Assembly (NCBI RefSeq): GCF_003575965.1 | Contig: NZ_QWJJ01000015.1 | Coordinates: 1 to 64,000 of the forward strand | DNA: 64,000 nucleotides | Direction: 5' to 3' | Origin: Pseudooceanicola sediminis | GTDB lineage: Bacteria; Pseudomonadota; Alphaproteobacteria; Rhodobacterales; Rhodobacteraceae | Part shown: positions 1 to 64,000 of the stretch, one piece after another | How the letters are laid out: the number at the start of each line of letters is the position of its first letter | How positions within the stretch are numbered: the first letter of the stretch is position 1 | The notes under the pieces: model-generated | Told to the model about the DNA's origin: nothing | The model's database searches: none | Seen by the model: the letters and a program-made list of their open reading frames with translations, nothing else | Translations under genes and position numbers: made by a program

Positions 1-375
1 GTTCGCCTCGGAGCCGGAGTTGTTGTAGTAGACCCTTGAAAGGCCTGGCATTTTCTCGATCAACCGCTTGGCGAACAGGGCCCCGGGGATCGAGCCCGCC
101 GAGCCTGCGAAGTAGTTCAGCTTGACCAGCTGTTCACGCACCGCATCGGCGATGCTTTCGCGCCCGTACCCGACGTTCACCGTCCACACCCCGCCCGACA
201 CGCCATCGAGATAGCGCGTGCCCGTCGCGTCCCAGACGTGAATGCCCTTGCCCTCGACGATAACCCTAGGATCTGTGGTCTCATAGGGTTTGTGCTGCGA
301 CATGTGGTGCCATACATGGGCGCGGTCGGCCTCGATGATGCCCGAAATGTCGTTTTCGTTGAGTGCGCCGTCCAT
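1..375 (-). CDS. Class III PLP aminotransferase, N-terminal part (taurine-pyruvate aminotransferase-like)
   Basis: The minus strand reads from an ATG at 373-375 to the left window edge without a stop, giving the first 125 residues. The N-terminus has an HVWHHMSQHKPYE stretch, then GKGIHVWDATG, LDGVSGGVWTVNVGYG and YYNNSGSEAN. This is the cofactor-domain entrance of class III (omega) aminotransferases, which move an amino group onto pyruvate or 2-oxoglutarate. The opening residues resemble taurine-pyruvate aminotransferases and related beta-alanine/polyamine enzymes of Rhodobacteraceae. The catalytic lysine lies outside the window, so the substrate cannot be fixed. The gene is transcribed away from glycerate kinase; the 198-bp gap between them carries an 11-bp-phased repeat array. 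Family is secure; the taurine assignment is tentative. Confidence 0.85.
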   Translation of the reverse strand, partial: MDGALNENDISGIIEADRAHVWHHMSQHKPYETTDPRVIVEGKGIHVWDATGTRYLDGVSGGVWTVNVGYGRESIADAVREQLVKLNYFAGSAGSIPGALFAKRLIEKMPGLSRVYYNNSGSEAN

Positions 376-498
376 GGTGTGTCCCCTGATTTGCAGCGAA
401 ATTCAGGTAAGCCTAGGCGGCGCTTGCGGCTTTGGCAATCGGGGGTGGCGCCGCAGCACGGCGCTGCCTAGTCTGGGGCGAAACGCGCGCAGAAACCG

Positions 499-541
499 GC
501 ACGGTATCCGAACGGTATCGTGACGGTATCACGTCGGTACT
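499..541. promoter_or_regulatory. Array of four 11-bp-phased CGGT repeats (ACGGTATC type)
   Basis: CGGT occurs at 502, 513, 524 and 535, exactly 11 bp apart. The first three copies read ACGGTATC. The array lies between the divergent aminotransferase and glycerate kinase genes, with its end 33 bp before the kinase ATG. Spacing of one helical turn suggests a protein that binds tandem repeats on one DNA face, as OmpR/PhoB-type regulators do. The regulator is not identified. A matching array occurs at 55990-56030. Confidence 0.55.
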
Positions 542-573
542 GCGCCGCAGCATTTTCACGGAGCCGCTTTGCC

Positions 574-1836
574 ATGGACACTGTCAATCGCACCTTTCTG
601 ACCGAGCTGTTCGAGGCGGCCGTCGCCGCCGCCGACCCCGCCGAGGCATTGCGGGGCCACCTGCCGGAGAAACCCGCCGGGCGCACGATCGTGATCGGCG
701 CAGGCAAGGGCGCGGCACAGCTGGCGGCGGCGTTCGAGGAGGCGTGGGAAGACCCTGTCGAGGGGATCGTGGTGACACGCTATGGCTACGCGGTGCCCTG
801 CCGGCACTTGGAGGTGATCGAGGCGGCGCATCCGGTGCCGGATCAGGCGGGGGCAGAGGCCACGCAGAAGGTGCTGGCGCTGCTGGACGGGCTGAGCGCG
901 GACGACCTGGTGGTGGCGCTGATCACGGGGGGCGGGTCGGCCCTGCTGGCGGCCCCGCCAGAGGGGCTGACACTGGAGGACGAACAGGGGCTGAACCGCG
1001 CCTTGCTGGCCAGCGGCGCGCCCATCGGTGCGATGAACGCCGTGCGCAAGCAGGTCAGCCGGGTCAAGGGCGGGCGGCTGGCGGCGGCAGCGGCCCCCGC
1101 GCGCGTGGTCAGCCTGATCGTGTCGGATGTGCCGGGCGATGCCCCATCCGAGGTGGCGTCGGGTCCGACGGTTCCGAGCCGGACAGGCCGCGCCGAGGCA
1201 ATGGCGGCGATCCGCACCTACGGCATCGCGGTGCCGGAACGGGTGCGGAGCTTTCTTGAAACGGCGCCTGAGGATGCGCCAGCGCCGGACGACGATATCT
1301 TTGCCCATAACGAGGTGCGGGTCATCGCCAGCGCCGCGAGGTCGCTGGAGGCGGCCGGGGCGCTGGCAGAGATCAGGGGTATTCCGGCGGTGATCCTGTC
1401 GGACGCGATGGAGGGCGAGGCGCGTGAGGTGGCGCGGGTACAGGCGGCCATCGCGCGCGAGGTGCTGCGCCGCGACCGCCCCTTTCCCAAACCGGTTCTG
1501 ATCCTGTCGGGCGGCGAAACGACGGTGACCCTGCGTGGCAAGGGCCGGGGCGGGCGCAACAGCGAGTTCCTGCTGTCCTTCGCACTGGAAATGGAGGGCT
1601 GGCAGGGGGTCGCGGCGATTGCGGCGGATACCGACGGCATCGACGGATCCGAAAACAATGCCGGGGCCTTTGCCGATGGGAACAGCACCGCCGAGATGCG
1701 CGCGGCGGGGGTCGATCCGGCCGAGGCGCTGGCGGGCAACGATGCCTACACCGCCTTTGAGGCGGCAGAGCTGATCTTCGCGCCCGGTCCGACCGGGACC
1801 AATGTGAACGATTTCCGGGCGATCCTGCTGCGCTAG
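574..1836 (+). CDS. Glycerate 2-kinase (MOFRL/DUF4147 family)
   Basis: This 420-residue protein has the two-part structure of GckA/TtuD-type glycerate kinases, which phosphorylate D-glycerate to 2-phosphoglycerate in the cytoplasm; older databases call them hydroxypyruvate reductases. The N-terminal DUF4147 domain (about residues 5-235) has the GAGKGAAQLAAAFEE and ITGGGSALLAAPPEG loops and the VRKQVSRVKGGRLA helix. The C-terminal MOFRL domain (about 305-415) has LSGGETTVTLRGKGRGGRNSEF split around its glycine loop, and TDGIDGSENNAG. The ATG at 574 is preferred over an in-frame start 54 bp earlier because it has GGAG upstream at 559-563 and gives the usual family N-terminus. The kinase links photorespiratory, glyoxylate or tartrate-derived glycerate to glycolysis. 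Confidence 0.9.
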   Translation: MDTVNRTFLTELFEAAVAAADPAEALRGHLPEKPAGRTIVIGAGKGAAQLAAAFEEAWEDPVEGIVVTRYGYAVPCRHLEVIEAAHPVPDQAGAEATQKVLALLDGLSADDLVVALITGGGSALLAAPPEGLTLEDEQGLNRALLASGAPIGAMNAVRKQVSRVKGGRLAAAAAPARVVSLIVSDVPGDAPSEVASGPTVPSRTGRAEAMAAIRTYGIAVPERVRSFLETAPEDAPAPDDDIFAHNEVRVIASAARSLEAAGALAEIRGIPAVILSDAMEGEAREVARVQAAIAREVLRRDRPFPKPVLILSGGETTVTLRGKGRGGRNSEFLLSFALEMEGWQGVAAIAADTDGIDGSENNAGAFADGNSTAEMRAAGVDPAEALAGNDAYTAFEAAELIFAPGPTGTNVNDFRAILLR

Positions 1837-1967
1837 GAGGATCGGCGTTTGAGGGACAAAACGCGCGCGGACTCTGCCGGGCTTTCGGGGTAGGCGGGAT
1901 GAGACGATAGCAAGGCGCCGCGGGCCTGACACGGGCAAGGGCGCGGCACCAAGAGGCAGGCGACGGA

Positions 1968-3413
1968 ATGGACGGCAAGACCGATGCGGGCGGCGGACCC
2001 AAGACGCCCGAGGCGACAGAGTTTGGCGGCGGCATCGCGCTGCCCTTGCTGGTGGCGGCGACGCTGTTCATGCAGAACCTCGATGCCTCGGTCATCACGC
2101 CGGCGATCCCCGACATGGCGGCGGGGTTCGGTGTGGCGCCGGTGGATCTGAACATCGGGGTCAGCACCTACATGATGACGGTGGGGATCTTTATCCCCGC
2201 CTCTGGCTGGCTGGCACAGCGGTTCGGCGCGCGACCGGTTTTCCTGCTGTCGATCCTGATCTTCACGCTTGCCTCGGCGCTATGCGGGATGAGCCACACC
2301 CTGCCGCAGTTTGTCGCCGCGCGCATTCTTCAGGGGCTGGGCGGTGCGATGATGGTGCCCGTGGGGCGGCTGGTGGTGTTGCAGATGACACCCAAGGACC
2401 GGCTGATGAGCGCGATTGCCTTGCTGACATGGCCGGGATTGGTCGCGCCGGTTCTGGGGCCGCCGGTGGGCGGGCTGATCATCGACAACGTCAGCTGGCA
2501 CTGGATCTTCTGGCTGAACCTGCCGCTGGGGGCGCTGGCGCTGCTGGTGGCGCTGCGCATCGTGCCGCAGGTGGCGCGCCAGCCGGACAAACCGTTCGAT
2601 CTGCCGGGGTTCATCCTGCTGGGGGCGGCGGTGTTCTGTCTGCTGTTTGCCGCCGACATGCTGAGCGGGGACGAGGTGAACTGGCTGCTGGAGGCGGTTC
2701 TGGCGGGTGCGGGCCTGATGCTGCTGGCCTTGGGCTTGCGCCACATCCGGCGGGTCGAACAACCGGTGCTGCGGCTGGAGGCGATGCAGATCCCGACGTT
2801 CCGGGTGACGATCCTGGGCGGGACGCTGTTCCGCCTCGGGATCAACGCGGTGCCGTTTCTCATCCCGCTGATGTTCCAGCTTGCCTTCGGCTGGAGCGCC
2901 TTTCGCGCCGGGCTGATGCTGATGGCGGTGTTCCTGGGCAATATCCTGTTGAAACCCTTTACCTCGTGGATCCTGCGCAGATGGGGGTTCCGGCGGGTGC
3001 TGGTGGTCAATGGCGTGCTGAACGCGGGCACCATTCTGGCCATGGTGCTGATCGGCCCGACATGGCCCTTTGCGGTGCTGATCGGGCTGCTGGTGGTGGC
3101 GGGGATGACGCGGTCGATGCAGTTCACGGCGCTGAACACCATCGCCTTTGCCGATGTCGAACAGGCCGGGATGAGCGATGCCAACACGCTGTTCTACACG
3201 GTCGTGCAACTGTCGCGCGGTGTCGGGATTGCCCTTGGCGCGATCGGCTGGCGGTTGGGTGAGGTGCTGTTCCCCGAGGCAGGCGAGGTCGCGGCGTTCC
3301 GCTTCGCCTTTGCCATCGTCGGGGTGATTTCGCTGCTGTCGGTGGTGGATTGCTGGCGGCTGGCGGGCAATGCGGGTGATGTCGTGTCCCGTGGCAGTCG
3401 CAGGCGCGCCTAG
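1968..3413 (+). CDS. MFS transporter, DHA2 (drug:H+ antiporter) type
   Basis: This 481-residue polytopic membrane protein belongs to the major facilitator superfamily. It has the NLDASVITPAIPDMA segment in the first helix, a GWLAQRFGARPVFLLS loop 2-3 motif A, LQGLGGAMMVPVGR in helix 4, and a helix 5 antiporter motif C ending in PVLGPPVGGLI. These features are typical of DHA2 exporters of the EmrB/QacA group, which export hydrophobic compounds using the proton gradient. A short polar N-terminus (about 25 residues) precedes helix 1. Its stop codon overlaps the stop of the convergent GntR gene (shared CTAG at 3410-3413). The substrate cannot be read from sequence, and control by the neighbouring GntR protein is only possible. 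Confidence 0.85.
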   Translation: MDGKTDAGGGPKTPEATEFGGGIALPLLVAATLFMQNLDASVITPAIPDMAAGFGVAPVDLNIGVSTYMMTVGIFIPASGWLAQRFGARPVFLLSILIFTLASALCGMSHTLPQFVAARILQGLGGAMMVPVGRLVVLQMTPKDRLMSAIALLTWPGLVAPVLGPPVGGLIIDNVSWHWIFWLNLPLGALALLVALRIVPQVARQPDKPFDLPGFILLGAAVFCLLFAADMLSGDEVNWLLEAVLAGAGLMLLALGLRHIRRVEQPVLRLEAMQIPTFRVTILGGTLFRLGINAVPFLIPLMFQLAFGWSAFRAGLMLMAVFLGNILLKPFTSWILRRWGFRRVLVVNGVLNAGTILAMVLIGPTWPFAVLIGLLVVAGMTRSMQFTALNTIAFADVEQAGMSDANTLFYTVVQLSRGVGIALGAIGWRLGEVLFPEAGEVAAFRFAFAIVGVISLLSVVDCWRLAGNAGDVVSRGSRRRA

Positions 3414-4057
3414 GTCGTCAGCATCCGCAAGCCCTGCGTCACATCCGAGCGTACCGCCAGGCGCAGGCCGGGTTCATCGCCGGCCTTGAGCGCGGCGATG
3501 ATGTGGCGGTGGAAATGCGGCGCCTCGTTGCGGCGCATCTTGCCATAGAGCTTGCGCATCGTCGGGCCGAGTTGCAGCCAGACGGTTTCGGCCATGGCCA
3601 GCATCGCCGGGGCCTGGGCGCGCAGGTAGAGCGTGCGGTGAAATTCCAGGTTGGTGCGGATGTAGCCGACCGAATCATGATTCTCGACCATGGAGGAGAT
3701 GGTGCCGTTGATCGCTTGCAGCCGGTCGATCAGCGCCATGTGGGCGCGGGGAAGGGCGCGCGAGGCCAGCTCGACCTCGATCAGGGAGCGCAGGGCGGCC
3801 AGTTCCTCGATCCGTTCATTCGACAGGTCAGGCGTGGCGACACGCCCGGAGGAGGACAGCGACAGCGCCCCTTCGGCGACAAGACGGCGCACGGCCTCGC
3901 GTGCGGGGGTCATCGAGACGCCGAATTCCTTGCCGATGCCGCGCAGGGTCAGGGAGAACCCCGGCTCGATCTCTCCGTGCATGATGCGCGTGCGCAATCC
4001 GCGGTAGGTGCGGTCATGGGCCGAGGGCGAGGGATCGGGGCGGGTGTTGATCAGCAT
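3410..4057 (-). CDS. GntR-family transcriptional regulator with FCD domain (FadR subfamily)
   Basis: This 215-residue regulator has an N-terminal winged helix-turn-helix (about 15-80; RTYRGLRTRIMHGEIEPG, then GVSMTPAREAVRRLVAEGAL) and an all-helical FCD effector domain (about 90-210). The DNA-binding part matches GntR regulators closely. FCD domains usually bind a small organic acid, often through a metal held by Asp/His residues; here LEFHRTLY and HFHRHIIAAL supply candidate ligands. The gene converges on the MFS exporter with overlapping stop codons, so the two may be coexpressed or interfere transcriptionally. The regulated genes and the effector are unknown. Confidence 0.88.
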   Translation of the reverse strand: MLINTRPDPSPSAHDRTYRGLRTRIMHGEIEPGFSLTLRGIGKEFGVSMTPAREAVRRLVAEGALSLSSSGRVATPDLSNERIEELAALRSLIEVELASRALPRAHMALIDRLQAINGTISSMVENHDSVGYIRTNLEFHRTLYLRAQAPAMLAMAETVWLQLGPTMRKLYGKMRRNEAPHFHRHIIAALKAGDEPGLRLAVRSDVTQGLRMLTT

Positions 4058-4120
4058 GAAGGCGATGTGATCACAAAATGCGGTTGCGTCAAGGGTGCAT
4101 GATTTCGCGGTCGGCAGGCG

Positions 4121-4813
4121 TCAGCCGTCAAAGCGGTAGCGGTGCAGGTCGGCACCATTGCGGCGCAGCCAGATGCGGGGCGGGCGGTAGTCGCCGTAAA
4201 GCCGCTGCACGACGTTCCAGAAGTCCTGCGAATGGTTCATCTCGGCCAGGTGCGCCACCTCATGTGCCGCTACGTATTGAAGAATTTCCGGCGCGGCCAG
4301 GATGAGACGCCAGGAATACATCAGCGCACCATCCTGCGTGCAGGACCCCCAGCGGGACCGCGTGTCGCGCAGTGTCAGCCGGGAATAGGGCAGGCCGAGC
4401 TGCGCCGAATAGTGATCGGAGGCGGCGGCAAGCCGGTCGCGGGCAAGGGCGCGCAGGTATCCCGACAGGCGTGCGGGAACGCGATCCGGATCGCCCGGCA
4501 CCTCGATCCGGTCCGGCAGCAGGCGCACCGAGCGCCCCGTGCCGGCTGTGATCACACGCGTGATCCCTTCGACCGGAAGGGACGCACCGGTCAGGGGCAC
4601 GACATCTTGGCTGCGCGCAGAGAGGTGTCGGCGCAGCCAATCTTCCTTTTCGGCAGCGAAATCCAGCGCGGCGCGGTCCGGCAGATGGCTGGGCAGGGTC
4701 AGCGTCACGCGGCCGTCCAGCGACGACACGCGCAACGAGATCCGGCGCGCGCGCGCCGAGCGGCGCAGAATAAGCGGCACCGGGGGGTTGCCCGGCAGGA
4801 CGTGCTGGCCCAT
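4121..4813 (-). CDS. YgjP/SprT-like zinc metallohydrolase (DUF45)
   Basis: The 230-residue product carries the M48-like DUF45 signature: a TRSRWGSCTQDG motif (WGSC), then the zinc-binding HEVAHLAEMNHSQDFW helix (HExxH plus a downstream His) and a C-terminal YRPPRIWLRR region. These proteins are cytoplasmic metal-dependent hydrolases of poorly defined role; some, such as YgjP, are thought to be nucleotide- or peptide-directed. A longer reading to 4978 exists, but the ATG at 4811-4813 has GGGAG at a good distance and starts MGQHVLPG, so the longer N-terminus is rejected. The longer form would also overlap the divergent TIGR02300 gene. Confidence 0.85.
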   Translation of the reverse strand: MGQHVLPGNPPVPLILRRSARARRISLRVSSLDGRVTLTLPSHLPDRAALDFAAEKEDWLRRHLSARSQDVVPLTGASLPVEGITRVITAGTGRSVRLLPDRIEVPGDPDRVPARLSGYLRALARDRLAAASDHYSAQLGLPYSRLTLRDTRSRWGSCTQDGALMYSWRLILAAPEILQYVAAHEVAHLAEMNHSQDFWNVVQRLYGDYRPPRIWLRRNGADLHRYRFDG

Positions 4814-4928
4814 ATGCTCTCCCGTTACGTTTGCGGTAAGTGGCGTCAAAAGGTTTTGACACCCCCCGGTCGTTATGGCAGGTGGCGCAGATCGTGGACA
4901 AGAGATGTCAGCCAAAAGGGGAACCCAA

Positions 4929-5255
4929 ATGCCCAAGGAAGAATGGGGCACCAAGCGTGTCTGCCCGACCACAGGCAAACGGTTCTATGATCTGAACCAA
5001 AACCCTGCAATCAGCCCCTACACCGGCGAAGTCGTGACGCTCGACACCGGCAAGAGCCGGATGATCGCAGCCGACAACGAAGACGCCGTGACCAAGAAAG
5101 CCGCCGCCGCCACCAAGGCAGAGGCCGATGACGACGTTCTGGACGATGATGATGTCGATGTCGATCTGGGCGATGATGTCCTGGAAGACGACGACGACGA
5201 TGATAACGTCTCGCTTGACGATATCGCGGACGTCGCAAACGACGACGACGACTGA
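4929..5255 (+). CDS. TIGR02300-family protein with acidic C-terminal tail
   Basis: This 108-residue protein starts MPKEEWGTKRVCPTTGKRFYDLN and continues NPAISPYTGEVV, a short conserved head found across Alphaproteobacteria. It ends in a long run of Asp/Glu residues (about 68-108). The head resembles a small treble-clef or half zinc-ribbon with a single Cys. The tail is almost entirely acidic and probably disordered. The function is unknown. The ATG at 4929 is chosen because it begins the conserved block and follows AAAAGGGG. Another ATG 24 bp upstream is possible. It is divergent from the DUF45 hydrolase and is followed by tRNA-Ala. Confidence 0.85.
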   Translation: MPKEEWGTKRVCPTTGKRFYDLNQNPAISPYTGEVVTLDTGKSRMIAADNEDAVTKKAAAATKAEADDDVLDDDDVDVDLGDDVLEDDDDDDNVSLDDIADVANDDDD

Positions 5256-5387
5256 GCGAAAGCAAGGTCGGATCTGTGGTGCCAGAGGGGTGCTGCAAAG
5301 ACTTCGCCGGGGGCGCGATTTTTCGCTTGATCCCGCCCCGGGCTTCCCATAGATAGCGCCGCACAGGGTCGAATGACCTTGTAGAAT

Positions 5388-5463
5388 GGGGCCTTAGCTC
5401 AGCTGGGAGAGCGCCTGCATGGCATGCAGGAGGTCAGCGGTTCGATCCCGCTAGGCTCCACCA
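5388..5463 (+). tRNA. tRNA-Ala (anticodon GGC)
   Basis: The cloverleaf folds completely. The acceptor GGGGCCT pairs with AGGCTCC (one G-U pair), the D-arm is GCTC/GAGC, the anticodon stem CCTGC/GCAGG has loop ATGGCAT with anticodon GGC, and the T-arm contains GGTTCGATCC. The discriminator is A and CCA is encoded at 5461-5463. It decodes GCC/GCU alanine codons. Confidence 0.97.
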
Positions 5464-5721
5464 TTCTACCTTCATATTACCGACAAGCGACGCGCCGGCC
5501 CTGGATGTGGGTGGTTGCGCGATTTCGCATGTCTGGTGCCGTTTATCCCTGATATTTCCGCCGCTCGTGGCCTGTGGTGCTTAGTCTGCCCGCGTGGGCG
5601 GTTGGCGTGGTGCGCCTGTTACCGGGTGCGCCTGTCGAGGTGACACGGGGCAGAGACGTCTTGCGGGGCGGTGGCGGACCCTCCCCCCCCGGCGCACGGG
5701 ATTCGGGCCAGGGCAGCCGGA

Positions 5722-6552
5722 CTACCTGCTGGCCAGGAACGCCCCGATCCGCTGGGCCATCTGGGGGGTGGCAGGGGTGTAGACCATCATCGTCAGGTCA
5801 GGTCGCCCCTTGACCGAAAACGATGAGAAGTCGAGTTCGATGGGGCCGATCTCTGCGTGATGAATACGCTTGATCCCTTCGCTATGGCCGCCCACTTCGT
5901 TCTCGCTCCACAGGGTCGCGAATTCCGCGCTCATCTCGCAAAGCTCCTCGACCAGCTGACTGACTTCGGCGCTGGCACCCGCGCGCGCGACGTCGGCCCG
6001 AAACGATCCGACCAGCGACCGCGCAACATGTAGCCAGTCCTGCTGGGCGACCTTGGTCCGGGAGTCGGTAAAGATCAGCCGCATGATATTGCGCTGCTTT
6101 GGCGAAAGCTCGGCATAATCCTTGAGAAGCAAGACCGCGGCCTGATTCCACGCGATAACATCCCAGGTGGCCGAGATGATCATCGCGGGGCTGTGGGGGA
6201 TGGCGTCTAGAACCGCCTGAAGCCGCGGGGTAATGACGGTTTCGGGCTGATAGTGGGCACCGCCGGGCGGATGCCCGAAGGCGAGGATATGCAGGTGTTC
6301 GCGTTCGGGTTCGGTCAGCATCAGGCCGGTCGCGATCCGTTCCAGCACGTCCGCCGACGGCGCGCCGCCGCGCCCCTGTTCCAGCCACGTATACCACGTC
6401 GGGCTGATATTGGCACGCTGGGCGACCTCTTCCCGGCGCAGACCGGGCGTGCGGCGGCGGCCCCCGGCAAGCCCGAAGACCGCCGGGTCAAGGCGCATCC
6501 TGCGGTCGCGCAAAAACGTACCGAGGGGGTTGTCGGTGGGGGGTATCGGCAT
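5722..6552 (-). CDS. XRE-family regulator with MmyB-like ligand-binding domain
   Basis: This 276-residue protein has an N-terminal helix-turn-helix (about 8-75; FLRDRRMRLDP, then RTPGLRREEVAQRANIS and TWYTWLEQGRG). A C-terminal MmyB-type PAS-like domain (about 105-270) follows, with DVIAWNQAA, a block close to the FTDSRTKV segment, and WSENEVGGHSEGIKRIHH. This architecture is common in regulators named after MmyB of the methylenomycin cluster; the C-terminal domain is thought to bind a fatty-acid-like or other hydrophobic ligand. It is divergent from an NAD-dependent epimerase/reductase gene, and a TTATAC-CA-GTATAA palindrome sits 12 bp before its own start, so autorepression and control of the neighbour are likely. 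Confidence 0.9.
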   Translation of the reverse strand: MPIPPTDNPLGTFLRDRRMRLDPAVFGLAGGRRRTPGLRREEVAQRANISPTWYTWLEQGRGGAPSADVLERIATGLMLTEPEREHLHILAFGHPPGGAHYQPETVITPRLQAVLDAIPHSPAMIISATWDVIAWNQAAVLLLKDYAELSPKQRNIMRLIFTDSRTKVAQQDWLHVARSLVGSFRADVARAGASAEVSQLVEELCEMSAEFATLWSENEVGGHSEGIKRIHHAEIGPIELDFSSFSVKGRPDLTMMVYTPATPQMAQRIGAFLASR

Positions 6553-6563
6553 CCTGTTGCTTT

Positions 6564-6577
6564 TTATACCAGTATAA
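6564..6577. promoter_or_regulatory. Palindromic operator candidate TTATAC-CA-GTATAA
   Basis: Two perfect 6-bp arms around a CA spacer lie in the 91-bp gap between the divergent XRE regulator and the epimerase gene. This is the only AT-rich palindrome in the gap and it falls where a regulator would block both promoters. It is probably the binding site of the MmyB-like protein. Confidence 0.55.
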
Positions 6578-6643
6578 GGTCACTACTTTAATAGGATAAA
6601 GTTTAGCGCGACATGACTCTTCGAACAACAACGGAGAGTGAAG

Positions 6644-7546
6644 ATGCGTATATTCCTGACAGGGGCGACCGGGTTCATCGGGTCACGGATTCTGCCCGAG
6701 CTGCGCGCGCGGGGGCATGAGGTCGTGGGGATGACACGATCCGAGGCCGGCGCGGCGGCGTTGGTGGCCGCCGGTGCCGATGTGCATCGTGCCAGCCTGG
6801 AGGACCTGCCCGCGATCGTGGCCGGCGTTGCCGACGCGGATGCGGTCATCCACACTGCCTTTGACCATGATTTTTCCAATTTCGTCGAGAATTGCGAAAA
6901 GGATCGCCGTGTGATCCGGGCCCTTGGTTCTGCGTTGAAGGGGTCCGATCGGCGATTGATGATCACCTCGGGGACGGGCATGGGCGATGCCGGGGACGGC
7001 CGGCCTGCGACCGAGGCCGTGTTCAGCCAGAGCCATCCCAACCCGCGCATCGCGTCGGAACAGGCGGCTGCGCGGTTGCTGGACGAGGGGGTGAACGTTG
7101 CGGTGATGCGTCTGCCGCAGGTGCATGACACCGTCCGTCAGGGTCTGATTTCGCCCTATATCGATATCGCGCGGGCAAAGGGCGTCGTGGGATATGTTGG
7201 TGCGGGCGACAATCGGTGGCCGGCGGCACATGTCACCGATGTGGCGGCGCTTTACGCGCTTGCCTTCGACAAGGGCGATGCCGGGGTCCGCTATCACGCG
7301 GTGGCGGAGCAGGGGATTTCGGTGAGGTCGATCGCCGAGGTTGTGGGGCGGGGCCTCGGGATGCCGGTTGTGTCCGTGCCCGAGGCGGACGTCGCGGCGC
7401 ACTTTGGCTGGTTCGCGGGGTTTGTCGGACTGGACATGCCCGCCAGCAGCGCCGCGACCCGCGCGCAAATAGGCTGGTTGCCGACCGGGCCGGACCTGCT
7501 GACAGACCTGGAAAACATGGACTATGCCGTGCCCTCGGCGCAGTGA
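6644..7546 (+). CDS. NAD(P)-dependent epimerase/dehydratase-like oxidoreductase
   Basis: The 300-residue product is an extended short-chain dehydrogenase fold. It has an N-terminal MRIFLTGATGFIGSR (GxxGxxG nucleotide-binding loop), DADAVIHTAFDH, an MITSGTGMG strand and an ERxxA-like region around ASEQAAARLL. The classical YxxxK pair is not evident, as in atypical SDR/NmrA-like members. The ATG at 6644 follows CGGAG at a good distance; a GTG 6 bp upstream is less likely. It is divergent from the MmyB-like regulator, the arrangement usual for XRE/MmyB regulators and small-molecule reductases they control. The substrate is unknown. Confidence 0.85.
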   Translation: MRIFLTGATGFIGSRILPELRARGHEVVGMTRSEAGAAALVAAGADVHRASLEDLPAIVAGVADADAVIHTAFDHDFSNFVENCEKDRRVIRALGSALKGSDRRLMITSGTGMGDAGDGRPATEAVFSQSHPNPRIASEQAAARLLDEGVNVAVMRLPQVHDTVRQGLISPYIDIARAKGVVGYVGAGDNRWPAAHVTDVAALYALAFDKGDAGVRYHAVAEQGISVRSIAEVVGRGLGMPVVSVPEADVAAHFGWFAGFVGLDMPASSAATRAQIGWLPTGPDLLTDLENMDYAVPSAQ

Positions 7547-7792
7547 TTTTCCTTGTCCGCGAGGCGCGTGTGCTTGCCGGGGGCGTCGTGTCGGTCGCCC
7601 CCGGCCTGTGGGGCGCCCTTGGCGTTTGGGATGTGGCTGATGTGCTGAATCGTGCTATTCCAAGGGGCGCCACCGATCGCATGAGGCCCGGCGCTGTCGG
7701 GAAGACGTACAGGTGGCGGGCGGGCCTTGGCGGGACGGGGTTCGCGTCCGGGTGCGAGCAGCCGTGTGGAAAGCGCGAAGGGGTCACTTATC

Positions 7793-8215
7793 ATGGAAGC
7801 AGGGTCGGAGCGTCGTTTGGCCGCCTGTCATTGCAGGGCGGTGCAGTTCGAGGTGCAGTTGACGGACGGGCTCAGGACAATACGCCGCTGTTCGTGCTCC
7901 TATTGCCGTATGAGAGGCGCGATTGCCGTGTCTGCGCCGCTGGATGGGCTGACATTCCTGGCGGGAGAGGACAAGCTGAGCCTGTACCAATTCAACACGA
8001 AGGCGGCGAAGCATTTTTTCTGTTCGATCTGCGGGATTTACACCCATCACCAGAGACGCTCCGATCCGACGCAGTTCGGGATCAACGTGTCCTGCCTTGA
8101 GGGCGTGAGCCCGTTCGATTTTCCCGAGGTCATCGTGAACGATGGCGTCAATCACCCATCGGATATGCCCTCGGCACCGCGGGTGGCAGGTGTCCTGCGC
8201 TTTAGCGAAAATTGA
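7793..8215 (+). CDS. GFA-family (Gfa/CENP-V-like) zinc protein
   Basis: The 140-residue protein has the two zinc-binding sets of the GFA fold: AACHCRAVQFEV and CSCSYCRMRGA at the N-terminus, then FFCSICGIYTHHQRR. The family is named after glutathione-dependent formaldehyde-activating enzyme, but most members, like this one, have no proven reaction; adduct handling of glutathione or small aldehydes is the usual guess. The ATG at 7793 is preferred because upstream in-frame sequence is unconserved and a GAAGGGG stretch lies just before it. It is a single gene with about 250 bp of non-coding sequence upstream. Confidence 0.85.
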   Translation: MEAGSERRLAACHCRAVQFEVQLTDGLRTIRRCSCSYCRMRGAIAVSAPLDGLTFLAGEDKLSLYQFNTKAAKHFFCSICGIYTHHQRRSDPTQFGINVSCLEGVSPFDFPEVIVNDGVNHPSDMPSAPRVAGVLRFSEN

Positions 8216-8735
8216 TATGGCCGGCCCGGCGACAGGGCGCGCGCTGTTGGGGCAACAGGCGACCGGCAGGGCCGTGACCGGTCCTGATTTCGGTCCTGGG
8301 CGCAGGGCCGCCCGCTGCGATGTGCCCTTCTTCGGGATGCCGCGTCGGCGGACGGGCATGGCAAGGGGCATGTTCTGCAAGCGAGAAGGAATGATTGAGA
8401 AAGTCTTAATCGAATCTTAAGCAGTGATGAAGACACTCGACTCGTCAGGTTTTCCATGCAGACTTGGCCAACGCTGTCGGAAGGGAGGCCGTGCTGTCGC
8501 GTTCCCCGACCGAATATCCGTGAACCGCCAGGTTTGGCACTGCGGATGCGCTGCATGGTACTGGTTACGATTTTCCGGGGGAGAGCCCCCGAGCGGGAGT
8601 AAGGATGCGTCGGAGATGTTTCCGAAAGGCGGATGACGGCATGTGCAGCGGCGCAATGACCGCTGGTGGTGTCATTTTCGCCCCCGGCGTATCGCGATTG
8701 CATCGGGGCCGAACTGGCGTGGCCGGAGTGCGCCG
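8216..8735. other. 520-bp non-coding stretch upstream of the GGDEF-EAL gene
   Basis: No convincing gene is seen; short open frames here lack ribosome sites and family features. Two structures stand out. CTTAA-TCGAATC-TTAAG at 8405-8421 is an AT-rich imperfect operator-like palindrome. CGGGGG-AGAG-CCCCCG at 8576-8591 is a 6-bp GC stem with a 4-base loop about 145 bp before the start codon. Neither resembles a complete c-di-GMP riboswitch. Confidence 0.4.
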
Positions 8736-10541
8736 ATGATCCGTATCGACAATAGCGAACAGATCGAAAAACTGACCGGCAACCTGCCGGACCTTATGAA
8801 TGCGCTCAGCACCGCCGCGACGCTGGCCGAAACGGTGACGGGCGCGCGCACGATCGTGCTGCACCTGTGTTCGGGGTTGTTGCCCGATGTCGAAGTGACC
8901 GACTGCATTTCGGGCGACCCCGAGGACGTGGCGGCGCTGCGCAAGATGACCAACGCGCTGACCGACCGGTACGAGCCGCTGGGCCGCATGGCACGACAGG
9001 ACCCAGATGCGCAAAGCTATGCCGTCTGCCAACTGGGCGAAACGCAGACGCGGTCCGGGATCGGGCGGGCGCTGTTTCTGCGGACAGGCGAATGTATCGG
9101 CGCCGTCGGGATCGGCCTGCCGGAAAACGGCAGCGATGCCCCGCCGCCCGCATTGGATCAGGTGGCGGCGAATTTCGAATTTCTGCTGGATGGCTGGTGG
9201 GCGCGTTTCGCGCTGGAACAGGATCTGTCGGACAGCCGCAAACGAGCGCTGCGGCTGCAACGGATTTCCGAGACGGACCCGCTTACAGGGCTTGAGAACA
9301 CCTCGACCTTCGAGGGGAAGGTGCGCGAACGGCTGACCGATCCGGACCAGCCTTCGGCGTTCATCCTGATCGATATCGATCATTTCAAGATGGTGAACGA
9401 TCTGTACGGCCACCAGTTCGGGGACACCTACCTGAAGACCGTGTCAAAGGCGATCTACGATTCATTCCAGTCGGGGTCGGTCGTGGGGCGTCTGGGCGGG
9501 GACGAGTTCGGGGTGCTGACCGATCTGCCGAAGCTGGGGGACAGTTACCTGCGGTCGCTGTTGTCGCGCTGTCGCAACACGATCCTGCGCGCGACGGCGT
9601 ATCTGAACAAGCCAGAGCTGGGCCGGGTCAGCATCGGCGCGGCGCATTTCCCCGATCATTCGACGGAATATGAACACCTGTACCAGAAGGCCGACCTGGC
9701 GCTTTATGCCTCCAAGGCGTCGGGGCGGGGGATGGCGACTGTCTATAGCGAAGAGGTCGGCAACCGGTTCGATCAGTCGGAGCTGGCCAAGACGTTTCAG
9801 ACCGCCTGTCGTGCGGGGCAGGTGGTGCCGTATTTCCAGCCGATCATCGACCTGGCCACCGGCGAAGCCCGCGCTTTCGAGGTATTGTGCCGCTGGGAGA
9901 ACCCCCGCCACGGGGTGATCACCGCCGAGATGTTTTCAGCGATCTTCGAGGACCATAACCTTGCCACTTTGCTGACGCGGCACATGATCCAGAGCGCGTT
10001 GAAGTATTTCTCCGAAGGCCAGCGCAGTCTGAAAGTGCCCGCAAAGATGTCGTTGAACGTCACCTATTTCGACCTGATGGATCGGGAATTCGTGTTTGAT
10101 TTCCAGGCAGCCCTGTCGGATTTCAACGTCGATTGGTCCTCTATCATCATCGAGGTGCAGGAAACGGTCGTCATGGGGGAACAGAACGGCCAGGTGTTTC
10201 GGTCGCTGGAAGAGTTGCGGCGGCGCGGCGCGCAGATCGCGCTGGACGATTTCGGCACCGGGTATGGTGCGTTGCGGCATCTGAAGAACTGGCCGGTGGA
10301 TATCGTCAAGATCGACAAGTCGTTCGTGCGCGATCTGTGTACGGATTACCGGGACCGTGCCATCGTCAGTTCGATCATCCGCCTGGCCAAGGAACTTGGC
10401 TTCAGCGTCGTGGCGGAAGGGATCGAGACCCGCGACCAGTCAACGCATCTGGTCGCGATGGGATGTGAATTCGGTCAGGGATTTATCTATGGCCGTCCGC
10501 AGGGAACCATGGGGTTCGCAACGCGCCTGATGCGGGACTGA
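8736..10541 (+). CDS. GAF-GGDEF-EAL cyclic-di-GMP turnover protein
   Basis: This 601-residue cytoplasmic protein has an N-terminal GAF-like sensor (about 15-160), a GGDEF domain (about 175-345) with an intact RLGGDEFGVL loop, and an EAL domain (about 355-600). In the EAL domain the signature is FEVLCRW (EVL, Glu kept). The metal/catalytic set looks complete: LNVTYFD (Asn), IIEVQET (Glu), LDDFGTGYG, VKIDKSFV (Lys), AEGIET (Glu) and GQGFIYG (Gln). It could therefore both make and break c-di-GMP, with the GAF domain choosing. The ATG at 8736 follows GGAG at 8 bp. A longer reading from 8643 is Trp/Arg-rich and unlikely. The neighbouring kinase and receiver suggest a sensory cluster. Confidence 0.92.
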   Translation: MIRIDNSEQIEKLTGNLPDLMNALSTAATLAETVTGARTIVLHLCSGLLPDVEVTDCISGDPEDVAALRKMTNALTDRYEPLGRMARQDPDAQSYAVCQLGETQTRSGIGRALFLRTGECIGAVGIGLPENGSDAPPPALDQVAANFEFLLDGWWARFALEQDLSDSRKRALRLQRISETDPLTGLENTSTFEGKVRERLTDPDQPSAFILIDIDHFKMVNDLYGHQFGDTYLKTVSKAIYDSFQSGSVVGRLGGDEFGVLTDLPKLGDSYLRSLLSRCRNTILRATAYLNKPELGRVSIGAAHFPDHSTEYEHLYQKADLALYASKASGRGMATVYSEEVGNRFDQSELAKTFQTACRAGQVVPYFQPIIDLATGEARAFEVLCRWENPRHGVITAEMFSAIFEDHNLATLLTRHMIQSALKYFSEGQRSLKVPAKMSLNVTYFDLMDREFVFDFQAALSDFNVDWSSIIIEVQETVVMGEQNGQVFRSLEELRRRGAQIALDDFGTGYGALRHLKNWPVDIVKIDKSFVRDLCTDYRDRAIVSSIIRLAKELGFSVVAEGIETRDQSTHLVAMGCEFGQGFIYGRPQGTMGFATRLMRD

Positions 10542-10619
10542 GGCAGCCTGGCCGGGCCGTCTTGTCTTGCACCGCGTTCGAATGCGCCCGGTGACGATGA
10601 GCCCTGTGGCAACGTGGTG

Positions 10620-13205
10620 TCAGGCCGGGATATCGCCATTGCGCGCCGAGGCTGCAATCGCGCTGGCCATGTCGGCGACACTGACGGGCTTGCGCAGGAA
10701 CGTGCCCCTGGTCGATGGATCTATCCCCGGGGCCGGTGCTCCGAAACCCGACATGAATACGACGCTGATACCGGGCTGATACCGGCGCAACATGTCGGCA
10801 ACCTCGTATCCATCGTATTGCCCGGGCAGGTTGATATCGGTCACCAGCACGTCAAAGGGGGCCGTGTCGGTGGCGTTTTGCAGCAGGGTCGCAACCTGTG
10901 CGCCGCTTTCGCACATCTCGATTTCGGCCCCCAGGATCCTGAGGGATTCCGCCAGGATCTCGCCATAAAGGGGGTCATCTTCCACGACCAGCACCCGCAG
11001 GCCTGCCAGGCTGATGCCGATGCTTGTCAGCGTGGACGCGGCAGGCTGCACCGACCGGGCGTCCCTGGGGCCGATCCGGGGGGTGCTCTCATCGGTTTTG
11101 CTGCCGGCAGAGGGGCGGGAAGGGGCGTGGCGGTCGGGAATGCGGATGGCGTCTGACCGCTGGATCCGGTGCGGGTCGGGTCGGTCGGGCGCGTGCGCCG
11201 TGGGCAGCATAAGGCGGGCGGTGGTGCCATGACCCTCTTGTGAGGAGAGTTCGAAGTGCCCGCCGTTATCGTGCGCAAAGGCCAGCGACGTGGCCAGGCC
11301 GAGCCCGCCCTGGGTGTCCGAAGTGGTAAAGAACGGCTCGGTCGCGCGGGCGAGCACCTGCTCGGACATACCGGGGCCGTTGTCGATGATGGTGATGCAG
11401 GTGACCTGGGGGCGGTCCTCGATGCAGACGAGGATTCGGCCGTTGCGACGCCCCGAGGTGACGATGGCGTTGCGCGCATTGATCAACAGGTTCAGCAAGA
11501 CGGCATTCAGCGCGCCGGGGTCGCATTGCACCCAGAACGAAAGGGGGGGCAGTTCGCATTCCACCAGCAGCTCTGGTGGCATCAGCTTGCGCGACTGTTC
11601 GATTGCGTCGGCCACCGCGATCGTGACGTCAAAGACCGGCCCCGCGCTGGTCGCGACAAGGTGCGGGGTCGTGCCGTCGGTCATGGCATCCGTCAGGCCG
11701 ATGCCCTTTTCACAGGCCTTTCTGATGGCATTGAAATAGCGCCGTGTCATGTTGGGGTCATCACGCAGCAGACCGGCATCCGCCGACAGCCGGATCGCAC
11801 CGAAGATGTTGCGCATGTTGTGGGCCATGACTTCGGGTATCTGGCCCCGTGACATGGTCGGAGTGATTGTGCCCAGCGACAGTGCCGGGACCGCCCGGTC
11901 TGCGGTACGGTCCTGGACACTGACCACGAACAGGTCGCCGTCGTGCCCATCGGAAAGGGGCCGGGCCGAAAAGTGCAGGATCTGTTCGTTGCCAGCGGCA
12001 TCCAGGCAGCCGAGTTCGATCGCCTCTGGTGGGGCCTCGGTCCGTAGCCGCGCGTCGTTCTGCATCCGTGACATCGGATGCCGTGGGGGGGTGTTGTGTG
12101 CAGACAGGAAAAGGGCTGCGGGCCGTTCGGCAGGCCGCAGGACGCGCCGCGCGCCATCCAGCGTGTGGAAGGGCGTGTCATAGAGCCATGCGGCGGGCGA
12201 AGCGGCCTCTGATATGCGGGCAAGGTCGGCGGCACGCTGGTTGGCGAAACGGACTTCTCCGTGCTGATCCAGCAGGAAGACGGCTGTGTCCTGCCCATCG
12301 AGGACGCGGCGCAGCATCTGTTCATCCAGCCGGTCCGGGCGCAGGCGCGCCGGTGGCAACCGGAGGACGAGGACCACAGCACAGAGCAGCGTCAGCGCGA
12401 TGGTGATCAGGCCGAACTGGAAATGCGTCACATCCAGGGCGGTTTCCAAGCGGACCAGCGGCAATCGCCCGACCAGCAGGGGGAGGATGAGGACCAGCGG
12501 CAGCAGCCGTCGCGCCACCTGGCCAGAGGGGGCGAACAGACGCGCGACCCAACCCTTGCTTGCGTTGCCAAGGCAGAGGGCGACAAACATCGCTGCAAGG
12601 CACAGAAGGCCGGGCAGGCCGAGGGCAGGAACGATCGCGAGGGCCTGGCCGGCGGTGGGATCGAACACGACCCCCTGGATCATCGCAAAGCTCAGGATCA
12701 GACCGAGGCCAGACCCGGCGCGGCAGATCCGGCCCAGCCCCGTATCGAGCGGCGGCGTGGCGAGTGAAAGTGTCATCGCGCAGAAGGCGGCCAGCAGCAG
12801 GCCCAGTGTCTTTGCCATGGCCACACCTGGCAAGGTGGGGAGGGGGGCGGAGAGACCGGCCGCGCCGAGACCGAGATCGAGCCCGAGCCCCAACAGTGCG
12901 ACTGCGCCGGCAAGAGCGCCGAGGACGCCGCCGATCAGACGCCATTGTCGCCCGGTCGTGGTGGTGGTGGCCAAGATGATCGCCAACGCGGTCAGCACAA
13001 GGCTGGCGGCTGTCGTGGGGGGCATACCGGCGGAACCCGCAGGCGGGCCGGGCTGTAGCCCGATGCCTGTGCTCTGACCGCCGATCAGATATGTCAGCGC
13101 GACCACACCTGTGGCCAGCGCCAGGCCCGATGCCCAGGACCGCAACGGCAGGTCTGGTCCACCCTTTGCGCGGTGGGGCGCCATTGGTGCGTCATCACTG
13201 GACAT
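10620..13205 (-). CDS. Membrane hybrid histidine kinase with C-terminal receiver domain
   Basis: This is an 861-residue sensor. About eight hydrophobic helices (roughly 24-285) form an integral membrane module without a large periplasmic domain. A PAS-like segment (about 300-435) has LLDQHGEVRFANQRAADL. A dimerisation domain follows with the phospho-accepting His in VMAHNMRNIFGAI (His462), then an ATPase domain with LLINARNAI (N box), IIDNGPGM (G1) and GGLGLATS (G2). A Ser/Pro/Arg-rich linker leads to a receiver (about 735-850) with VVEDDPLYG and the acceptor Asp in VTDINLPG. The N-terminal position is open to MSSDDAP or M8. The minus-strand receiver gene lies just upstream with the same direction, which suggests a shared phosphorelay. 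Confidence 0.92.
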   Translation of the reverse strand: MSSDDAPMAPHRAKGGPDLPLRSWASGLALATGVVALTYLIGGQSTGIGLQPGPPAGSAGMPPTTAASLVLTALAIILATTTTTGRQWRLIGGVLGALAGAVALLGLGLDLGLGAAGLSAPLPTLPGVAMAKTLGLLLAAFCAMTLSLATPPLDTGLGRICRAGSGLGLILSFAMIQGVVFDPTAGQALAIVPALGLPGLLCLAAMFVALCLGNASKGWVARLFAPSGQVARRLLPLVLILPLLVGRLPLVRLETALDVTHFQFGLITIALTLLCAVVLVLRLPPARLRPDRLDEQMLRRVLDGQDTAVFLLDQHGEVRFANQRAADLARISEAASPAAWLYDTPFHTLDGARRVLRPAERPAALFLSAHNTPPRHPMSRMQNDARLRTEAPPEAIELGCLDAAGNEQILHFSARPLSDGHDGDLFVVSVQDRTADRAVPALSLGTITPTMSRGQIPEVMAHNMRNIFGAIRLSADAGLLRDDPNMTRRYFNAIRKACEKGIGLTDAMTDGTTPHLVATSAGPVFDVTIAVADAIEQSRKLMPPELLVECELPPLSFWVQCDPGALNAVLLNLLINARNAIVTSGRRNGRILVCIEDRPQVTCITIIDNGPGMSEQVLARATEPFFTTSDTQGGLGLATSLAFAHDNGGHFELSSQEGHGTTARLMLPTAHAPDRPDPHRIQRSDAIRIPDRHAPSRPSAGSKTDESTPRIGPRDARSVQPAASTLTSIGISLAGLRVLVVEDDPLYGEILAESLRILGAEIEMCESGAQVATLLQNATDTAPFDVLVTDINLPGQYDGYEVADMLRRYQPGISVVFMSGFGAPAPGIDPSTRGTFLRKPVSVADMASAIAASARNGDIPA

Positions 13206-13298
13206 TGGCGAAGTCTAACGATGTTTCTGCAAATCACACAGAAAATTTCGTGAAGATCACCGTGACAGGCAGTGCAGGGGGCGCGCTGCCCCAGGGCG

Positions 13299-13661
13299 TC
13301 AGTGCGCGAACTGGCGGATCAGACGTTCCAGATCCACCAGGCTGGCGGTTTTGGTGACCTTGGCCTGTGCCTGGCGCAGGCCCTGTTCGAACACGGCGGA
13401 TTCGATGATTTCGGAATTGCCGGTGATGATGATGACCGGGATGTCGGGATCGCAGGCCCGCACCGCATGTATCAGGGTGATCGCCCCGCCGCCGCGCATC
13501 AGAACGTCCAGGAACACGATATCATACTGGGTGGTGCGCAAGGTTGGAACGACCTCGCTGCCCTGCTGAACCCCCGTGACACGATGGCCGAGCGCGCGCA
13601 TCCCGTCGCAGAAGGCGGCAAGGTAGTCAGGATCGTCATCGGCGATGAGAATGCGTGCCAA
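13299..13661 (-). CDS. Stand-alone receiver-domain response regulator
   Basis: This 120-residue CheY/Spo0F-like protein consists only of a receiver: acidic pocket ADDDPDY (Asp8-Asp10), acceptor Asp52 in IVFLDVLMRGGG, Thr80 in VIIITGNS, and Lys104 in place of the usual Lys-Pro. Instead of Lys-Pro the loop reads VTKTAS, a small deviation. There is no output domain. It lies 93 bp upstream of the hybrid kinase on the same strand and is divergent from the CheB-CheR fusion, so it may shuttle phosphate between these proteins. Its target is unknown. Confidence 0.9.
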   Translation of the reverse strand: MARILIADDDPDYLAAFCDGMRALGHRVTGVQQGSEVVPTLRTTQYDIVFLDVLMRGGGAITLIHAVRACDPDIPVIIITGNSEIIESAVFEQGLRQAQAKVTKTASLVDLERLIRQFAH

Positions 13662-13751
13662 GTTGATCTCCTTGTCATTTCCCGGTTGGGTTGCGCTTTG
13701 TCCGTGCTACGCTGATGGCACGAATTGGTGACTGTAGGGGGTGCGATCACG

Positions 13752-16346
13752 ATGCAGACTAGCGGATCAGACAGCGAAGCGCGAGGGCAGGTGATGCCCG
13801 TGATTGCAATTGGCGCCTCTGCTGGCGGGCTTGAGCCGCTGGAGGAATTTTTCAGAAAGGCCCCCGATACGGCGGGCTGGAGCTTTGTCATCGTGCAGCA
13901 TCTGTCGCCGGATTACCGGTCGATGATGGACGAATTGCTGGGCCGCTGCACCAAGATGCGCATCGCACACATCCAGGACGGTATGGAGCTGACCCCGAAC
14001 ACCGTGTTCCTGAACCGCCCCAATACTGCCGTGACGCTGGAGGGAAGTACGCTGCGGGTGCGCTGCTATGATGCGGCGGAACCGGTGCCGCTGCTACCGA
14101 TCGACGTGCTGTTTCATTCCCTGTCCACGCGCTCGGTCGAGCATACGTTTGCCGTCATCCTGTCCGGTTCGGGGTCGGATGGCACGCGGGGCGCCAAGGC
14201 GTTTCACACGGCAGGCGGCAGTGTATTCGTTCAATCGCCCGAAGAGGCGACGTTTTCGTCGATGCCGAAATCGGCGTTGATGGCGGATGCCGTCGACAGG
14301 GTTCTGGTCGCGGCGGAAATTCCCGATGCGATCCGCGGGCTGCTGCACAAGGGCGGAAAGATCGCCACGTCGGAGGCCGTATTGTCCCAGGATTCCGCGC
14401 AGTCCATTCTGGAATTGCTGGAGCGGGTGCATCATGTCGATTTCTCGGCCTACAAGGCCCCCAATGTGTTGCGCCGCATTGAGCGTCGGCGGCACCTGCG
14501 CGGAATAGAGACCATCGAGGGGTACCGGGACCTGTTGAGCGGCAATCCCAACGCGCTGGATGAACTCTATCAGGACCTGCTGATCGGCGTGACCGAGTTT
14601 TACCGCGACCCGGATTCGATCCGGGTGTTGCGCACCAAGACGCTGGATGCTCTGGTGGCCCAATCGACCGAGGAAAGCTCTCTCAGGGTCTGGGTACCCG
14701 CCTGCGCCAGCGGCGAGGAAGCCTATACCATCGCCATCGAGTTGAGCGAGGCGTTGCGGGCGGCCGGTATCCAGCGCAAGTTCCGCATCATCGCGACGGA
14801 CGTGCACCGTCGGTCTATCGACCTCGCCTCGGCCGGGATCTTTCCCAGCTCGGCTGTGCAGAAGGTGCCGCCCGCGCTGTTGGAGCGTTATTTTGCCCGA
14901 CACCGCGACCAATACGTGATCGACCCGGTGCTGCGTCAAAAGATCGTCTTTTCGGTGCATGATGTCCTGAGCGACCCACCGTTCATGCAGTTGGATCTGA
15001 TTTCCTGCCGCAACCTGATGATCTACATGAATGACGATTCGCAAAACCGGATGATTTCGATGTTCCTGTTCGGCCTGCGCAAGGAGGGGTATCTGCTGCT
15101 GGGACCGTCCGAGAGCCTGGGGCGGTATGCGGATCAGTTCAACGTGATCAGCAGCCGCTGGCGGTTGTTTCAGAACGCATCCAGCAAGCGTGTTCTGGAT
15201 CGGTCGATCCTGTCCGGGACGATGCACGCCAGCAGTCGGATCGAGACCAATTTCCCCGAACAACAGATTCCTCCGCGCCGCCCCCTGCCCCCTGCGATGC
15301 TGACGGAACCGGTGCATCGCAGCGAACGCGACAACCTGATCCGTAGCTATGACGCCTTGTTGAAACGCTATGCGCCGTCGTCGATCCTGATCACGACGGA
15401 TGGGACGGTGCTGGCCTGGTTCGGCTCTGCCAGCGCCTATATCGACACCATGAACAACCTGGCCGAATGGACGGTCGAGGATATCGTGCACCCTGATCTG
15501 CATTTCACGATCAACGTCGGGATCGAGCGACTGCGGCAGGGCCAGACGGACAGTTATGCCCGCAGCATTGCGATCGACATGGCGAATGGCGAAAAGCAGA
15601 GGCTGACGATCAAGGTCGAGCCGCTTGAATTGCATTCCAAGTCGCGGTTCCTGCTGGTCGGGCTCAAGCGTGAGGATATCCCCGAGGATACCGCTGCCCC
15701 CGGCGCAGCCCAGGCGCGCACCGCCTTCGCGGGAGAGGACCATTCCCTGCTGTCGCGCAGAATACAGGAGCTGGAACGCGATTTGCGCCTGACCGAAGAG
15801 ACGCTTCAGCACGTCACGGAACGGTTGGAGGCAAGTGGCGAGGAGCTTCAGGCGTCGAACGAGGAGCTGCAGGCGTCCAACGAGGAACTGCAAGCATCGA
15901 ACGAGGAGTTGCAGAGTTCCAACGAGGAACTGCATGCGGTGAACGAGGAGCTTGTGTCGGTTTCCGCCGAGCATGAGCGCAAGATCGAACTGCTTTCGGA
16001 ACTGAACCGCGATACCGAGGTCATCCTGGATATTCTGCGGGTCGGAGTGATCGTGCTGGACGATCAGCTGCGGATCCGCCGGTTCAGCCATCTGATCGGG
16101 ACGACCTTTCAGCTGGAGGCGCACGATATCGACCGGACGCTGGGAGTCGTTGGCCCGCGTCCCGATTTCGTCGATCTGGCCACATTGGTGCGGGACGTGC
16201 TGGAAACCGGCGACGCGAGCAAAAGGGTAGGCGACTACGACGGATCGACGTTGGAAATCGGTGCCTTTCCCTTCGATCGCCAAACAGAGGACGTGGACCA
16301 GAAGGGCGTCGTGCTGTTGTTTTCCGGTACTGGCGTGTTCGAGTGA
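13752..16346 (+). CDS. CheB-CheR-PAS fusion (chemotaxis-like methylesterase/methyltransferase)
   Basis: The 864-residue protein joins a CheB methylesterase (about 15-195), a CheR methyltransferase (about 215-480), a PAS-like domain (about 525-640), a coiled coil (about 670-750) and a second PAS (about 755-864). The CheB triad is visible as Ser23 in GASAGG, His in VQHLSPDYR and Asp in GSGSDGTRGAK. CheR has ITEFYRD-like TEFYRD and ACASGEEAYTIA. No receiver precedes CheB, so it is not switched by CheA phosphorylation in the usual way. Many such fusions end in an HWE kinase; this one stops after PAS. ATG at 13752 follows TAGGGGG; a TTG 27 bp upstream is less likely. It is divergent from the receiver gene. 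Confidence 0.92.
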   Translation: MQTSGSDSEARGQVMPVIAIGASAGGLEPLEEFFRKAPDTAGWSFVIVQHLSPDYRSMMDELLGRCTKMRIAHIQDGMELTPNTVFLNRPNTAVTLEGSTLRVRCYDAAEPVPLLPIDVLFHSLSTRSVEHTFAVILSGSGSDGTRGAKAFHTAGGSVFVQSPEEATFSSMPKSALMADAVDRVLVAAEIPDAIRGLLHKGGKIATSEAVLSQDSAQSILELLERVHHVDFSAYKAPNVLRRIERRRHLRGIETIEGYRDLLSGNPNALDELYQDLLIGVTEFYRDPDSIRVLRTKTLDALVAQSTEESSLRVWVPACASGEEAYTIAIELSEALRAAGIQRKFRIIATDVHRRSIDLASAGIFPSSAVQKVPPALLERYFARHRDQYVIDPVLRQKIVFSVHDVLSDPPFMQLDLISCRNLMIYMNDDSQNRMISMFLFGLRKEGYLLLGPSESLGRYADQFNVISSRWRLFQNASSKRVLDRSILSGTMHASSRIETNFPEQQIPPRRPLPPAMLTEPVHRSERDNLIRSYDALLKRYAPSSILITTDGTVLAWFGSASAYIDTMNNLAEWTVEDIVHPDLHFTINVGIERLRQGQTDSYARSIAIDMANGEKQRLTIKVEPLELHSKSRFLLVGLKREDIPEDTAAPGAAQARTAFAGEDHSLLSRRIQELERDLRLTEETLQHVTERLEASGEELQASNEELQASNEELQASNEELQSSNEELHAVNEELVSVSAEHERKIELLSELNRDTEVILDILRVGVIVLDDQLRIRRFSHLIGTTFQLEAHDIDRTLGVVGPRPDFVDLATLVRDVLETGDASKRVGDYDGSTLEIGAFPFDRQTEDVDQKGVVLLFSGTGVFE
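15840..15954 (+). repeat. 21-bp in-frame repeat encoding a heptad coiled coil
   Basis: About 5.5 copies of a 21-bp unit encode the heptad E-L-Q-A-S-N-E within the CheB-CheR fusion. The pattern forms a rigid, probably dimeric helix linking the two PAS domains. It is common in this protein family. The copies vary at the third codon position, so it is old rather than newly expanded. Confidence 0.85.
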
Positions 16347-16398
16347 TTGCTGCGTGCGGCGCCGGGTGGGTCGGGGCCCGTCTGCCGCGCAATGATCG

Positions 16399-19260
16399 TC
16401 AGTACAGAAAGTCGGATGAATCAAGATCGCTGATCTGCACACCCTTCAACAGGATGGTGTTGCCAAGACCGTCGAATATCTCGGTGGAATGGCCGAGATC
16501 GGTCAGGTGGTTGGCAAACAGGTCTTCGATATCGGCAATCGCGGTGACCTGCCGCAGATCGATCCGTTCCCAGGGATTGAAGGCATCGAAATCGGCAATT
16601 GTGTCATTGCCGAACCCACCTGCGAAGACAAAGACATCGGCATTGAAGTTTCCGCACAGGACGTCATTGCCACTTCCCCCTTCAAGGGTGTCGAACCCGG
16701 AATTGGCATTCAGCGTATCGTCGCCCGACCCACCGACCAGGTAATCATTGCCCGATCCGGCAAAAAAATTGTCACCCCCGGCGCCACCATTCAGATAATC
16801 ATTTCCCCGGTCACCGAACATGCCGTCCCGCCCGTCTTCGCCGTACAACACGTCGTCGCCTGATCCACCAAACAGCCGGTCCTGACCATCCCCTCCGTAG
16901 CCGGTATCATGGCCCGATCCGCCGTAGAGGTTATCGGCCTGCGCCCCGCCGTAGAGCAGATCATTGCCGGTCTGCCCTTCGAGGCGGTCAAAACCGGCGT
17001 CGCCATACAGCGTATCGTCGCCTGCGCCCCCATAGACGCGGTCCTGCTGGCTGCCGCCGTACATCAGGTCGTTGTCCTGTCCGCCGTACAGCTTGTCATT
17101 TTCGCTGCCGCCCAGCATCGTATCGTCTCCGGATTCTCCGTGCAGGTTGTCTTCGCCCTGGCCGCCGATCAGCAAATCGTTGCCGCTGCCGCCGTACAGC
17201 ACATCGGCGGAATACCCGCCATCCAGCGTGTCATCCCCGTAACTGCCATAAAGGCTGTCGCGCCCTTCGTCGCCCGACACCCAGTCGTTGCCCTTGCCCG
17301 CCTGTACTTCGTCAGCGCCGCGTCCCGCGTCGATCACGTCGTCGCCAGACCCTGCATAGATGGCATCGTTCCCGTCGCCCGCAGTGATCGTGTCATGCCC
17401 GCGCGAGCTGGTGATGGTGTCGTCTCCCGCCCCTGCATCAATCAGGTCGTCGCCATAATCCCCAGCAAGGGAATCAGCCCCATCGCCGCCGTCCAGGGTA
17501 TCTGCACCGTCGCCGCCCAGCAGAACGTCATTGCCGCGCGCACCGATCAGGTGATTGTCCGCGATGTTCCCCGCCACGGTATCGTTGCCGTCGCCGCCGG
17601 CGAAATGCTCCATCCGGCCGTCGATTTCGCTCCAGGTATTGCCCGACACCTTGAGAGTCGCATTGGCACTCTGCATCGACAGGTGAACGTTACCAGTGAC
17701 GGCAGCCATGTTGATCCAGTCGTCTCCGCCATTGCTGTCGGTGATTTCGCCCCGTTCGCCCTCTCGGGTCAGCAGGGTCTGGAAATCATTGGTGAAGGTA
17801 TAGATATCATCGTCGGAAATCGCGGCGCCCTCAAACTCCAGAGTGATGCCGTCAAGCGCGCCGACATCACCCGCCACGGTGTCGGCCACCTCGACGCGCC
17901 AGACGCCTGCGTCGGTCATGCCACGCAGCGAGGTGACGCCAAACGTCCAGTCGTCGTCAAAACCGTTCTGACCATCGTGATCCAGAATGCGCACCTGCGT
18001 GCCGTCGGGGGCGATCAGAGTGATTGTGATATCCGCCATCCAGCTGTGGCTGAACGACACCGTCACGTAGACATGTTCGATGCGCAGGCTGGCGCTATCG
18101 ACATCGATCATCAGTGCGGCAGTGCCGAAATCGGAAATGGCCAGCGCCTGCGCCGGGGTGTTCGACAGGGTAACCGATGTCGTCTGGTTGGCCGTGTCGG
18201 GGGACATATAACTCCAGACCTCGGCCATTCGGACGGCCGCCAAGGCGTCGACCATGCCGTATCCATAGCTTTGGTTATAGGTCATGCCGCCGCCGTTCCA
18301 GTTTTCGGCACCGTTGGAGAACCAGCCGTCCACCTCGTACCCCGACGCTGCGTGACCGAAACTGGACCCTGTCTGCGCCGCAGAGGCCGAAAGGATATTC
18401 TGGACATCGCGCCAATGCAGGTTCGCATTCGCCTCGAGCATCAGCGCAGCGACGCCGGAGACCACGGGCGTGGCCGCAGAGGTTCCGCCAAAGGTGCCGG
18501 TCGTGTCCCCGAACGCATAGCCGGCGCTGCCCGACAGGTCAGTGGTAACAGAGGCGGCAGGTGCGGCCACCAGGATGTTATGCCCCCAGCTTGAGTAGCT
18601 CATCGCGTTTCCACCGCGATCCGTCGCCGCCACAACAATGGATTCATGCATGTTGCTGATCCCATCGGCCTGGGAATTGCCCCAGATCCCGACGCGCTGA
18701 TAATTTGCATCGTGGGCAAAGTTTCCGGCGGCCTTGGTGATGATCGTGCCAAGACCATCGCGGCCAAGGGCCACCGCTTCCTCCAGTGCGGCGCGTTCTT
18801 GTCCGGCCTGCGCATCGGCGTCGCCGATGTCGGCCTCGGTCAGGAACGACGCATAGGCCCCCCAGGAAAAGTTGACGATATCGAATTTTTGCGCTGCGCC
18901 CAGCACGCCGAGGTAATCGGTCATCGACAGGGTGAAGGCATCGTTCAGATAATCGACACCGACCAGTGTTGCCCCGAAGGACACACCGATCGCGCCCCTG
19001 TCGTTATCCGTCGCCGCAATGATCCCAGCCACGGCGGTGCCGTGACCGTCGTACCGGTCGTTGGGCGCCGATCCTACCAGTTCGATTTCCAGCGTCTGAT
19101 CATAATTATCCCTGAGGTCGACGTGCTGCCCCTGCACACCGTCATCGTAGACGGCGACGGTCACGCCATCGCCGGAATAATCGGCCCAGACGGCCTTGAT
19201 GTCTCCGATCAGCGAAAAATGCCATTGCGTGGCAAACAGCGGGTTGGTGCCTTGGGGCAT
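16399..19260 (-). CDS. Secreted subtilisin-like protease with P domain and RTX repeats
   Basis: This 953-residue protein has a peptidase S8 domain (about 10-340) with the full triad: Asp in VAVYDDGVQ, His in DGHGTAVAGI, Asn in ITKAAGNF and Ser in GGTSAATPVVSG. A proprotein-convertase P/Homo B domain follows (about 365-500; ADITITLIAPDGT, GVWRVEVADT). A block of Ca-binding RTX nonapeptides (about 555-870) is followed by a C-terminal region with FVFAGGFGNDTIADFD and hydrophobic ends (DSSDFLY) typical of type I secretion signals. There is no Sec signal peptide. The ATG at 19258-19260 has GGAG upstream; longer starts to 19362 are possible. Expected product: a secreted calcium-stabilised protease. 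No type I exporter lies in the window. Confidence 0.9.
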   Translation of the reverse strand: MPQGTNPLFATQWHFSLIGDIKAVWADYSGDGVTVAVYDDGVQGQHVDLRDNYDQTLEIELVGSAPNDRYDGHGTAVAGIIAATDNDRGAIGVSFGATLVGVDYLNDAFTLSMTDYLGVLGAAQKFDIVNFSWGAYASFLTEADIGDADAQAGQERAALEEAVALGRDGLGTIITKAAGNFAHDANYQRVGIWGNSQADGISNMHESIVVAATDRGGNAMSYSSWGHNILVAAPAASVTTDLSGSAGYAFGDTTGTFGGTSAATPVVSGVAALMLEANANLHWRDVQNILSASAAQTGSSFGHAASGYEVDGWFSNGAENWNGGGMTYNQSYGYGMVDALAAVRMAEVWSYMSPDTANQTTSVTLSNTPAQALAISDFGTAALMIDVDSASLRIEHVYVTVSFSHSWMADITITLIAPDGTQVRILDHDGQNGFDDDWTFGVTSLRGMTDAGVWRVEVADTVAGDVGALDGITLEFEGAAISDDDIYTFTNDFQTLLTREGERGEITDSNGGDDWINMAAVTGNVHLSMQSANATLKVSGNTWSEIDGRMEHFAGGDGNDTVAGNIADNHLIGARGNDVLLGGDGADTLDGGDGADSLAGDYGDDLIDAGAGDDTITSSRGHDTITAGDGNDAIYAGSGDDVIDAGRGADEVQAGKGNDWVSGDEGRDSLYGSYGDDTLDGGYSADVLYGGSGNDLLIGGQGEDNLHGESGDDTMLGGSENDKLYGGQDNDLMYGGSQQDRVYGGAGDDTLYGDAGFDRLEGQTGNDLLYGGAQADNLYGGSGHDTGYGGDGQDRLFGGSGDDVLYGEDGRDGMFGDRGNDYLNGGAGGDNFFAGSGNDYLVGGSGDDTLNANSGFDTLEGGSGNDVLCGNFNADVFVFAGGFGNDTIADFDAFNPWERIDLRQVTAIADIEDLFANHLTDLGHSTEIFDGLGNTILLKGVQISDLDSSDFLY
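16660..17600 (-). repeat. RTX repeat block (27-bp units, GGxGxDxLx)
   Basis: The block encodes roughly thirty or more calcium-binding nonapeptides such as GGDGADTLD, GGSGNDLLI and GGAGDDTLY. By length it corresponds to about 35 units of 27 bp. The units differ widely in DNA, so they are not recent copies. Boundaries are approximate. Confidence 0.85.
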
Positions 19261-19511
19261 GGGGGCGCTCCGCGATACACGAAAGTTGCCCTTAGCCATA
19301 CCGGAGCAAAGATTAACGCCGCCCCTCGCTCTGGTCAGATCGGCAAAGTCAATGCCGCGCATTTCGAGAGACCGGGTAGGGGGCGGGAAACCATGATTGA
19401 CAGCAGTCGCGCGACAGACGGATCCGTAGCGGGACCCGATATTGGTAAACCTTTGATTGAGGAATTCCCGCTACACCGAAAGGGCACAGAACGTCGAACC
19501 GGCAGGCATAC

Positions 19512-20390
19512 ATGACACAGACAGGCAGACGACCCGGGCTTTTCGGGCACCTTTTCCTTAGCGTCGGGGCAATGAAGGCCGGGACGACATGGCTCTATTC
19601 CGTACTGGAAAAGCACCCTGAATTGCATTTCACGCCGGAAAAAGAACTGCACTATTTCTATCACCGCTATGTCGACGACCGGCAGCTTTCGGACCGCCGT
19701 CGGCTGACACTGGCCAAGGAACGCTACCTTGAACCTTTTGATCCTGCGCGTGCCAATCCGGATCGCGTGCGGTTGAACCTGCACTGGGTCACCAATTACC
19801 TGCAACGTCCGGTCGACGACCTGTGGTACCGCAACCTGTTCACCCGGATGCGGGGCGAAACCTACAATTGCGATTTTTCAAACTTGTATACCCACTTGCC
19901 GCAGGAGGCCTGGCCACGCATTCATGCCGATTGCACCAAGCTGCGGGTGGTCTACACCATGCGCCACCCCGTCAAGCGCCTGTGGAGCCACGTGAAATTT
20001 CATCTTCAGGTCACCGGAAAGCTGGACGCGCTTTCCAGTTGGTCCCCCCGGCAGATTCATGATTTCGCCAAGTTGCCGTTTATCTGGGACAATGCGGAAT
20101 ACGGCGTGGCGCTGCGACGGATGAAAGCCGGGCTGCCCCGAGAATGTCTGTTGCCGCTGTTTTACGAGGACATGCGCAGCGACCCGCGTGGCGTCCTGGC
20201 CGGGATCGAGGATTTCCTGGAAATCCCGCATCACACTTATGACGAAGGACTTCTGGGACAAAAGGTCAACCCATCGGCGACGATCGCGATGCCTGCACAA
20301 TTTGCAGAGATGTTTGCCGAGGATTTCGCGCGCATCATCGACGAAATCCGTGCCGAAGGGCTGGAACCACCCAAAGCCTGGCTTGCCTGA
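19512..20390 (+). CDS. Sulfotransferase (PAPS-dependent)
   Basis: The 292-residue product has both PAPS-binding elements of sulfotransferases: the 5'-phosphosulfate loop VGAMKAGTTWLYSVL (residues about 17-31) and the 3'-phosphate motif YTMRHPVKRLWSHVKFH (about 150-166). It resembles the heparan-sulfate N-deacetylase/sulfotransferase-like branch in bacteria. It would transfer sulfate from PAPS to a carbohydrate or other acceptor in the cytoplasm. Four glycosyltransferase genes follow in the next 5 kb, which suggests a sulfated surface polysaccharide or glycolipid. It is divergent from the RTX protease gene. Acceptor and product are unknown. Confidence 0.88.
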   Translation: MTQTGRRPGLFGHLFLSVGAMKAGTTWLYSVLEKHPELHFTPEKELHYFYHRYVDDRQLSDRRRLTLAKERYLEPFDPARANPDRVRLNLHWVTNYLQRPVDDLWYRNLFTRMRGETYNCDFSNLYTHLPQEAWPRIHADCTKLRVVYTMRHPVKRLWSHVKFHLQVTGKLDALSSWSPRQIHDFAKLPFIWDNAEYGVALRRMKAGLPRECLLPLFYEDMRSDPRGVLAGIEDFLEIPHHTYDEGLLGQKVNPSATIAMPAQFAEMFAEDFARIIDEIRAEGLEPPKAWLA

Positions 20391-20797
20391 GAGGGCGGGC
20401 CGCGACACTTCCCCGCGAATGAACACGCCGCACCCTGAAATACGGACGGTGAAAAGGATGTGGCAGGCTTGTCCTGCGCAATGGCTGTGCTTCAGCTTTC
20501 AACAGCGGCACGCGCAACCGATGGTGTCGACTCTTGGATGTTAGGGTCCTGAGGCGGCGCGGGATGCGTGAGGAGAGCTTCCAGGGACCTGCCGTTTGTC
20601 ATGAAACTGGCGAATGAAGTCTAAACGATAGCCCTGTTTCGTGCACCCAAGGGCGCAGTCGATCTATTCGGGTCCGGGGCCGTGTCGGACAATTGAAACA
20701 TTTAATTAACCTGGTTCCCTAGAAGTGTAGATGCTTTGGCCATCCGTCCATCGGCGCGCGCCACAGAGCATGAGATGTGGGCATCGGTGGTACGTTC
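20391..20797. other. 407-bp non-coding stretch between convergent genes
   Basis: No gene is supported. The sulfotransferase and a glycosyltransferase end toward each other here. The middle has a short AT-richer patch (about 20690-20735, with AATTGAAACATTTAATTAA), but no clear promoter target or strong terminator hairpin was found. Short open frames are shadows of the downstream glycosyltransferase. Confidence 0.4.
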
Positions 20798-22132
20798 TCA
20801 GGTTTGGGAGCGGTGCAGACTGTGTATCGTCCCTCCTTCGGCTGCGTGCCGGGCCGTCTTTGTCCGACTGTCCTTGCCCTTTGGCATTGCCACGATCTGT
20901 GCCGCCTTGGCCGCGCTGCTGCGTGCGAGAAGCGGCGCGGTCAGGGTCACGAAGCGGTCGGCCTGAGCATCGAAATCAGCGATCTCCAATGGAGAGGAAT
21001 AGGGATCGGGCCGGTCGAGTGCAAACATCAGCTCCTCTCGCAGCCGATCATGGCCGTCCCCGATTTTCAGCATCCGAGTGCGGTCCGGCCCCAGATGTTC
21101 CGTCGTGCCGCCACTGTCAGTCTGGATGACCCGCACGCCGCGTGCCAACGCTTCTCGGATGGTCAGGCCGAACGTCTCTTTCCATTGAGAGGGGAACAGC
21201 AGCACATCGACTTCGCACCAGAAATCATCCATCTGCGACTGGCTGTAGCGGGGATGCACGGACCAGTCGCCGGGCAGGGCTGCCAGGTCGGTTTCTTTCC
21301 ACCAACTGCCAAACACGCTGCCATCGGCCAGCCGCACGCGGAAGTCACTACGCTTCAGCCCGCCAAATGCCCGTTCGATCAGAGGCCAGCCCTTGATGTC
21401 GGAGGGGCCGCCACAATAGCCGAACACCAGCCGAGGATCGGCTGCGCGTCGGCGGGCCTGTCGGTCTGCAAAGTCGGATTGAGGCAGGGTAACGCCGTTT
21501 TGCCAGACGACCTGGTCGCGCGGCCGGATTCCGGATTGGTCGCAGAGCGCACGGGCAAATTCGGAGGGGTAGGTCATCAGATCAATCTCGGCCGCATTAT
21601 CTTGCAGGTGCAGAAAGCGCGTTCGGGTCTGGGTGATATCCATGACGCAGGACCGGCAGGCGCCGACTTCGACCGGGGATTGGCCGCAATAGCGCCCATC
21701 TTGCCGGATCATGAATTGCCGTTCGCAAATCCACCAGAAGTCGTGCGCGGAAACCACCACGGGCAATTTCGCCTGGCGCGCCGCCTGGATGATGCCTGTT
21801 CCCAGTTCCTGGATGCAATGCAGGTGAACCAGATCGGGATCAAGCGTCTGGATCAGCCTGCTCGCCGCCTCGCTGACCTGGGCGTTGGAATACATTTCGG
21901 CATAGCGCCGGGATGGCGGCAGGTTGATCACGTAATTCGCAATGCCGTCGGACTGAAGCTTTCGGATGGCATATTCCGGCAGATCCGTGCGTGAGACGGC
22001 AGAGAGAACTGAAACGTGCCAGCCGTGCCGCGCTTGCAGGCTGCGGGCGACCTCTTCGGCGACGATTGTGGCGCCGCCGTAGGTGTAGGGCGCGAAAAAG
22101 ATATTTCCGACAAGAAGATGAGGGGTGTTCAT
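20798..22132 (-). CDS. Glycosyltransferase, GT4-like (GT-B fold)
   Basis: This is a 444-residue enzyme. The N-terminal half has a glycine-rich acceptor loop (FFAPYTYGGATIVAEE), DLVHLHCIQE and VVVSAHDFWWICER; the C-terminal half has GYCGGPSDIKGW, then DVLLFPSQWKETFGLTIREALARGV, which contains the E-x7-E nucleotide-sugar motif of GT4. Three cysteines in CGQSPVEVGACRSC match a small zinc-like insert seen in some bacterial GT4 proteins. The ATG at 22130-22132 overlaps the stop of the upstream glycosyltransferase in an ATGA, so the two are translationally coupled. A longer start to 22192 is rejected. It belongs to the surface polysaccharide group; donor and acceptor unknown. Confidence 0.88.
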   Translation of the reverse strand: MNTPHLLVGNIFFAPYTYGGATIVAEEVARSLQARHGWHVSVLSAVSRTDLPEYAIRKLQSDGIANYVINLPPSRRYAEMYSNAQVSEAASRLIQTLDPDLVHLHCIQELGTGIIQAARQAKLPVVVSAHDFWWICERQFMIRQDGRYCGQSPVEVGACRSCVMDITQTRTRFLHLQDNAAEIDLMTYPSEFARALCDQSGIRPRDQVVWQNGVTLPQSDFADRQARRRAADPRLVFGYCGGPSDIKGWPLIERAFGGLKRSDFRVRLADGSVFGSWWKETDLAALPGDWSVHPRYSQSQMDDFWCEVDVLLFPSQWKETFGLTIREALARGVRVIQTDSGGTTEHLGPDRTRMLKIGDGHDRLREELMFALDRPDPYSSPLEIADFDAQADRFVTLTAPLLARSSAAKAAQIVAMPKGKDSRTKTARHAAEGGTIHSLHRSQT

Positions 22133-23445
22133 GCTGTCATCCACCGGACCATTTCGGGGTCGATGACGGGCATGTCCAGGCGCGCGCTCCATCGGTTTTC
22201 CAGTTGCTTGCGGGCGGTTTGTCCCATCTTGCGGGCCAGTTTGGGATCATTGGCGAGATCTTCGAGCGCTGCCGCCCAGTTGCCGCTGGTGCCCAGAACG
22301 CGCCCGGTCACACCATCGTCGACCAGCGCGGCCATGTCGGAAACCTTGCCAACCAAGCTCGGGACGCCGACCGAGCTGGCATCGATCACGCGAACACCGC
22401 TCTTGCAGCGATTGAAGATGTCATCGGCCAGCGGCATGATCGCGGCGTGGCAGGAGGCAAGGTGGGCAAGGTAGTCGGCGTAGCCGCTGAAGGGGTGTGT
22501 TTCGACCTGATCGCGAATTTCCGGCGGCAGGCGCGTCTTGTCGAAATGGCCGAGGATAACCAGCTTTCGCAGCTTGTCACGGGCCAGAAAGCGCATCACA
22601 TCGGCTTCGATCACGGCAAAATCAACTTCGTGCCCGTGTGAGCCGCTGGCGAAGCAGATGCGAAAGCCGCCCTGTGCCGCGCGCGGAACGTCGGGGGTGC
22701 TTGCATCAAGCGTGGCGCGGTCCGCAAAGTTGCGACGTAAGAATACCGGACGCCGGGTGAATTCGCGCGCATGATCCTGCAAGGCCGGCGTCGAAACCGA
22801 TATCACGTCGGCCATGTTCATGACGTCGGCGTATCCGGGCGCCTCGGCCATGAAGCGTGTTTTGAAATCGCCCGGCAAGGCATCCATATTGCCATAGGTT
22901 GCATAGGCGGGCACCGAAAACAGCGGGTCGTCGATGTCGTACAGGATCGGCAGGCGCAATCGCCGCGCCTCGTAGAGGTGGCGTGAAACGTCACGGTGGC
23001 TGCGCAGGCGATAGAGCGTCAGATGCGTGGCATCCTGCATGATGTCCATGCAACGCGGTAGGTCTTCGTAGTGCGAATAGGCATATTCGGTGCCAGCCTC
23101 TGCCAGGACTTCGGCGATCTGTTCAACCCTGTACTTGCGGCATTGCGGCAGATTCAGATCACCGATCATGGCGACTTTGCGTTTCTGGTGCAGCACCGGT
23201 GGAGTGGCGATCTGGAACGCCGATTTTTCGGCGCTTTCCGTCCAGAACGACTGGATGTCGTCGACGGCGGCGAAAGCAGTGTGCAGCCCGCCGGACGTGA
23301 CCTCCGGCGCGATCGAGGGGCGATGCCCCACATTCGCCAGTTTGAACCAGAACCGAGTGCGACGCAGCGTGCTGCGCCACCCCTCTCGGCGCAGGTAGTA
23401 AAAGAAACGTTGCACGTGTTGAGGAGAGATCTGCCTGGGGTGCAT
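22129..23445 (-). CDS. Glycosyltransferase, GT-B fold (GT4-like)
   Basis: The 438-residue product has a variable N-terminus with a basic helix (about 1-50), a domain starting KVAMIGDLNLPQCRKYRVEQIAE (split here for length only), ILYDIDDPLFSVP, and a C-terminal domain with RICFASGSHGHEVDF and IMPLADDIFNRCKSGVRVIDA, then ASSVGVPSLVG. This pattern fits GT-B transferases that carry a DDP acidic patch, found in bacterial polysaccharide clusters. The final bases overlap the next GT start, so both are one minus-strand operon. Its 5' region faces the GT2 gene, leaving a 278-bp divergent promoter region. Sugar specificity is unknown. Confidence 0.82.
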   Translation of the reverse strand: MHPRQISPQHVQRFFYYLRREGWRSTLRRTRFWFKLANVGHRPSIAPEVTSGGLHTAFAAVDDIQSFWTESAEKSAFQIATPPVLHQKRKVAMIGDLNLPQCRKYRVEQIAEVLAEAGTEYAYSHYEDLPRCMDIMQDATHLTLYRLRSHRDVSRHLYEARRLRLPILYDIDDPLFSVPAYATYGNMDALPGDFKTRFMAEAPGYADVMNMADVISVSTPALQDHAREFTRRPVFLRRNFADRATLDASTPDVPRAAQGGFRICFASGSHGHEVDFAVIEADVMRFLARDKLRKLVILGHFDKTRLPPEIRDQVETHPFSGYADYLAHLASCHAAIMPLADDIFNRCKSGVRVIDASSVGVPSLVGKVSDMAALVDDGVTGRVLGTSGNWAAALEDLANDPKLARKMGQTARKQLENRWSARLDMPVIDPEMVRWMTA

Positions 23446-23723
23446 CTGCCGACTTCCGTTCTGGATCGCTTTTCCGGTGATAGGCCCTTGCTGGTGAACG
23501 AAGTCTTTACGGGTGCAATTTAATCATCCGAGTCGATAAACCTCTCGCCTCGGAGCCCCGAAGTATGCGTGAATTGAGTGCGGTGCCTGATGCACGAGCC
23601 GATATTGCCAGCCTGCGCGCCGCAGGGTGGCAAGGCCGGTGTGTGCGGGACATTGCGCCACGGCCGGCAAAAAGACCCGGCCGCCGTTGCTGTCGGAGCA
23701 GGCGCCCTGAGGAGGGAACATCG

Positions 23724-24644
23724 ATGTTGATCTTGATCGGGGTGCGCAACGGTGAACGTTTCCTTGGTCCGCAGTTGGACAGCCTGCGCACAAGTGGCGT
23801 GGCAAGCTGGACGCTCTGGGCCAGCGACGATGGCTCCAGCGATGGCAGCCTTGCCATGATTCAGCGGTTCGCATCGACCCTGGAGGATGGCCCATGCAGC
23901 GTTGTCACCCGGCATGGTCCGCAACAGGGCTTTGCCGCCAATTACCTGTCAATGCTGGCAGATCTGCCGGATGTCCCCGGCCACGTGGCGCTGGCGGACC
24001 AAGATGACATCTGGCTGCCCAAACGGCTGGGCCGGGCGGTGCGCATGTTGAATCGCCTGCCCTCGACGGTGCCGGCGTTCGTGTACGGACGGCGTTTCGA
24101 CTGGGGGCCGAAACCGGGACGCATGCGTCCCTCGCGGTTGCCACGGGGGCGGGCCTGCTTTGCAAATGCGCTGGTCGAAAACGTGGCCTTCGGCAACACC
24201 CTGGTCTTGAACGGGGCGGCGGCGCGCATCGCGCGGCAGGCGGCCCCTCTGGCCAACGGCATTTATTCGCACGATTGGTGGCTCTACCAGCTGTTGACCG
24301 GCGCCGGCGCCATCAGTCTGATGGATCGTGAACCTTCGGTGCTGTATCGCCAGCATGAGGGTAATGCGATCGGCGCGCAGGGCTCGCTTGCCGACTGGAC
24401 CCGTCGCAAGATCGGTGTGGCGCGTGGTCTGTATGCGGAGCGGGTGCAGGCCCAGCTGAATGCCCTGCAGAGCTGTTCGGCCTTTTTGACACCCGAAAAT
24501 CAAGAGATTCTGAGCCTGTTCATCTCTGCGCGACAAGCCCCCTGGCCGCGCCGCGTTCGGGAAATGCGGCGCGCGGGCATCTTTCGTCAGAGCTTGGACG
24601 GCACGGTGGGTTTCTGGGGGGCGGTGCTGCTTGGGCGTATCTGA
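23724..24644 (+). CDS. Family 2 glycosyltransferase
   Basis: This 306-residue GT-A enzyme starts MLILIGVRNGERFLGPQLDS and has WASDDGSSDGSL (the nucleotide-sugar Asp pair), HVALADQDDIWLPKRLGRAV (DxD-like QDD) and a later HDWWLYQLLTG catalytic ED/DW-type segment. This is the rhamnosyl/galactosyl-transferase-like branch with QDD-W. The ATG at 23724 follows a strong GAGGAGGGA site. An upstream in-frame extension to 23565 is rejected because it is Arg/Pro-rich and unconserved. Its stop lies inside the start of the next glycosyltransferase, so the two are coupled. Confidence 0.88.
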   Translation: MLILIGVRNGERFLGPQLDSLRTSGVASWTLWASDDGSSDGSLAMIQRFASTLEDGPCSVVTRHGPQQGFAANYLSMLADLPDVPGHVALADQDDIWLPKRLGRAVRMLNRLPSTVPAFVYGRRFDWGPKPGRMRPSRLPRGRACFANALVENVAFGNTLVLNGAAARIARQAAPLANGIYSHDWWLYQLLTGAGAISLMDREPSVLYRQHEGNAIGAQGSLADWTRRKIGVARGLYAERVQAQLNALQSCSAFLTPENQEILSLFISARQAPWPRRVREMRRAGIFRQSLDGTVGFWGAVLLGRI

Positions 24645-25893
24645 CCCCCCTCAACCGCAACGGCAGAAAGTTGTCCTGATTGGGGGGGACGGAGGGTTCT
24701 CGGGTGTTCCGCGCCATCTTCGCCAAGTCGTGCGCGCATGCAACACTGTGGCCGAGCTGGTCGTGGTGTCGGACCGTGATCGGGGCGGCTATGCCTTTCT
24801 GTCCGAGGGCGCGGCGCGCCATGTCCAGATCGCTGGCCTTCGGACCCGGCTGTCGCCGCTATGGTGGTTGAGGGGCGCGCGGCGCCTCAAGGCAATCCTG
24901 ATGCGCGAAGATCCGGCGTTGGTCTGGGCGCATTCACGGATGGGGGTGCTGTTGTTGCGATGGCTGATCCTGACGGGGCAGCTTGGCCGCCAAGGCAACG
25001 AACCGCTCGTCGCAATTACATTTCATGGCCTGCCGTTCGGGCCGGGGCACCATGCGATTCTGGCAGCGATTGCGCGTCGGGTTGAGCGGCTGAGCTTGCG
25101 TCGTGGCCCGTTGCAGCACCTGATATTTCTATCGGAAGCAGCCCAGGCACACTATCGCGAAGCCGTGGGCGCGTCGCTTTGCGCGCGCCACATCTGCCAC
25201 GTGCTGCCGAATTGCTCCGACCTCGATCAGGTCATGACCGAGGCCGCATGGTCACCACCGATGCCTGTGTCACGCTTGGGGCGGCCCGTGCGCCACATCG
25301 TGATGACCGGCCGCGTTGCCCGACAGAAAAACCTCATGCGCGCCCTGCGCATCCTGGTTGAGTTACCCGGGAATTACCGACTGTCGGTGTGTGGGGCAGG
25401 GACCGATAGCGCAGACTTTCGCAAAAAGGCGCGTCGTATCCTGGGCGAATGCGGGCTGGGCCGTGTCGATTTCCTGGGCGAGGTGGCGGATGTTCGGCCA
25501 ATCCTGGCGGGGGCAGATTGCTACCTGCTCACCTCACTCTATGAGGGGATGCCGGTCGGTGCGCTAGAGGCGTTCGAGGCGGGTCTACCCCTCGCGCTGT
25601 GCAATATTCCGGGAACGGTCGATCTGTTGGCGCAGCACCCGTTGTGCGTGGGGCTCAGCGATCGTGGCGATGACACACCGCAGGAGGACGCCCTGCGCAT
25701 TGTTGCCCTGACAGAGCATTTCTGCGCCAAGCGCGCGGCGGCACAGGCAGAGATAAGCGACGCCTGGCGCAGCCGGTTTTCGTTTGCGGCGCGGGCGCCG
25801 GAAATGCGCCGCCTGCTGGTGCAGGACCTCCTTCCGACAAAAGCAGCACAGGCTTGGAATTCTGCCCCGCAAACGGCAGCACACCGGCACTGA
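24631..25893 (+). CDS. Glycosyltransferase, GT4 family, TTG start
   Basis: The 420-residue GT-B protein has VVLIGGDGGFSGVPRHLRQ near the N-terminus, and a C-terminal GT4 domain with VMTGRVARQKNLMRALRIL, LSVCGAGTD and CYLLTSLYEGMPVGALEAFEAGLP. The last is the classical E-x7-E motif. The gene has no suitable ATG: it begins at a TTG 14 bases before the end of the previous gene, so expression depends on coupling. The 3' end faces the PAS histidine kinase gene. Role in polysaccharide assembly is inferred from the neighbours. Confidence 0.85.
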   Translation: MGVSDPPQPQRQKVVLIGGDGGFSGVPRHLRQVVRACNTVAELVVVSDRDRGGYAFLSEGAARHVQIAGLRTRLSPLWWLRGARRLKAILMREDPALVWAHSRMGVLLLRWLILTGQLGRQGNEPLVAITFHGLPFGPGHHAILAAIARRVERLSLRRGPLQHLIFLSEAAQAHYREAVGASLCARHICHVLPNCSDLDQVMTEAAWSPPMPVSRLGRPVRHIVMTGRVARQKNLMRALRILVELPGNYRLSVCGAGTDSADFRKKARRILGECGLGRVDFLGEVADVRPILAGADCYLLTSLYEGMPVGALEAFEAGLPLALCNIPGTVDLLAQHPLCVGLSDRGDDTPQEDALRIVALTEHFCAKRAAAQAEISDAWRSRFSFAARAPEMRRLLVQDLLPTKAAQAWNSAPQTAAHRH

Positions 25894-25948
25894 AGGTGAC
25901 CTGCGACAACGCGCACGCCCGGTCGAGATTGGGCCGCGTTCACGATCA

Positions 25949-27754
25949 TCAATCGCGTGGCGGGGTGCCGAAACGGATCACCGGGACGGCGACGCGAAAG
26001 ATGCTGCCTCGCCGTTCTTCGGACTCGAGGGTCAACGTGTGGCCCAGCAACAGGCAGGCGCGTTCGACGATTGCCAGGCCCAGGCCCATCCCGTCAGAAG
26101 AGCTGACCGTCGCGTTCAGGCGTGAAAATTCGCGAAATATCTCCTTTTGCTGGTCCGCTGGGATGCCGAGGCCGGTATCGCGGACCTCGATCATGACATG
26201 GTTGCCGCGCCGGCGTGCGCCTAGCAGAACCGTGCCGCTTTCGGTGTATCGCAGGGCGTTGCTCAGCAGGTTTTGCAGAATGCGGCGCAGGTAGGTCGCG
26301 TCACTTGCCACCACGGCGCTGCTGGGTACGACGTTCAGGCAAAGTCCCTTCTGGCGGGCCAGTGGTGCCATTTCATCCCCCAATTGTTGCATCAGGCGGT
26401 GCAGCGACACGGCGGTAACATGTACCTCGGCGCGGCCCGAATCCAGCTTGGAGATATCCAGCAACGCGCCCATCAGATGTTCGACGCTTTCCAGGGCGCG
26501 CCGGGCCTTGCCCAGAACCGGCGCGGTTTCGGCGTTGGTGTCGCTTTCTTCGACGGATGCCAGAAACAGCTTGGCTGCGGATAACGGTTGCAGCAGGTCA
26601 TGGCTGGCAGCTGCGACGAACCGTGATTTCGAGGCATTGGCGCGCTCGGCTTCCGCCAGCGCGGCCTCCAACTCGATCGTGCGCTCCAGAACGCGGGCCT
26701 CCAGGCGTTCATTCGCGCCGCTTATCGCCCGCACGGCGGCACGTTCGGCGGTGACATCGGTGAAGCTGATGACAAAGCCGTTGTCAGGCATTTCCTGCGC
26801 AAAGACCGCCAGCGTCGGTGTACCGCTGCGCGTAACCTCGAATTGCAGCGGCGGACGGTTGTTCGATTGCGAAATCCAGCTCCTCAGATCGACATGCCTG
26901 CTGCCGTCGCCGAGGGTAAAGCGGCCGGACATCCAGCCGATCAGCCGTTCAGCATGAATTCCCATGGATAACAGGCGCATCGGGAACGACAGGAGTTCAC
27001 CCACGCGGCGATTCCACCCGACCAGGCGGGCGGTCTTGTCGAAGATGCAGACGCCCTGATCGAGATGTTCCAGGGTGGCACGCACCAACTGGGCCTGATC
27101 ATCCAGCATCCGCGCCCGTTCCTTGCGTTCGACACGCATCATGTCGGTGACGTCGGTTTGAAGGATGACGATCCCGCCGTCGGGCGTGCGATGTTCGCTG
27201 ACTTGCAACCAGCGATGGCCCGTCAGCCGCACGTTGAACATCACGTGTGGCTCGTGATGTCGGGCCATGCGTCGTGCCAGCCAGATGTCGGGCGTTTCAT
27301 CTGGGGGGAGCGCCAGGTGTGCGCTGCGGCTGACCAGAGTGACGTAGTCGCTAAAACTCAGGCCGGGCAGCAGTTTGGGCCGCAGATCTGGCATATGCAT
27401 TCCAAAGCGCGCGTTGCAGAGGATCAGCGTTTCGTTCGGGCTGAACAGGGCAAACCCTTCCTCCACGGCCTCGATGGCATTGGCGAGGTTGGACCGCGCG
27501 GCTTCGGTTTCGCGGTTGGCCTGCGCAAGGTGGTCATTGGACTGGTTCAGAAGGTCCAGCGCCGTTTCCAGCTCTCTCGTGCGGACTCGGACTTCTTGTT
27601 CCAGCAGGGCGGCGCGTTGAAATTGCGCGTAGGCCTCGCTGGAGGTGTCGCTGTCCTGCTGAACCCGCGTCATCAGCGCGCCGGCAATGCGCATCAGCTT
27701 TTCGATCTGGCGGGCTGGCGGGTCAGCGGGATCGACCAGGTCGCTGATGCTCAT
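25949..27754 (-). CDS. PAS-domain histidine kinase (NahK/ErcS'-like)
   Basis: The 601-residue soluble kinase has an N-terminal coiled coil (about 45-95), two PAS domains (about 95-205 and 225-340), a second coiled coil and a HisKA/ATPase core. The phospho-accepting His385 is in AAASHDLLQPLSAAK. N box: NLLSNALRYTESG. G1: RDTGLGIP. G2: GMGLGLAIV. There is no receiver and no membrane helix. Its start overlaps the FIST gene in ATGA, and the LuxR-type regulator is upstream in the same operon. FIST proteins of the NosP type sense NO through heme and control partner kinases of this group, so a FIST-kinase-regulator relay is likely. Confidence 0.9.
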   Translation of the reverse strand: MSISDLVDPADPPARQIEKLMRIAGALMTRVQQDSDTSSEAYAQFQRAALLEQEVRVRTRELETALDLLNQSNDHLAQANRETEAARSNLANAIEAVEEGFALFSPNETLILCNARFGMHMPDLRPKLLPGLSFSDYVTLVSRSAHLALPPDETPDIWLARRMARHHEPHVMFNVRLTGHRWLQVSEHRTPDGGIVILQTDVTDMMRVERKERARMLDDQAQLVRATLEHLDQGVCIFDKTARLVGWNRRVGELLSFPMRLLSMGIHAERLIGWMSGRFTLGDGSRHVDLRSWISQSNNRPPLQFEVTRSGTPTLAVFAQEMPDNGFVISFTDVTAERAAVRAISGANERLEARVLERTIELEAALAEAERANASKSRFVAAASHDLLQPLSAAKLFLASVEESDTNAETAPVLGKARRALESVEHLMGALLDISKLDSGRAEVHVTAVSLHRLMQQLGDEMAPLARQKGLCLNVVPSSAVVASDATYLRRILQNLLSNALRYTESGTVLLGARRRGNHVMIEVRDTGLGIPADQQKEIFREFSRLNATVSSSDGMGLGLAIVERACLLLGHTLTLESEERRGSIFRVAVPVIRFGTPPRD

Positions 27755-28926
27755 GGCAGGTCCTCCGGCGGGGGATAGATCGCGACGCCGGTCAGGGTCT
27801 GGTTGACGTGCATGGCGCCATGCTGTTCCCCATATGTCGAAAAGCCATGCACGCGATGCCTTGCCAGAATTGCGGACAATGCGCCGGTGACCTGTTTTTG
27901 CTCGGCCTCGAGTCGTCGCAGAATGCAGTCGCAGCCCAGTACGATATCGGGCGTGACACCTTTGGCCAGGTCTGCCAGTTCGCGATCGAGGTGCGTCGGC
28001 ATGTCCTCTGACCCCGCCAGCGTCAGCACAAGACCCTCGCCGATGGCCGAGAAAAAGTGGAGATCGCCGGTCGGGGCGACCCGCTGGATGGCGCGTACGT
28101 GATGCCGCCCGCCCACCTTGACGACCACCGGATGCGACGCAAACGTGAAGGTGTCCAACTGGGCGGGATCCTTGCCCAGGATGCGCGCATATTCCGGTCC
28201 GGCGGGGGCGCCATTGATCTCGCTCACGATCCGGGCGTCGGGGTCGGCACGCGTGACGACCATGTGACGGTCGAGCGGGGCAAAATGGTCGGTGCGAAAC
28301 ACCCGGATCGGGCAGCGGCTGCGCACCATGAGCAGCACGGCCGCCTTTTGCAGCGCCTTTCCCGCGGCAAAGACCTGTGTGCGCGAAAACCGATTCATAT
28401 CGCCAGCCGAGCCGCCGAACAGCGGGATCGGCCCGAGGGCCGTTGCGACCTGCGTGACCAGAACGTCTTCGCGCAGGGACATGCCGTCGACCATCAGAAA
28501 GGCGAACTCATGGTCCCATGTGGGGGCCTCGCTGATCAGGTCGCTACGGGCGGACAACAGGCGCGGTACCAGCTCTGTGGTCGGGATATCCTCCAGCTTT
28601 TCCAGCAGCACGGCACGGCTTCGAAACTGGCTGCGGGGCAGGCCTATGGCGACGATCTCGCCCTCGGTATAGCCACTGGCATTTATTTCACCTGCGGTCG
28701 TACACCCGACCACCCGCGCACGGCCCATATGCCGCTGCGCCCCGGCAACCAAGGCCGTGATTTCAGCGCGGGGAGAGGCGAACAGGATCACCGTGTCGAG
28801 ATCGTCTGGCCGTAACAGCCGCGCGATTTCCTGCGCCGCGTCGGGATGATCCGCGCGCAGCGAGGCTGTTCTGACGATGGGCTGTGGCGTCACCTCCTCG
28901 ATGACGTTGTCTGCCTGCATCCGCAT
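27751..28926 (-). CDS. FIST-domain sensor protein (NosP-like)
   Basis: This 391-residue protein has FIST N (about 25-225; VVGCTTAGEINASGY, LFGGSAGDMNRF) and FIST C (about 230-385; GPEYARILG, CILRRLEAEQ, and the signature GFSTYGEQHGAMHVNQT). FIST proteins are soluble sensors; the NosP group binds heme and responds to NO, sometimes CO. Several histidines occur in the C-terminal half, but a heme ligand cannot be assigned by eye. ATG at 28924-28926 follows GGAGGAG at 6 bp, better than a GTG 15 bp earlier. It overlaps the kinase gene by 4 bp and follows the response regulator. Divergent from coxSLM, so gas sensing is a fair hypothesis. Confidence 0.9.
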   Translation of the reverse strand: MRMQADNVIEEVTPQPIVRTASLRADHPDAAQEIARLLRPDDLDTVILFASPRAEITALVAGAQRHMGRARVVGCTTAGEINASGYTEGEIVAIGLPRSQFRSRAVLLEKLEDIPTTELVPRLLSARSDLISEAPTWDHEFAFLMVDGMSLREDVLVTQVATALGPIPLFGGSAGDMNRFSRTQVFAAGKALQKAAVLLMVRSRCPIRVFRTDHFAPLDRHMVVTRADPDARIVSEINGAPAGPEYARILGKDPAQLDTFTFASHPVVVKVGGRHHVRAIQRVAPTGDLHFFSAIGEGLVLTLAGSEDMPTHLDRELADLAKGVTPDIVLGCDCILRRLEAEQKQVTGALSAILARHRVHGFSTYGEQHGAMHVNQTLTGVAIYPPPEDLP

Positions 28927-28962
28927 CGGGCTCTCCTCCACCCATCGCTACAATGTGCGGCC

Positions 28963-29631
28963 TCACCCCTCGCGGCGCAAGACATTCGAGAAGCTGGCTT
29001 CGCTGGCCAGCAGCGCCGCCTGCGTCCGGCTGTGCACCCCGAGCTTGCGCATGATCGCAGTGACATGCGCCTTGACCGTCGTTTCTGCGATCGAAAGCTC
29101 GTACGCGATCTGCTTGTTCAGCTTTCCATTGGTGATCAGGTCCAGGATGCGGGCCTGTTGATTTGTCAGGGTTGCGATCCGTGCCAATGTGTCATCCCGG
29201 CTAAGGCCGTCGTCCTCGATTGAGCCAAGATAGCCCTCAGGGACAAATCGCTGGCCGCGCCGCAGGCTGTCAAAAGCTGCGCGAAATACATCCCGCTGGC
29301 TGTGCTTTGGGATATACCCCGCCGCGCCGGCGGACAGCGCTGAGGAAATCAGACGATCCTCTGCCATGGAGGACACGACGACAACAGGCACGCCGGCGAT
29401 GTTGCGCAGTCGCACAAGGCCATCAAGACCACGCACATCTGGCAGGTTCAGGTCCAGGACCACGACATCCGGCGTCCCGTTTGCGCCCAGTTCATCAAGT
29501 GCGCCCTGCAGGGTCGCGGCGGTGCGGATGTCGCGGATGCCGGCGACGCTGCGCAGCGTTATGGCCAGCGCATCGCAGAATAGCGGGTGGTCATCAACAA
29601 CCAGCGCCGAGGTCATGCGGATATCTTCCAT
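28963..29631 (-). CDS. LuxR/NarL-family response regulator (ErbR/EraR-like)
   Basis: The 222-residue regulator has a receiver (about 8-125) with VVDDHPLFCDAL and acceptor Asp in VVVLDLNLPDV, and a LuxR-type helix-turn-helix (about 150-215) with LTNQQARILDLI, LNKQIAYELSIAETTVKAH and MRKLGVHSRTQAA. This is the NarL/FixJ family form. ATG at 29629-29631 follows GGGAGGGA. It leads a minus-strand operon with the FIST protein and the PAS kinase, and its promoter faces that of coxS across a 233-bp gap. Likely targets are its own operon and perhaps coxSLM. Confidence 0.92.
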   Translation of the reverse strand: MEDIRMTSALVVDDHPLFCDALAITLRSVAGIRDIRTAATLQGALDELGANGTPDVVVLDLNLPDVRGLDGLVRLRNIAGVPVVVVSSMAEDRLISSALSAGAAGYIPKHSQRDVFRAAFDSLRRGQRFVPEGYLGSIEDDGLSRDDTLARIATLTNQQARILDLITNGKLNKQIAYELSIAETTVKAHVTAIMRKLGVHSRTQAALLASEASFSNVLRREG

Positions 29632-29796
29632 GACGGTCCCTCCCAAGCCGCACAGATCATTGCCCGCCTTTACATGCAGAAAAGGCGTGCGGAGAAAGCC
29701 TAGCGCGGCCCGGGCCTGTTTGGAAATAGGGCCTTCGTCCCATGCCGCGCGCTGCGCCGCGACCTTGGTCGCATAGATGCAAACCCCTGCTCGCGC

Positions 29797-29848
29797 CTAG
29801 CCTGCAGACGGGAAGGACCGGAGTCGCATGGCTCCGCGATACGGCTAG
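29797..29848 (+). promoter_or_regulatory. Nested stem-loop in the coxS leader
   Basis: CTAGCC at 29797-29802 pairs with GGCTAG at 29843-29848, enclosing CGGAG/CTCCG (29819-29823 with 29832-29836). The fold ends a few bases before the coxS ribosome site (GGGAGGA). It could control translation or be a metal-cofactor sensor. It does not match a complete known riboswitch by eye, so only the hairpin is claimed. Confidence 0.35.
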
Positions 29849-29864
29849 CGAGGGAGGATTGACG

Positions 29865-30347
29865 ATGAAAGTTCAGATGAGGGTGAATGGTCGCCAGGTC
29901 TCGGGAGAGGTGGAGGGGCGTACGCTGCTTGTCACGTTTCTGCGCGACGGGCAGGGACTGACCGGCACCCATACCGGATGCGATACAAGTCAATGCGGCG
30001 CCTGCACGGTGCACGTCGACGGATTGCAGGTGAAAAGCTGTAGCATGTTCGCCGCCGAGGCCGACGGCGCAGAGGTCACGACCATCGAAGGTATGGCGAA
30101 TGCGGATGGCTCTCTCTCGGTGTTGCAGCAAGCGTTCCAGGATCATCATGGCCTGCAATGCGGCTTTTGCACGCCCGGCATGGTGATGGCCGCCGCCACC
30201 CTGCTCGAACAGACACCAGAACCGACAGAGGCGCAGGTGCGTCACCACCTGCAGGGAAATATCTGCCGCTGCACCGGATACCACAATATCATCAAGGCGG
30301 TGATGGCGGCCTCTGGCCAGCAGGTGACACAGGTCGCCGCGGAATAG
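29865..30347 (+). CDS. coxS: CO-dehydrogenase-like small subunit (2Fe-2S)
   Basis: The 160-residue iron-sulfur subunit carries the plant-type cluster [15 protein letters not shown] with a later Cys (about 42-62) and the second cluster CGFCTPGM ... CRCTGYHNI (about 100-140), the two 2Fe-2S clusters of the xanthine oxidase family. It passes electrons from the molybdenum subunit to the FAD subunit. ATG at 29865 follows AGGGAGGAT; longer frames are unconserved. Gene order S-L-M, and the AYRGAGR motif of the next gene, mark the form II type. It is the first gene of an operon with coxL and coxM. Confidence 0.93.
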
Positions 30348-30407
30348 CTCAGACCCGATCTTGTAGGGCGTCAACGCGCCCCGGACCACACTCAGGGAGG
30401 ATAGACC

Positions 30408-32774
30408 ATGCCCAAGGACGGCATTGGCGCCAGCACCAAGCGGCGCGAAGATATTCGATTTCTCACAGGCAAGGGCCGCTACACAGATGACATAAATCTG
30501 CATGGTCAGGCCTATGTGCATTTTCTGCGCGCAGATGTTGCGCACGCCACGCTGAACGGTATTGAGACGCAGGATGCAGCTTCTATGCCCGGTGTCTTGC
30601 GGGTGTTCACCGCAACGGATTTCGATGGCGTTGGCGGTCTTCCCTGCGGATGGCAGATCACGGATCGCAAGGGCCAGCCGATGCAGGAACCCAAGCACCC
30701 AATCATGGCCGAAGGCAAGATTCGCCATGTCGGTGAAATCGTCGCGGCCGTGGTTGCGGAAACGCTGGATCAGGCCCGTGATGCAGCCGAGGCGATCGTG
30801 CTCGACTATGACGAACTGCCTGCGGTGATCGACATGAAGGCCGCCGTGCAGGAGGATGCCCCGCGCGTGCACGACGATCTGACGTCGAACCTGTGCTATG
30901 ATTGGGGTTTCGTTGAGGAGAACAAGGCCGCTGTCGACGAGGCGTTTCTAGCTGCGGACCATGTCACCACGCTGGAACTGGTCAATAACCGACTTGTCGC
31001 CAACCCTATGGAGCCGCGCGTCGCCATCGGAGACTATGCCGCGCATGACGACAGCTCGACGCTCTATACGACCTCGCAGAACCCGCATGTGATCCGTCTG
31101 CTGATGGGGGCATTCGTGCTGGGCATCCCCGAGCACAAGTTGCGCGTCGTCGCCCCAGATGTCGGCGGCGGATTTGGTACGAAGATCTTTCACTACGCCG
31201 AGGAAGCCTTTTGCACCTTTGCAGCCAAGCAGCTGAAACGGCCTGTAAAATGGACGTCCACCAGATCCGAGGCATTCATGTCCGATGCCCATGGGCGTGA
31301 CCATGTGACAAAGATCCAGCTCGCGCTGGATGCAGAAAACAACTTCACGGCGCTGCGCACCGACACCTATGCCAATATGGGGGCCTACCTCTCGACCTTC
31401 GCGCCCTCGGTCCCGACATGGCTGCATGGCACGCTGATGGCGGGCAACTACCGCACGCCCCTGATCTACGTGAACGTCAAGGCGGTGTTTACCAATACCG
31501 TGCCCGTCGATGCCTATCGCGGTGCGGGCCGCCCCGAGGCGACCTTTCAGCTTGAACGGGTGATCGACAAGGCGGCGCGCGAACTGGGTGTTGATCCGGC
31601 TGAGTTGCGTCGCCAAAACTTCATCCGCAAGGACCAGTTCCCCTATGCCACCCCCGTCGCGGTTGAATATGACACCGGTGACTACGAGGCGACATTGAAC
31701 AAGGCGCTGGAGCTGTCTGATTATGCCGGGTTTGCAAACCGACACGCGGAATCACAGGCGCGGGGCAAGCTGCGCGGCATCGGCCTTGCCCATTATATCG
31801 AGGCGTGCGGCATCGCGCCGTCCAACCTTGTCGGTCAGCTTGGTGCGCGGGCAGGATTGTACGAATCCGCGACCGTTCGGGTCAATGCGACGGGCGGCAT
31901 CGTGGTGATGACCGGCAGCCATAGTCACGGGCAGGGTCACGAGACATCGTTTCCCCAGGTGATCGCCCAGATGATCGGGATCGAACCTGACCAGGTTGAA
32001 ATTGTCCACGGAGATACCGCCAATACACCGATGGGAATGGGCACATATGGCTCTCGCTCAATTGCGGTTGGCGGTTCGGCGATGGTGCGCGCGACGGAAA
32101 AGATCATCTCCAAGGCCAAGAAGATCGCAGCGCATATTCTCGAAGCCTCTGACGCCGATATTGAGCTGAAGGACGGCAAATTCTCGGTCGCCGGCACCGA
32201 CAAATCGCTGAACTGGGGGGATGTCACGCTGGCGGCCTATGTGCCGCACAATTATCCGTTGACCGACCTTGAGCCGGGGCTGGAGGAAACCGCTTTCTAC
32301 GATCCCTCAAACTTTACCTACCCCTCGGGCTGCTACATCTGCGAGGTCGAGATTGACCCGGACACCGGCAAGGTCACCATCGAACGCTTCACCGCTGCTG
32401 ACGATTTCGGAAATGTTATCAATCCGATGATTGTCGAAGGACAGGTTCAGGGTGGTGTCGCTCAGGGAATTGGCCAGGCCCTGTTGGAAAACTGCACTTA
32501 CGACAGCGAGGGGCAGCTGCTCTCGGCCAGCTACATGGATTATGCCATGCCGAGGGCGTCGGATGTCCCGATGATCACGGTCGATCATTCCTGCCAGACC
32601 CCTTGCACGCACAATCCGCTGGGTGTCAAAGGATGCGGAGAGGCCGGTGCCATCGGATCGCCCCCCGCCGTGATCAATGCGGTGCTGGATGCGATGCACA
32701 GGGCCGGCAAACCGGTCGCGCATATTGACATGCCGGTCACACCGGCCAAAGTCTGGGCCGCGATGAACGCCTGA
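30408..32774 (+). CDS. coxL: Form II CO-dehydrogenase-like large (molybdopterin) subunit
   Basis: This 788-residue protein is the molybdenum-cofactor subunit of the xanthine oxidase family. It opens with the family sequence [21 protein letters not shown] and has [25 protein letters not shown] (residues 369-381), [25 protein letters not shown] and a C-terminal [12 protein letters not shown] (catalytic Glu). The AYRGAGR loop is the form II signature; bona fide form I CO dehydrogenases have AYRCSFR with the copper-binding Cys. Form II proteins often do not oxidise CO at useful rates, so the true substrate may be another small molecule. Needs Mo-molybdopterin cytosine dinucleotide. Cotranscribed with coxS and coxM. 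Confidence 0.93.
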
Positions 32775-32827
32775 ACCGTCAGGGTGGCGGGCCGGGAAAA
32801 GCCCGTCCGCACAAAGGGAGAAGAGCC

Positions 32828-33613
32828 ATGTATAATTTCGACTTCGTCAAACCCTCGACGGTGGAAGAGGCTGTTGCCGCGCTTCAGGATGACGAGGCAC
32901 AGCCGCTGTCCGGTGGCCAGACGCTGATACCCTCGATGAAACAACGCCTGAACGCACCCGGTACGTTGGTCAGCCTGTTGGGGATCGAGGCGCTGAAAGG
33001 CATCTCGGTGTCCGATGGTGTGATGACAATCGGTGGCACAACCACCCACGCCACCGTGGCTGCGCAGGCCGATGCCTATCCCGCGCTTGCCTACCTTGCG
33101 GGTCAGATCGGGGATCCGGCGGTACGCAATCGTGGTACCATCGGTGGCAGCCTCGCCAATAATGACCCGGCCGCCTGCTATCCTGCGGCGGCGCTGGCAT
33201 CGGGTGCCACCATCGTGACCAATACGCGCGAAATCGCGGCAGATGATTTTTTTCAGGGGATGTTCACGACGGACCTTGAGGAGGGCGAAATCATCACTGC
33301 GGTCAAATTTCCAATCCCCGAAGCGGCAAATTACCAGAAATTCGAACAACCAGCTTCGCGGTTCGCGCTGACCGCTGTTTTCGTGGCCAAGTACGCCGAT
33401 GGCGTGCGCGTGGCTATCACGGGCGCCTCAGAGGAGGGGGTGTTCCGCTGGGCCGAGGCGGAAGACGCGCTGTCGAATTCATTTTCCGCCGAGGCGCTTT
33501 CTGCGCTTGCCGTGCCCGCCAATGACATGATCACAGATTTGCACGGCACGGCTGAATACCGCGCCCACCTTTGCAAGGTTCTGACTGGTCGGGCGGTGTC
33601 TGCAATCAGCTGA
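32828..33613 (+). CDS. coxM: CO-dehydrogenase-like medium (FAD) subunit
   Basis: The 261-residue flavoprotein starts MYNFDFVKPSTVEEAVAALQ and has the FAD-binding loops LSGGQTLIPSMKQRL (about 34-48) and GTIGGSLANNDPAACYP (about 105-121), followed by the CO-dehydrogenase flavoprotein C-terminal domain (about 170-260). It accepts electrons from coxS. Form II order S-L-M places it last in the operon. No coxD/E/F/G-type maturation genes follow: the next gene, on the other strand, is YcaQ-like. The 3' end is followed by a hairpin at 33624-33647. Confidence 0.92.
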   Translation: MYNFDFVKPSTVEEAVAALQDDEAQPLSGGQTLIPSMKQRLNAPGTLVSLLGIEALKGISVSDGVMTIGGTTTHATVAAQADAYPALAYLAGQIGDPAVRNRGTIGGSLANNDPAACYPAAALASGATIVTNTREIAADDFFQGMFTTDLEEGEIITAVKFPIPEAANYQKFEQPASRFALTAVFVAKYADGVRVAITGASEEGVFRWAEAEDALSNSFSAEALSALAVPANDMITDLHGTAEYRAHLCKVLTGRAVSAIS

Positions 33614-33623
33614 ACCCCGGTTT

Positions 33624-33647
33624 GCGTGGCCGGGAAACTGGCCACGC
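33624..33647. terminator. Hairpin between coxM and the YcaQ-like gene
   Basis: GCGTGGCC at 33624-33631 pairs with GGCCACGC at 33640-33647 around an 8-base loop. It lies between convergent stop codons and so could end transcripts from both sides. A T-run is missing, so intrinsic termination would be weak. Confidence 0.4.
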
Positions 33648-33648
33648 A

Positions 33649-34860
33649 TCACTTGGCCTCGGCAAGCCAATCGGGGCCAAAGCTTACCTGATCAACCCCT
33701 GCAAAGCGCGCGACCCGATCAAGTTCCGACGCAAGTTTTTGCAGCCGTCCAACGCCATAGGTAACGCCCCGCTCTGGCCAAAGGCGCGTTACATTCAGCA
33801 CGCCTGCATCCCGATCTGCCTTCATGTCCACTCTTCCCACCATCCGGTCGCGCTCCATCAGCGGGAAGACGTAATAGCCGTATTCGCGTTTTGCCTCTGG
33901 TACGAAGATCTCGATTCGATAGCGAAACCCGAACAGTCGTTCTGCGCGATTGCGGTCTCGCAGCGCCGGATCGAACGGGCTCAACACACGCAATCGGGAC
34001 GGCACCTCCGGCAGTGCGGCGGCCTCCTCTATCGCGCCGGGGCGTGCGAATGCGCGGCGCAAACCGCCATCGCAATTTTCGATGTCGATCTCCTGCAGGC
34101 GGCCTGCTGCGCATTCTTTTTGGCACCAGGATCTTGCCTCTGCCGGTGTCGCGATGTCCCAGAATGCAGCCAGCTCTCCGCTGGTGGCAAAGCCAAGGCG
34201 GTCGAGCGCGGCGCTGTTCAGCCAGTCCAGGCATATAGCGTCGGGCAGAACTTCGGGATGACCATGCACCCGTTCGACGAGGTCATAATATTTGCGAAAG
34301 CTCTGGCGGCGCGAAATCGCCATCTCCCCACTGCGCCACAGATATTCAAGCGCGGCTTTCGAAGGATGCCAATCCCACCAACCCGTGGATTTCTCCGACT
34401 CCGCCGATTTCAGATCCGCCGAGCAAACTTCGCCACTTTGTGCCACATGGTCACGCACCTGCTGCAATTCCGCCAGAAATGCCTCGCCTTGCCACCGTGG
34501 CCAACGCGCCTGCATTCGCGCCGCGTCGCGTGCAAACCGCAGGCGCAGGTAGGGCAGGAATTCGACAGGAATGATCGCGGCGTCGTGTGTCCAGTGTTCG
34601 AAAAGTGCCCGATCGCGTTCAATCAATGGCGCAAGGTTCCCTGGGCGATAGGCGGGCCGTCTTGCGAACAGGATCATGTCGTGCGCCCGCGCCAGCGTAT
34701 TGACCGAGTCGACCTGAACAAAGCCGAGTGCCCGTATGAGCGACAGAAGATCGGCACCCTTGCCGCTCCCCTTGGGCGACGTGCCCAGCTCATGGCGATG
34801 CAAAAAGAGGCGGCGCGCAGCGGCGTTACGCAAAAGTGGTCGCGTGGCTGGTTCGGTCAT
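33649..34860 (-). CDS. YcaQ-like winged-helix DNA glycosylase family protein
   Basis: The 403-residue protein belongs to the HTH_42 family, including E. coli YcaQ, a DNA glycosylase that unhooks interstrand crosslinks. It has an N-terminal ARRLFLHRHELG helix, GFVQVDSVNTLARAHD (the QxD catalytic motif, QVD), ARRPAYRPGNLAPL, and three predicted winged helices, with FDPALRDRNRAERLFGF and VGRVDMKADR near the C-terminus. The QxD residues are intact. It is 13 bp downstream of the LacI regulator gene on the same strand, probably by readthrough. Whether it acts on crosslinks or only binds DNA cannot be told here. Confidence 0.85.
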   Translation of the reverse strand: MTEPATRPLLRNAAARRLFLHRHELGTSPKGSGKGADLLSLIRALGFVQVDSVNTLARAHDMILFARRPAYRPGNLAPLIERDRALFEHWTHDAAIIPVEFLPYLRLRFARDAARMQARWPRWQGEAFLAELQQVRDHVAQSGEVCSADLKSAESEKSTGWWDWHPSKAALEYLWRSGEMAISRRQSFRKYYDLVERVHGHPEVLPDAICLDWLNSAALDRLGFATSGELAAFWDIATPAEARSWCQKECAAGRLQEIDIENCDGGLRRAFARPGAIEEAAALPEVPSRLRVLSPFDPALRDRNRAERLFGFRYRIEIFVPEAKREYGYYVFPLMERDRMVGRVDMKADRDAGVLNVTRLWPERGVTYGVGRLQKLASELDRVARFAGVDQVSFGPDWLAEAK

Positions 34861-34873
34861 GGTCGTTGCTGCC

Positions 34874-35899
34874 TCAACTCATCCGCAGCGTGTCGCCAAA
34901 ATTGATCCGGGGGGTCAGTTCGACTTTGCCGCGCGGCGGTGTATCTGGGGCTTCGACGCGCTCAAGTATGATTTCTGCGGCCTGCCGGCCGATTTCCGTC
35001 CGGCAGGAGTCCATCGTGGCAAGCTTGCGCGGCAAACCCTGCAACAGCTCGACATCATTGAACCCGGCCAGGCCGATGCGATCGGGGATATCATATCCCT
35101 GTTCCATCATCCACAGCAGCCCACCCGCTCCGACGATATCGTTGGAATAATACAGGCAGTCGAGTTCTGGGCTGCGCGCCAATATCTGCTGGGTCATTTC
35201 GCGGCCTTTGCCCAGTGCGGACCCCTGGGTGTAAAACTCTGTATCTGAGATCTCGATGCCGCCCTTTGCCAAGGCCTCCGTAAAGCCTTCGAAACGCTTG
35301 CGCGCGCGATGATCCGCACCCAACCGCGTGCCGAGAAAGCCGATCTTGCGATAGCCCGCGCGCAGGATCGATTTGGCCATTTCGCGCCCGGCCCTGCGGT
35401 GGGAAATCCCCACCGCCGCGTCAATCGGCGTTCCGTCGGTATCCATGATCTCGACCACCGGAATGCCCGATGCCTTGAGCATCGCGCGTGATGCGTCAGA
35501 ATGCTCCAGCCCCGCGATGATCACACCTGACGGACGCCAAGACAGCATTTCGTACAGAACCTTCTCTTCTTTTTCGGGTTGGTAATCGGTGATCCCGACC
35601 ACCGGTTGCAACGGAGATGTCTCGAGAACCCGAGAGATCCCGGTCATCACCTCGGGAAAGACCATGTTCGACATGGAGGGGATAATGACTGCAACCAGGT
35701 TCACTCTCTGGCTCGCCAATGCGCCTGCAATCTTGTTTGGCACATACCCCATACGTTTCGCGGCCAGCAGAACCTTTTGGCGGGTTGCTTCTGAGACGTC
35801 GCCACGGTTTCGCAGGACGCGACTGACCGTCATTTCCGAGACACCCGATGCTTCTGAGACGTCGCGAAGGGTCAGGGGGCGCAGGGGCGGTTTTGACAA
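34874..35899 (-). CDS. LacI-family transcriptional repressor, TTG start
   Basis: The 341-residue regulator has a LacI helix-turn-helix (LTLRDVSEASGVSEMTVSRV, then NKIAGALAS hinge helix) and a periplasmic-binding-type effector domain (about 65-335; VNLVAVIIPS, AGFNDVELLQGLPRKLATM). The sequence resembles GntR-type LacI members that sense sugar acids. The reading frame has no ATG near the conserved N-terminus; a TTG at 35897-35899 preceded by AGGAA is the likely start, an in-frame TGA lying just upstream. No sugar uptake gene lies nearby, so the target is probably elsewhere. It is followed by the YcaQ-like gene. Confidence 0.88.
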   Translation of the reverse strand: MSKPPLRPLTLRDVSEASGVSEMTVSRVLRNRGDVSEATRQKVLLAAKRMGYVPNKIAGALASQRVNLVAVIIPSMSNMVFPEVMTGISRVLETSPLQPVVGITDYQPEKEEKVLYEMLSWRPSGVIIAGLEHSDASRAMLKASGIPVVEIMDTDGTPIDAAVGISHRRAGREMAKSILRAGYRKIGFLGTRLGADHRARKRFEGFTEALAKGGIEISDTEFYTQGSALGKGREMTQQILARSPELDCLYYSNDIVGAGGLLWMMEQGYDIPDRIGLAGFNDVELLQGLPRKLATMDSCRTEIGRQAAEIILERVEAPDTPPRGKVELTPRINFGDTLRMS

Positions 35900-36015
35900 G
35901 GGGCTATTCCTGTTGATTTTTCACGATGCTATCCCGCGTCGTGCCTTCTCTTCAAGTTGCCATTGACCGCGCCTGTGGCCGATTGGTGTGTTGATCGAAA
36001 TTGCTCCCGTAGAAA

Positions 36016-36060
36016 GACAGATGCCATGCTGATCCGCCAGGCATCTGTCCAACTTTTTTT
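36016..36060. terminator. Hairpin with T-run downstream of the chemoreceptor gene
   Basis: GACAGATGCC at 36016-36025 pairs with GGCATCTGTC at 36040-36049, a perfect 10-bp stem. A T-run (36054-36060) follows on the plus strand, and a short TTTCT follows on the minus strand where the chemoreceptor transcript would end. It probably ends the minus-strand chemoreceptor message and blocks readthrough the other way. Confidence 0.6.
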
Positions 36061-36086
36061 ATGTTCTGATGAGGGGTTCTCTTTCC

Positions 36087-38465
36087 TCAGAATTCCGCCC
36101 AAGTGTCTCCGGAACTGGATTGCGTCCCTCCGGATGGCGCGCCGTTGGCGACCGCCTTCGCCTTGACCGGAACGGTGTGCGCCGCGTTGCTTTCGACACC
36201 GCGCCGAACACTGGAATTGTCACAAACAAAGGATTGCGAGATCCTGTTCAGCTTGGCAGCCTCGGTTACCATGACACGGCCTGTGCCATGGACCTGCGAG
36301 GCAACGGCGGCGTTTTTCTGCGTGACGCCGTCAAGCTGGTCGACAGCGGTATTGATCTCTTCCAGCCCGACCGATTGCTCTCGTGCCGCTGTGGCGATGG
36401 AGGAGACCGAAACGGACACCTTATCGAATTCGCCAATCAGGCTTTCAAAAGATTTCCCCGCACGTTCAACCATTTCCACCCCGCCAGTGACGTTTTCGGC
36501 GGATTCCTGGATGAGCGTATTGATCTCTTTTGCGGCGTCGGAACTGCGCTGTGCCAGCGCTCTCACTTCCGATGCGACAACCGCAAAACCACGCCCTGCC
36601 TCACCTGCTCGCGCGGCCTCGACACCAGCATTCAACGCCAGCAGATTGGTTTGGAATGCCAGGTCTTCGATAACCGATGTGACCTGAGTGATCTTTTGCG
36701 AGGACGTTGCGATCTTGTCCATGGCGACCATGGCTTGCGTCACCACAGCGCCGCTGGTCTTGGCGTTTTCCTTTGCGCGGCGCATGACGTCGTCGGCTTG
36801 GGTGGCGGAATCTGCCGTCATCTTGACCGACGCGGACAGCTGCGTGATGGCCGCGGCGGTCTGCTCCAGGTTTGCTGCCTGTTCGATCGCCCGCTGGCTC
36901 AGGTCGTTGGAGGCATTTTCAACGTCGTGGGCATTGCTGTCAATTTCATGGGCTGCGCCAACCAACTCCGAAATCGTGTCATTCAGCTTCGTCAGGGCGG
37001 CATTGAAACCTTGACGCAGACTTTCGTATTCCGCGGCGAACTCTGAATTGATCGGATTGGTCAGGTTGCCATCAGCCAGCTGCGCAATCGCGCTGGTCAG
37101 GTGTTCGACGACTTCACGCTGCTGTTGTGTCTGGTGTTCCTGCTGCTGCCTCTGGTCAGCGGCGATCGCCAGTTTGCCCCGCAAATTGTCGAGGTTGCGT
37201 GCAAGATTACCGACATCTTCGCGGCGTTCCGTCATCGGAATAGGGGTGCGCAGATCGCCTTCCGCAACATTGTGAATTGATGAGCCTATCACGACGAATG
37301 GACGAGAGATGGATCTGCCGACCAACAACCCGATCAGGGTGATCACCAGGATCAAGCCTGCCACCTGGATCAACAGTTTCTCGCGCAGTGCGTTGATCGG
37401 GCCGAGCAGTTCCTCGGAATCCTGTTCGATCAAGACGGCCCAGGTGGTGTCATTGTAGCGAAACGGCGCGATCATGCTATGCACCCTGTTCCCCGACAGT
37501 CCGATCATTTCGGAAAAGCTCTTTTCCTGGTTGCTCAGCATTTTCTGAATAAAGTCGGCCTCGGGGACCATGCTCAGGATGTCCAGACCCTCCACGTTGC
37601 GGGGCGTGCTGCGCAGGCGCATGTCGGTGCCAAGCAGGACGGCTTCGCCGGTTTGTCCCAAACCCGACGGATTGGTCATGACCTCGCTTATCCGGCTCAC
37701 CGGCAGCTGAAAGACCAGCGCCCCGATCGGGGCGTTGTCACGCCCGACGACGGGGGTAGAGATAAAGCTCGCCGGCGCTTCGCCAATCGGCCCGTATCTG
37801 GCGAAATCAAAGAAAGACAGCGTGCCAAGCGGGTTGGCAATGGCGGTGCGATAGGCATTCGCCAGGTCGGTGTTCTTCCAGGGGCCATCCTGGAGGTTCG
37901 TGGCGAAATCCGTCTCCTTGGTCGTCGTGTATAGGACGTTCCCCTCTAGATCGATCAGAAATATGTCGTAAATACCAAGGGCTTGTTTGAACCGGAGGAA
38001 GTACGGATGATATTTTTCGTGCACCTTGTCATATTGGCTGCCATCTCCGACTGAGTTCAGCTTTTCTCGCTCGCTGGGCGGGTAGGGATTATTGTCGATA
38101 AATGCCGCCTGGAGTTCTTGCGTCTGGTTTTCGCGCAGCGCGGACCATGACAATCTGAAACTGTTGAGGGCGGCGACCACCATTGGGTTTTCCGCCTGTG
38201 TCAGAAGGGATTGGTCGAGGTTTTGAAGCAGGCCCTGGATACCGCTGGTGCGGGTTTCTATCGTCAGCTCAAAATTGCTTTTGAGCTGAGATTCCATGAT
38301 CGCCTTTGCATCCTGATAGGCGGTATAGGTCAGTATGACGCCGACGGTCAGGCTTAGGGCGGTGATCAGCAGCGGCAGCTTGACCGAAAGTCTCATGTTG
38401 CCCAGCGGGTTAAAGCCGGACCTCTTTGCGGGGCCTGATCCGTCCGATCCTGAAACTACCGTCAT
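36087..38465 (-). CDS. Methyl-accepting chemotaxis protein with C-terminal CheR tether
   Basis: This 792-residue transmembrane chemoreceptor has a first helix at about 30-50, a periplasmic double-Cache-like sensor (about 55-305, with [18 protein letters not shown]), a second helix at about 312-335, HAMP (about 335-450, extended), and a cytoplasmic signalling domain with the hairpin tip region [20 protein letters not shown] and [16 protein letters not shown]. It ends [10 protein letters not shown]; the WxxF end resembles the CheR-docking pentapeptide of other chemoreceptors. The ATG at 38465 is chosen because AAGAGG lies at a good distance; an ATG 21 bp upstream is possible. It senses an unknown small molecule. 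No other chemotaxis genes lie beside it. Confidence 0.9.
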
Positions 38466-38721
38466 TCCGTCATTCCTCTTGAACATGGTCGGCCGATGAC
38501 CGGCCACGCGTGAGCATGAAATCTCCGACGAAAGGATCGCGGAGGCTTCTGGTTTGCAGACACAGATGACAGGCACGTCCTAAAGACACCTTAAACTCGT
38601 ACGAATTGGGCGCGATGGCAGGACAAAATTAGCGGGCATTCAACGCATCGAAGTCGGGAATCGACCGATGACAAGCCCTGTGCTAGCGGTTATGAGGGGC
38701 CTACCGGACCTCCGCGTCCGT

Positions 38722-38798
38722 GGCCCCGTGGCTCAACTGGATAGAGCAGCCCCCTCCTAAGGGGCAGGTTGCAGGTTCGAATCCTGCCGGGGTCACCA
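38722..38798 (+). tRNA. tRNA-Arg (anticodon CCT)
   Basis: A complete cloverleaf: acceptor GGCCCCG with CGGGGTC (one G-U), D-arm GCTC/GAGC, anticodon stem GCCCC/GGGGC with loop CTCCTAA (anticodon CCT), T-arm GGTTCGAATCC, discriminator A and an encoded CCA. It reads the rare AGG codon. The catabolic block begins 160 bp downstream. Confidence 0.97.
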
Positions 38799-38961
38799 TT
38801 CTCCGCGTTGCAGAATGCACTCGTCAGTGCTGCGCGATGAGCCGCCCGGCCAGTCAACAGCTCCGTTCGATTGGCTGTTGCTGTGCGGCCCGCCTCTTGC
38901 CACGCCCGGACCAACCCTCGCCGCTTACCGGGCTTGGCATCGGCTGAGGGTGCAAACGGGC

Positions 38962-39582
38962 TCAGCTGCGCGGATCGGGGCGCACCCAAGGGGCGTTTGC
39001 AAAATATCGGCCTTCGAATGTGGCGATCTGATCCTCGTTTTGCAACGTGGCCGAAAGATCGTCCAAACCGTTCAGCAAACGGTGCTTCAGACCTGCGTCG
39101 ATGTCAAAAGTCATGGTCTCCATTTCGCCGATGCGCAGGGTCTGTGCCGGCAAATCCACTTCGGCATCCTTGCCGGGGTCGGCCTTCAGCGCCGCAAGAA
39201 TCCGCGATAGCTCCGCTTCGGCCAGCTGGATGGTCAGCAATCCGTTCTTGCCCGCGTTCGACCGAAAGATATCGGCGAAGGAAGAGGAAACCACCGCCTG
39301 CACACCGTAATCCAGCAACGCGTAGACGGCGGCCTCGCGGGACGAACCGCAGCCGAAATTGTCACCTGCAACCAGAACAGCAGGGGGCCGGGGCAGGGCG
39401 TTCAGCGCAAAGTCGGAATGCGGTCTGCCAGCGCCGTCAAAGCGCAGATCGTGAAAGCATTGCTCGCCGTAGCCTTCCGAGCGGGATCTGCTCATGAAGC
39501 GGGCCGGGATGATCTGGTCGGTGTCGACGTTGCCAAGGGGCAGCGCGGCGGCGGCACCGCAAAGCGTGGTGATGGGTTTCAT
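38962..39582 (-). CDS. leuD: LeuD-like dehydratase small subunit (aconitase superfamily)
   Basis: The 206-residue small subunit has the swivelling-domain signature: GNVDTDQIIPARFM near the N-terminus, GDNFGCGSSREAAVYALLDYG in the middle (substrate-binding loop) and NGLLTIQLA. Its start overlaps the leuC stop in ATGA. LeuCD normally isomerises 2- and 3-isopropylmalate in leucine synthesis. Here both genes lie beside a tricarboxylate transporter and catabolic genes rather than leuA or leuB, so a catabolic dehydratase of a related dicarboxylate, for instance citraconate/methylmalate, dimethylmaleate or maleate, is a strong alternative. The family is certain; the substrate is not. Confidence 0.88.
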   Translation of the reverse strand: MKPITTLCGAAAALPLGNVDTDQIIPARFMSRSRSEGYGEQCFHDLRFDGAGRPHSDFALNALPRPPAVLVAGDNFGCGSSREAAVYALLDYGVQAVVSSSFADIFRSNAGKNGLLTIQLAEAELSRILAALKADPGKDAEVDLPAQTLRIGEMETMTFDIDAGLKHRLLNGLDDLSATLQNEDQIATFEGRYFANAPWVRPDPRS

Positions 39583-40955
39583 GCCGGTAGCTCCTCTTGC
39601 AGCAGTGTCCGGGCGTCGGTGATCCGCCCGGTCACCGCGGCAGCCGCGACCATTTCGGGGCTCATCAGGTGGGTCCGCGCGCCCGGGCCCTGGCGGCCGC
39701 GGAAATTGCGGTTGGAGGTCGAGGCGCAGCGCTCGCCGGGGGCGACCTGGTCGCCGTTCATGCCGACGCAGAGCGAACACCCGCTGGCGCCCCATTCCGC
39801 GCCGGCATTTCGAAAGATATCCGCGATGCCGCTGTCTTCGGCAGCGCGTGCCACGGCGTCCGAACCGGGCGACACGAGCAGGGGCACGGCGACCCGGCGC
39901 CCCTTCAGCACATTCGCCGCTGCCTGCAGATCGCGCAGCCGGCCGTTGGTACAGGACCCGATGAAAGCCCGATCAACGCCAAGGCCCTCGACGGGCATCC
40001 CGGCGATCAGTCCCATGTAACCCAGTGCATCGGGGTCGGCGTCCTCTGGCACCCGGCCATTGACCGGCGCGACGTGTTCGGGGCTGGTGCCCCAGGTGAC
40101 CATGGGGGCCACCTCTGCGGCCTGCATCTCGAACCTGCGGTCGTAGCGCGCGCCTTCGTCCGGTGTCAGCGTACGCCAATGCGACAGGGCGCTGTCCCAC
40201 GCTGGGCCGGACGGGGCCAGGGGCCGGCCTTTCAGCCAGTCGAAAGTGACCTCGTCGGGCGGCACCAGCCCCGAACGCGCGCCCATCTCGATGGTCATGT
40301 TGCACAGCGTCATGCGCTCTTCCATGCTCAGCGCGGTGATCGCGCTCCCCCCATATTCCACTGCGTGGCCCGTGGCGCCGCCAGTGCCGATGCGCCCGAT
40401 GATGGCAAGCGCCAGGTCCTTGGCCGTGGTGCCCTGCTGCAGCTGCCCGGTCACGTCGATCCGCATCACGGGCGTGGGCTTTTGCCAAAGGCACTGGGTG
40501 GCCATGACATGTGCCACCTCAGACGCGCCGATGCCGAACGCAAAGGCCCCGAAGGCACCGTGCGTGGCGGTGTGGCTGTCGCCACAGACGATGGTCATGC
40601 CGGGAAGGGTCAGCCCCTGTTCAGGCATCGCGACATGCACGATGCCGCGGCGGGGATCCCCGATGTCGAAACTGTCGATCCCGAAATCGGCGGCGTTGCG
40701 GCGCAAGCGAGAGATCATGGTGCCTGTCACATCTGTCGCCCGCGTGCTGCTGGAGGGCGCATAGTGATCGGCCACACCGAACGTCAGTTCGGGGTGTCTC
40801 AGCTGTCGTCCTGCCTCTCGCATCCGGGCAAAGGCATGATGCGACCCTTCATGCAGATAATGCCGGTCGACATAGAGAAGATCGCTGCCGTCATCGTTCA
40901 GGACGCGATGGGAATCGCGGATCTTTTCGATGGTATTGCGGGGCGCCTGTTGCAT
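39579..40955 (-). CDS. leuC: LeuC-like dehydratase large subunit (4Fe-4S)
   Basis: This 458-residue subunit has the aconitase-superfamily iron-sulfur Cys residues: one in FIGSCTNGR and a pair in CSLCVGMNGD. Other signatures are YVDRHYLHEGSHHAF, CGDSHTATHGAFGAFAFGIG (acceptor loop), MTIEMGARSG and SNRNFRGRQG. ATG at 40953-40955 follows AAGGGAGAGG. It forms a minus-strand operon with leuD downstream and tctA upstream (14 bp apart), so all are expressed with the tricarboxylate transporter. The assignment as a biosynthetic isopropylmalate isomerase is doubtful for the reasons given under the small subunit. Confidence 0.9.
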   Translation of the reverse strand: MQQAPRNTIEKIRDSHRVLNDDGSDLLYVDRHYLHEGSHHAFARMREAGRQLRHPELTFGVADHYAPSSSTRATDVTGTMISRLRRNAADFGIDSFDIGDPRRGIVHVAMPEQGLTLPGMTIVCGDSHTATHGAFGAFAFGIGASEVAHVMATQCLWQKPTPVMRIDVTGQLQQGTTAKDLALAIIGRIGTGGATGHAVEYGGSAITALSMEERMTLCNMTIEMGARSGLVPPDEVTFDWLKGRPLAPSGPAWDSALSHWRTLTPDEGARYDRRFEMQAAEVAPMVTWGTSPEHVAPVNGRVPEDADPDALGYMGLIAGMPVEGLGVDRAFIGSCTNGRLRDLQAAANVLKGRRVAVPLLVSPGSDAVARAAEDSGIADIFRNAGAEWGASGCSLCVGMNGDQVAPGERCASTSNRNFRGRQGPGARTHLMSPEMVAAAAVTGRITDARTLLQEELPA

Positions 40956-40968
40956 GGTCCTCTCCCTT

Positions 40969-42480
40969 TCAGGCCTGGTGTCGGGCGCTGTTGGCCCGGC
41001 CATACGCGCGGCTGAACAGCAGGATCGCCATCACGATGACCAGCGTCGCCAGCAGCACCAGCGTAATTGGACGGCCCAGCAGGAACGACGGATCACCACC
41101 GGAAATCTGCCACGACCGTGTCAGTTCCCCTTCGGCCATGGGGCCGATCAACAGACCCACGACCGTGGCCGTCACGGGGTATGAATAGCGCCGCATGACC
41201 CAGCCCAGGGCGCCCGCCCCCGCGACAGTCAGAGGCCCGACCATTGATCCGGTGATCGCGAACGTGCCCATCATCGAAACGGCCAGCACGAACGGGATAA
41301 GGTAGCTCAGCCTGATCTTGACGATCGAGCTCGCCAGGAAGACAAAGATCAGCCCGACGACCAGCAGCAGCACCGCCTGTACGATGTTGCCCAGGATCAG
41401 CGCATAGACGATGTCCATGTTCTCGGAAATGAACCGTGGCCCGCCCGTGACATTGTGCATCGCGAACGCGCCCAGCAAGATCGCCGTTCCCGCGCCACCG
41501 GGCAGCCCAAGGGCAAGCAGCGTGACCATGCCGCCACCTTCGGAGGAGGAATTCGCGGCCTCAGATGCCACGACACCTTCGGGGTTGCCCTTGCCAAAGG
41601 TCGCGGGGGCGTCCGACAGATTCTTGGCGGCGGCATACGAGGCCAGGTTCGCGACCGAGGCCCCGACGCCGGGAATGATGCCGATCAACGTCCCGATGGC
41701 CGACCCCCGCAGGACCTGCGGCCAGCTGCGCAGGGTGGCGGCGGCTCCGGCCAGGATCGGCTTCAGGCTGACGCGGCGCAGGTCGCGGTTGGAAATCAGG
41801 TAATCACGCCCGGCCATGTTGATCATCTCCGACGCGGCGAACAGACCGATCAGGGCCGGAATCGCGGGAATGCCGTCGATCAGGTACATCGAGCCGAAGG
41901 TGCCGCGCATCAGTCCGGTGTCGGAATAGCCGATGGTGCTGATCAATATCCCCAGCACGCCAGCGGCCAGGCCCTTGGCGACAGAACTGTCGTTCAGCAC
42001 CGCAATCAGTAGCAGGCCCCAGATCGCCACGACCAGCATTTCCGTCGGGCCCAGTCGCAACACCCAATTGGCCACTGGACCCACCAGGAACAACAGGATC
42101 ACGTAGCCGAACAACGTGCCCACGACCGATGCGATCAGACCCGCGCCCAGGGCCTCGCCATGCTGCCCCTTGCGCGCCATGGGATACCCGTCAAACGCCG
42201 TGGCCACGGCGGACGAGGTGCCGGGAATGTTCATCAGGATCGCCGGAACCGCGCCGCCAAATCCGCCGCCGGTAAAGATCGCTGTCAGGAACAGGATCGC
42301 GGGCAGGAAATCCATGTACAGGGTCGCCGGCAGGAAAACGGCCATCGCGATCGAGATCGACAGCCCGGGTATCGACCCGAAGACCAGACCGATCAGCAAT
42401 CCTGGGATTACCACCAGCCAGGCCAGTGGATCACTGCCCAGCAGGATCAGGGCATCGGAAAACGCGGTGAAGTCGATCAT
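40969..42480 (-). CDS. tctA: Tripartite tricarboxylate transporter, large membrane subunit
   Basis: The 503-residue protein is an approximately 12-helix TctA permease. The pore-domain motifs are visible: GLVFGSIPGLSISIAMAVFLP, FGGAVPAILMNIPGTSSAVATAFDGYPMA (in two pieces), GTLFGYVILLF and LGLPGGAGTAILLGAF, which repeat the Gly/Pro-rich hairpin of TctA proteins. With TctB and TctC it drives proton/sodium-coupled uptake of a carboxylate. It lies 53 bp downstream of tctB and 14 bp upstream of leuC. Confidence 0.93.
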   Translation of the reverse strand: MIDFTAFSDALILLGSDPLAWLVVIPGLLIGLVFGSIPGLSISIAMAVFLPATLYMDFLPAILFLTAIFTGGGFGGAVPAILMNIPGTSSAVATAFDGYPMARKGQHGEALGAGLIASVVGTLFGYVILLFLVGPVANWVLRLGPTEMLVVAIWGLLLIAVLNDSSVAKGLAAGVLGILISTIGYSDTGLMRGTFGSMYLIDGIPAIPALIGLFAASEMINMAGRDYLISNRDLRRVSLKPILAGAAATLRSWPQVLRGSAIGTLIGIIPGVGASVANLASYAAAKNLSDAPATFGKGNPEGVVASEAANSSSEGGGMVTLLALGLPGGAGTAILLGAFAMHNVTGGPRFISENMDIVYALILGNIVQAVLLLVVGLIFVFLASSIVKIRLSYLIPFVLAVSMMGTFAITGSMVGPLTVAGAGALGWVMRRYSYPVTATVVGLLIGPMAEGELTRSWQISGGDPSFLLGRPITLVLLATLVIVMAILLFSRAYGRANSARHQA

Positions 42481-42533
42481 GGGGCATGTCCTGGAATGTC
42501 ATCGAATGGTCGTGTGCGCGCTGGCGCCCGTGC

Positions 42534-43025
42534 TTACAGAAAGGTGACCGGCAGGCGCACCAGCAAAAGGTCGGTAAAGGCCCATGTGATCAGCGCCGCG
42601 CCGGGCAGGGCAGCCAGCGCAATCTTCCACCACGTCCGTTCGCCCTGCACGAACAGCGCGCCTGCGATGAATAGGGCCGTGGCGATGTCAAAGCCCGCAA
42701 AGGGCGCGGCACAGGCGTACAGGACCGTCAGCACCAGCAGCGCCAGTGGCTTCGCCTCGTCACGCAGCCTGGGGCGCGCGATAGCCATCAGTCCCCTTGG
42801 CGGTTTCAGGTCGGTTATCCCGGCCCAAAGCGCGGCCAGCGCACCGACGATGGCGGCGGGCACGATCAGCAGATAGTCGGTCAGACTGCGCGACACTTCG
42901 ATCACGGACCAGGCGTAAAAGGCCATGACGCCAAGCAGGCAAAGACCGAACACCAGCGCACCCCACCGGCGGCGTGGTGCATCGGGCCTTTCGGCATGAT
43001 CGATCCTCTCGCTGTTCTCAGGCAT
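42534..43025 (-). CDS. tctB: Tripartite tricarboxylate transporter, small membrane subunit
   Basis: The 163-residue protein has four predicted helices (about 25-45, 60-80, 100-130, 135-155) with the WxKI-GA-like arrangement of TctB: a positively charged N-terminal tail, LVFGLCLLGVMAFYAW, LLIVPAAIVGALAALWAG and the tail TWWKIALAALPGAAL. ATG at 43023-43025 follows GGGGAGGGACAG. Downstream of the tctC hairpin and upstream of tctA in the same operon. Confidence 0.88.
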   Translation of the reverse strand: MPENSERIDHAERPDAPRRRWGALVFGLCLLGVMAFYAWSVIEVSRSLTDYLLIVPAAIVGALAALWAGITDLKPPRGLMAIARPRLRDEAKPLALLVLTVLYACAAPFAGFDIATALFIAGALFVQGERTWWKIALAALPGAALITWAFTDLLLVRLPVTFL

Positions 43026-43145
43026 CTGTCCCTCCCCAAAGCGCCATTTCAAGGGCATTGCGTACCGCTGATGCAGCGGCACCACCCCGGCGCGTCTTCA
43101 TTCGTGTTCGGCCCGGATCCGGTTTCAGGCCAACTCCGTTTCAGG

Positions 43146-43180
43146 CCGGAGCGGGTGAAATGTCACCCGCCCCGCTCCGG
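43146..43180 (-). promoter_or_regulatory. Intercistronic stem-loop between tctC and tctB
   Basis: GCGGGTGA at 43151-43158 pairs perfectly with TCACCCGC at 43163-43170 around a 4-base loop; CCGGA at 43146-43150 pairs with TCCGG at 43176-43180 across a bulge. It lies 60 bp below the tctC stop. Hairpins here in binding-protein operons protect the 5' message or reduce downstream expression, giving excess binding protein. No T-run follows. Confidence 0.6.
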
Positions 43181-43238
43181 GACCCTGCGCCGGGTTCGTG
43201 CCGCGCGGCGGCGGCCGATACGACGCAACGTGGTCTGA

Positions 43239-44252
43239 TCAGTTGACCACGTCGGACAGGCCGGACAGCGCCTCGAACGCATCGTCGACCATCTTCTGGC
43301 TCGCCTCGGGGCCGACCCAGTCCGCGCCGATGCCTGCTTCTGCCGCAGCCTCCTTGTAGGAGGCCGAGGTCACGACAGCCTCGTAGGCCGCGACCAGCTT
43401 GGCATGGCGATCGGGGTATTCCGTCTCAAAGGCTGCGGGCGCCAACAGTCCGGTCACGTTGCCGCCGATGATCGGCTGACGCTCGGCGCCCAGGCTTTCC
43501 AGCGCTTCGTTCAGCAGCGGCGCGTCCATGCCGTCCGGGTTGCTGTCGTTGACCACGGCCAGCACACGCAGGCTGTCCTGAATTGCGGCGGCGCCCCGGG
43601 CGGCCAGCACTTCAAAGTCGACCTGGTTTCCCGCCAGGGCGGTACGTAACGGCGCGCCGCCGTCATAGGTGACGAACCGGACATTGTCCTGCGCGATGCC
43701 AAGCGCATCCATGAACACCAGCGTTTGCAGGTGGCCGCCGTTGCCATAGATGATGCCGGACGAAACCTTGCCGGGCTCCTTCATCGCCTCCACCAGTTGC
43801 TCAAAGCTCTGATAGGGGCTGTCCTGGTGCACGGCGACGATGGCATAATCGTTCCACTGGGCATTCAGGAAACTGAAATCTTCCCATTTGACCGGCGCAC
43901 CGCCGACCAGGATGGCATTGGCCAGGTAGGGTGTGGCCTGCATCAGCAACAGGGTATTGCCGTCGGGTTTCTGCCGGCTGACATAGGTCGCCCCCAGCCC
44001 GCCCGCGCCACCGGGGCGGTTGGCCACGGTGACCGGCACGCCCAGTTCCTCGCTCAGCGGTTCGGCCAGCGTGCGCGCCATCCGGTCGGCGGACCCACCG
44101 GCATTGAAGGGCACGACGATCGTGATCGGGTCTTCCGGCCACGCGGTCTGGGCCGCGGCGGGGCCGGCGGCGATCGACAGGCTGGCAAACCCCAAGGTCG
44201 CCGCGGCAAGCGCTAGAAAGCTGCGGCGTTGTGTGCCGGAATATCTGAACAT
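43239..44252 (-). CDS. tctC: Tripartite tricarboxylate transporter substrate-binding protein
   Basis: The 337-residue periplasmic binding protein has a twin-arginine signal (TQRRSFLALAAATLG, followed by a hydrophobic core and AAAQTAWPED) and the Bug-family core ITIVVPFNAGGSADRMARTL, VANRPGGAGGLGATYVSRQ and DGNTLLLMQATP. Bug/TctC proteins bind carboxylates, with the VPFNAGGSAD and GxGG loops lining the ligand pocket. It is the first gene of the operon tctC-tctB-tctA-leuC-leuD and is divergent from a UTRA GntR gene; a palindrome lies between them. The ligand is unknown. Confidence 0.93.
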   Translation of the reverse strand: MFRYSGTQRRSFLALAAATLGFASLSIAAGPAAAQTAWPEDPITIVVPFNAGGSADRMARTLAEPLSEELGVPVTVANRPGGAGGLGATYVSRQKPDGNTLLLMQATPYLANAILVGGAPVKWEDFSFLNAQWNDYAIVAVHQDSPYQSFEQLVEAMKEPGKVSSGIIYGNGGHLQTLVFMDALGIAQDNVRFVTYDGGAPLRTALAGNQVDFEVLAARGAAAIQDSLRVLAVVNDSNPDGMDAPLLNEALESLGAERQPIIGGNVTGLLAPAAFETEYPDRHAKLVAAYEAVVTSASYKEAAAEAGIGADWVGPEASQKMVDDAFEALSGLSDVVN

Positions 44253-44314
44253 GGTTTCCTCCCAAAAACATCGACTGATCGGTTCATCGGTCTGAGGCAG
44301 AAGCTAACAAGTCC

Positions 44315-44330
44315 TATTGTCATGTCAATA
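44315..44330. promoter_or_regulatory. Palindrome TATTG-T-CATG-T-CAATA between tctC and GntR
   Basis: Arms TATTG and CAATA flank TCATGT, with only the T/T pair imperfect. It lies in the 153-bp divergent gap, 76 bp before the GntR start. It fits the two-fold operator of a GntR dimer and would let the regulator control both its own gene and the tct-leu operon. Confidence 0.5.
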
Positions 44331-44405
44331 TAACATTTGGGCTTGGGTTTGATCTGGAATGCCGCTATCCCTGTCGTGGAATGGGAGGAGACGAAGGGGA
44401 ACCCA

Positions 44406-45230
44406 ATGGCAGAAATGTCTCGGCCCGGCCTCGCCGGAGCTGGCAAGAATGGTGACGACGGCCTTTTGCCGAAGCATCACCGCGTCTACCTGATCCTCCG
44501 CCAGGAAATCGAGGACGGGGTCTATGCCGATGCCGCGACCATGGCGGGCGAACTGGCCCTGGCCGAACGGTTCGACGTCTCCAGGATCACGGTTCGCAAG
44601 GCGATGGACAGGCTGACGCAGGAAGGTTGGGTCGAACGGCAGCGCGGCAGGGGCACCTTCGTGCGCACCCGCGCCGCGCCCTCGCATGTCGGGGCCAGCC
44701 TTTCGGGCAATATCGAAAACCTCGTGGCCATGGGGCTCCAGACGGATGTGGAGCTGATCGAGCTGACTTACGCCGTCGCGCCGGGGCCGGTCTGCGCCAT
44801 GATGGGGGCCGCGCCGGGAACGGTGATGCAGCGCGCGGTGCGCGTGCGCAGTCACGAAGGCGTGCCGTTCAGCCACCTGACCACATGGTTGCCCGAAGAC
44901 ATCGGACGCAGCTTTACGGCAGAAGAAATGCAGCGCACCCCGCTGCTACGTCTGATCGAACGCGCCGGCCATCGGATCGCCACCGCCCGTCAGGCGATAA
45001 CGGCCAAGCTGGCCACCCCCGAAGTGGCCCGCCTGCTGGGCATCGAACCGGGCGAGGCCCTGCTGTCGGTGCGCCGTCAGGTCTACGACGATGCCGGCCA
45101 GTTGGTGGAATACATCAGCGGCCTCTACCGCCCCGATACCTATGAACACGAGATGGAATATGACCGCAGCCGCACCTCGGCGGCGGATTTCTGGACGACA
45201 AAAGACACCACGACCGGAGCTGTGACATGA
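44406..45230 (+). CDS. GntR-family regulator, HutC/UTRA type
   Basis: The 274-residue protein has an N-terminal winged helix (about 22-95; HHRVYLILRQEIEDGVY, RFDVSRITVRKAMDRLTQEGW, ERQRGRGTFVR) and a UTRA effector domain (about 100-250; FSHLTTWLPEDIG, LSVRRQVYDDAGQLVEYI). UTRA domains bind small organic ligands. ATG at 44406 follows AAGGGGAA; a longer frame is rejected. Its stop overlaps the ICL-like start in ATGA, so the regulator is coexpressed with the enzyme. It is divergent from the tct-leuCD operon and is probably its controller. Confidence 0.9.
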   Translation: MAEMSRPGLAGAGKNGDDGLLPKHHRVYLILRQEIEDGVYADAATMAGELALAERFDVSRITVRKAMDRLTQEGWVERQRGRGTFVRTRAAPSHVGASLSGNIENLVAMGLQTDVELIELTYAVAPGPVCAMMGAAPGTVMQRAVRVRSHEGVPFSHLTTWLPEDIGRSFTAEEMQRTPLLRLIERAGHRIATARQAITAKLATPEVARLLGIEPGEALLSVRRQVYDDAGQLVEYISGLYRPDTYEHEMEYDRSRTSAADFWTTKDTTTGAVT

Positions 45231-46087
45231 CCAATCTTAAGACCCTGCTGGCAGATGCCGACCGCGGAATCGTGGCCCCCGGGGTCTATGACGCTTTCAC
45301 GGCCTTGCTGGCCGAACAGGCGGGTTTCGACTGCCTGTACCTCTCCGGGGCCTCGATCGCCTACACGCGTCTCGGTCGTCCCGACATCGGCCTCGTCTCG
45401 GTCTCCGAGGTGATCGCCACGATCGAGCTGATCACCGACCGGGTCGGTCTGCCGGTCATCGTCGACGGCGATACCGGCTTTGGCAACGCGCTGAATGTCC
45501 AGCGCACGGTGCGCGGGTTCGAACGCGCAGGCGCACAGGCGATCCAGATGGAGGATCAGAGCTTTCCCAAGCGCTGCGGGCACCTGGCCGGCAAGAAACT
45601 GATCCCGGCAGAGGAGATGGTGGGCAAGATCCGCGCAGCGGTGGATGCCCGTCAGTCCAGCGACTTTCAGATCATCGCCCGCACCGATGCCATCGCCGTC
45701 GAAGATTTCGATGCAGCGCTCGACCGCGCCGAACTCTATGTCGAAGCCGGTGCCGATGTGCTCTTTATCGAAGCACCCCGCTCTCTGGCGCAGATGGATC
45801 AGATCGCCGCGCGCTTCCGCGACCGCCTGCCGCTGCTGGCGAACATGGTCGAGGGCGGCCAGACGCCGATGGGCTCCGCGCAGGAACTGCACGCCAGAGG
45901 GTTCCGCCTCGTCATCTTTCCCGGTGGCATCGCCCGCGCCATGCTGCGTCAGGGCCAGGCCTATTATGCCTCGCTCAGGGACAATGGCAGCAACGCACCG
46001 TTCAAGGCGCGGATGGCGGATTTCGACGAACTGAACCGCGCGATCGGCCTGCCGGAAATGCTGGAAAACGGCGCGCGCTACGAATGA
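45227..46087 (+). CDS. Isocitrate lyase/PEP mutase superfamily enzyme
   Basis: The 286-residue protein has the alpha/beta-barrel superfamily features: YLSGASIAYTRLGRPDIG, VIVDGDTGFGN (metal-binding Asp), EDQSFPKRCGHLAGKKL (KRCGH at 115-119, the lyase loop with catalytic Cys), IIARTDAIAVEDFDAALDRA and LANMVEGGQTP. The KRCGH loop is that of 2-methylisocitrate and 2,3-dimethylmalate lyases. Cleavage of a 2-hydroxy-dicarboxylate to pyruvate or glyoxylate plus a small acid is expected; oxaloacetate decarboxylase activity is a common alternative. Coexpressed with the UTRA regulator. Substrate unknown, but the LeuCD-type neighbour would supply a methylmalate-like acid. Confidence 0.9.
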   Translation: MTNLKTLLADADRGIVAPGVYDAFTALLAEQAGFDCLYLSGASIAYTRLGRPDIGLVSVSEVIATIELITDRVGLPVIVDGDTGFGNALNVQRTVRGFERAGAQAIQMEDQSFPKRCGHLAGKKLIPAEEMVGKIRAAVDARQSSDFQIIARTDAIAVEDFDAALDRAELYVEAGADVLFIEAPRSLAQMDQIAARFRDRLPLLANMVEGGQTPMGSAQELHARGFRLVIFPGGIARAMLRQGQAYYASLRDNGSNAPFKARMADFDELNRAIGLPEMLENGARYE

Positions 46088-46151
46088 TCCGTGCTCTCGA
46101 AGGCGGTGCGGCGCACGCCTCGCCTTCGTCAGCGCCCGCCATATCCCGGTG

Positions 46152-46760
46152 TCAGGCCAGGATCATGTCTGTCGCCTGCGCGCAGGTCATGATCTCCGTC
46201 ACCGATCCCAGCGATACCAGCGTGGCATCGTGCACCTCCTGCCGAAAGGCCGCGCAACCGTCCGACAACATGATCGTGTGAAGCCCGCGCAGATGCGCAT
46301 CGCGCAATGTGCTGGCCACACCGCCATTTGTGACGATCCCGCCAACGATCAGCGTATCCGCCCCGATATGGCGCAGGATGTATTCCAGGCGGGTCTGGTA
46401 GAATGCCGAGTAGTTGATCTTTTCGACGGTGAAATCCGCCGGTTGCAGGGTGTCGACAAGGTGATGCCCCCATGCGCCCGGCTCGAAATCGCCCCGTCCC
46501 AGAAAGGGGCGCAGCTCCTTCAGGTGCGGCGCAATCAGCGGATCACGCCCCTGGTGCGGCACCAGCGTGAACTGGGCAGAAACATAGCTGCCCCCCTTCG
46601 CGCGAAGGGCATCTGCCACCGGACGGATACGGCCGGGCAGGGGCAGAATCTCGTCTGCGGTCTGCCCTGCACGCCCATAGGCCCCCTTCGGATCCAGAAA
46701 ATCGTTCTGAAGGTCGATTGTCAGCAGGGCGGTGCGGGCAGGGTCAAACGCGTGGCTCAT
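46152..46760 (-). CDS. Isochorismatase-fold hydrolase with Gly in the cysteine site
   Basis: This 202-residue Rossmann-like hydrolase has LLTIDLQNDFLDP (Asp16), DFTVEKINYSAFYQT (Lys114) and GIVTNGGVASTLRDA. In cysteine hydrolases (nicotinamidase, carbamoylsarcosine amidase, maleamate amidase) the last reads TNxCVxxT and supplies the nucleophile. Here that position is Gly147. True isochorismatases such as EntB keep Asp and Lys but also have Gly there. An amidase mechanism is therefore unlikely; hydrolysis of an enol ether or another non-amide bond, or an inactive binding role, is more plausible. Good ribosome site AAGGAG. It is downstream of a GntR gene on the same strand. Confidence 0.88.
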   Translation of the reverse strand: MSHAFDPARTALLTIDLQNDFLDPKGAYGRAGQTADEILPLPGRIRPVADALRAKGGSYVSAQFTLVPHQGRDPLIAPHLKELRPFLGRGDFEPGAWGHHLVDTLQPADFTVEKINYSAFYQTRLEYILRHIGADTLIVGGIVTNGGVASTLRDAHLRGLHTIMLSDGCAAFRQEVHDATLVSLGSVTEIMTCAQATDMILA

Positions 46761-46807
46761 GAAATGTCTCCTTGGGGGCGGGGAGGGGCGAGAGAGAGAG
46801 AGGGAGT

Positions 46808-46820
46808 GGGGGGGGGGGGG
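46808..46820. repeat. Homopolymer run of 13 G
   Basis: Thirteen consecutive G (C on the coding strand) lie between the GntR stop and the isochorismatase-like start, next to an AG-dinucleotide run at about 46790-46801. Such runs slip in replication and are also difficult to sequence, so the length is uncertain. It is intergenic and does not change any protein. Confidence 0.7.
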
Positions 46821-46832
46821 CGATGCGGCGGG

Positions 46833-47663
46833 TCAGACCTGCGGCGCAGAACCGGGTATCCAGGACCGGCCATTGTCGCCTTCGACCCGCTGCATCGAAA
46901 TCTCGTAGTGATAAAGTTCGGGGCGATAGAGAACCCGGATGAATTCGACAGGCCGCCCGCCGGCATCAAAGACCACCCGCCGCGAATCGATCAGCGGCGC
47001 GCCCATGGGCACGCCCAATGCCGACGCCGATGTCCCGTCCGCCAGCGTCGCGCTGATCGTCTGTGTGGCCGAGGCGACGGCAACACCCGCCTGCTCCAAC
47101 TGGATCAGCACCGGGGTCTGCGATGGTTTCTGCCCCAGGATCATCGCTCCGATGTCTTCTGGCACCCAGACCTCCAGATACGACATCGGCTGATCGGCAA
47201 GGTAACGCACCCGTTGCGTCAGCAGGGCGCGGTCGCCGCCGCCCAGCCGCAGCTTGGCGGCGGCTTCCTGGCTTGCGATGACCATATCGGAAAACAGCAC
47301 CCGCACCGAGGTGTGGCGGCCCATCTGGCCCACGGTTTCCAACAGGCCGTCGATGCTCGAACTCATCGGTTGCGGGGGCAGGCGGTCCGACACCAGCGTG
47401 CCGCGTCCACGCTGCCGCACCACCAGCCCACTGTCGGCAAGTTCGTTCAGCGCCCGCTTGGCGGTGATCCGCGAAACGTCGAAGGTATCGCACAGCTCGG
47501 CCTCGCCCATCACCTTCTGGCCCGGCCGCAGCGCACCGGCATGGATCTGGTTTCGCAACAGCAGAAAAAGCTGTTGGTACAGCGGGACCGGAGAGGCCGA
47601 ATCCAGCGTGGCGTTATTTTGGGCTGTCACGTTCCGTCCCGCGAATGTTGTCTGGCCTGTCAT
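46833..47663 (-). CDS. GntR-family regulator, UTRA type (second copy in the block)
   Basis: The 276-residue regulator has a winged helix (about 26-95; SPVPLYQQLFLLLRNQI, DTFDVSRITAKRALNELADS, VRQRGRGTLVS) and a UTRA domain (about 110-260; YLEVWVPEDIGAMI, RRVVFDAGGRPVEFIRVLYRPE). It resembles the other GntR of the block but is clearly diverged. ATG at 47661-47663 is used; a TTG 36 bp upstream is less likely because a palindrome lies across it. It is divergent from the FAD monooxygenase and two 20-bp operators occupy the gap, so it probably controls both sides, including the isochorismatase-like gene behind it. Confidence 0.9.
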   Translation of the reverse strand: MTGQTTFAGRNVTAQNNATLDSASPVPLYQQLFLLLRNQIHAGALRPGQKVMGEAELCDTFDVSRITAKRALNELADSGLVVRQRGRGTLVSDRLPPQPMSSSIDGLLETVGQMGRHTSVRVLFSDMVIASQEAAAKLRLGGGDRALLTQRVRYLADQPMSYLEVWVPEDIGAMILGQKPSQTPVLIQLEQAGVAVASATQTISATLADGTSASALGVPMGAPLIDSRRVVFDAGGRPVEFIRVLYRPELYHYEISMQRVEGDNGRSWIPGSAPQV

Positions 47664-47679
47664 CTTTAACGTTGACTCA

Positions 47680-47731
47680 TTGATATATCTATATACCAAT
47701 TAAATGACCTATTGATATATCATTATATCAA
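47680..47731. promoter_or_regulatory. Two 20-bp GntR operator palindromes, 32 bp apart
   Basis: TTGATATA-TCTA-TATACCAA (47680-47699, one mismatch) and TTGATATA-TCAT-TATATCAA (47712-47731, perfect) lie in the divergent gap between the GntR gene and the FAD monooxygenase gene. Their centres are 32 bp apart, three helical turns, so bound dimers would lie on one DNA face. AT content is much higher than in the surroundings. Confidence 0.75.
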
Positions 47732-47778
47732 CCCTGCCCGGGAAGGGCCATATCTGATGTACGGAAGGAAAGACGCGC

Positions 47779-48951
47779 GTGGCGAACAGGACAATACTCA
47801 TCGTCGGAGCGGGCCCTGTCGGGCTTACCCTTGCGTGGCAACTGGTCAGCGCCGGGTTCGACGTGAAGGTTTTCGAGGCAGAGAGCGAAATTTCCGACCA
47901 GTTGCGCGCCTCGACCTTTCACCCGCCGACACTGGATATGTTCGATGCCTCCGGAATCACGGCCAAGCTGATCGCTGCGGGCCGGATCACGCCCACCTGG
48001 CAGATCCGTATGCACGAAACGGGAGAGCGCGCCGAATTCGACCTTGGCGTGCTGGCCGATGACACGGCGCACCCCTATCGGCTGCAATGCCGCCAGGCGA
48101 ACCTCAGCCGTGCCCTGCTGGCGATGCTGCCCGCAGATACGGTGCACTTCGGCGCAGAGGTCAGCGCGGTATCCCAGGACACAAGGGGCGTCAGTGTCGT
48201 CGCGAACGGCGAAACGCATCGGGGCTGGGCGGTGGTCGGCTGCGACGGCGCGCGCAGCCTGGTGCGCCACGCCGTCGGCGCGGATTTCGAGGGCACGACC
48301 TATCCTGAAAGCACCATTCTGGTGACGACGCATTTCCCCTTCGATCAGCACCTCGATGACCTGTCCGGCGTGAACTACATCTGGAAACCGGGCGGCACCT
48401 ACTCCCTGCTGCGCCTGCCCGATCTCTGGCGCGTCTCGCTGCACCCAGAAGACGGGCAAAGCCCCGAAGACGCGCTGAGCGATGCCTCCATCCGGGCCCA
48501 GACCCTTGCCGTGGTGCCGGAGGCGGGCAATATCGACATCGTCGAAAAGCGTATCTACCGCGTGCACCGCCGTGTCGCCTCGACCTATCGCAAGGGGATG
48601 GTCTTTCTGTGCGGGGATGCGGCCCACCTCAATTCACCCAAGGGCGGGATGGGGCTGAACGGGGGCGTGCACGATGCCTTCAACCTGGCGGAAAAGCTGG
48701 CCGGGGTGGCCGCCGGCGCGGACGACGCGCTGCTGGATCGCTATGAGGCGCAGCGGCGCCCGGTGGCCCGCGATGACATCCTCGCCCAGGCAGATGAAAA
48801 CCGCCGCCGCATGAACACGACCGACCAGACCGAACGACTGACCCACCTGCGCAACCTCCAGGCCATTGCCGCCGACCCGGCAAAGGCGCGTGACTTCCTG
48901 TTGCGCTCGTCCATGATCAGCGGCCTGCGCCGCACGCGTGAACTGGCATGA
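47779..48951 (+). CDS. FAD-dependent group A monooxygenase, GTG start
   Basis: The 390-residue flavoprotein has the class A hydroxylase motifs: ILIVGAGPVGLTLAWQL (GxGxxG, residues about 6-22), VVGCDGARSLVRHA (DG fingerprint) and MVFLCGDAAHLNSPKGGMGLNGGV with an N-terminal GD fingerprint. It uses NAD(P)H, FAD and O2, typically to hydroxylate an aromatic or heteroaromatic ring; some members also open a pyridine ring. A GTG at 47779 follows AAGGAAAG. The operators upstream suggest GntR control. The aldehyde dehydrogenase follows 178 bp later. No ring-cleavage dioxygenase lies nearby, so the product is not obvious. Confidence 0.9.
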   Translation: MANRTILIVGAGPVGLTLAWQLVSAGFDVKVFEAESEISDQLRASTFHPPTLDMFDASGITAKLIAAGRITPTWQIRMHETGERAEFDLGVLADDTAHPYRLQCRQANLSRALLAMLPADTVHFGAEVSAVSQDTRGVSVVANGETHRGWAVVGCDGARSLVRHAVGADFEGTTYPESTILVTTHFPFDQHLDDLSGVNYIWKPGGTYSLLRLPDLWRVSLHPEDGQSPEDALSDASIRAQTLAVVPEAGNIDIVEKRIYRVHRRVASTYRKGMVFLCGDAAHLNSPKGGMGLNGGVHDAFNLAEKLAGVAAGADDALLDRYEAQRRPVARDDILAQADENRRRMNTTDQTERLTHLRNLQAIAADPAKARDFLLRSSMISGLRRTRELA

Positions 48952-49129
48952 CGGTGCACCCCCGCCTGCCTGTTGTCCTGTTTGCCTGTGCGGGCTGTCG
49001 CACGCCCCGCCGCGCCCGCAGACCTCGCCGGCCCCATCCATTTCCCGCCGTCGGAAACAGCGGTCCCTGCCACGGGGCGCGCCCAGTCTTCGCACGGCGG
49101 CGCCCACCTGCCATGAAAGACCCGAGACT

Positions 49130-50620
49130 ATGACATTTGCCCTTCCCATCACGCCGCCGTCCCGTGTTGCCGGACTGGTTTCCGGCAAGCCGTCCCTTGG
49201 CGGCGGCGTCGATCTGCCGGTGTTTTACCCGGCCACCGGCGCGCAGATCTCAACCCTGACCGAAGATGACGCCGCCGCCGTCGATGCCGCCGTCCTGGCC
49301 GCCCGCGCCGCCTTTGATCGTGGCCCCTGGCCGGGCCTGTCGGTCGCGAAACGGATCGAGGTTCTGGAGGATTGCCGCGACACCATCCTTGCCAACGTCG
49401 ACGAACTGGCGCGACTGGAATGCGCCGCGACCGGCCTCGTTCTCAAGGAACTCAAGGCCCGCCACATGCTGCGCGCTGCCTCGAACTTTCGCTTCTTTGG
49501 CGAATATATCTCGCAGGCCGCCGGCCAGAGCTATACCCAGACCGAAGGCTACATGACCTACGTGACCCGCGAACCCGTGGGGGTCGCCGCGCTGATCGCG
49601 CCATGGAACGCCCCCATCGCGCTGGCCACGATGAAGATCGCCGCCGCCTTGGCCTTCGGAAACACCGCCGTGCTGAAACCATCGGAACAGACGCCGCTGG
49701 CGCTGGCCCGCCTGGTCGAACTGCTTCAGGAGGTGCTGCCCGAAGGGGTGCTGAACCTCGTCAACGGGCGGGGCACCGTCACCGGGGCTGCGCTGGTGGC
49801 GCATCCGGGCGTGGACCTGATCAGCTTTACCGGCGGCACCGAAACCGGGCGTTCGATCATGTCCGCGGCCGGGCGCAACCTTGTGCCCTGCACGATGGAA
49901 CTGGGCGGCAAATCCGCCAATATCATCTTTGCTTCCGCCGATCCCGACCGCGCGCTCGACGGGGCGCTTCAGGGGATCTTCTCGAACAACGGGCAGCAAT
50001 GCCTGGCCGGGTCCCGGATCCTGGTCGAACGCCCGATCTTCGACGATTTCGTCGCCCGTTTCCGCGATCGCGCCGCAAAGGTCCGCGTCGGTGATCCGCT
50101 GGCAGACGAGACCGAGGTCGGCCCCCTTGCCTCGCTGTCGCACATGAACCGCGTCCTGTCCTTTGCCGACACGGCCCGAGAGGACGGCGGCAGCCTGCTG
50201 ATCGGCGGCACCCGGCGTGACGATCTGGGCGAGGGGTATTTCATCTCTCCCACCGCTGTGCTGGCCCGCTCGAATGCCGATCGCTGCGCCCAGCAAGAGA
50301 TTTTCGGCCCCTTCGCCACCTTCATCCCGTTCGACGGCGTGGACGAGGCAGTGGCCATCGCGAATGACACGGCCTTCGGCCTTGTCAGCTATGTCTGGTC
50401 GGATCACATGCCGACCGTCATGGCGACGACCCCGCGTCTGCGCTCTGGCGTGGTCTGGGTGAACACCCCGATGATGCGCGAACTGCGCGCGCCGTTCGGT
50501 GGGTTCAAGACGTCGGGCGTGGGCCGCGAAGGCGGCGCCTCCTGCGAGGCATTCTACACAGAAGAGAAGACCACGACGATCCCGCTTTCGCCCCCGCCGC
50601 TGCGTCGGTTCGGGGCCTGA
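49130..50620 (+). CDS. NAD(P)-dependent aldehyde dehydrogenase (HpaE/semialdehyde type)
   Basis: The 496-residue enzyme has all ALDH features: NFRFFGEYI region, VTREPVGVAALIAPWNAP, AVLKPSEQTPLALARL, LISFTGGTETGRSIM (split), the Glu in MELGGKSAN and the catalytic Cys in SNNGQQCLAGSR. The substrate-lid region resembles HpaE/2-hydroxymuconic-semialdehyde dehydrogenases. ATG at 49130 follows ATGAAAGACCCGAGACT, with a weak site; upstream in-frame sequence is rejected as Cys/Pro-rich. It would oxidise an aldehyde formed by the FAD monooxygenase step. It is upstream of the TRAP transporter genes. Confidence 0.92.
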   Translation: MTFALPITPPSRVAGLVSGKPSLGGGVDLPVFYPATGAQISTLTEDDAAAVDAAVLAARAAFDRGPWPGLSVAKRIEVLEDCRDTILANVDELARLECAATGLVLKELKARHMLRAASNFRFFGEYISQAAGQSYTQTEGYMTYVTREPVGVAALIAPWNAPIALATMKIAAALAFGNTAVLKPSEQTPLALARLVELLQEVLPEGVLNLVNGRGTVTGAALVAHPGVDLISFTGGTETGRSIMSAAGRNLVPCTMELGGKSANIIFASADPDRALDGALQGIFSNNGQQCLAGSRILVERPIFDDFVARFRDRAAKVRVGDPLADETEVGPLASLSHMNRVLSFADTAREDGGSLLIGGTRRDDLGEGYFISPTAVLARSNADRCAQQEIFGPFATFIPFDGVDEAVAIANDTAFGLVSYVWSDHMPTVMATTPRLRSGVVWVNTPMMRELRAPFGGFKTSGVGREGGASCEAFYTEEKTTTIPLSPPPLRRFGA

Positions 50621-50659
50621 GCGTACAATAAAATCCAACAGGGAAATCAGGAAACGCAC

Positions 50660-51670
50660 ATGTCTTATATCAGAACATTCGCCATGTCCGCCGCGCTTGC
50701 GGTGGCCGCGCTTGCCGCGCCCGTCCAGGCCCAGGAAAGCATCAAGGTCGGCACCTTCGTGCCGGAACAATCCACCGGCGTGGCCCAGGTCATCAAGCCC
50801 TGGCTCGAGGCCGTCCAGGCCGAGGCCGGTGATACCGTGCGCATGCAACCCTTCTGGGGCGGCACGCTGGGCAAGGACCCCTACAAGCAATTCGAACTGG
50901 TACAGAACGGTGTCGCGGATGCGACCTGGGTGCTGCCGGGCTATACGGCGGGCCAGTTCCCGGAAATGGGCATCTTCGAACTGCCCTTCCTGTTCCGCAC
51001 GGCACAGGAGGCGTCTCTGGTCGGCTGGAAGCTTAACGAGATGGGCCTGCTGACGGGCCTCGACGGGGTTCACATGGTGGGCTTCTTTGCCGCCGAACCC
51101 AACGCCATCTTCCTCAGCACGCCGGTCGACAGCCTGGAAGGGCTGGCCAACCTCAAGATCCGCTCGGCAGGCTCGATTCAGGCCAAGTGGCTTGAAAGCC
51201 TCGGCGCCGCGCCGCAAACCCTGTCGTCGGCCGAATTCAACGAAGGCCTGTCGCGTGGCACGGTCGATGGCGCCATTCAGGGCTGGACGGGGATGAAGAC
51301 CTTCAAGTCGCTGCCGCTGGTCGAACAGGCCATCGAGGCCCCCGCCGGCGCGATCCCCTTCCTGCTGCTGATGAACGAACGCAAATGGGAAAGCCTCTCG
51401 CCCGAGTTGCAGGAGATTGTCATGAAGCATGGCGGTGCCGCCTTCGCCGAGGCCGGCGGCAACGCCTATGCCTCTGCCGGGGCCGCGATCCGCGAAGAGG
51501 TCGAGGCCGAGGGCCGGATCTCTCTCATGACCTTCACCGACGAAGAGCTGGCCAGCTACGAAGATTCCGTCCAGCCGATCTACGACGACTGGATCGCGGC
51601 GACCCCGAACGGGCAGGCCGTCTATGATGCAACGGTAAAGCTGCTCGGCGAAATCCGCGGCAAGGACTGA
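50660..51670 (+). CDS. dctP: TRAP transporter substrate-binding protein DctP
   Basis: The 336-residue periplasmic protein has a Sec signal peptide (YIRTFAMSAALAVAALAAPVQAQ) and the DctP core: SIKVGTFVPEQS, WGGTLGKDPYKQFELVQNG, ELPFLFRTAQEA, NLKIRSAGSI with the family's ligand-binding Arg, and DGAIQGWTGMK. It binds a carboxylate for the DctQM permease. It starts the transporter part of the operon, 40 bp after the aldehyde dehydrogenase. Confidence 0.93.
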   Translation: MSYIRTFAMSAALAVAALAAPVQAQESIKVGTFVPEQSTGVAQVIKPWLEAVQAEAGDTVRMQPFWGGTLGKDPYKQFELVQNGVADATWVLPGYTAGQFPEMGIFELPFLFRTAQEASLVGWKLNEMGLLTGLDGVHMVGFFAAEPNAIFLSTPVDSLEGLANLKIRSAGSIQAKWLESLGAAPQTLSSAEFNEGLSRGTVDGAIQGWTGMKTFKSLPLVEQAIEAPAGAIPFLLLMNERKWESLSPELQEIVMKHGGAAFAEAGGNAYASAGAAIREEVEAEGRISLMTFTDEELASYEDSVQPIYDDWIAATPNGQAVYDATVKLLGEIRGKD

Positions 51671-51683
51671 AGGACAGGGCGCC

Positions 51684-52229
51684 ATGACCACCTCTGCAAG
51701 ACTTGACCGCATCACCCAGAAGGCCGCCGTGATCGGCTTCATGGGCCTGGTGATCATGGCGCTGCTGATCACCTGGGACGGGGCAGCGCGCTATATGTGG
51801 CTGCCCCGGATCTCGGGCTTTTCGGACTACGGCGAAGTCGTCTTTCCCATCGTCATCGCCAGCTGCTTTCCCGCCGGGCTGCTGCGCCAGACCAACGTCA
51901 CCGTACGGGTGTTCGGCAATCTCGGCGGGCCGCGTGTCCATGCCGCGCTGGAAACCTTCGGCGCGGTGCTGACGCTGGCCTTTTTCGGCCTGCTGACCTG
52001 GCAGTTCATCCGCCTCACGGGCCAGTTCGAGGCAGGCGGCCGCACCACCAGGACAATCGGCGTGATGCTGGCTCCCTGGTGGTACGTGACCACCGCCATC
52101 ATGGCCATTTGCGTCCCGGTTCAGGCCTTTGTCGCCTGGTCCTGGCTGGTGGCCACCGTCAAGGGCGATCTGCCCGATATCGCCAGCCTTCGCGACGACG
52201 CCGAAGAGCTGATGGAACTGGAAGGCTGA
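51684..52229 (+). CDS. dctQ: TRAP transporter small permease DctQ
   Basis: The 181-residue protein has four predicted helices (about 15-40, 55-75, 90-115, 130-155) with the DctQ pattern: DRITQKAAVIGFMGLV, FSDYGEVVFPIVIAS and MLAPWWYVTTAIMAI. It is 14 bp downstream of dctP and 2 bp upstream of dctM, so it is cotranslated. It forms the scaffold that joins the binding protein and the channel. Confidence 0.9.
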   Translation: MTTSARLDRITQKAAVIGFMGLVIMALLITWDGAARYMWLPRISGFSDYGEVVFPIVIASCFPAGLLRQTNVTVRVFGNLGGPRVHAALETFGAVLTLAFFGLLTWQFIRLTGQFEAGGRTTRTIGVMLAPWWYVTTAIMAICVPVQAFVAWSWLVATVKGDLPDIASLRDDAEELMELEG

Positions 52230-52230
52230 C

Positions 52231-53544
52231 ATGCTGAGCGATCCCTTTACCACCGGCCTTCTGGGTCTTCTGGCCATGTTCGTGCTGATCTTCCTTCAGG
52301 TGCCCGTGGGCATCGCCATGGGGATCGTCGGCGTCGTCGGTTGCGGGCTGATCATCGGTTTCGCCCCGGCGCTGACGCTGCTGGCGACCGAACCGTCCTC
52401 CTCGATGGCGTCGGAAAGCTTTGCCGTCGTCGCCATGTTCCTGCTGATGGGCAACCTGGCCCACGTCGGCGGGCTGTCGCGCGAACTCTACCGCCTCGCG
52501 CATGTCTACCTCGGTCACAAGCGCGGCGGGCTGATCTTTGCGACCATCGGCGCCTGCGCGGGCTTCGGCGCGATCTGCGGCTCTTCTGTCGCCACGGCGG
52601 CGACAATGGCCCGCATCGCCCTGCCCGAGATGCTGGAGCGCGGCTATGCCAAGTCGCTGGCCGCGGGGTCCATCGCGGCGGGCGGAACGCTGGGCATGAT
52701 CGTTCCGCCCTCCGTCGTCATGATCCTCTATGCCATCCTGACCGAGAATTCGATCATCGCGCTGTTCCTCGCGGCCATCGTGCCCGGCCTGCTGGCGGTC
52801 CTGGTGTACTTTGTCGCGGTCTACTTCGTCGTCCGGGCCAATCCAGACGCCGCGCCGGTCGGACCCAAGGCCAGCTGGCGCGAACGCCGACAGGTCACCG
52901 GGCAAGGCTGGGCGGTGGTGCTTCTGGCCGTCATCGTCTCGGGCGGCATCTATTCGGGGATCTTCACGGTGTCCGAAGCGGCGTCGGTCGGGGCGACCGT
53001 GGCGCTGCTGCTGGCCCTCTTCCGGCGGCGCCTGACGGTGAGAAAGTTCCTCGCGGCCCTCGGCGATACCGCGGCCAATACCGGCATGATCTTCATCATG
53101 ATCATCGGCGCCTCGGTGTTTTCCTACTTCGCCACGCTGTCCGGCCTACCCATGGCCACGGTCGACTGGATTCAGAGCCTGGCCCTGCCGCCGCTGCTGG
53201 TGCTCTGCCTGCTGATGGTCTTCTACCTGATCCTCGGCGCGATCTTCGACACCATCGCGGCCATGGTGCTGACACTGCCCTTCGTCTACCCGCTGATCAT
53301 CGGGCTGGGCTACGACCCGGTCTGGTGGGGCGTGATCAACATCGTGGTGATCGAACTGGGCATGATCACACCGCCCATCGGCATCAACGTCTTCGTCCTG
53401 CACGGCATGGCGCGCGACCTGCCGCTCTCGACGATCTTCCGGGGCGTCGTCCCCTTCATCATCGCTGACGTGGTGCGACTGGTCATCCTGATCCTGTTCC
53501 CACCCCTCAGCCTCTGGCTCCCCGGAGTACTCGGATGGCTCTGA
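52231..53544 (+). CDS. dctM: TRAP transporter large permease DctM
   Basis: The 437-residue protein is a 12-helix transporter of the DctM family. Visible: VPVGIAMGIVGVVGC, GFGAICGSSVATAATMARIALPEM, GSIAAGGTLGMIVPPSVVMILYA and ITPPIGINVFVLHGMA. The two GxG/P-rich hairpins are the sodium/substrate sites. It overlaps the next gene by 10 bases (53535-53544), so the racemase-like protein is coupled to the transporter. Confidence 0.93.
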   Translation: MLSDPFTTGLLGLLAMFVLIFLQVPVGIAMGIVGVVGCGLIIGFAPALTLLATEPSSSMASESFAVVAMFLLMGNLAHVGGLSRELYRLAHVYLGHKRGGLIFATIGACAGFGAICGSSVATAATMARIALPEMLERGYAKSLAAGSIAAGGTLGMIVPPSVVMILYAILTENSIIALFLAAIVPGLLAVLVYFVAVYFVVRANPDAAPVGPKASWRERRQVTGQGWAVVLLAVIVSGGIYSGIFTVSEAASVGATVALLLALFRRRLTVRKFLAALGDTAANTGMIFIMIIGASVFSYFATLSGLPMATVDWIQSLALPPLLVLCLLMVFYLILGAIFDTIAAMVLTLPFVYPLIIGLGYDPVWWGVINIVVIELGMITPPIGINVFVLHGMARDLPLSTIFRGVVPFIIADVVRLVILILFPPLSLWLPGVLGWL

Positions 53545-54314
53545 AAGAATATGGCAACGCAGGCACGATCGGGGTCCTGACCCCGCAGGCCAACACCACC
53601 GTCGAACCCGAACTCTGGGCGCTGCTGCCCGCGCACTGGTCCATGCTCAACGCGCGCCTGACATCCGACAAGGGCACGATCGAGGACCGGCTGGTCGACT
53701 ACACCACCAAGTTCGCAGAAACCTCGGGCCAGTTCGCCAATGCCCCGGTCGACGTGCTGACAGCGGCCTGCACCGGGGCCTCCTACCTGATCGGCCAACA
53801 GGCCGAGGCGCGCCTCGTGGACCAGGTGCAGGCCCGGCGCAATCTGCCCTTCCTGACCGCCGCGCTGGCGTCTGTTGCGGCCCTCAGGGCGATGGGCGCC
53901 AGAAAGATCGCCCTGCTGACCCCCTATCCCGAAAGCCTGAATGTCCATTCGACACCGTACTGGGAAAGCTTCGGTTTCCAGGTCGTGGCCAAGGCCGGGC
54001 CCGAACTGGAAACCAGCGCGTTCCATCCGATCTATGCAATGACGGGGCCGGGCGTCCTGGCGTCCTATCGCAGGCTTTCGGCAGACAGCGGCGCGGATGC
54101 GGTTCTCATGCTCGGTACCGGCATGGCCACGCTGCACCCCATGATCGCGGGCCACGCCGAAGGGCTGATCCCGGCGATTTCATGCAACGTGGCGCTGGTC
54201 TGGGCCGCCGTGCAAAAGACCACGTGGGACAAGGTGTCGGACGGTGATTTGCAGGCATGGATCACCGGCAGGCAATGGGCGGACCGGCTGAACGTGATGT
54301 ACCCCGCACCCTGA
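53535..54314 (+). CDS. Asp/Glu racemase superfamily protein (maleate isomerase-like) lacking one Cys
   Basis: The 259-residue protein has the fold of Asp/Glu racemases, maleate isomerases and arylmalonate decarboxylase: GTIGVLTPQANTTVEPEL near the N-terminus, LTAACTGASYLIG (Cys79, first catalytic position), and LMLGTGMATLHPMI. In maleate isomerases this last segment usually reads LSCTNLRTL and contains the second catalytic Cys; here the place is Gly194. SCNVALVWAAV follows later (Cys217). It therefore has one-sided cysteine chemistry or a different reaction, possibly decarboxylation. It overlaps dctM, so it likely acts on the transported acid. Confidence 0.85.
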   Translation: MALKEYGNAGTIGVLTPQANTTVEPELWALLPAHWSMLNARLTSDKGTIEDRLVDYTTKFAETSGQFANAPVDVLTAACTGASYLIGQQAEARLVDQVQARRNLPFLTAALASVAALRAMGARKIALLTPYPESLNVHSTPYWESFGFQVVAKAGPELETSAFHPIYAMTGPGVLASYRRLSADSGADAVLMLGTGMATLHPMIAGHAEGLIPAISCNVALVWAAVQKTTWDKVSDGDLQAWITGRQWADRLNVMYPAP

Positions 54315-54440
54315 TCCGCCCACCCCCACAGCCCCGCGTACGACCCCCGCCAGCCGCCCCTGCGCCGACCGGCGGCAGATCGGTCATGGCGCGCCCTGCC
54401 GCGACGGGATAACACTGTCGCGCCACGACGGAGGGATGCC

Positions 54441-54827
54441 ATGACGCCGGAAACATTGTCGCAGTTTTACCTGGGCTATATCGATTGCCTCAACACGCAG
54501 GACTGGGCGCGCCTCGGCCTCTACGTGCACGGCGCTGTCGAACACAACGACAGGCCGCTTGGGCTGGACGGCTATCGGCAGATGCTCGAAAACGACTTTC
54601 GTGCCATCCCGGACCTGACGTTCAACATCGCCAAGCTCGCTTCGCAGCCGCCCTGCATCGCCGCACGGCTGGCCTTCGACTGTACCCCGGTGGGCACGCT
54701 TTTCGATCTGCCGGTCGACGGGCGGCGCGTGCAGTTCAGCGAAAATGTCTTTTACGAGGTCGCCGAGGGGCGCATCAGATGGGTCTGGTCCGTCATCGAC
54801 ACTGCGGCAATCGCGGCGCAGCTCTGA
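54441..54827 (+). CDS. SnoaL-like (NTF2-fold) protein
   Basis: The 128-residue protein has the NTF2-like cone seen in SnoaL ester cyclases: FYLGYIDCLNTQDWARLGLYVH, a central VEHNDRPLGLDGYRQML, NDFRAIPDLTFNI and ENVFYEVAEGRIRWVWSVID. It may catalyse a small ring, lactone or isomerisation step, or bind a ligand only. The key acid-base residues of SnoaL (His, Asp) are plausible in VEHND and PVDG but not proven. ATG follows CGGAGGG. It is separated by 126 bp from the racemase-like gene and may or may not be cotranscribed. Confidence 0.8.
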   Translation: MTPETLSQFYLGYIDCLNTQDWARLGLYVHGAVEHNDRPLGLDGYRQMLENDFRAIPDLTFNIAKLASQPPCIAARLAFDCTPVGTLFDLPVDGRRVQFSENVFYEVAEGRIRWVWSVIDTAAIAAQL

Positions 54828-54831
54828 CAGG

Positions 54832-54865
54832 TCTGGCCCCCGAACTGGCCCCGAGCTGGCCCCAA
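54832..54865 (+). repeat. Three ~11-bp tandem repeats, CTGGCCCC type
   Basis: CTGGCCCC occurs three times immediately after the SnoaL stop with spacing 12 then 11 bp. It is short, GC-rich and without obvious function. It may be part of a stem-loop that ends the transcript, but no pairing partner is clear. Confidence 0.4.
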
Positions 54866-55045
54866 GACAGACCCGCCCCACGACACTGGCGCCCGCACCG
54901 CTGGCAGCCGCGCCGCTTCCTGCATCGGCTCTGCCTGAAATGCCACCCTGTCGCCACACCCGACCCTGCGCGCAGCGCGGGCGGTCTTACGATCCCCTGC
55001 CGGATGGCCTAACCTAGAGGGGTCACAGGACAACGGGGCATCGAC

Positions 55046-55741
55046 ATGCTGAACAGGGTTGGCGATCAGCGTACCGCGACAATCGACTTGATGCTGGCCG
55101 GGTTGCTGTCGTCAATCGCCGGGGCGCTGAATGCCGTCGGATTTCTGATGGCCGGGTCGTTCACCGCGAACATGACGGGCAATGTCTCGGCCTTTGCCGA
55201 TCACCTGGCCGGGGGGCAGGTCGGGCTGGCGCTGTCATTCGCGGGACTGGCGGCGGCCTTCATCTGCGGCGCGGCGGCCGCCGCCCTGGCGATCCAGCTG
55301 GGCGAGGCACGGCATCTGCGCTCGGTCTACGCCCTGGCCATCGTGGCCGAGGCCGCCTTGCTGCTGTTGCTCGGCGCGGCGCTGGTCTCGACCGCCGACG
55401 ATGCGCAGCAGGTGCCACTGGTCATCGCGCTCAGCTTCATCATGGGGCTGCAAAATGCGGTGACCACGCTGATTTCACGGGCGCGGGTGCGCACCACGCA
55501 TGTCTCCGGGATGGCGACGGATGTCGGCATCGAACTGGCGGCTCTGGTCGCGGGCGACACGGCGCGCCGCGCGGCCCTGCCGAACCTCAGGCTGCATGGG
55601 CTGACGCTGGTTTCCTTTGCGGCGGGCGGTGTCGCCGGGGCCTTGCTGTTCGCGCTGATCGGGCGCTGGCTGTTCGTCCTTGCCGCCGCCGTGCTGCTGC
55701 TGATCGCCCTGCCCGAAGTCATCCGGGGGCAGCGCCGCTGA
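55046..55741 (+). CDS. YoaK/DUF1275 membrane protein
   Basis: The 231-residue protein has about six hydrophobic helices. It carries the DUF1275 pattern: [32 protein letters not shown] (the conserved F-x3-MTGN stretch) and [25 protein letters not shown]. The function of the family is unknown; members are linked to membrane transport or small-molecule uptake. It begins 219 bp after the SnoaL gene, behind a different intergenic region, so it is probably a separate unit. Confidence 0.85.
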
Positions 55742-56235
55742 TCAGCGCGGGCGCACGGGCCGCCCCTGCGGCAAACCTCCCGTCCCCCGTCCCCCGTCTT
55801 CCGCCGCATCCGGGGGGCATCTGATCGCCAGCGCTCCGGCCATCTCTCCGCCGGGCGTCTCACCTCACCGCCGGCCATCTCACCTCCGGGCCGCACTCCG
55901 AGGCCGGTCTTGCTGTTGGCGGGTCCGGTCGGCAAACGCGCCCGCTGCACCGTGCGCGGCGTTAATCAGGGTTGTTCGACCTCACGCGCACCGCTCACTC
56001 ACCGCTCGGATACCGTCAAGATACCGACGTTGCAAAATGGCCTCCGGCCCTTGTTAACATGGCACTTTGGCCGAGTCGCCGCGCCGACGTCGGTATTGCC
56101 CCTTTGCCCCCCGCGCGCCATCTTGGTCTGCCCCCGTGCGATTGTATCCACAAGGTACCTTGTGCCGCCCGGTCAAGGGCTTAGGTTAAGCCGGGCGTTT
56201 GCAACGCAGCCAGGACCTTCAGCCAAGGGCGACGC
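55742..56235. other. 494-bp non-coding stretch with a C/T-rich low-complexity region
   Basis: The first part has CCCGTCC repeated about three times and two versions of a GGCCATCTC sequence with CTCACCTC flanks. No gene is supported. The second half contains the phased ACCG array (55990-56030) and a distal inverted copy, ACGTCGGTAT at 56087-56096. A promoter for the hemerythrin gene is expected here. Confidence 0.5.
55990..56030. promoter_or_regulatory. Second 11-bp-phased ACCG array
   Basis: ACCG occurs at 55990, 56001, 56012 and 56023, exactly 11 bp apart, with an ACCT at 55979 as a possible fifth. The two right-hand copies read GATACCG, the reverse complement of the CGGTATC unit at 499-541. 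An inverted ACGTCGGTAT copy of the last unit lies at 56087-56096. The array ends 206 bp before the hemerythrin start. Confidence 0.55.
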
Positions 56236-56829
56236 ATGACCAATTCCAATTCTCCCGGGCACGCCAAGGCCGGTTCGCTCACCCACGATCTGGACGAAGC
56301 CGGCCGTCCCCACGCCCCGCCCATCCCAGGCGCCACCGATCTGCACCGCCGCCAAGGCCGCCACCTGGCCGCGATCCACCGGATGCATCTGCGTGACATC
56401 GCTGAAATCAGCGGTCTCGTCGCGCGGATCGACAGCGACACCAGCGCCCCGGGCCAGCTGGTCGACAAGGTGCAGGCCCTTGCAGTGACACGCAATATTC
56501 GCACCTTTGGCACTCTGTGCGGTGGCGAATGCAACCGCCTGCTGTTCCACCATGACGCCGAGGAACAGCACGTCTTTCCCATCCTCGAACAACGCGGCAG
56601 CGACGGTCTGCGTGCCGTCGTGGCCAAGCTGCGCCAGGAACACGAAGTCATTCATACCCTGCTGGAACAGCTCGCGATCGGGGCCCGGCGCGTGTTGTCG
56701 GAACCCGACGCATCGGCCTACGGGGATCTGCGCGCCACCTTCACTGCACTTGAAACCGCGCTCCGATCGCACTTTCATTACGAGGAAACCGAGCTTGAAG
56801 AAGCGCTCGGTGTTCATGATGCCCTTTGA
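56236..56829 (+). CDS. Hemerythrin-domain protein
   Basis: The 197-residue protein has a hemerythrin HHE-type four-helix core (about 85-190). The di-iron ligand helices are visible as LFHHDAEEQHVFP, RQEHEVIHTLL and HFHYEETELEEAL. The N-terminal 45 residues are variable and Gly/His-rich. Hemerythrin proteins bind O2 or NO, or act in iron-sulfur repair and redox sensing. It is 27 bp upstream of a flavin reductase, so the two are probably one operon. The iron ligand spacing is close to the HHE family but not confirmed by alignment. Confidence 0.85.
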   Translation: MTNSNSPGHAKAGSLTHDLDEAGRPHAPPIPGATDLHRRQGRHLAAIHRMHLRDIAEISGLVARIDSDTSAPGQLVDKVQALAVTRNIRTFGTLCGGECNRLLFHHDAEEQHVFPILEQRGSDGLRAVVAKLRQEHEVIHTLLEQLAIGARRVLSEPDASAYGDLRATFTALETALRSHFHYEETELEEALGVHDAL

Positions 56830-56856
56830 CAGATACCCACAGGAACAGGACCTGAC

Positions 56857-57429
56857 ATGACCCTTAAACTCAAAGTCATCACCGGCTCGACCCGGCCCGG
56901 CCGCGTCGGCCCCACCGTTGCCAAATGGGCTGTCCAAGCCGCTGAGGCAAATGGCAAATTCGAGGTCGAGGCCGTTGACCTGGCAGACATGAACCTGCCG
57001 CTGCTCGACGAAGCCAACCACCCGGCGATGCAGAAATACGAACATGAGCACACCAAGCGCTGGAGCGCGATCATCGGGGATGCGGACGCGTTTGTCTTCG
57101 TCACGCCTGAGTACGATTTCTTTGCCCCCGCCGCGCTGGTCAATGCGGTGCAGGTGCTGCTGAAGGAATGGAAATACAAACCCGCGGGCGTTGTCAGCTA
57201 TGGCGGTATCTCGGGCGGGCTGCGCTCGGCGCAGGTGCTGCGCGGGCTGCTTGGAAACGTCGGGGCCGTCGCCATCCCTCAAGGCGTGCCGCTGCCGCTG
57301 TTTTCGCAATATATCTCTGACGATGGCACGTTCACGCCCAACGAAAAGGTCACCGAGGGTGCCGAGGCGATGTTCGATGAACTGGCCCGTTGGGCCGGCG
57401 CGCTCAAGCCGCTGCACAGCCCCGCCTGA
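56857..57429 (+). CDS. NAD(P)H-dependent FMN reductase
   Basis: This 190-residue flavodoxin-fold protein has KVITGSTRPGRVGPTVAKW (FMN phosphate loop) and VFVTPEYDFFAPAALVNAV (FMN isoalloxazine loop), then GGISGGLRSAQVLR. It is like ArsH/SsuE/YieF-type reductases that pass electrons from NAD(P)H to quinones, azo dyes, chromate or flavins. ATG follows an AGGAACAGGACC sequence. It is 27 bp downstream of the hemerythrin gene and ends at a terminator. A partner role in reducing the hemerythrin or in oxidative stress is inferred. Confidence 0.88.
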   Translation: MTLKLKVITGSTRPGRVGPTVAKWAVQAAEANGKFEVEAVDLADMNLPLLDEANHPAMQKYEHEHTKRWSAIIGDADAFVFVTPEYDFFAPAALVNAVQVLLKEWKYKPAGVVSYGGISGGLRSAQVLRGLLGNVGAVAIPQGVPLPLFSQYISDDGTFTPNEKVTEGAEAMFDELARWAGALKPLHSPA

Positions 57430-57460
57430 TCAGCCGCCGTTCTTTGCGGCCCCTGACACG

Positions 57461-57494
57461 GAAACAGCCGGACCCGCAGGGGCCCGGCTGTTTC
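57461..57494. terminator. Bidirectional terminator between the FMN reductase and accA genes
   Basis: GAAACAGCCGG at 57461-57471 pairs with CCGGCTGTTTC at 57484-57494, an 11-bp perfect stem with a GC-rich loop, and ACTTTT follows. It lies between convergent stops and would serve both transcripts. Confidence 0.75.
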
Positions 57495-57530
57495 ACTTTT
57501 GCCATGGCTGTACAGCCGGTTGTAGCGGCC

Positions 57531-58493
57531 TCAGGCCGCCAGACCGCGCGCGCCCATGTCTAGGAATTTCTTGCGGCGATCATGGATCAACGCCTTGCGA
57601 TCCATCCCTTTCATGCTGTCCAGCAGGCCCTGGATCTCGGTGCCCACGGCCTTCATGGATTGATCCGGCCCGCGATGTGCGCCGCCGACCGGCTCTCCGA
57701 TGATCCGGTCGATCACACCCAGGTTGTGCAGGTCCTGGGCGGTGACCCGCATGGCCTCGGCGGCCTCACGCATCTTTTCCGCGTTCTTCCACAAGATCGA
57801 CGCGCAGCCCTCGGGCGAGATGACGGAATAGATCGAATGTTCCAGCATCGCGACGCGGTTCGCCGCGGCAATCGCGACAGCGCCGCCCGATCCGCCCTCG
57901 CCAATGATCACGCTGATCATCGGCACGCCGATCTGAAGGCACTTTTCCGTAGACCTGGCAATGGCTTCGGACTGACCGCGTTCCTCGGCACCCTTGCCGG
58001 GATAGGCCCCGGCGGTATCAACCAGGCTGATCACGGGCATGTTGAAACGGTCCGCGATTTCCATCAGGCGGATCGCCTTGCGATAGCCTTCGGGCCGGGC
58101 CATGCCGAAATTCCGTTCGATCCGGCTCTTGGTGTCGTTGCCCTTTTCGTGGCCGATCACCATCACGGGGCGGTCGTTGAAACGTGCCAGGCCACCCATC
58201 AGGGCCAGGTCATCGGCAAAGTTCCGGTCGCCCGCCAGCGGAGTGTATTCGCTGAACAGGTTCGCGATGTAATCCTTGCAATGGGGGCGGTCGGGGTGGC
58301 GCGCCACCTGGCATTTGCGCCAGGGCGTCAGCTTGGCATACATGTCCACCAGCATGTCGGCGGCTTTCTTGTCCAGCGCCGCCGCCTCGGACTCGACGTC
58401 CATATCCTCGTTCTGCCGGGCCATGGCACGCAGCTCTTCGGCCTTGCCTTCAATCTCGGCAAGGGGGCGTTCAAAGTCGAGGTAATTGGTCAT
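57531..58493 (-). CDS. accA: Acetyl-CoA carboxylase carboxyltransferase subunit alpha
   Basis: The 320-residue protein is AccA, half of the carboxyltransferase that makes malonyl-CoA for fatty acid synthesis. Features: [26 protein letters not shown]-like [42 protein letters not shown] in three blocks, [36 protein letters not shown] and [11 protein letters not shown]. Length is that of family members. It is convergent to the FMN reductase and ends at the terminator. The AccD partner is not in the window. Confidence 0.96.
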
Positions 58494-58615
58494 CCGGGAC
58501 TCCCACTTTCACTGCTGGTTATATGACGGCGACAGGCTCGGGATGCAATAAGGCAAGATATGGCGCGCCCGCGCCGGCTCGGATCTGCCGCCGGACGCGG
58601 CCTCCGGCCTGCCCG

Positions 58616-59221
58616 TCAGTGCAGGAACACCGGATAAAGCGATGCCACCAGCAATGCCGCCATCGACCAGTTGAACGCGCGCAGGCGGGTCGGGTTGCGC
58701 AACAGCCGGCGGACCTGTTGCCCCAGCACCACCCAGATCGACAGCGACGGCAGACAGACCAGGCCGAACACCAGGGCGATCAGTGCCACCGCCGGCAGGC
58801 TGCGGCCCGGCGCGTAGATGGTGATCGCCGTCAGTGACATGGTCCAGGCCTTTGGGTTAACCCATTGAAAGGCGACGGCCTGTAAAAAGCTCATCGGGCG
58901 GCGTGTCGGGTCGGTCTCATTGCCCGGCGGGGCGGCGTTGGCGATTTTCCACGCCAGGTACAACAGGTAGGCAACACTGGCCACGGTCAGGATCTGGCGC
59001 AACATCGGCAGGGTTTCGAACAATTGCATCAGGCCGATCCCGACCAGCAGAACCATCGCGGCGAAACCGAACGCGATGCCCAGCATATGTGGCAGGGTGC
59101 GCCGATAGCCAAAGTTCGCGCCCGACGCCATCACCATCAGGTTGTTCGGCCCCGGAGTGACGGACGACACGACGCAGAAAAGGATCAGTGCCGCAAGAAA
59201 GTTCAGTGTCAGCGTCGTCAT
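58616..59221 (-). CDS. LysE/RhtB-family amino-acid exporter
   Basis: The 201-residue protein is a six-helix LysE/RhtB exporter. The first helix contains VSSVTPGPNNLMVMASG (the TPGPN motif); later come GYRRTLPHMLGIAFGFAAM and VAFQWVNPKAWTMSLTAI with the NPK motif. It exports amino acids or derivatives. The gene is divergent from an Lrp-type regulator; two ATTGCAAT palindromes in the gap are a likely control site. Substrate unknown. Confidence 0.92.
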   Translation of the reverse strand: MTTLTLNFLAALILFCVVSSVTPGPNNLMVMASGANFGYRRTLPHMLGIAFGFAAMVLLVGIGLMQLFETLPMLRQILTVASVAYLLYLAWKIANAAPPGNETDPTRRPMSFLQAVAFQWVNPKAWTMSLTAITIYAPGRSLPAVALIALVFGLVCLPSLSIWVVLGQQVRRLLRNPTRLRAFNWSMAALLVASLYPVFLH

Positions 59222-59258
59222 GGATGCCTCGGGTTATGGCGTTGCGAAGGGGGAAGGT

Positions 59259-59300
59259 GATTGCAATCATATGCGACGACGCAGCGCTACGGATTGCAAT
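59259..59300. promoter_or_regulatory. Lrp-type operator pair (two ATTGCAAT palindromes)
   Basis: GATTGCAAT occurs at 59259-59267 and 59292-59300, 33 bp apart, three helical turns. ATTGCAAT is a perfect 8-bp palindrome and the first copy extends to a 10-bp palindrome, GATTGCAATC. A weaker TTTTGCAACA follows at 59321-59330. The sites lie between divergent lysE and lrp genes, so Lrp/AsnC-type binding is likely. Confidence 0.65.
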
Positions 59301-59331
59301 GTGCGGATTTTTGTAAGAGATTTTGCAACAA

Positions 59332-59784
59332 ATGGCTAAACTGGATGACATAAACCGAAAGATATTGCGCGTTCTCTCCAAGGACGGCCGCGTGTCGAAT
59401 CTTGATCTGGCCGATCGCGTCGGCCTGTCACCCTCGGCGTGTCTGCGCCGCGTGCAGGAGCTTGAGAAAAGCGGCGTGATCCTGGGCTATCGTGCGGTGC
59501 TTGATCCGATGGCAATGGGGGTGGGGTTCGTTGCCTATGTCAGCGTGGGCCTGTCGGAACATACCAAGCTGTCCCAGGAAACCTTCGAACAGACGATCGC
59601 GGCCTCGCCCGAGGTGCGCGAATGCCATAACATCACCGGATCACGCGAATACCTGCTGCGGGTCGAGGCGGCGGATCTCGCCGCCTACAAGAGGTTCCAC
59701 ACAGACGTGCTGGGCACGCTGCCCCATGTCAACGCGCTGACCTCTTATGTTGTCATGGGCTCGCCCAAGGACGAACGCGCCTGA
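59332..59784 (+). CDS. Lrp/AsnC-family transcriptional regulator
   Basis: The 150-residue protein has a helix-turn-helix (KLDDINRKILRVLSKDGR; DLADRVGLSPSACLRRVQEL) and an RAM ligand-binding domain (about 65-145) with VRECHNITGSREYLLRV and the conserved Gly. It resembles exporter-controlling Lrp members that bind amino acids. ATG at 59332 is used; TTG is possible 9 bp upstream. Divergent from the LysE exporter, so it probably activates export when amino acids accumulate. Confidence 0.92.
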   Translation: MAKLDDINRKILRVLSKDGRVSNLDLADRVGLSPSACLRRVQELEKSGVILGYRAVLDPMAMGVGFVAYVSVGLSEHTKLSQETFEQTIAASPEVRECHNITGSREYLLRVEAADLAAYKRFHTDVLGTLPHVNALTSYVVMGSPKDERA

Positions 59785-59788
59785 TGGA

Positions 59789-60337
59789 TCAGTCGCAATA
59801 GGCGGCCTGTTCCGCAATGGCCTGGCCCGCGCCCGTCAGGCTGACCGGATAGGTCTGCCCGCCCACGGTCAGCTGCTGACCGCGCCGCAGGATGTCGAGA
59901 AAGGTGTCGCGTGCCGCGGCGTCCGGGAACAGCATCTTGTAGCCATGCACTGTGCCTGAGGCGATGTTGGGATCTTTCGTCGCGCCGGTGTACGCCACCA
60001 GATAGCCGCCTTCGTTGCCATCAACGGCAAAGCGGACCTCGGCGGTATACGCCTTGCCGCGCCCCGCCTTTCCCGGCACTCCGGGCAGCTTGTCGGCAAA
60101 ACCCAACCGGACCGAAGGCGCGCCTTCGTCGCAGCGAATCGAGAAATACTCACCCACCTGCGCGCGCTCCTGCGTCAGGTACATCAACAGGCCGTTCTTG
60201 TCGGCTTCCTTGCTCTGCATCCATTGTCCGGCAAAGACCTTGGCGATCGGAGTTTCGATCACGTCCTGCGCAAAGACAGGCGTGGCAAGGCAAAGGCCGG
60301 TCAGGCCGATGGCAAGGGCGGTCTTGGGAAGGTGCAT
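59789..60337 (-). CDS. Secreted protein of unknown function (possibly IalB-like)
   Basis: The 182-residue product has a typical Sec signal (HLPKTALAIGLTGLCLATPVFAQ). The mature part has FSIRCDEGAPSVRLGF and an AAYCD end, a pair of Cys residues that may form a disulfide, and VHGYKMLFPDAAARDTFLDILRRG. It is close in outline to periplasmic IalB-like proteins, but I cannot establish the family. It is convergent to the Lrp gene (4 bp between stops). No catalytic motif is visible. The gene is followed in the 5' direction by 225 bp without a gene. Confidence 0.75.
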   Translation of the reverse strand: MHLPKTALAIGLTGLCLATPVFAQDVIETPIAKVFAGQWMQSKEADKNGLLMYLTQERAQVGEYFSIRCDEGAPSVRLGFADKLPGVPGKAGRGKAYTAEVRFAVDGNEGGYLVAYTGATKDPNIASGTVHGYKMLFPDAAARDTFLDILRRGQQLTVGGQTYPVSLTGAGQAIAEQAAYCD

Positions 60338-60562
60338 GGCAATCTCCGGTCGCTGGCTGCGAAAATCGTGTCGGGCTGCAACCTAAAGCGTTGTAATGAT
60401 TTGCCAAGAGTGCGCGCGTGCCAGAGCCATGCAGGGGCCGACACAATCGCGTTAGCACCGTCGTGTCCGAGTTGGCGGCAGGATGTAGCGGGGCGGCAAG
60501 TCCATACGTCGCCGCATGTTCCAAGGGCCATCACGCCGCACTCCCGCTATGGCTGAAAAAGG

Positions 60563-60597
60563 GAAGCGCCCGTGAGTCCTCCTCTCACGGGCGCTTC
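60563..60597 (-). terminator. Intrinsic terminator of the malyl-CoA lyase gene
   Basis: A perfect 14-bp stem (60563-60576 with 60584-60597, GAAGCGCCCGTGAG) with a 7-base loop is followed on the minus strand by CCCTTTTTC. It lies 17 bp downstream of the mcl1 stop and is a strong rho-independent terminator. Confidence 0.9.
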
Positions 60598-60614
60598 GCC
60601 GAGCATGCCTGCAG

Positions 60615-61577
60615 TCACTCCCCCGCGGCGATCAGCTCGGCTTGTCTCACAATCACTTGTGCCTGCTTTATAGATGCAATGTCAACTAGTCGTCCTTTAT
60701 AAACCGTCGCTCCGGCACCCGTTTTACGGGCCTCCTCCATGGCGGCCAGAATCTCGCGTGCTTCCGAAACCTTCGCGTCAGATGGCGTGAAGACCTCGTT
60801 CGCCAGAGCGATCTGTTTCGGGTGGATGGCCCATTTTCCGACCATGCCCAGCGTGGCCGAACGCAGCGATTGCGCACGAAAGCCATCGTCGTCGGAAAAG
60901 TCGCCATAGGGTCCATCAACCGGCAGCAGACCATGCGTGCGGCACGCGGCGACGATCGCCGTTTGCGCCCAGTGCCATGGATCTGCCCAGTATTTCTGGC
61001 CGTCCCGCAACATGTAGTAGTCTTCCTGTGTGCCCCCGATGCCCGTTGTCTGCATTCCCATGGAGGCCGCAAAATCTGCCGCTCCCAGGCTCATCGCTTC
61101 GAGACGGGGCGAGGACGCGGCGATTTCCTCTACGTGCGCAAGGCCGGCCGCGCTCTCGATGATGACCTCGAAGGCGATGCGTTTGCTGCGCCCCATGGCG
61201 GTTTCGATTGCGGTGACAAGGGCATCGACGGCATAGATATCCGCGGCGCAACCGACCTTGGGGATCATGATCTGGTCGAGACGCTCGCCGCAGTTTTCCA
61301 GCAGGTCGACCACGTCGCGATACCACCAGGGCGTGTCGAGCCCGTTGATTCGGACCGAGAGGGTCTTGTTCCCCCAGTCGACATCGCCAATCGCCTCGAT
61401 CACGTTGCGGCGCGCTTGCGGTTTGTCGTCGGGGGCAACCGCGTCCTCGAGGTCAAGATTGATCACATCCGCAGCCGAGGCCGCCATCTTGGCAAACAGC
61501 TTGGTGTTCGAGCCGGGACCGAACAGCTGGCATCGATTCGGGCGGGCAGGGGGCTGCGGCTGGATGCGAAAGGACAT
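60615..61577 (-). CDS. mcl1: L-malyl-CoA/beta-methylmalyl-CoA lyase
   Basis: The 320-residue protein is a CitE-like CoA lyase. It has RCQLFGPGSNTKLFAKMA, VINLDLEDAVAPDDK (metal-binding Asp), SVRINGLDTPWW (Arg in substrate site), AFEVIIESAAGLAHVEEIA (metal Glu), MSLGAADFAASMG, and GKWAIHPKQI. This corresponds to Mcl1, which splits L-malyl-CoA to acetyl-CoA and glyoxylate, and beta-methylmalyl-CoA to propionyl-CoA and glyoxylate in the ethylmalonyl-CoA pathway. ATG at 61575-61577 begins the family N-terminus MSFRIQPQPP. It is divergent from dgcN with a TTTGCAAA box in the gap and ends at a strong terminator. Confidence 0.92.
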   Translation of the reverse strand: MSFRIQPQPPARPNRCQLFGPGSNTKLFAKMAASAADVINLDLEDAVAPDDKPQARRNVIEAIGDVDWGNKTLSVRINGLDTPWWYRDVVDLLENCGERLDQIMIPKVGCAADIYAVDALVTAIETAMGRSKRIAFEVIIESAAGLAHVEEIAASSPRLEAMSLGAADFAASMGMQTTGIGGTQEDYYMLRDGQKYWADPWHWAQTAIVAACRTHGLLPVDGPYGDFSDDDGFRAQSLRSATLGMVGKWAIHPKQIALANEVFTPSDAKVSEAREILAAMEEARKTGAGATVYKGRLVDIASIKQAQVIVRQAELIAAGE

Positions 61578-61755
61578 CTCGGGATCCTTGGGTAAGTAAA
61601 TTACGAATTTGTTTTTCCATTTGGTATTAAGTTGCGCGACTATCTTCAAGCTGATTTTGCGCTGCGGCACTGCTTCTGCGTTGCGGCGAAAGAATCTTCG
61701 GCAGAGACTGTCCAATCTCGGACAAACTTGCGCATTCGGGCTAACCCGCGCTGAA

Positions 61756-61763
61756 TTTGCAAA
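61756..61763. promoter_or_regulatory. TTTGCAAA box between mcl1 and dgcN
   Basis: TTTGCAAA is the core of RamB/PccR-type boxes, which control acetate and propionate genes in Rhodobacteraceae. It lies 57 bp before dgcN and 179 bp before mcl1. Only one copy is seen, whereas PccR boxes usually have two, so the assignment is tentative. Confidence 0.4.
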
Positions 61764-61819
61764 CACCTTGATGCGGATTCCGCGCAAGCTGATGGAAAGT
61801 CTGCTGGGAGTATGACGAC

Positions 61820-62824
61820 ATGATCGAGACACCGTATCTTCTTTTCCTCGGGGACGCGCCCGATGCACTTGCCGCCAAAGTCGCGCAGGGTATCAAGGAC
61901 TGGCGCCCCGACAATTGCGTCGGCCAGTTCCGCATGGACGGCTGCAAGGCCAACCTCGGCCTGACCGACATGACGCTGGCCGAAGCCAAGGCGGCCGGTG
62001 CCAAGACGCTGGTGATCGGCGTGGCCAACCGCGGCGGGATGATTTCCCAGGCATGGAAGAAGGTTCTGATCGAGGCGCTGGAAGAGGGCTTTGACATCGC
62101 GTCGGGCCTGCACAACCTGCTGCGCAACGAAGCCGACCTGAAAGCCGTGGCCGAGGCGACGGGACGCACGCTGCACGATGTGCGCATCCCCACCGTGCAA
62201 TACCCCATCGCGAATGGTGAAAAGCGGAGCGGCAAACGGTGCCTGGCCGTCGGCACCGATTGTTCGGTCGGCAAGATGTACACCGCGCTGGCGATGGACA
62301 AGGAGATGAAGGATCGGGGTCTGAAGTCCAGCTTTCGCGCCACGGGCCAGACCGGCATCCTGATCACGGGCGAAGGCGTGCCGCTGGATGCGGTGATTGC
62401 GGATTTCATGGCCGGGTCGATCGAATACCTGACGCCGGACAACGACCCGGATCACTGGGACATGATCGAGGGGCAGGGCAGCTTGTTCCATGCTTCGTAT
62501 TCCGGGGTGACGATGGCGCTGGTGCACGGTGGACAACCCGATGCCCTGGTGCTGTGCCATGAGCCGACGCGCGAGCACATGCGCGGTTTGCCGTCTTACA
62601 AGTTGCCGACGCTCGAGGCGCTGCGCGACGTGGCCCTGACCTTGGCGCATGTGGTGAACTCCGGCTGCACGGTCATCGGAATTTCGGTGAACACGCAGCA
62701 TCTGGGGGAAGACGACGCGAAAGCCTATCTTGCCGAAGTGGAAGAGCGGATGGGACTGCCTGCGGTCGACCCGTTCCGCATGGGCGCGGGGCGCCTGGTG
62801 GATGCGCTGGTGGCGCTCGGGTAA
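61820..62824 (+). CDS. dgcN: DUF1611 protein, DgcN-type N-acetyltransferase
   Basis: This 334-residue protein has the DUF1611 pattern: RPDNCVGQFRMDGCKANLGLTDM in blocks, VIGVANRGGMI, a P-loop-like AVGTDCSVGKMYTALAM, TGQTGILITGEGVPLDAV and HEPTREHMRGL. In D-glutamate utilisation DgcN N-acetylates D-glutamate and its partner DgcA then racemises the product. The ATG at 61820 follows GGGAG. The next gene is dgcA, which supports the assignment. It is divergent from mcl1. Confidence 0.88.
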   Translation: MIETPYLLFLGDAPDALAAKVAQGIKDWRPDNCVGQFRMDGCKANLGLTDMTLAEAKAAGAKTLVIGVANRGGMISQAWKKVLIEALEEGFDIASGLHNLLRNEADLKAVAEATGRTLHDVRIPTVQYPIANGEKRSGKRCLAVGTDCSVGKMYTALAMDKEMKDRGLKSSFRATGQTGILITGEGVPLDAVIADFMAGSIEYLTPDNDPDHWDMIEGQGSLFHASYSGVTMALVHGGQPDALVLCHEPTREHMRGLPSYKLPTLEALRDVALTLAHVVNSGCTVIGISVNTQHLGEDDAKAYLAEVEERMGLPAVDPFRMGAGRLVDALVALG

Positions 62825-62855
62825 CGACCCATCCCATCGGGGGCGCTGCCGGGAT

Positions 62856-62891
62856 CGGCGGAGGCCTCCGGCGGGGGTATTTATGGCCAGA
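62856..62891. repeat. Rhodobacteraceae-type intergenic palindrome with TATTTATGGCCAG tail
   Basis: A 12-bp perfect palindrome, CGGAGGCCTCCG at 62859-62870, is followed by GCGGGGGTATTTATGGCCAG. Very similar sequences (CCTCCGGCGGGGATATTTTTGG with CCAG) are frequent between genes in Rhodobacteraceae. It could form a weak terminator before dgcA or be a repeat element; only one copy is in the window. Confidence 0.55.
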
Positions 62892-62906
62892 TGAGGAGAG
62901 CAGGAC

Positions 62907-63872
62907 GTGCAGATTGATGTGACGCGGGACAAGTTCCCCCTGGCGCAGGTTTTCCGGATCAGCCGTGGGGCGCGGACAGAGGCAGAGGTTCTGACGGTCA
63001 CCTTGCGCGATGGAGATGTCGTGGGGCGCGGGGAATGCGTGCCATATGCCCGTTACGACGAGACGCTGGCGTCGGTCGAGGCGCAGATTGCGGCCCTGCC
63101 CCGCGACATTACCCGGAAGGGGTTGCAGGATCTGCTGGAGCCGGGCGCCGCACGCAACGCGGTGGATTGCGCGCTGTGGGATCTGGAGGCGAAGCGCGCG
63201 GGCAAACCGGTCTGGGAATTGGCCGGGCTGTCGGCGCCCCGCCCCGAGATCACCGCCTATACCCTGTCGCTTGACGCGCCTGCGGCAATGGAAGCCCAGG
63301 CGGCCAAGAACGCCTATCGGCCCTTGTTGAAGATCAAGCTGGGCACGCCCGATGACATGCCCCGGCTTGAGGCCGTGCGCCGTGGGGCACCGCAATCCCG
63401 CATCATCATCGACGCGAACGAAGGGTGGAGCGCGGAGGTTTATGCCGATCTGTCGCCGCACCTGATCCGTCTTGGTGTCACCCTGGTCGAGCAGCCTCTG
63501 CCCGCCGGGCTGGATGATGCGCTGATCGGGATGGAGCGCCCGGTGCCGGTCTGTGCCGACGAGAGTTGCCATGATCGCGCCAGCCTGCCCAAGCTGAAGG
63601 GCAAGTACGACGTCGTGAACATCAAGCTGGACAAGACCGGGGGGCTGACCGAGGCGTTGGCCCTGCGCGAGGCCGCGCTGGCGCAGGGATATGGCGTGAT
63701 GGTGGGCTGCATGGTCGGTTCGTCGCTGGCCATGGCGCCTGCGGTCCTGGTGGCGCAGGGCGCGTTGGTGACCGATCTGGATGGGCCGCTGTTGATGGCG
63801 CAGGATCGAGAGGTCCCGCTGCACTATGACGAGGCGGGCGTGCATCCCGCAACGCCGGATCTGTGGGGCTGA
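62907..63872 (+). CDS. dgcA: Enolase-superfamily epimerase (DgcA-type)
   Basis: This 321-residue protein is a muconate-lactonizing/dipeptide-epimerase-like member. Visible: VTLRDGDVVGRGECVPYARYDET, LLKIKLGTPDD (catalytic KxK), metal ligands in IIIDANEGW, VEQPLP and VCADES, and the second Lys in NIKLDKTGGL. Such proteins racemise L-Ala-D/L-Glu; in this context the N-acetyl-D-glutamate racemase DgcA is the best fit. A GTG at 62907 follows GAGGAGAGCAGG. It is 82 bp after dgcN in the same operon. Confidence 0.88.
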   Translation: MQIDVTRDKFPLAQVFRISRGARTEAEVLTVTLRDGDVVGRGECVPYARYDETLASVEAQIAALPRDITRKGLQDLLEPGAARNAVDCALWDLEAKRAGKPVWELAGLSAPRPEITAYTLSLDAPAAMEAQAAKNAYRPLLKIKLGTPDDMPRLEAVRRGAPQSRIIIDANEGWSAEVYADLSPHLIRLGVTLVEQPLPAGLDDALIGMERPVPVCADESCHDRASLPKLKGKYDVVNIKLDKTGGLTEALALREAALAQGYGVMVGCMVGSSLAMAPAVLVAQGALVTDLDGPLLMAQDREVPLHYDEAGVHPATPDLWG

Positions 63873-63988
63873 GGCCCCGCCGGCGTGAATTCCCCTTGTC
63901 CTTGCGCGTGGCGTCAGGGCAATAGACCGACAACCGACAGTACCCCCGGGGGATCGCCCCGCGACGGGCGATTTTCAAGGAGTGTCCA

Positions 63989-64000
63989 ATGAGCCGCATT
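63989..64000 (+). CDS. Start of an unidentified gene, cut by the window end
   Basis: An ATG with AAGGAG at 63977-63982, spaced 6 bp, starts MSRI before the sequence stops. It probably begins the next gene downstream of dgcA. Only four codons are seen, so no family can be named. Confidence 0.55.

What the first reader, a model, noticed from the sequence alone, without database searches (positions are those of the whole stretch)
38962..54827. Catabolic block with two carboxylate uptake systems: candidate new pathway
A TTT transporter with LeuCD-like dehydratase; UTRA-GntR with an ICL-like lyase; UTRA-GntR with an isochorismatase-fold hydrolase; an FAD monooxygenase, ALDH, TRAP transporter, racemase-fold protein and SnoaL protein. 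Dehydratase plus KRCGH lyase fits methylmalate or 2,3-dimethylmalate cleavage, as in nicotinate fermentation, and the racemase/isochorismatase folds recall the maleate/maleamate steps of aerobic nicotinate breakdown. No ring-cleavage dioxygenase is present, but some group A FAD enzymes open pyridine rings. I know of no described pathway with this set.
Basis: inference. Interest (0 to 1): 0.82.

Follow-up and report, generated by a model that had tools for sequence, protein, structure and literature searches.

The report
Alkylmaleate-type catabolic gene block
A bacterium carries a block of genes that probably breaks a ring compound down to a branched malate-like acid and splits it; relatives hold much the same end steps, and the starting compound is still unknown.

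Summary
The block is real: 15 of its 16 genes recur in the same order in two Pseudooceanicola genomes; SnoaL does not. It holds two units. A: LeuCD-like, TctABC, UTRA-GntR, ICL-fold lyase. B: UTRA-GntR, FAD monooxygenase, ALDH, TRAP, racemase-fold protein. They are linked: of 19 family genomes with the FAD enzyme, 14 have the lyase, against 51 of 295 overall. Canonical leuCDB lies elsewhere on the contig; the block's LeuD reads SSREAAVY, not SSREHAPW, in a separate clade. The lyase keeps KRCGH, and its active-site half is nearest petal death protein, by a small margin. In other bacteria the lyase and the isochorismatase-fold gene sit with HyuAB and this or another aconitase-type hydratase. Best reading: B oxidises a ring compound towards an alkyl-substituted maleate, which A hydrates and cleaves to a 2-oxoacid and a carboxylate. 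The isochorismatase-fold protein lacks the amidase cysteine in 48 of 48 rows, which argues against the maleamate/nicotinate route. Substrate unresolved; pyrroles, pyrrolinones or maleimides are the boldest candidates.

The parts
38962..39582 (-). LeuD-like small subunit of the proposed alkylmaleate hydratase; motif SSREAAVY instead of SSREHAPW
39579..40955 (-). LeuC-like large subunit (aconitase family)
   Evidence: TIGR00170 575.6 bits, cut-off 560.25; the canonical LeuC scores 787.3
40969..42480 (-). TctA permease of a tripartite tricarboxylate transporter (named by similarity)
   Evidence: no NCBIfam hit
42534..43025 (-). TctB small permease (named by similarity and position; open frame extends to 43085)
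   Evidence: no NCBIfam hit
43239..44252 (-). TctC periplasmic binding protein (named by similarity)
   Evidence: no NCBIfam hit
44317..44336 (+). operator-like palindrome between tctC and gntR1
   Evidence: within 3 mismatches in 7 of 7 TTT loci scanned
44406..45230 (+). GntR-UTRA regulator 1 (open frame begins at 44337)
45227..46087 (+). ICL/PEP-mutase superfamily lyase, KRCGHL and NMVEGG motifs; proposed alkylmalate lyase
46152..46760 (-). isochorismatase-fold hydrolase without the nucleophilic Cys (Asp and Lys kept, Cys to Gly)
46833..47663 (-). GntR-UTRA regulator 2 (open frame extends to 47699)
47704..47723 (-). second place in the window within 5 mismatches of the unit-A operator, in the gntR2/fad gap
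47779..48951 (+). group A FAD monooxygenase, closest solved relatives HspB and PnpA
48948..49116 (+). what is left of an SDR gene of about 720-740 bases that is intact in most relatives looked at; only its extreme ends are recognisable
   Evidence: last 31 residues 39-42% identical, E 0.011 to 0.32; DNA alignment to L028 covers the start codon and the last codons
49130..50620 (+). aldehyde dehydrogenase, closest NCBIfam models HpaE (485 of 638 bits) and 2-hydroxymuconic semialdehyde DH (425 of 693 bits), both under cut-off
50660..51670 (+). DctP TRAP binding protein
51684..52229 (+). DctQ TRAP small permease (by position and conservation)
   Evidence: (no hit)
52231..53544 (+). DctM TRAP large permease
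53535..54314 (+). Asp/Glu-racemase-fold protein, AMDase/maleate isomerase branch, two Cys

Best explanation
A two-unit catabolic system. Unit B imports an organic acid by TRAP. A group A FAD monooxygenase hydroxylates its ring, an aldehyde is oxidised by the ALDH, a Cys-less isochorismatase-fold hydrolase probably hydrolyses an enol-ether or enamine intermediate, and a two-Cys maleate-isomerase-like enzyme sets the double bond, giving an alkyl-substituted maleate. Unit A hydrates this acid with a dedicated LeuCD-like enzyme to an alkylmalate, and an ICL-superfamily lyase cleaves it without CoA to a 2-oxoacid and a carboxylate. The TTT transporter can supply the acid directly. Shown here: gene content, separation from the leucine genes, motif changes, conservation and co-occurrence. 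Inferred: every reaction, and the order of the steps in unit B.
For: Canonical leuC, leuD and leuB elsewhere on the contig; LeuC and LeuD there score far higher on the leucine models (787 and 265 bits against 576 and 177). LeuD rows with AAVY/GAVY are separated from HAPW LeuD at 100/98, with a TTT subclade at 100/98 and a hyu subclade at 100/99. Of 30 LeuD loci fetched, 25 read SSREHAPW and 5 SSREAAVY; the 5 are all in genomes with the lyase. Of 49 lyase rows at 55% identity or more, 49 have KRCGHL and 48 NMVEGG; petal death protein has NMIEGG, E. coli PrpB NITEFG. Of 295 family genomes, 51 have the lyase at E<=1e-100; of the 19 with fad at E<=1e-60, 14 have it (3.3 expected, P=2.5e-8), and of the 6 with fad at E<=1e-120 (a bound set after seeing the list) 6 have it. 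Of 22 genomes with fad reached through loci, 17 have it (at least two are also in the family sample). In Sphingomonas ERG5 a LeuCD follows fad-rac-aldh and precedes a different cleavage pair, HMGL-like lyase and CoA-transferase III. A plain malate would not need a lyase (general knowledge). TTT, LeuCD and lyase form a unit apart from fad in G263, G678 and G679.
Against: No substrate or product is known. Over its whole length the lyase is nearest PrpB (295 bits, cut-off 354), and in the active-site half petal death protein leads one methylisocitrate lyase by only 30.4 to 29.1 bits. LeuC and LeuD pass NCBIfam 3-isopropylmalate dehydratase models. Five of 22 genomes with fad have no lyase at E<=1e-100: G689 has one cut by a contig end, G683's contig ends just after hyuA, G693 is the Sphingomonas with the CoA-type lyase, and G695 and G697 are plain misses. 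Five of 19 in the family sample also lack it. HyuAB and the fumarate-reductase-like FAD enzyme of the other cluster type are not in the block, so the two types may not share a substrate. Two regulators suggest two inducers.
Confidence: 0.5

Rival explanations
1. Units A and B are independent pathways that happen to lie side by side: A uses imported citraconate-, citramalate- or dimethylmalate-type acids, B degrades an unrelated ring acid.
For: A occurs in G263, which has no fad at E<=1e-60, and lies apart from B in G678 and G679. Two regulators; the site before fad differs from the A operator pattern at 5 of 20 bases.
Against: Strong co-occurrence of fad with the lyase even where the genes are not linked. 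G233 carries LeuC, HyuAB, isochorismatase-fold gene and lyase near rac-fad-aldh, with a HAD and an epimerase gene between. The isochorismatase-fold gene lies beside gntR2-fad in L029 and L030 and beside the lyase in 25 of 30 family loci. Only two places in 64 kb are within 5 mismatches of the A operator, one in each divergent promoter; 100 shuffles gave 0.03 on average.
Confidence: 0.22
2. Nicotinate or another pyridine is degraded through 2,5-dihydroxypyridine, maleamate and maleate, or through dimethylmaleate as in nicotinate fermentation.
For: FAD enzyme nearest HspB, a pyridine hydroxylase; racemase fold of the maleate isomerase branch; LeuCD plus lyase resemble dimethylmaleate hydratase and dimethylmalate lyase (recalled).
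Against: Isochorismatase-fold protein lacks the amidase Cys in 48 of 48 rows. No dihydroxypyridine dioxygenase recognised in the block. A pyridine ring gives a five-carbon chain while LeuCD and lyase act on a four-carbon diacid chain (inference). A plain maleate would not need a lyase.
Confidence: 0.12
3. The lyase is a methylisocitrate or related tricarboxylate lyase and unit A degrades tricarboxylates such as methylaconitate.
For: Whole-length best hits are PrpB proteins; a methylisocitrate lyase is a close second in the active-site half; the transporter class is named for tricarboxylates; the FAD enzyme of the related clusters resembles, among others, tricarballylate dehydrogenase.
Against: Below the PrpB cut-off (295 of 354 bits); NMVEGG instead of NITEFG at a segment that I recall as binding the succinate half.
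Confidence: 0.13

Closest known systems
Dimethylmaleate hydratase (DmdAB) and 2,3-dimethylmalate lyase of nicotinate fermentation (recalled)
   Same: aconitase-family hydratase followed by an ICL-superfamily lyase without CoA
   Different: no mutase, enamidase or reductase gene of that pathway recognised in the block; the upstream part is oxygen-dependent; the fermentation enzymes themselves were not compared here (only solved entry 3fa3, named 2,3-dimethylmalate lyase: 174 bits whole-length, 28.5 bits in the active-site half)
Petal death protein, PDB 1zlp
   Same: best match of the active-site half, NMIEGGKTP versus NMVEGGQTP
   Different: the margin is small and the whole protein is nearer PrpB; its substrates are recalled
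LeuCD isopropylmalate isomerase
   Same: fold, subunit split, model hits over cut-off
   Different: SSREHAPW replaced by SSREAAVY, separate clade, catabolic neighbours, canonical copy elsewhere
HspB (7da9) and PnpA (6ain)
   Same: group A FAD hydroxylase of about 390-420 aa
   Different: partners differ; no dioxygenase recognised nearby
Maleate isomerase (4fq5, 2xed) and arylmalonate decarboxylase
   Same: fold; two Cys as recalled for maleate isomerase
   Different: far below the NCBIfam AMDase cut-off (59 of 225 bits); solved maleate isomerases match at 35-47 bits only
Caprolactamase/N-methylhydantoinase-like clusters (HyuAB)
   Same: in many relatives the lyase and isochorismatase-fold gene, with this or another aconitase-type hydratase, lie with HyuAB
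   Different: the block itself has no HyuAB

Membership tests
3-isopropylmalate isomerase (LeuCD) | model score over cut-off | tested here: met
   LeuC 575.6 of 560.25 bits, LeuD 176.8 of 116.25 bits
3-isopropylmalate isomerase (LeuCD) | LeuD motif SSREHAPW and leuB context | tested here: not met
   SSREAAVY; canonical leuC, leuD and leuB lie at C10:136966-142141
Methylisocitrate lyase PrpB | equivalog score | tested here: not met
   295.1 bits against cut-off 354.4
ICL/PEP-mutase superfamily lyases | KRCGH motif | tested here: met
   49 of 49 rows of at least 55% identity
2,3-dimethylmalate/alkylmalate lyase | cleaves alkylmalates | not testable with these tools
   only motif resemblance to 1zlp
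Maleamate amidase (NicF-type cysteine hydrolase) | nucleophilic Cys | tested here: not met
   Gly at the RutB Cys position in 48 of 48 rows
Maleate isomerase | two Cys at the active site | tested here: met
   CTGASY and SCN in 15 of 15 rows of at least 57% identity, and in the window protein; equivalence to the catalytic Cys is recalled
Maleate isomerase | isomerises maleate | not testable with these tools
   solved relatives match at 35-47 bits
Aerobic nicotinate pathway | 2,5-dihydroxypyridine dioxygenase | tested here: inconclusive
   none recognised among the block's genes; the whole genome was not searched for it

The most novel reading that the evidence does not exclude
The block and the HyuAB-type cluster are variants of one undescribed pathway for alkyl-substituted pyrroles, pyrrolinones or maleimides. 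These rings carry exactly the four-carbon alkylated chain that the hydratase and lyase need, so end products of chlorophyll, haem and bilins (methylethylmaleimide, hematinic acid, BOX compounds) are candidate substrates. It would be a genetic route for their use by marine and soil bacteria.
Probability: 0.12. Interest if true: 0.87.

Novelty: new variant of a known kind. Interest (0 to 1): 0.6.

Why it matters
The lyase is present (E<=1e-100) in 51 of 295 family genomes, and relatives lie on plasmids of soil bacteria such as Azospirillum, Neorhizobium and Paraburkholderia. The Cys-less isochorismatase-fold gene lies beside it in 25 of 30 family loci fetched. In public records the parts are called 3-isopropylmalate dehydratase (with a leucine-synthesis note), isocitrate lyase/PEP mutase family protein, oxaloacetate decarboxylase, cysteine hydrolase or RutB. 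If the reading holds, several of these names mislead, a short motif tells the two kinds of LeuD apart, and a class of branched or ring-derived acids has a testable route into central metabolism.

Tried and rejected
Leucine synthesis as the role of LeuCD: rejected, because canonical leuC, leuD and leuB lie on the same contig. Maleamate amidase: rejected on the missing Cys. SnoaL as a part: rejected, no match in the 28 mapped loci; the HyuAB-type clusters carry a small protein with a SnoaL_2 domain (2 of 3 tested), in one case with a tautomerase domain called as well, which may be coincidence. Furan fatty acids: considered, no paper on them in the listing. MHPCO-type ring opening: no MHPCO named among the 60 best solved matches shown of 93. 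A HyuAB of a second kind (43-45%) in the five TTT-type genomes with fad lies with ABC-transporter genes and not with lyase or LeuCD. Island at the tRNA: no exact repeat. G+C rises from about 58% to about 65% at the left edge, not followed up. The A operator had no site within 5 mismatches in 16 of 17 HyuAB-type loci scanned; L151 had one with 4, just upstream of its GntR gene.
Full report
What is there. The window lies at C10:1-64000 of a 4.44 Mb genome. Between 38962 and 54827 there are 16 genes in the arrangement leuD-leuC-tctA-tctB-tctC (minus), gntR1-lyase (plus), isochorismatase fold-gntR2 (minus), fad-aldh-dctP-dctQ-dctM-rac-snoaL (plus). Family searches support the names, except that TctABC and DctQ have no NCBIfam hit and are named by the translation, by conservation and, for TctABC, by the annotated Roseivivax plasmid.

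Is it a unit? One scan of genome contigs with the FAD protein gave 40 loci; the 28 at 51% identity or more (L028-L055) were mapped. L028 (P. marinus) and L031 (P. spongiae) have 15 of the 16 genes in the same order; snoaL has no match in the 28, some of which are short. L029 and L030 have isoch-gntR2-fad-aldh-dctPQM-rac without unit A in the stretch. L032, L033, L035, L037, L038 and L052 have gntR2-fad-aldh-dctPQM, and all but L052 also rac. An SDR gene lies between fad and aldh (or dctP) in 8 of 11 loci examined (one of them given to Pfam). In the window only its extreme ends are recognisable in the 169 bases left; none was seen in that gap in L031, L034 and L036.

Two cluster types. Type T has TTT-LeuCD-lyase: window, L028, L031, G678 (L136), G679 (L137), G263 (L106); the Roseivivax plasmid (L119) shows TTT, GntR and lyase with no leuCD annotated in the stretch read. 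Type H has LeuCD, GntR, HyuB, HyuA, the isochorismatase-fold gene and the lyase in varying order, and often a FAD enzyme like fumarate reductase, urocanate reductase or tricarballylate dehydrogenase. A small conserved gene heads several of these operons: seven such proteins were read (one of them, in L123, lies further down its cluster), three given to Pfam; SnoaL_2 was called in two, Tautomerase in one. HyuA of 58-67% identity was found in 14 of 23 genomes searched; the other nine are the five type-T genomes (G000, G677-G680; 43-45% paralogues at best), G696 (43%), G692 (37%), and G693 and G697 (nothing at E<=1e-100). In G678 and G679 the TTT module lies elsewhere and has no isochorismatase-fold gene; that gene stays beside gntR2-fad. 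In Sphingomonas ERG5 the order is fad-rac-aldh-leuC-leuD-HMGL lyase-CoA transferase III. In four type-H loci (L104, L144, L146, L151) the hydratase is of another aconitase type with SSREQA.

Co-occurrence. In the family sample (295 genomes in both searches, same handles) 51 reach E<=1e-100 with the lyase (counted). Of the 19 with fad at E<=1e-60, 14 are among them; misses are G048, G101, G183, G232 and G235; expected 3.3, hypergeometric P 2.5e-8. Of the 6 with fad at E<=1e-120, a bound chosen after seeing the list, all 6 are: P 2.1e-5, or 1.2e-4 without the window's genome. I also gave 22 of the 28 mapped loci as genomes to (L036, L042, L047, L053-L055 left out); several of these hold fad without the rest of unit B. 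Of 22, 20 have a lyase-fold match at E<=1e-60 and 17 at E<=1e-100. The five misses are G683, G689, G693, G695 and G697; G689 has a lyase cut by a contig end and G683's contig ends just after hyuA. A Fisher test of 17/22 against 51/295 gives 8e-9, but the sets share at least two genomes (equal contig lengths and positions) and relatives are not independent, so all these values are descriptive.

Hydratase. The genome has canonical leuC, leuD and leuB at C10:136966-142141, with leucine-model scores of 787, 265 and 474 bits against cut-offs of 560, 116 and 353; the block's LeuC and LeuD score 576 and 177. LeuD of the block reads SSREAAVY where the canonical copy reads SSREHAPW. Of 30 LeuD loci fetched out of 61 genomes searched, 25 are HAPW and 5 AAVY; the five lie in G000, G024, G027, G041 and G052, all with the lyase. 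In 23 type-H stretches read, 17 are AAVY (two genomes counted twice), 1 GAVY, 4 SSREQA and 1 gave no match to the pattern. The tree of 59 rows, some of them near-duplicates of one locus, separates AAVY/GAVY from HAPW/HAVW at 100/98; the Sphingomonas row is a very long branch, so its place is unsure, and the SSREQA rows are not in the tree.

Lyase. Of 49 rows of at least 55% identity, 49 read KRCGHL and 48 NMVEGG; 12 rows of lower identity read PKKCGH and mostly NMVSGG. Whole-length it is nearest PrpB but under that model's cut-off. A 72-residue active-site piece is best matched by petal death protein 1zlp at 30.4 bits, then methylisocitrate lyases at 29.1 and 28.8, 4iqd (named carboxyvinyl-carboxyphosphonate phosphorylmutase) 28.6, 2,3-dimethylmalate lyase 3fa3 28.5, and E. 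coli PrpB 1mum 24.6 (that 1mum is from E. coli is recalled). The NMxEGG signature is shared with 1zlp; 1mum has NITEFG. The biochemistry of petal death protein is recalled; the five papers listed were not read.

Isochorismatase fold. In 48 aligned rows (45 distinct genes by my count) Asp and Lys are kept and the position of the RutB cysteine is Gly. True isochorismatases have Gly there too (recalled). This argues against an amidase and for acid-catalysed hydrolysis of an enol ether or enamine (inference).

Racemase fold. In 15 of 15 rows of at least 57% identity both Cys are kept, as recalled for maleate isomerase and unlike arylmalonate decarboxylase. Among the more distant rac proteins L046 lacks the second Cys, L047, L049 and L051 have it shifted, and L048 lacks the first.

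Regulation. The 20-base palindrome ATGTTATGTCAATATAACAT is found within 3 mismatches between tctC and gntR1 in 7 of 7 TTT loci scanned. In the 64 kb window only two places are within 5 mismatches: that one (2 mismatches) and the gntR2/fad gap (5 mismatches); L028 and L031 show the same pair. Over 100 dinucleotide shuffles of the window the mean is 0.03 places; of 2000 shuffles of the A+T-rich 115-base gap itself, 10 held a site. It was not found in 16 of 17 HyuAB-type loci; L151 has one with 4 mismatches just upstream of its GntR gene.

Interpretation. A lyase after the hydratase makes sense if the alcohol carbon is tertiary, so that malate dehydrogenase cannot act; the HMGL plus CoA transferase pair in Sphingomonas points the same way (inference from recalled chemistry of those families). 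Hence an alkylmaleate as the node. What unit B starts from is open. A five-membered N-ring carries the right four-carbon chain, and HyuAB, related to N-methylhydantoinase, 5-oxoprolinase and caprolactamase, fits type H; but type T has no such HyuAB near it, so a ring without nitrogen is not excluded. [quoted passage not shown]

Literature. Ten searches of the held library listed no paper that, by title and opening of the abstract, deals with this gene set; (hydantoinase, isochorismatase, isopropylmalate dehydratase, isocitrate lyase) and one search returned none. I saw the listings, passages of PMC7318184 and the abstract and outline of PMC7356986. Subscription papers are mostly not held, so novelty is not proven.

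Noticed in passing
L105 / G000:C6:17762-27000: Same genome, a second set: FAD monooxygenase paralogue (46%), AMDase-family protein, SDR, AidB-like MBL-fold protein, EutA/AMDase-like protein, PEP-mutase-fold lyase (42%), isochorismatase-fold protein and another SDR; overlapping sets in L099, L102, L113, L114, L115.
   Followed up: partly
L109:3833-4387 and like genes in HyuAB clusters: Small conserved protein at the head of HyuAB operons; in L109 Pfam calls a tautomerase domain followed by SnoaL_2.
   Followed up: partly
window 48948-49116: Remains of an SDR gene between fad and aldh.
   Followed up: yes
L046:9974-18017: Sphingomonas ERG5 operon-like run fad-rac-aldh-leuC-leuD-HMGL-CoA transferase III.
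   Followed up: partly
window 54441-54827: SnoaL-fold gene next to the block that is not conserved with it.
   Followed up: yes
L121/L152, Roseomonas haemaphysalidis plasmid p546-2: One plasmid carries a fad (57%) with a racemase-fold gene (43%) about 3 kb away and, elsewhere, a HyuAB-type cluster.
   Followed up: partly
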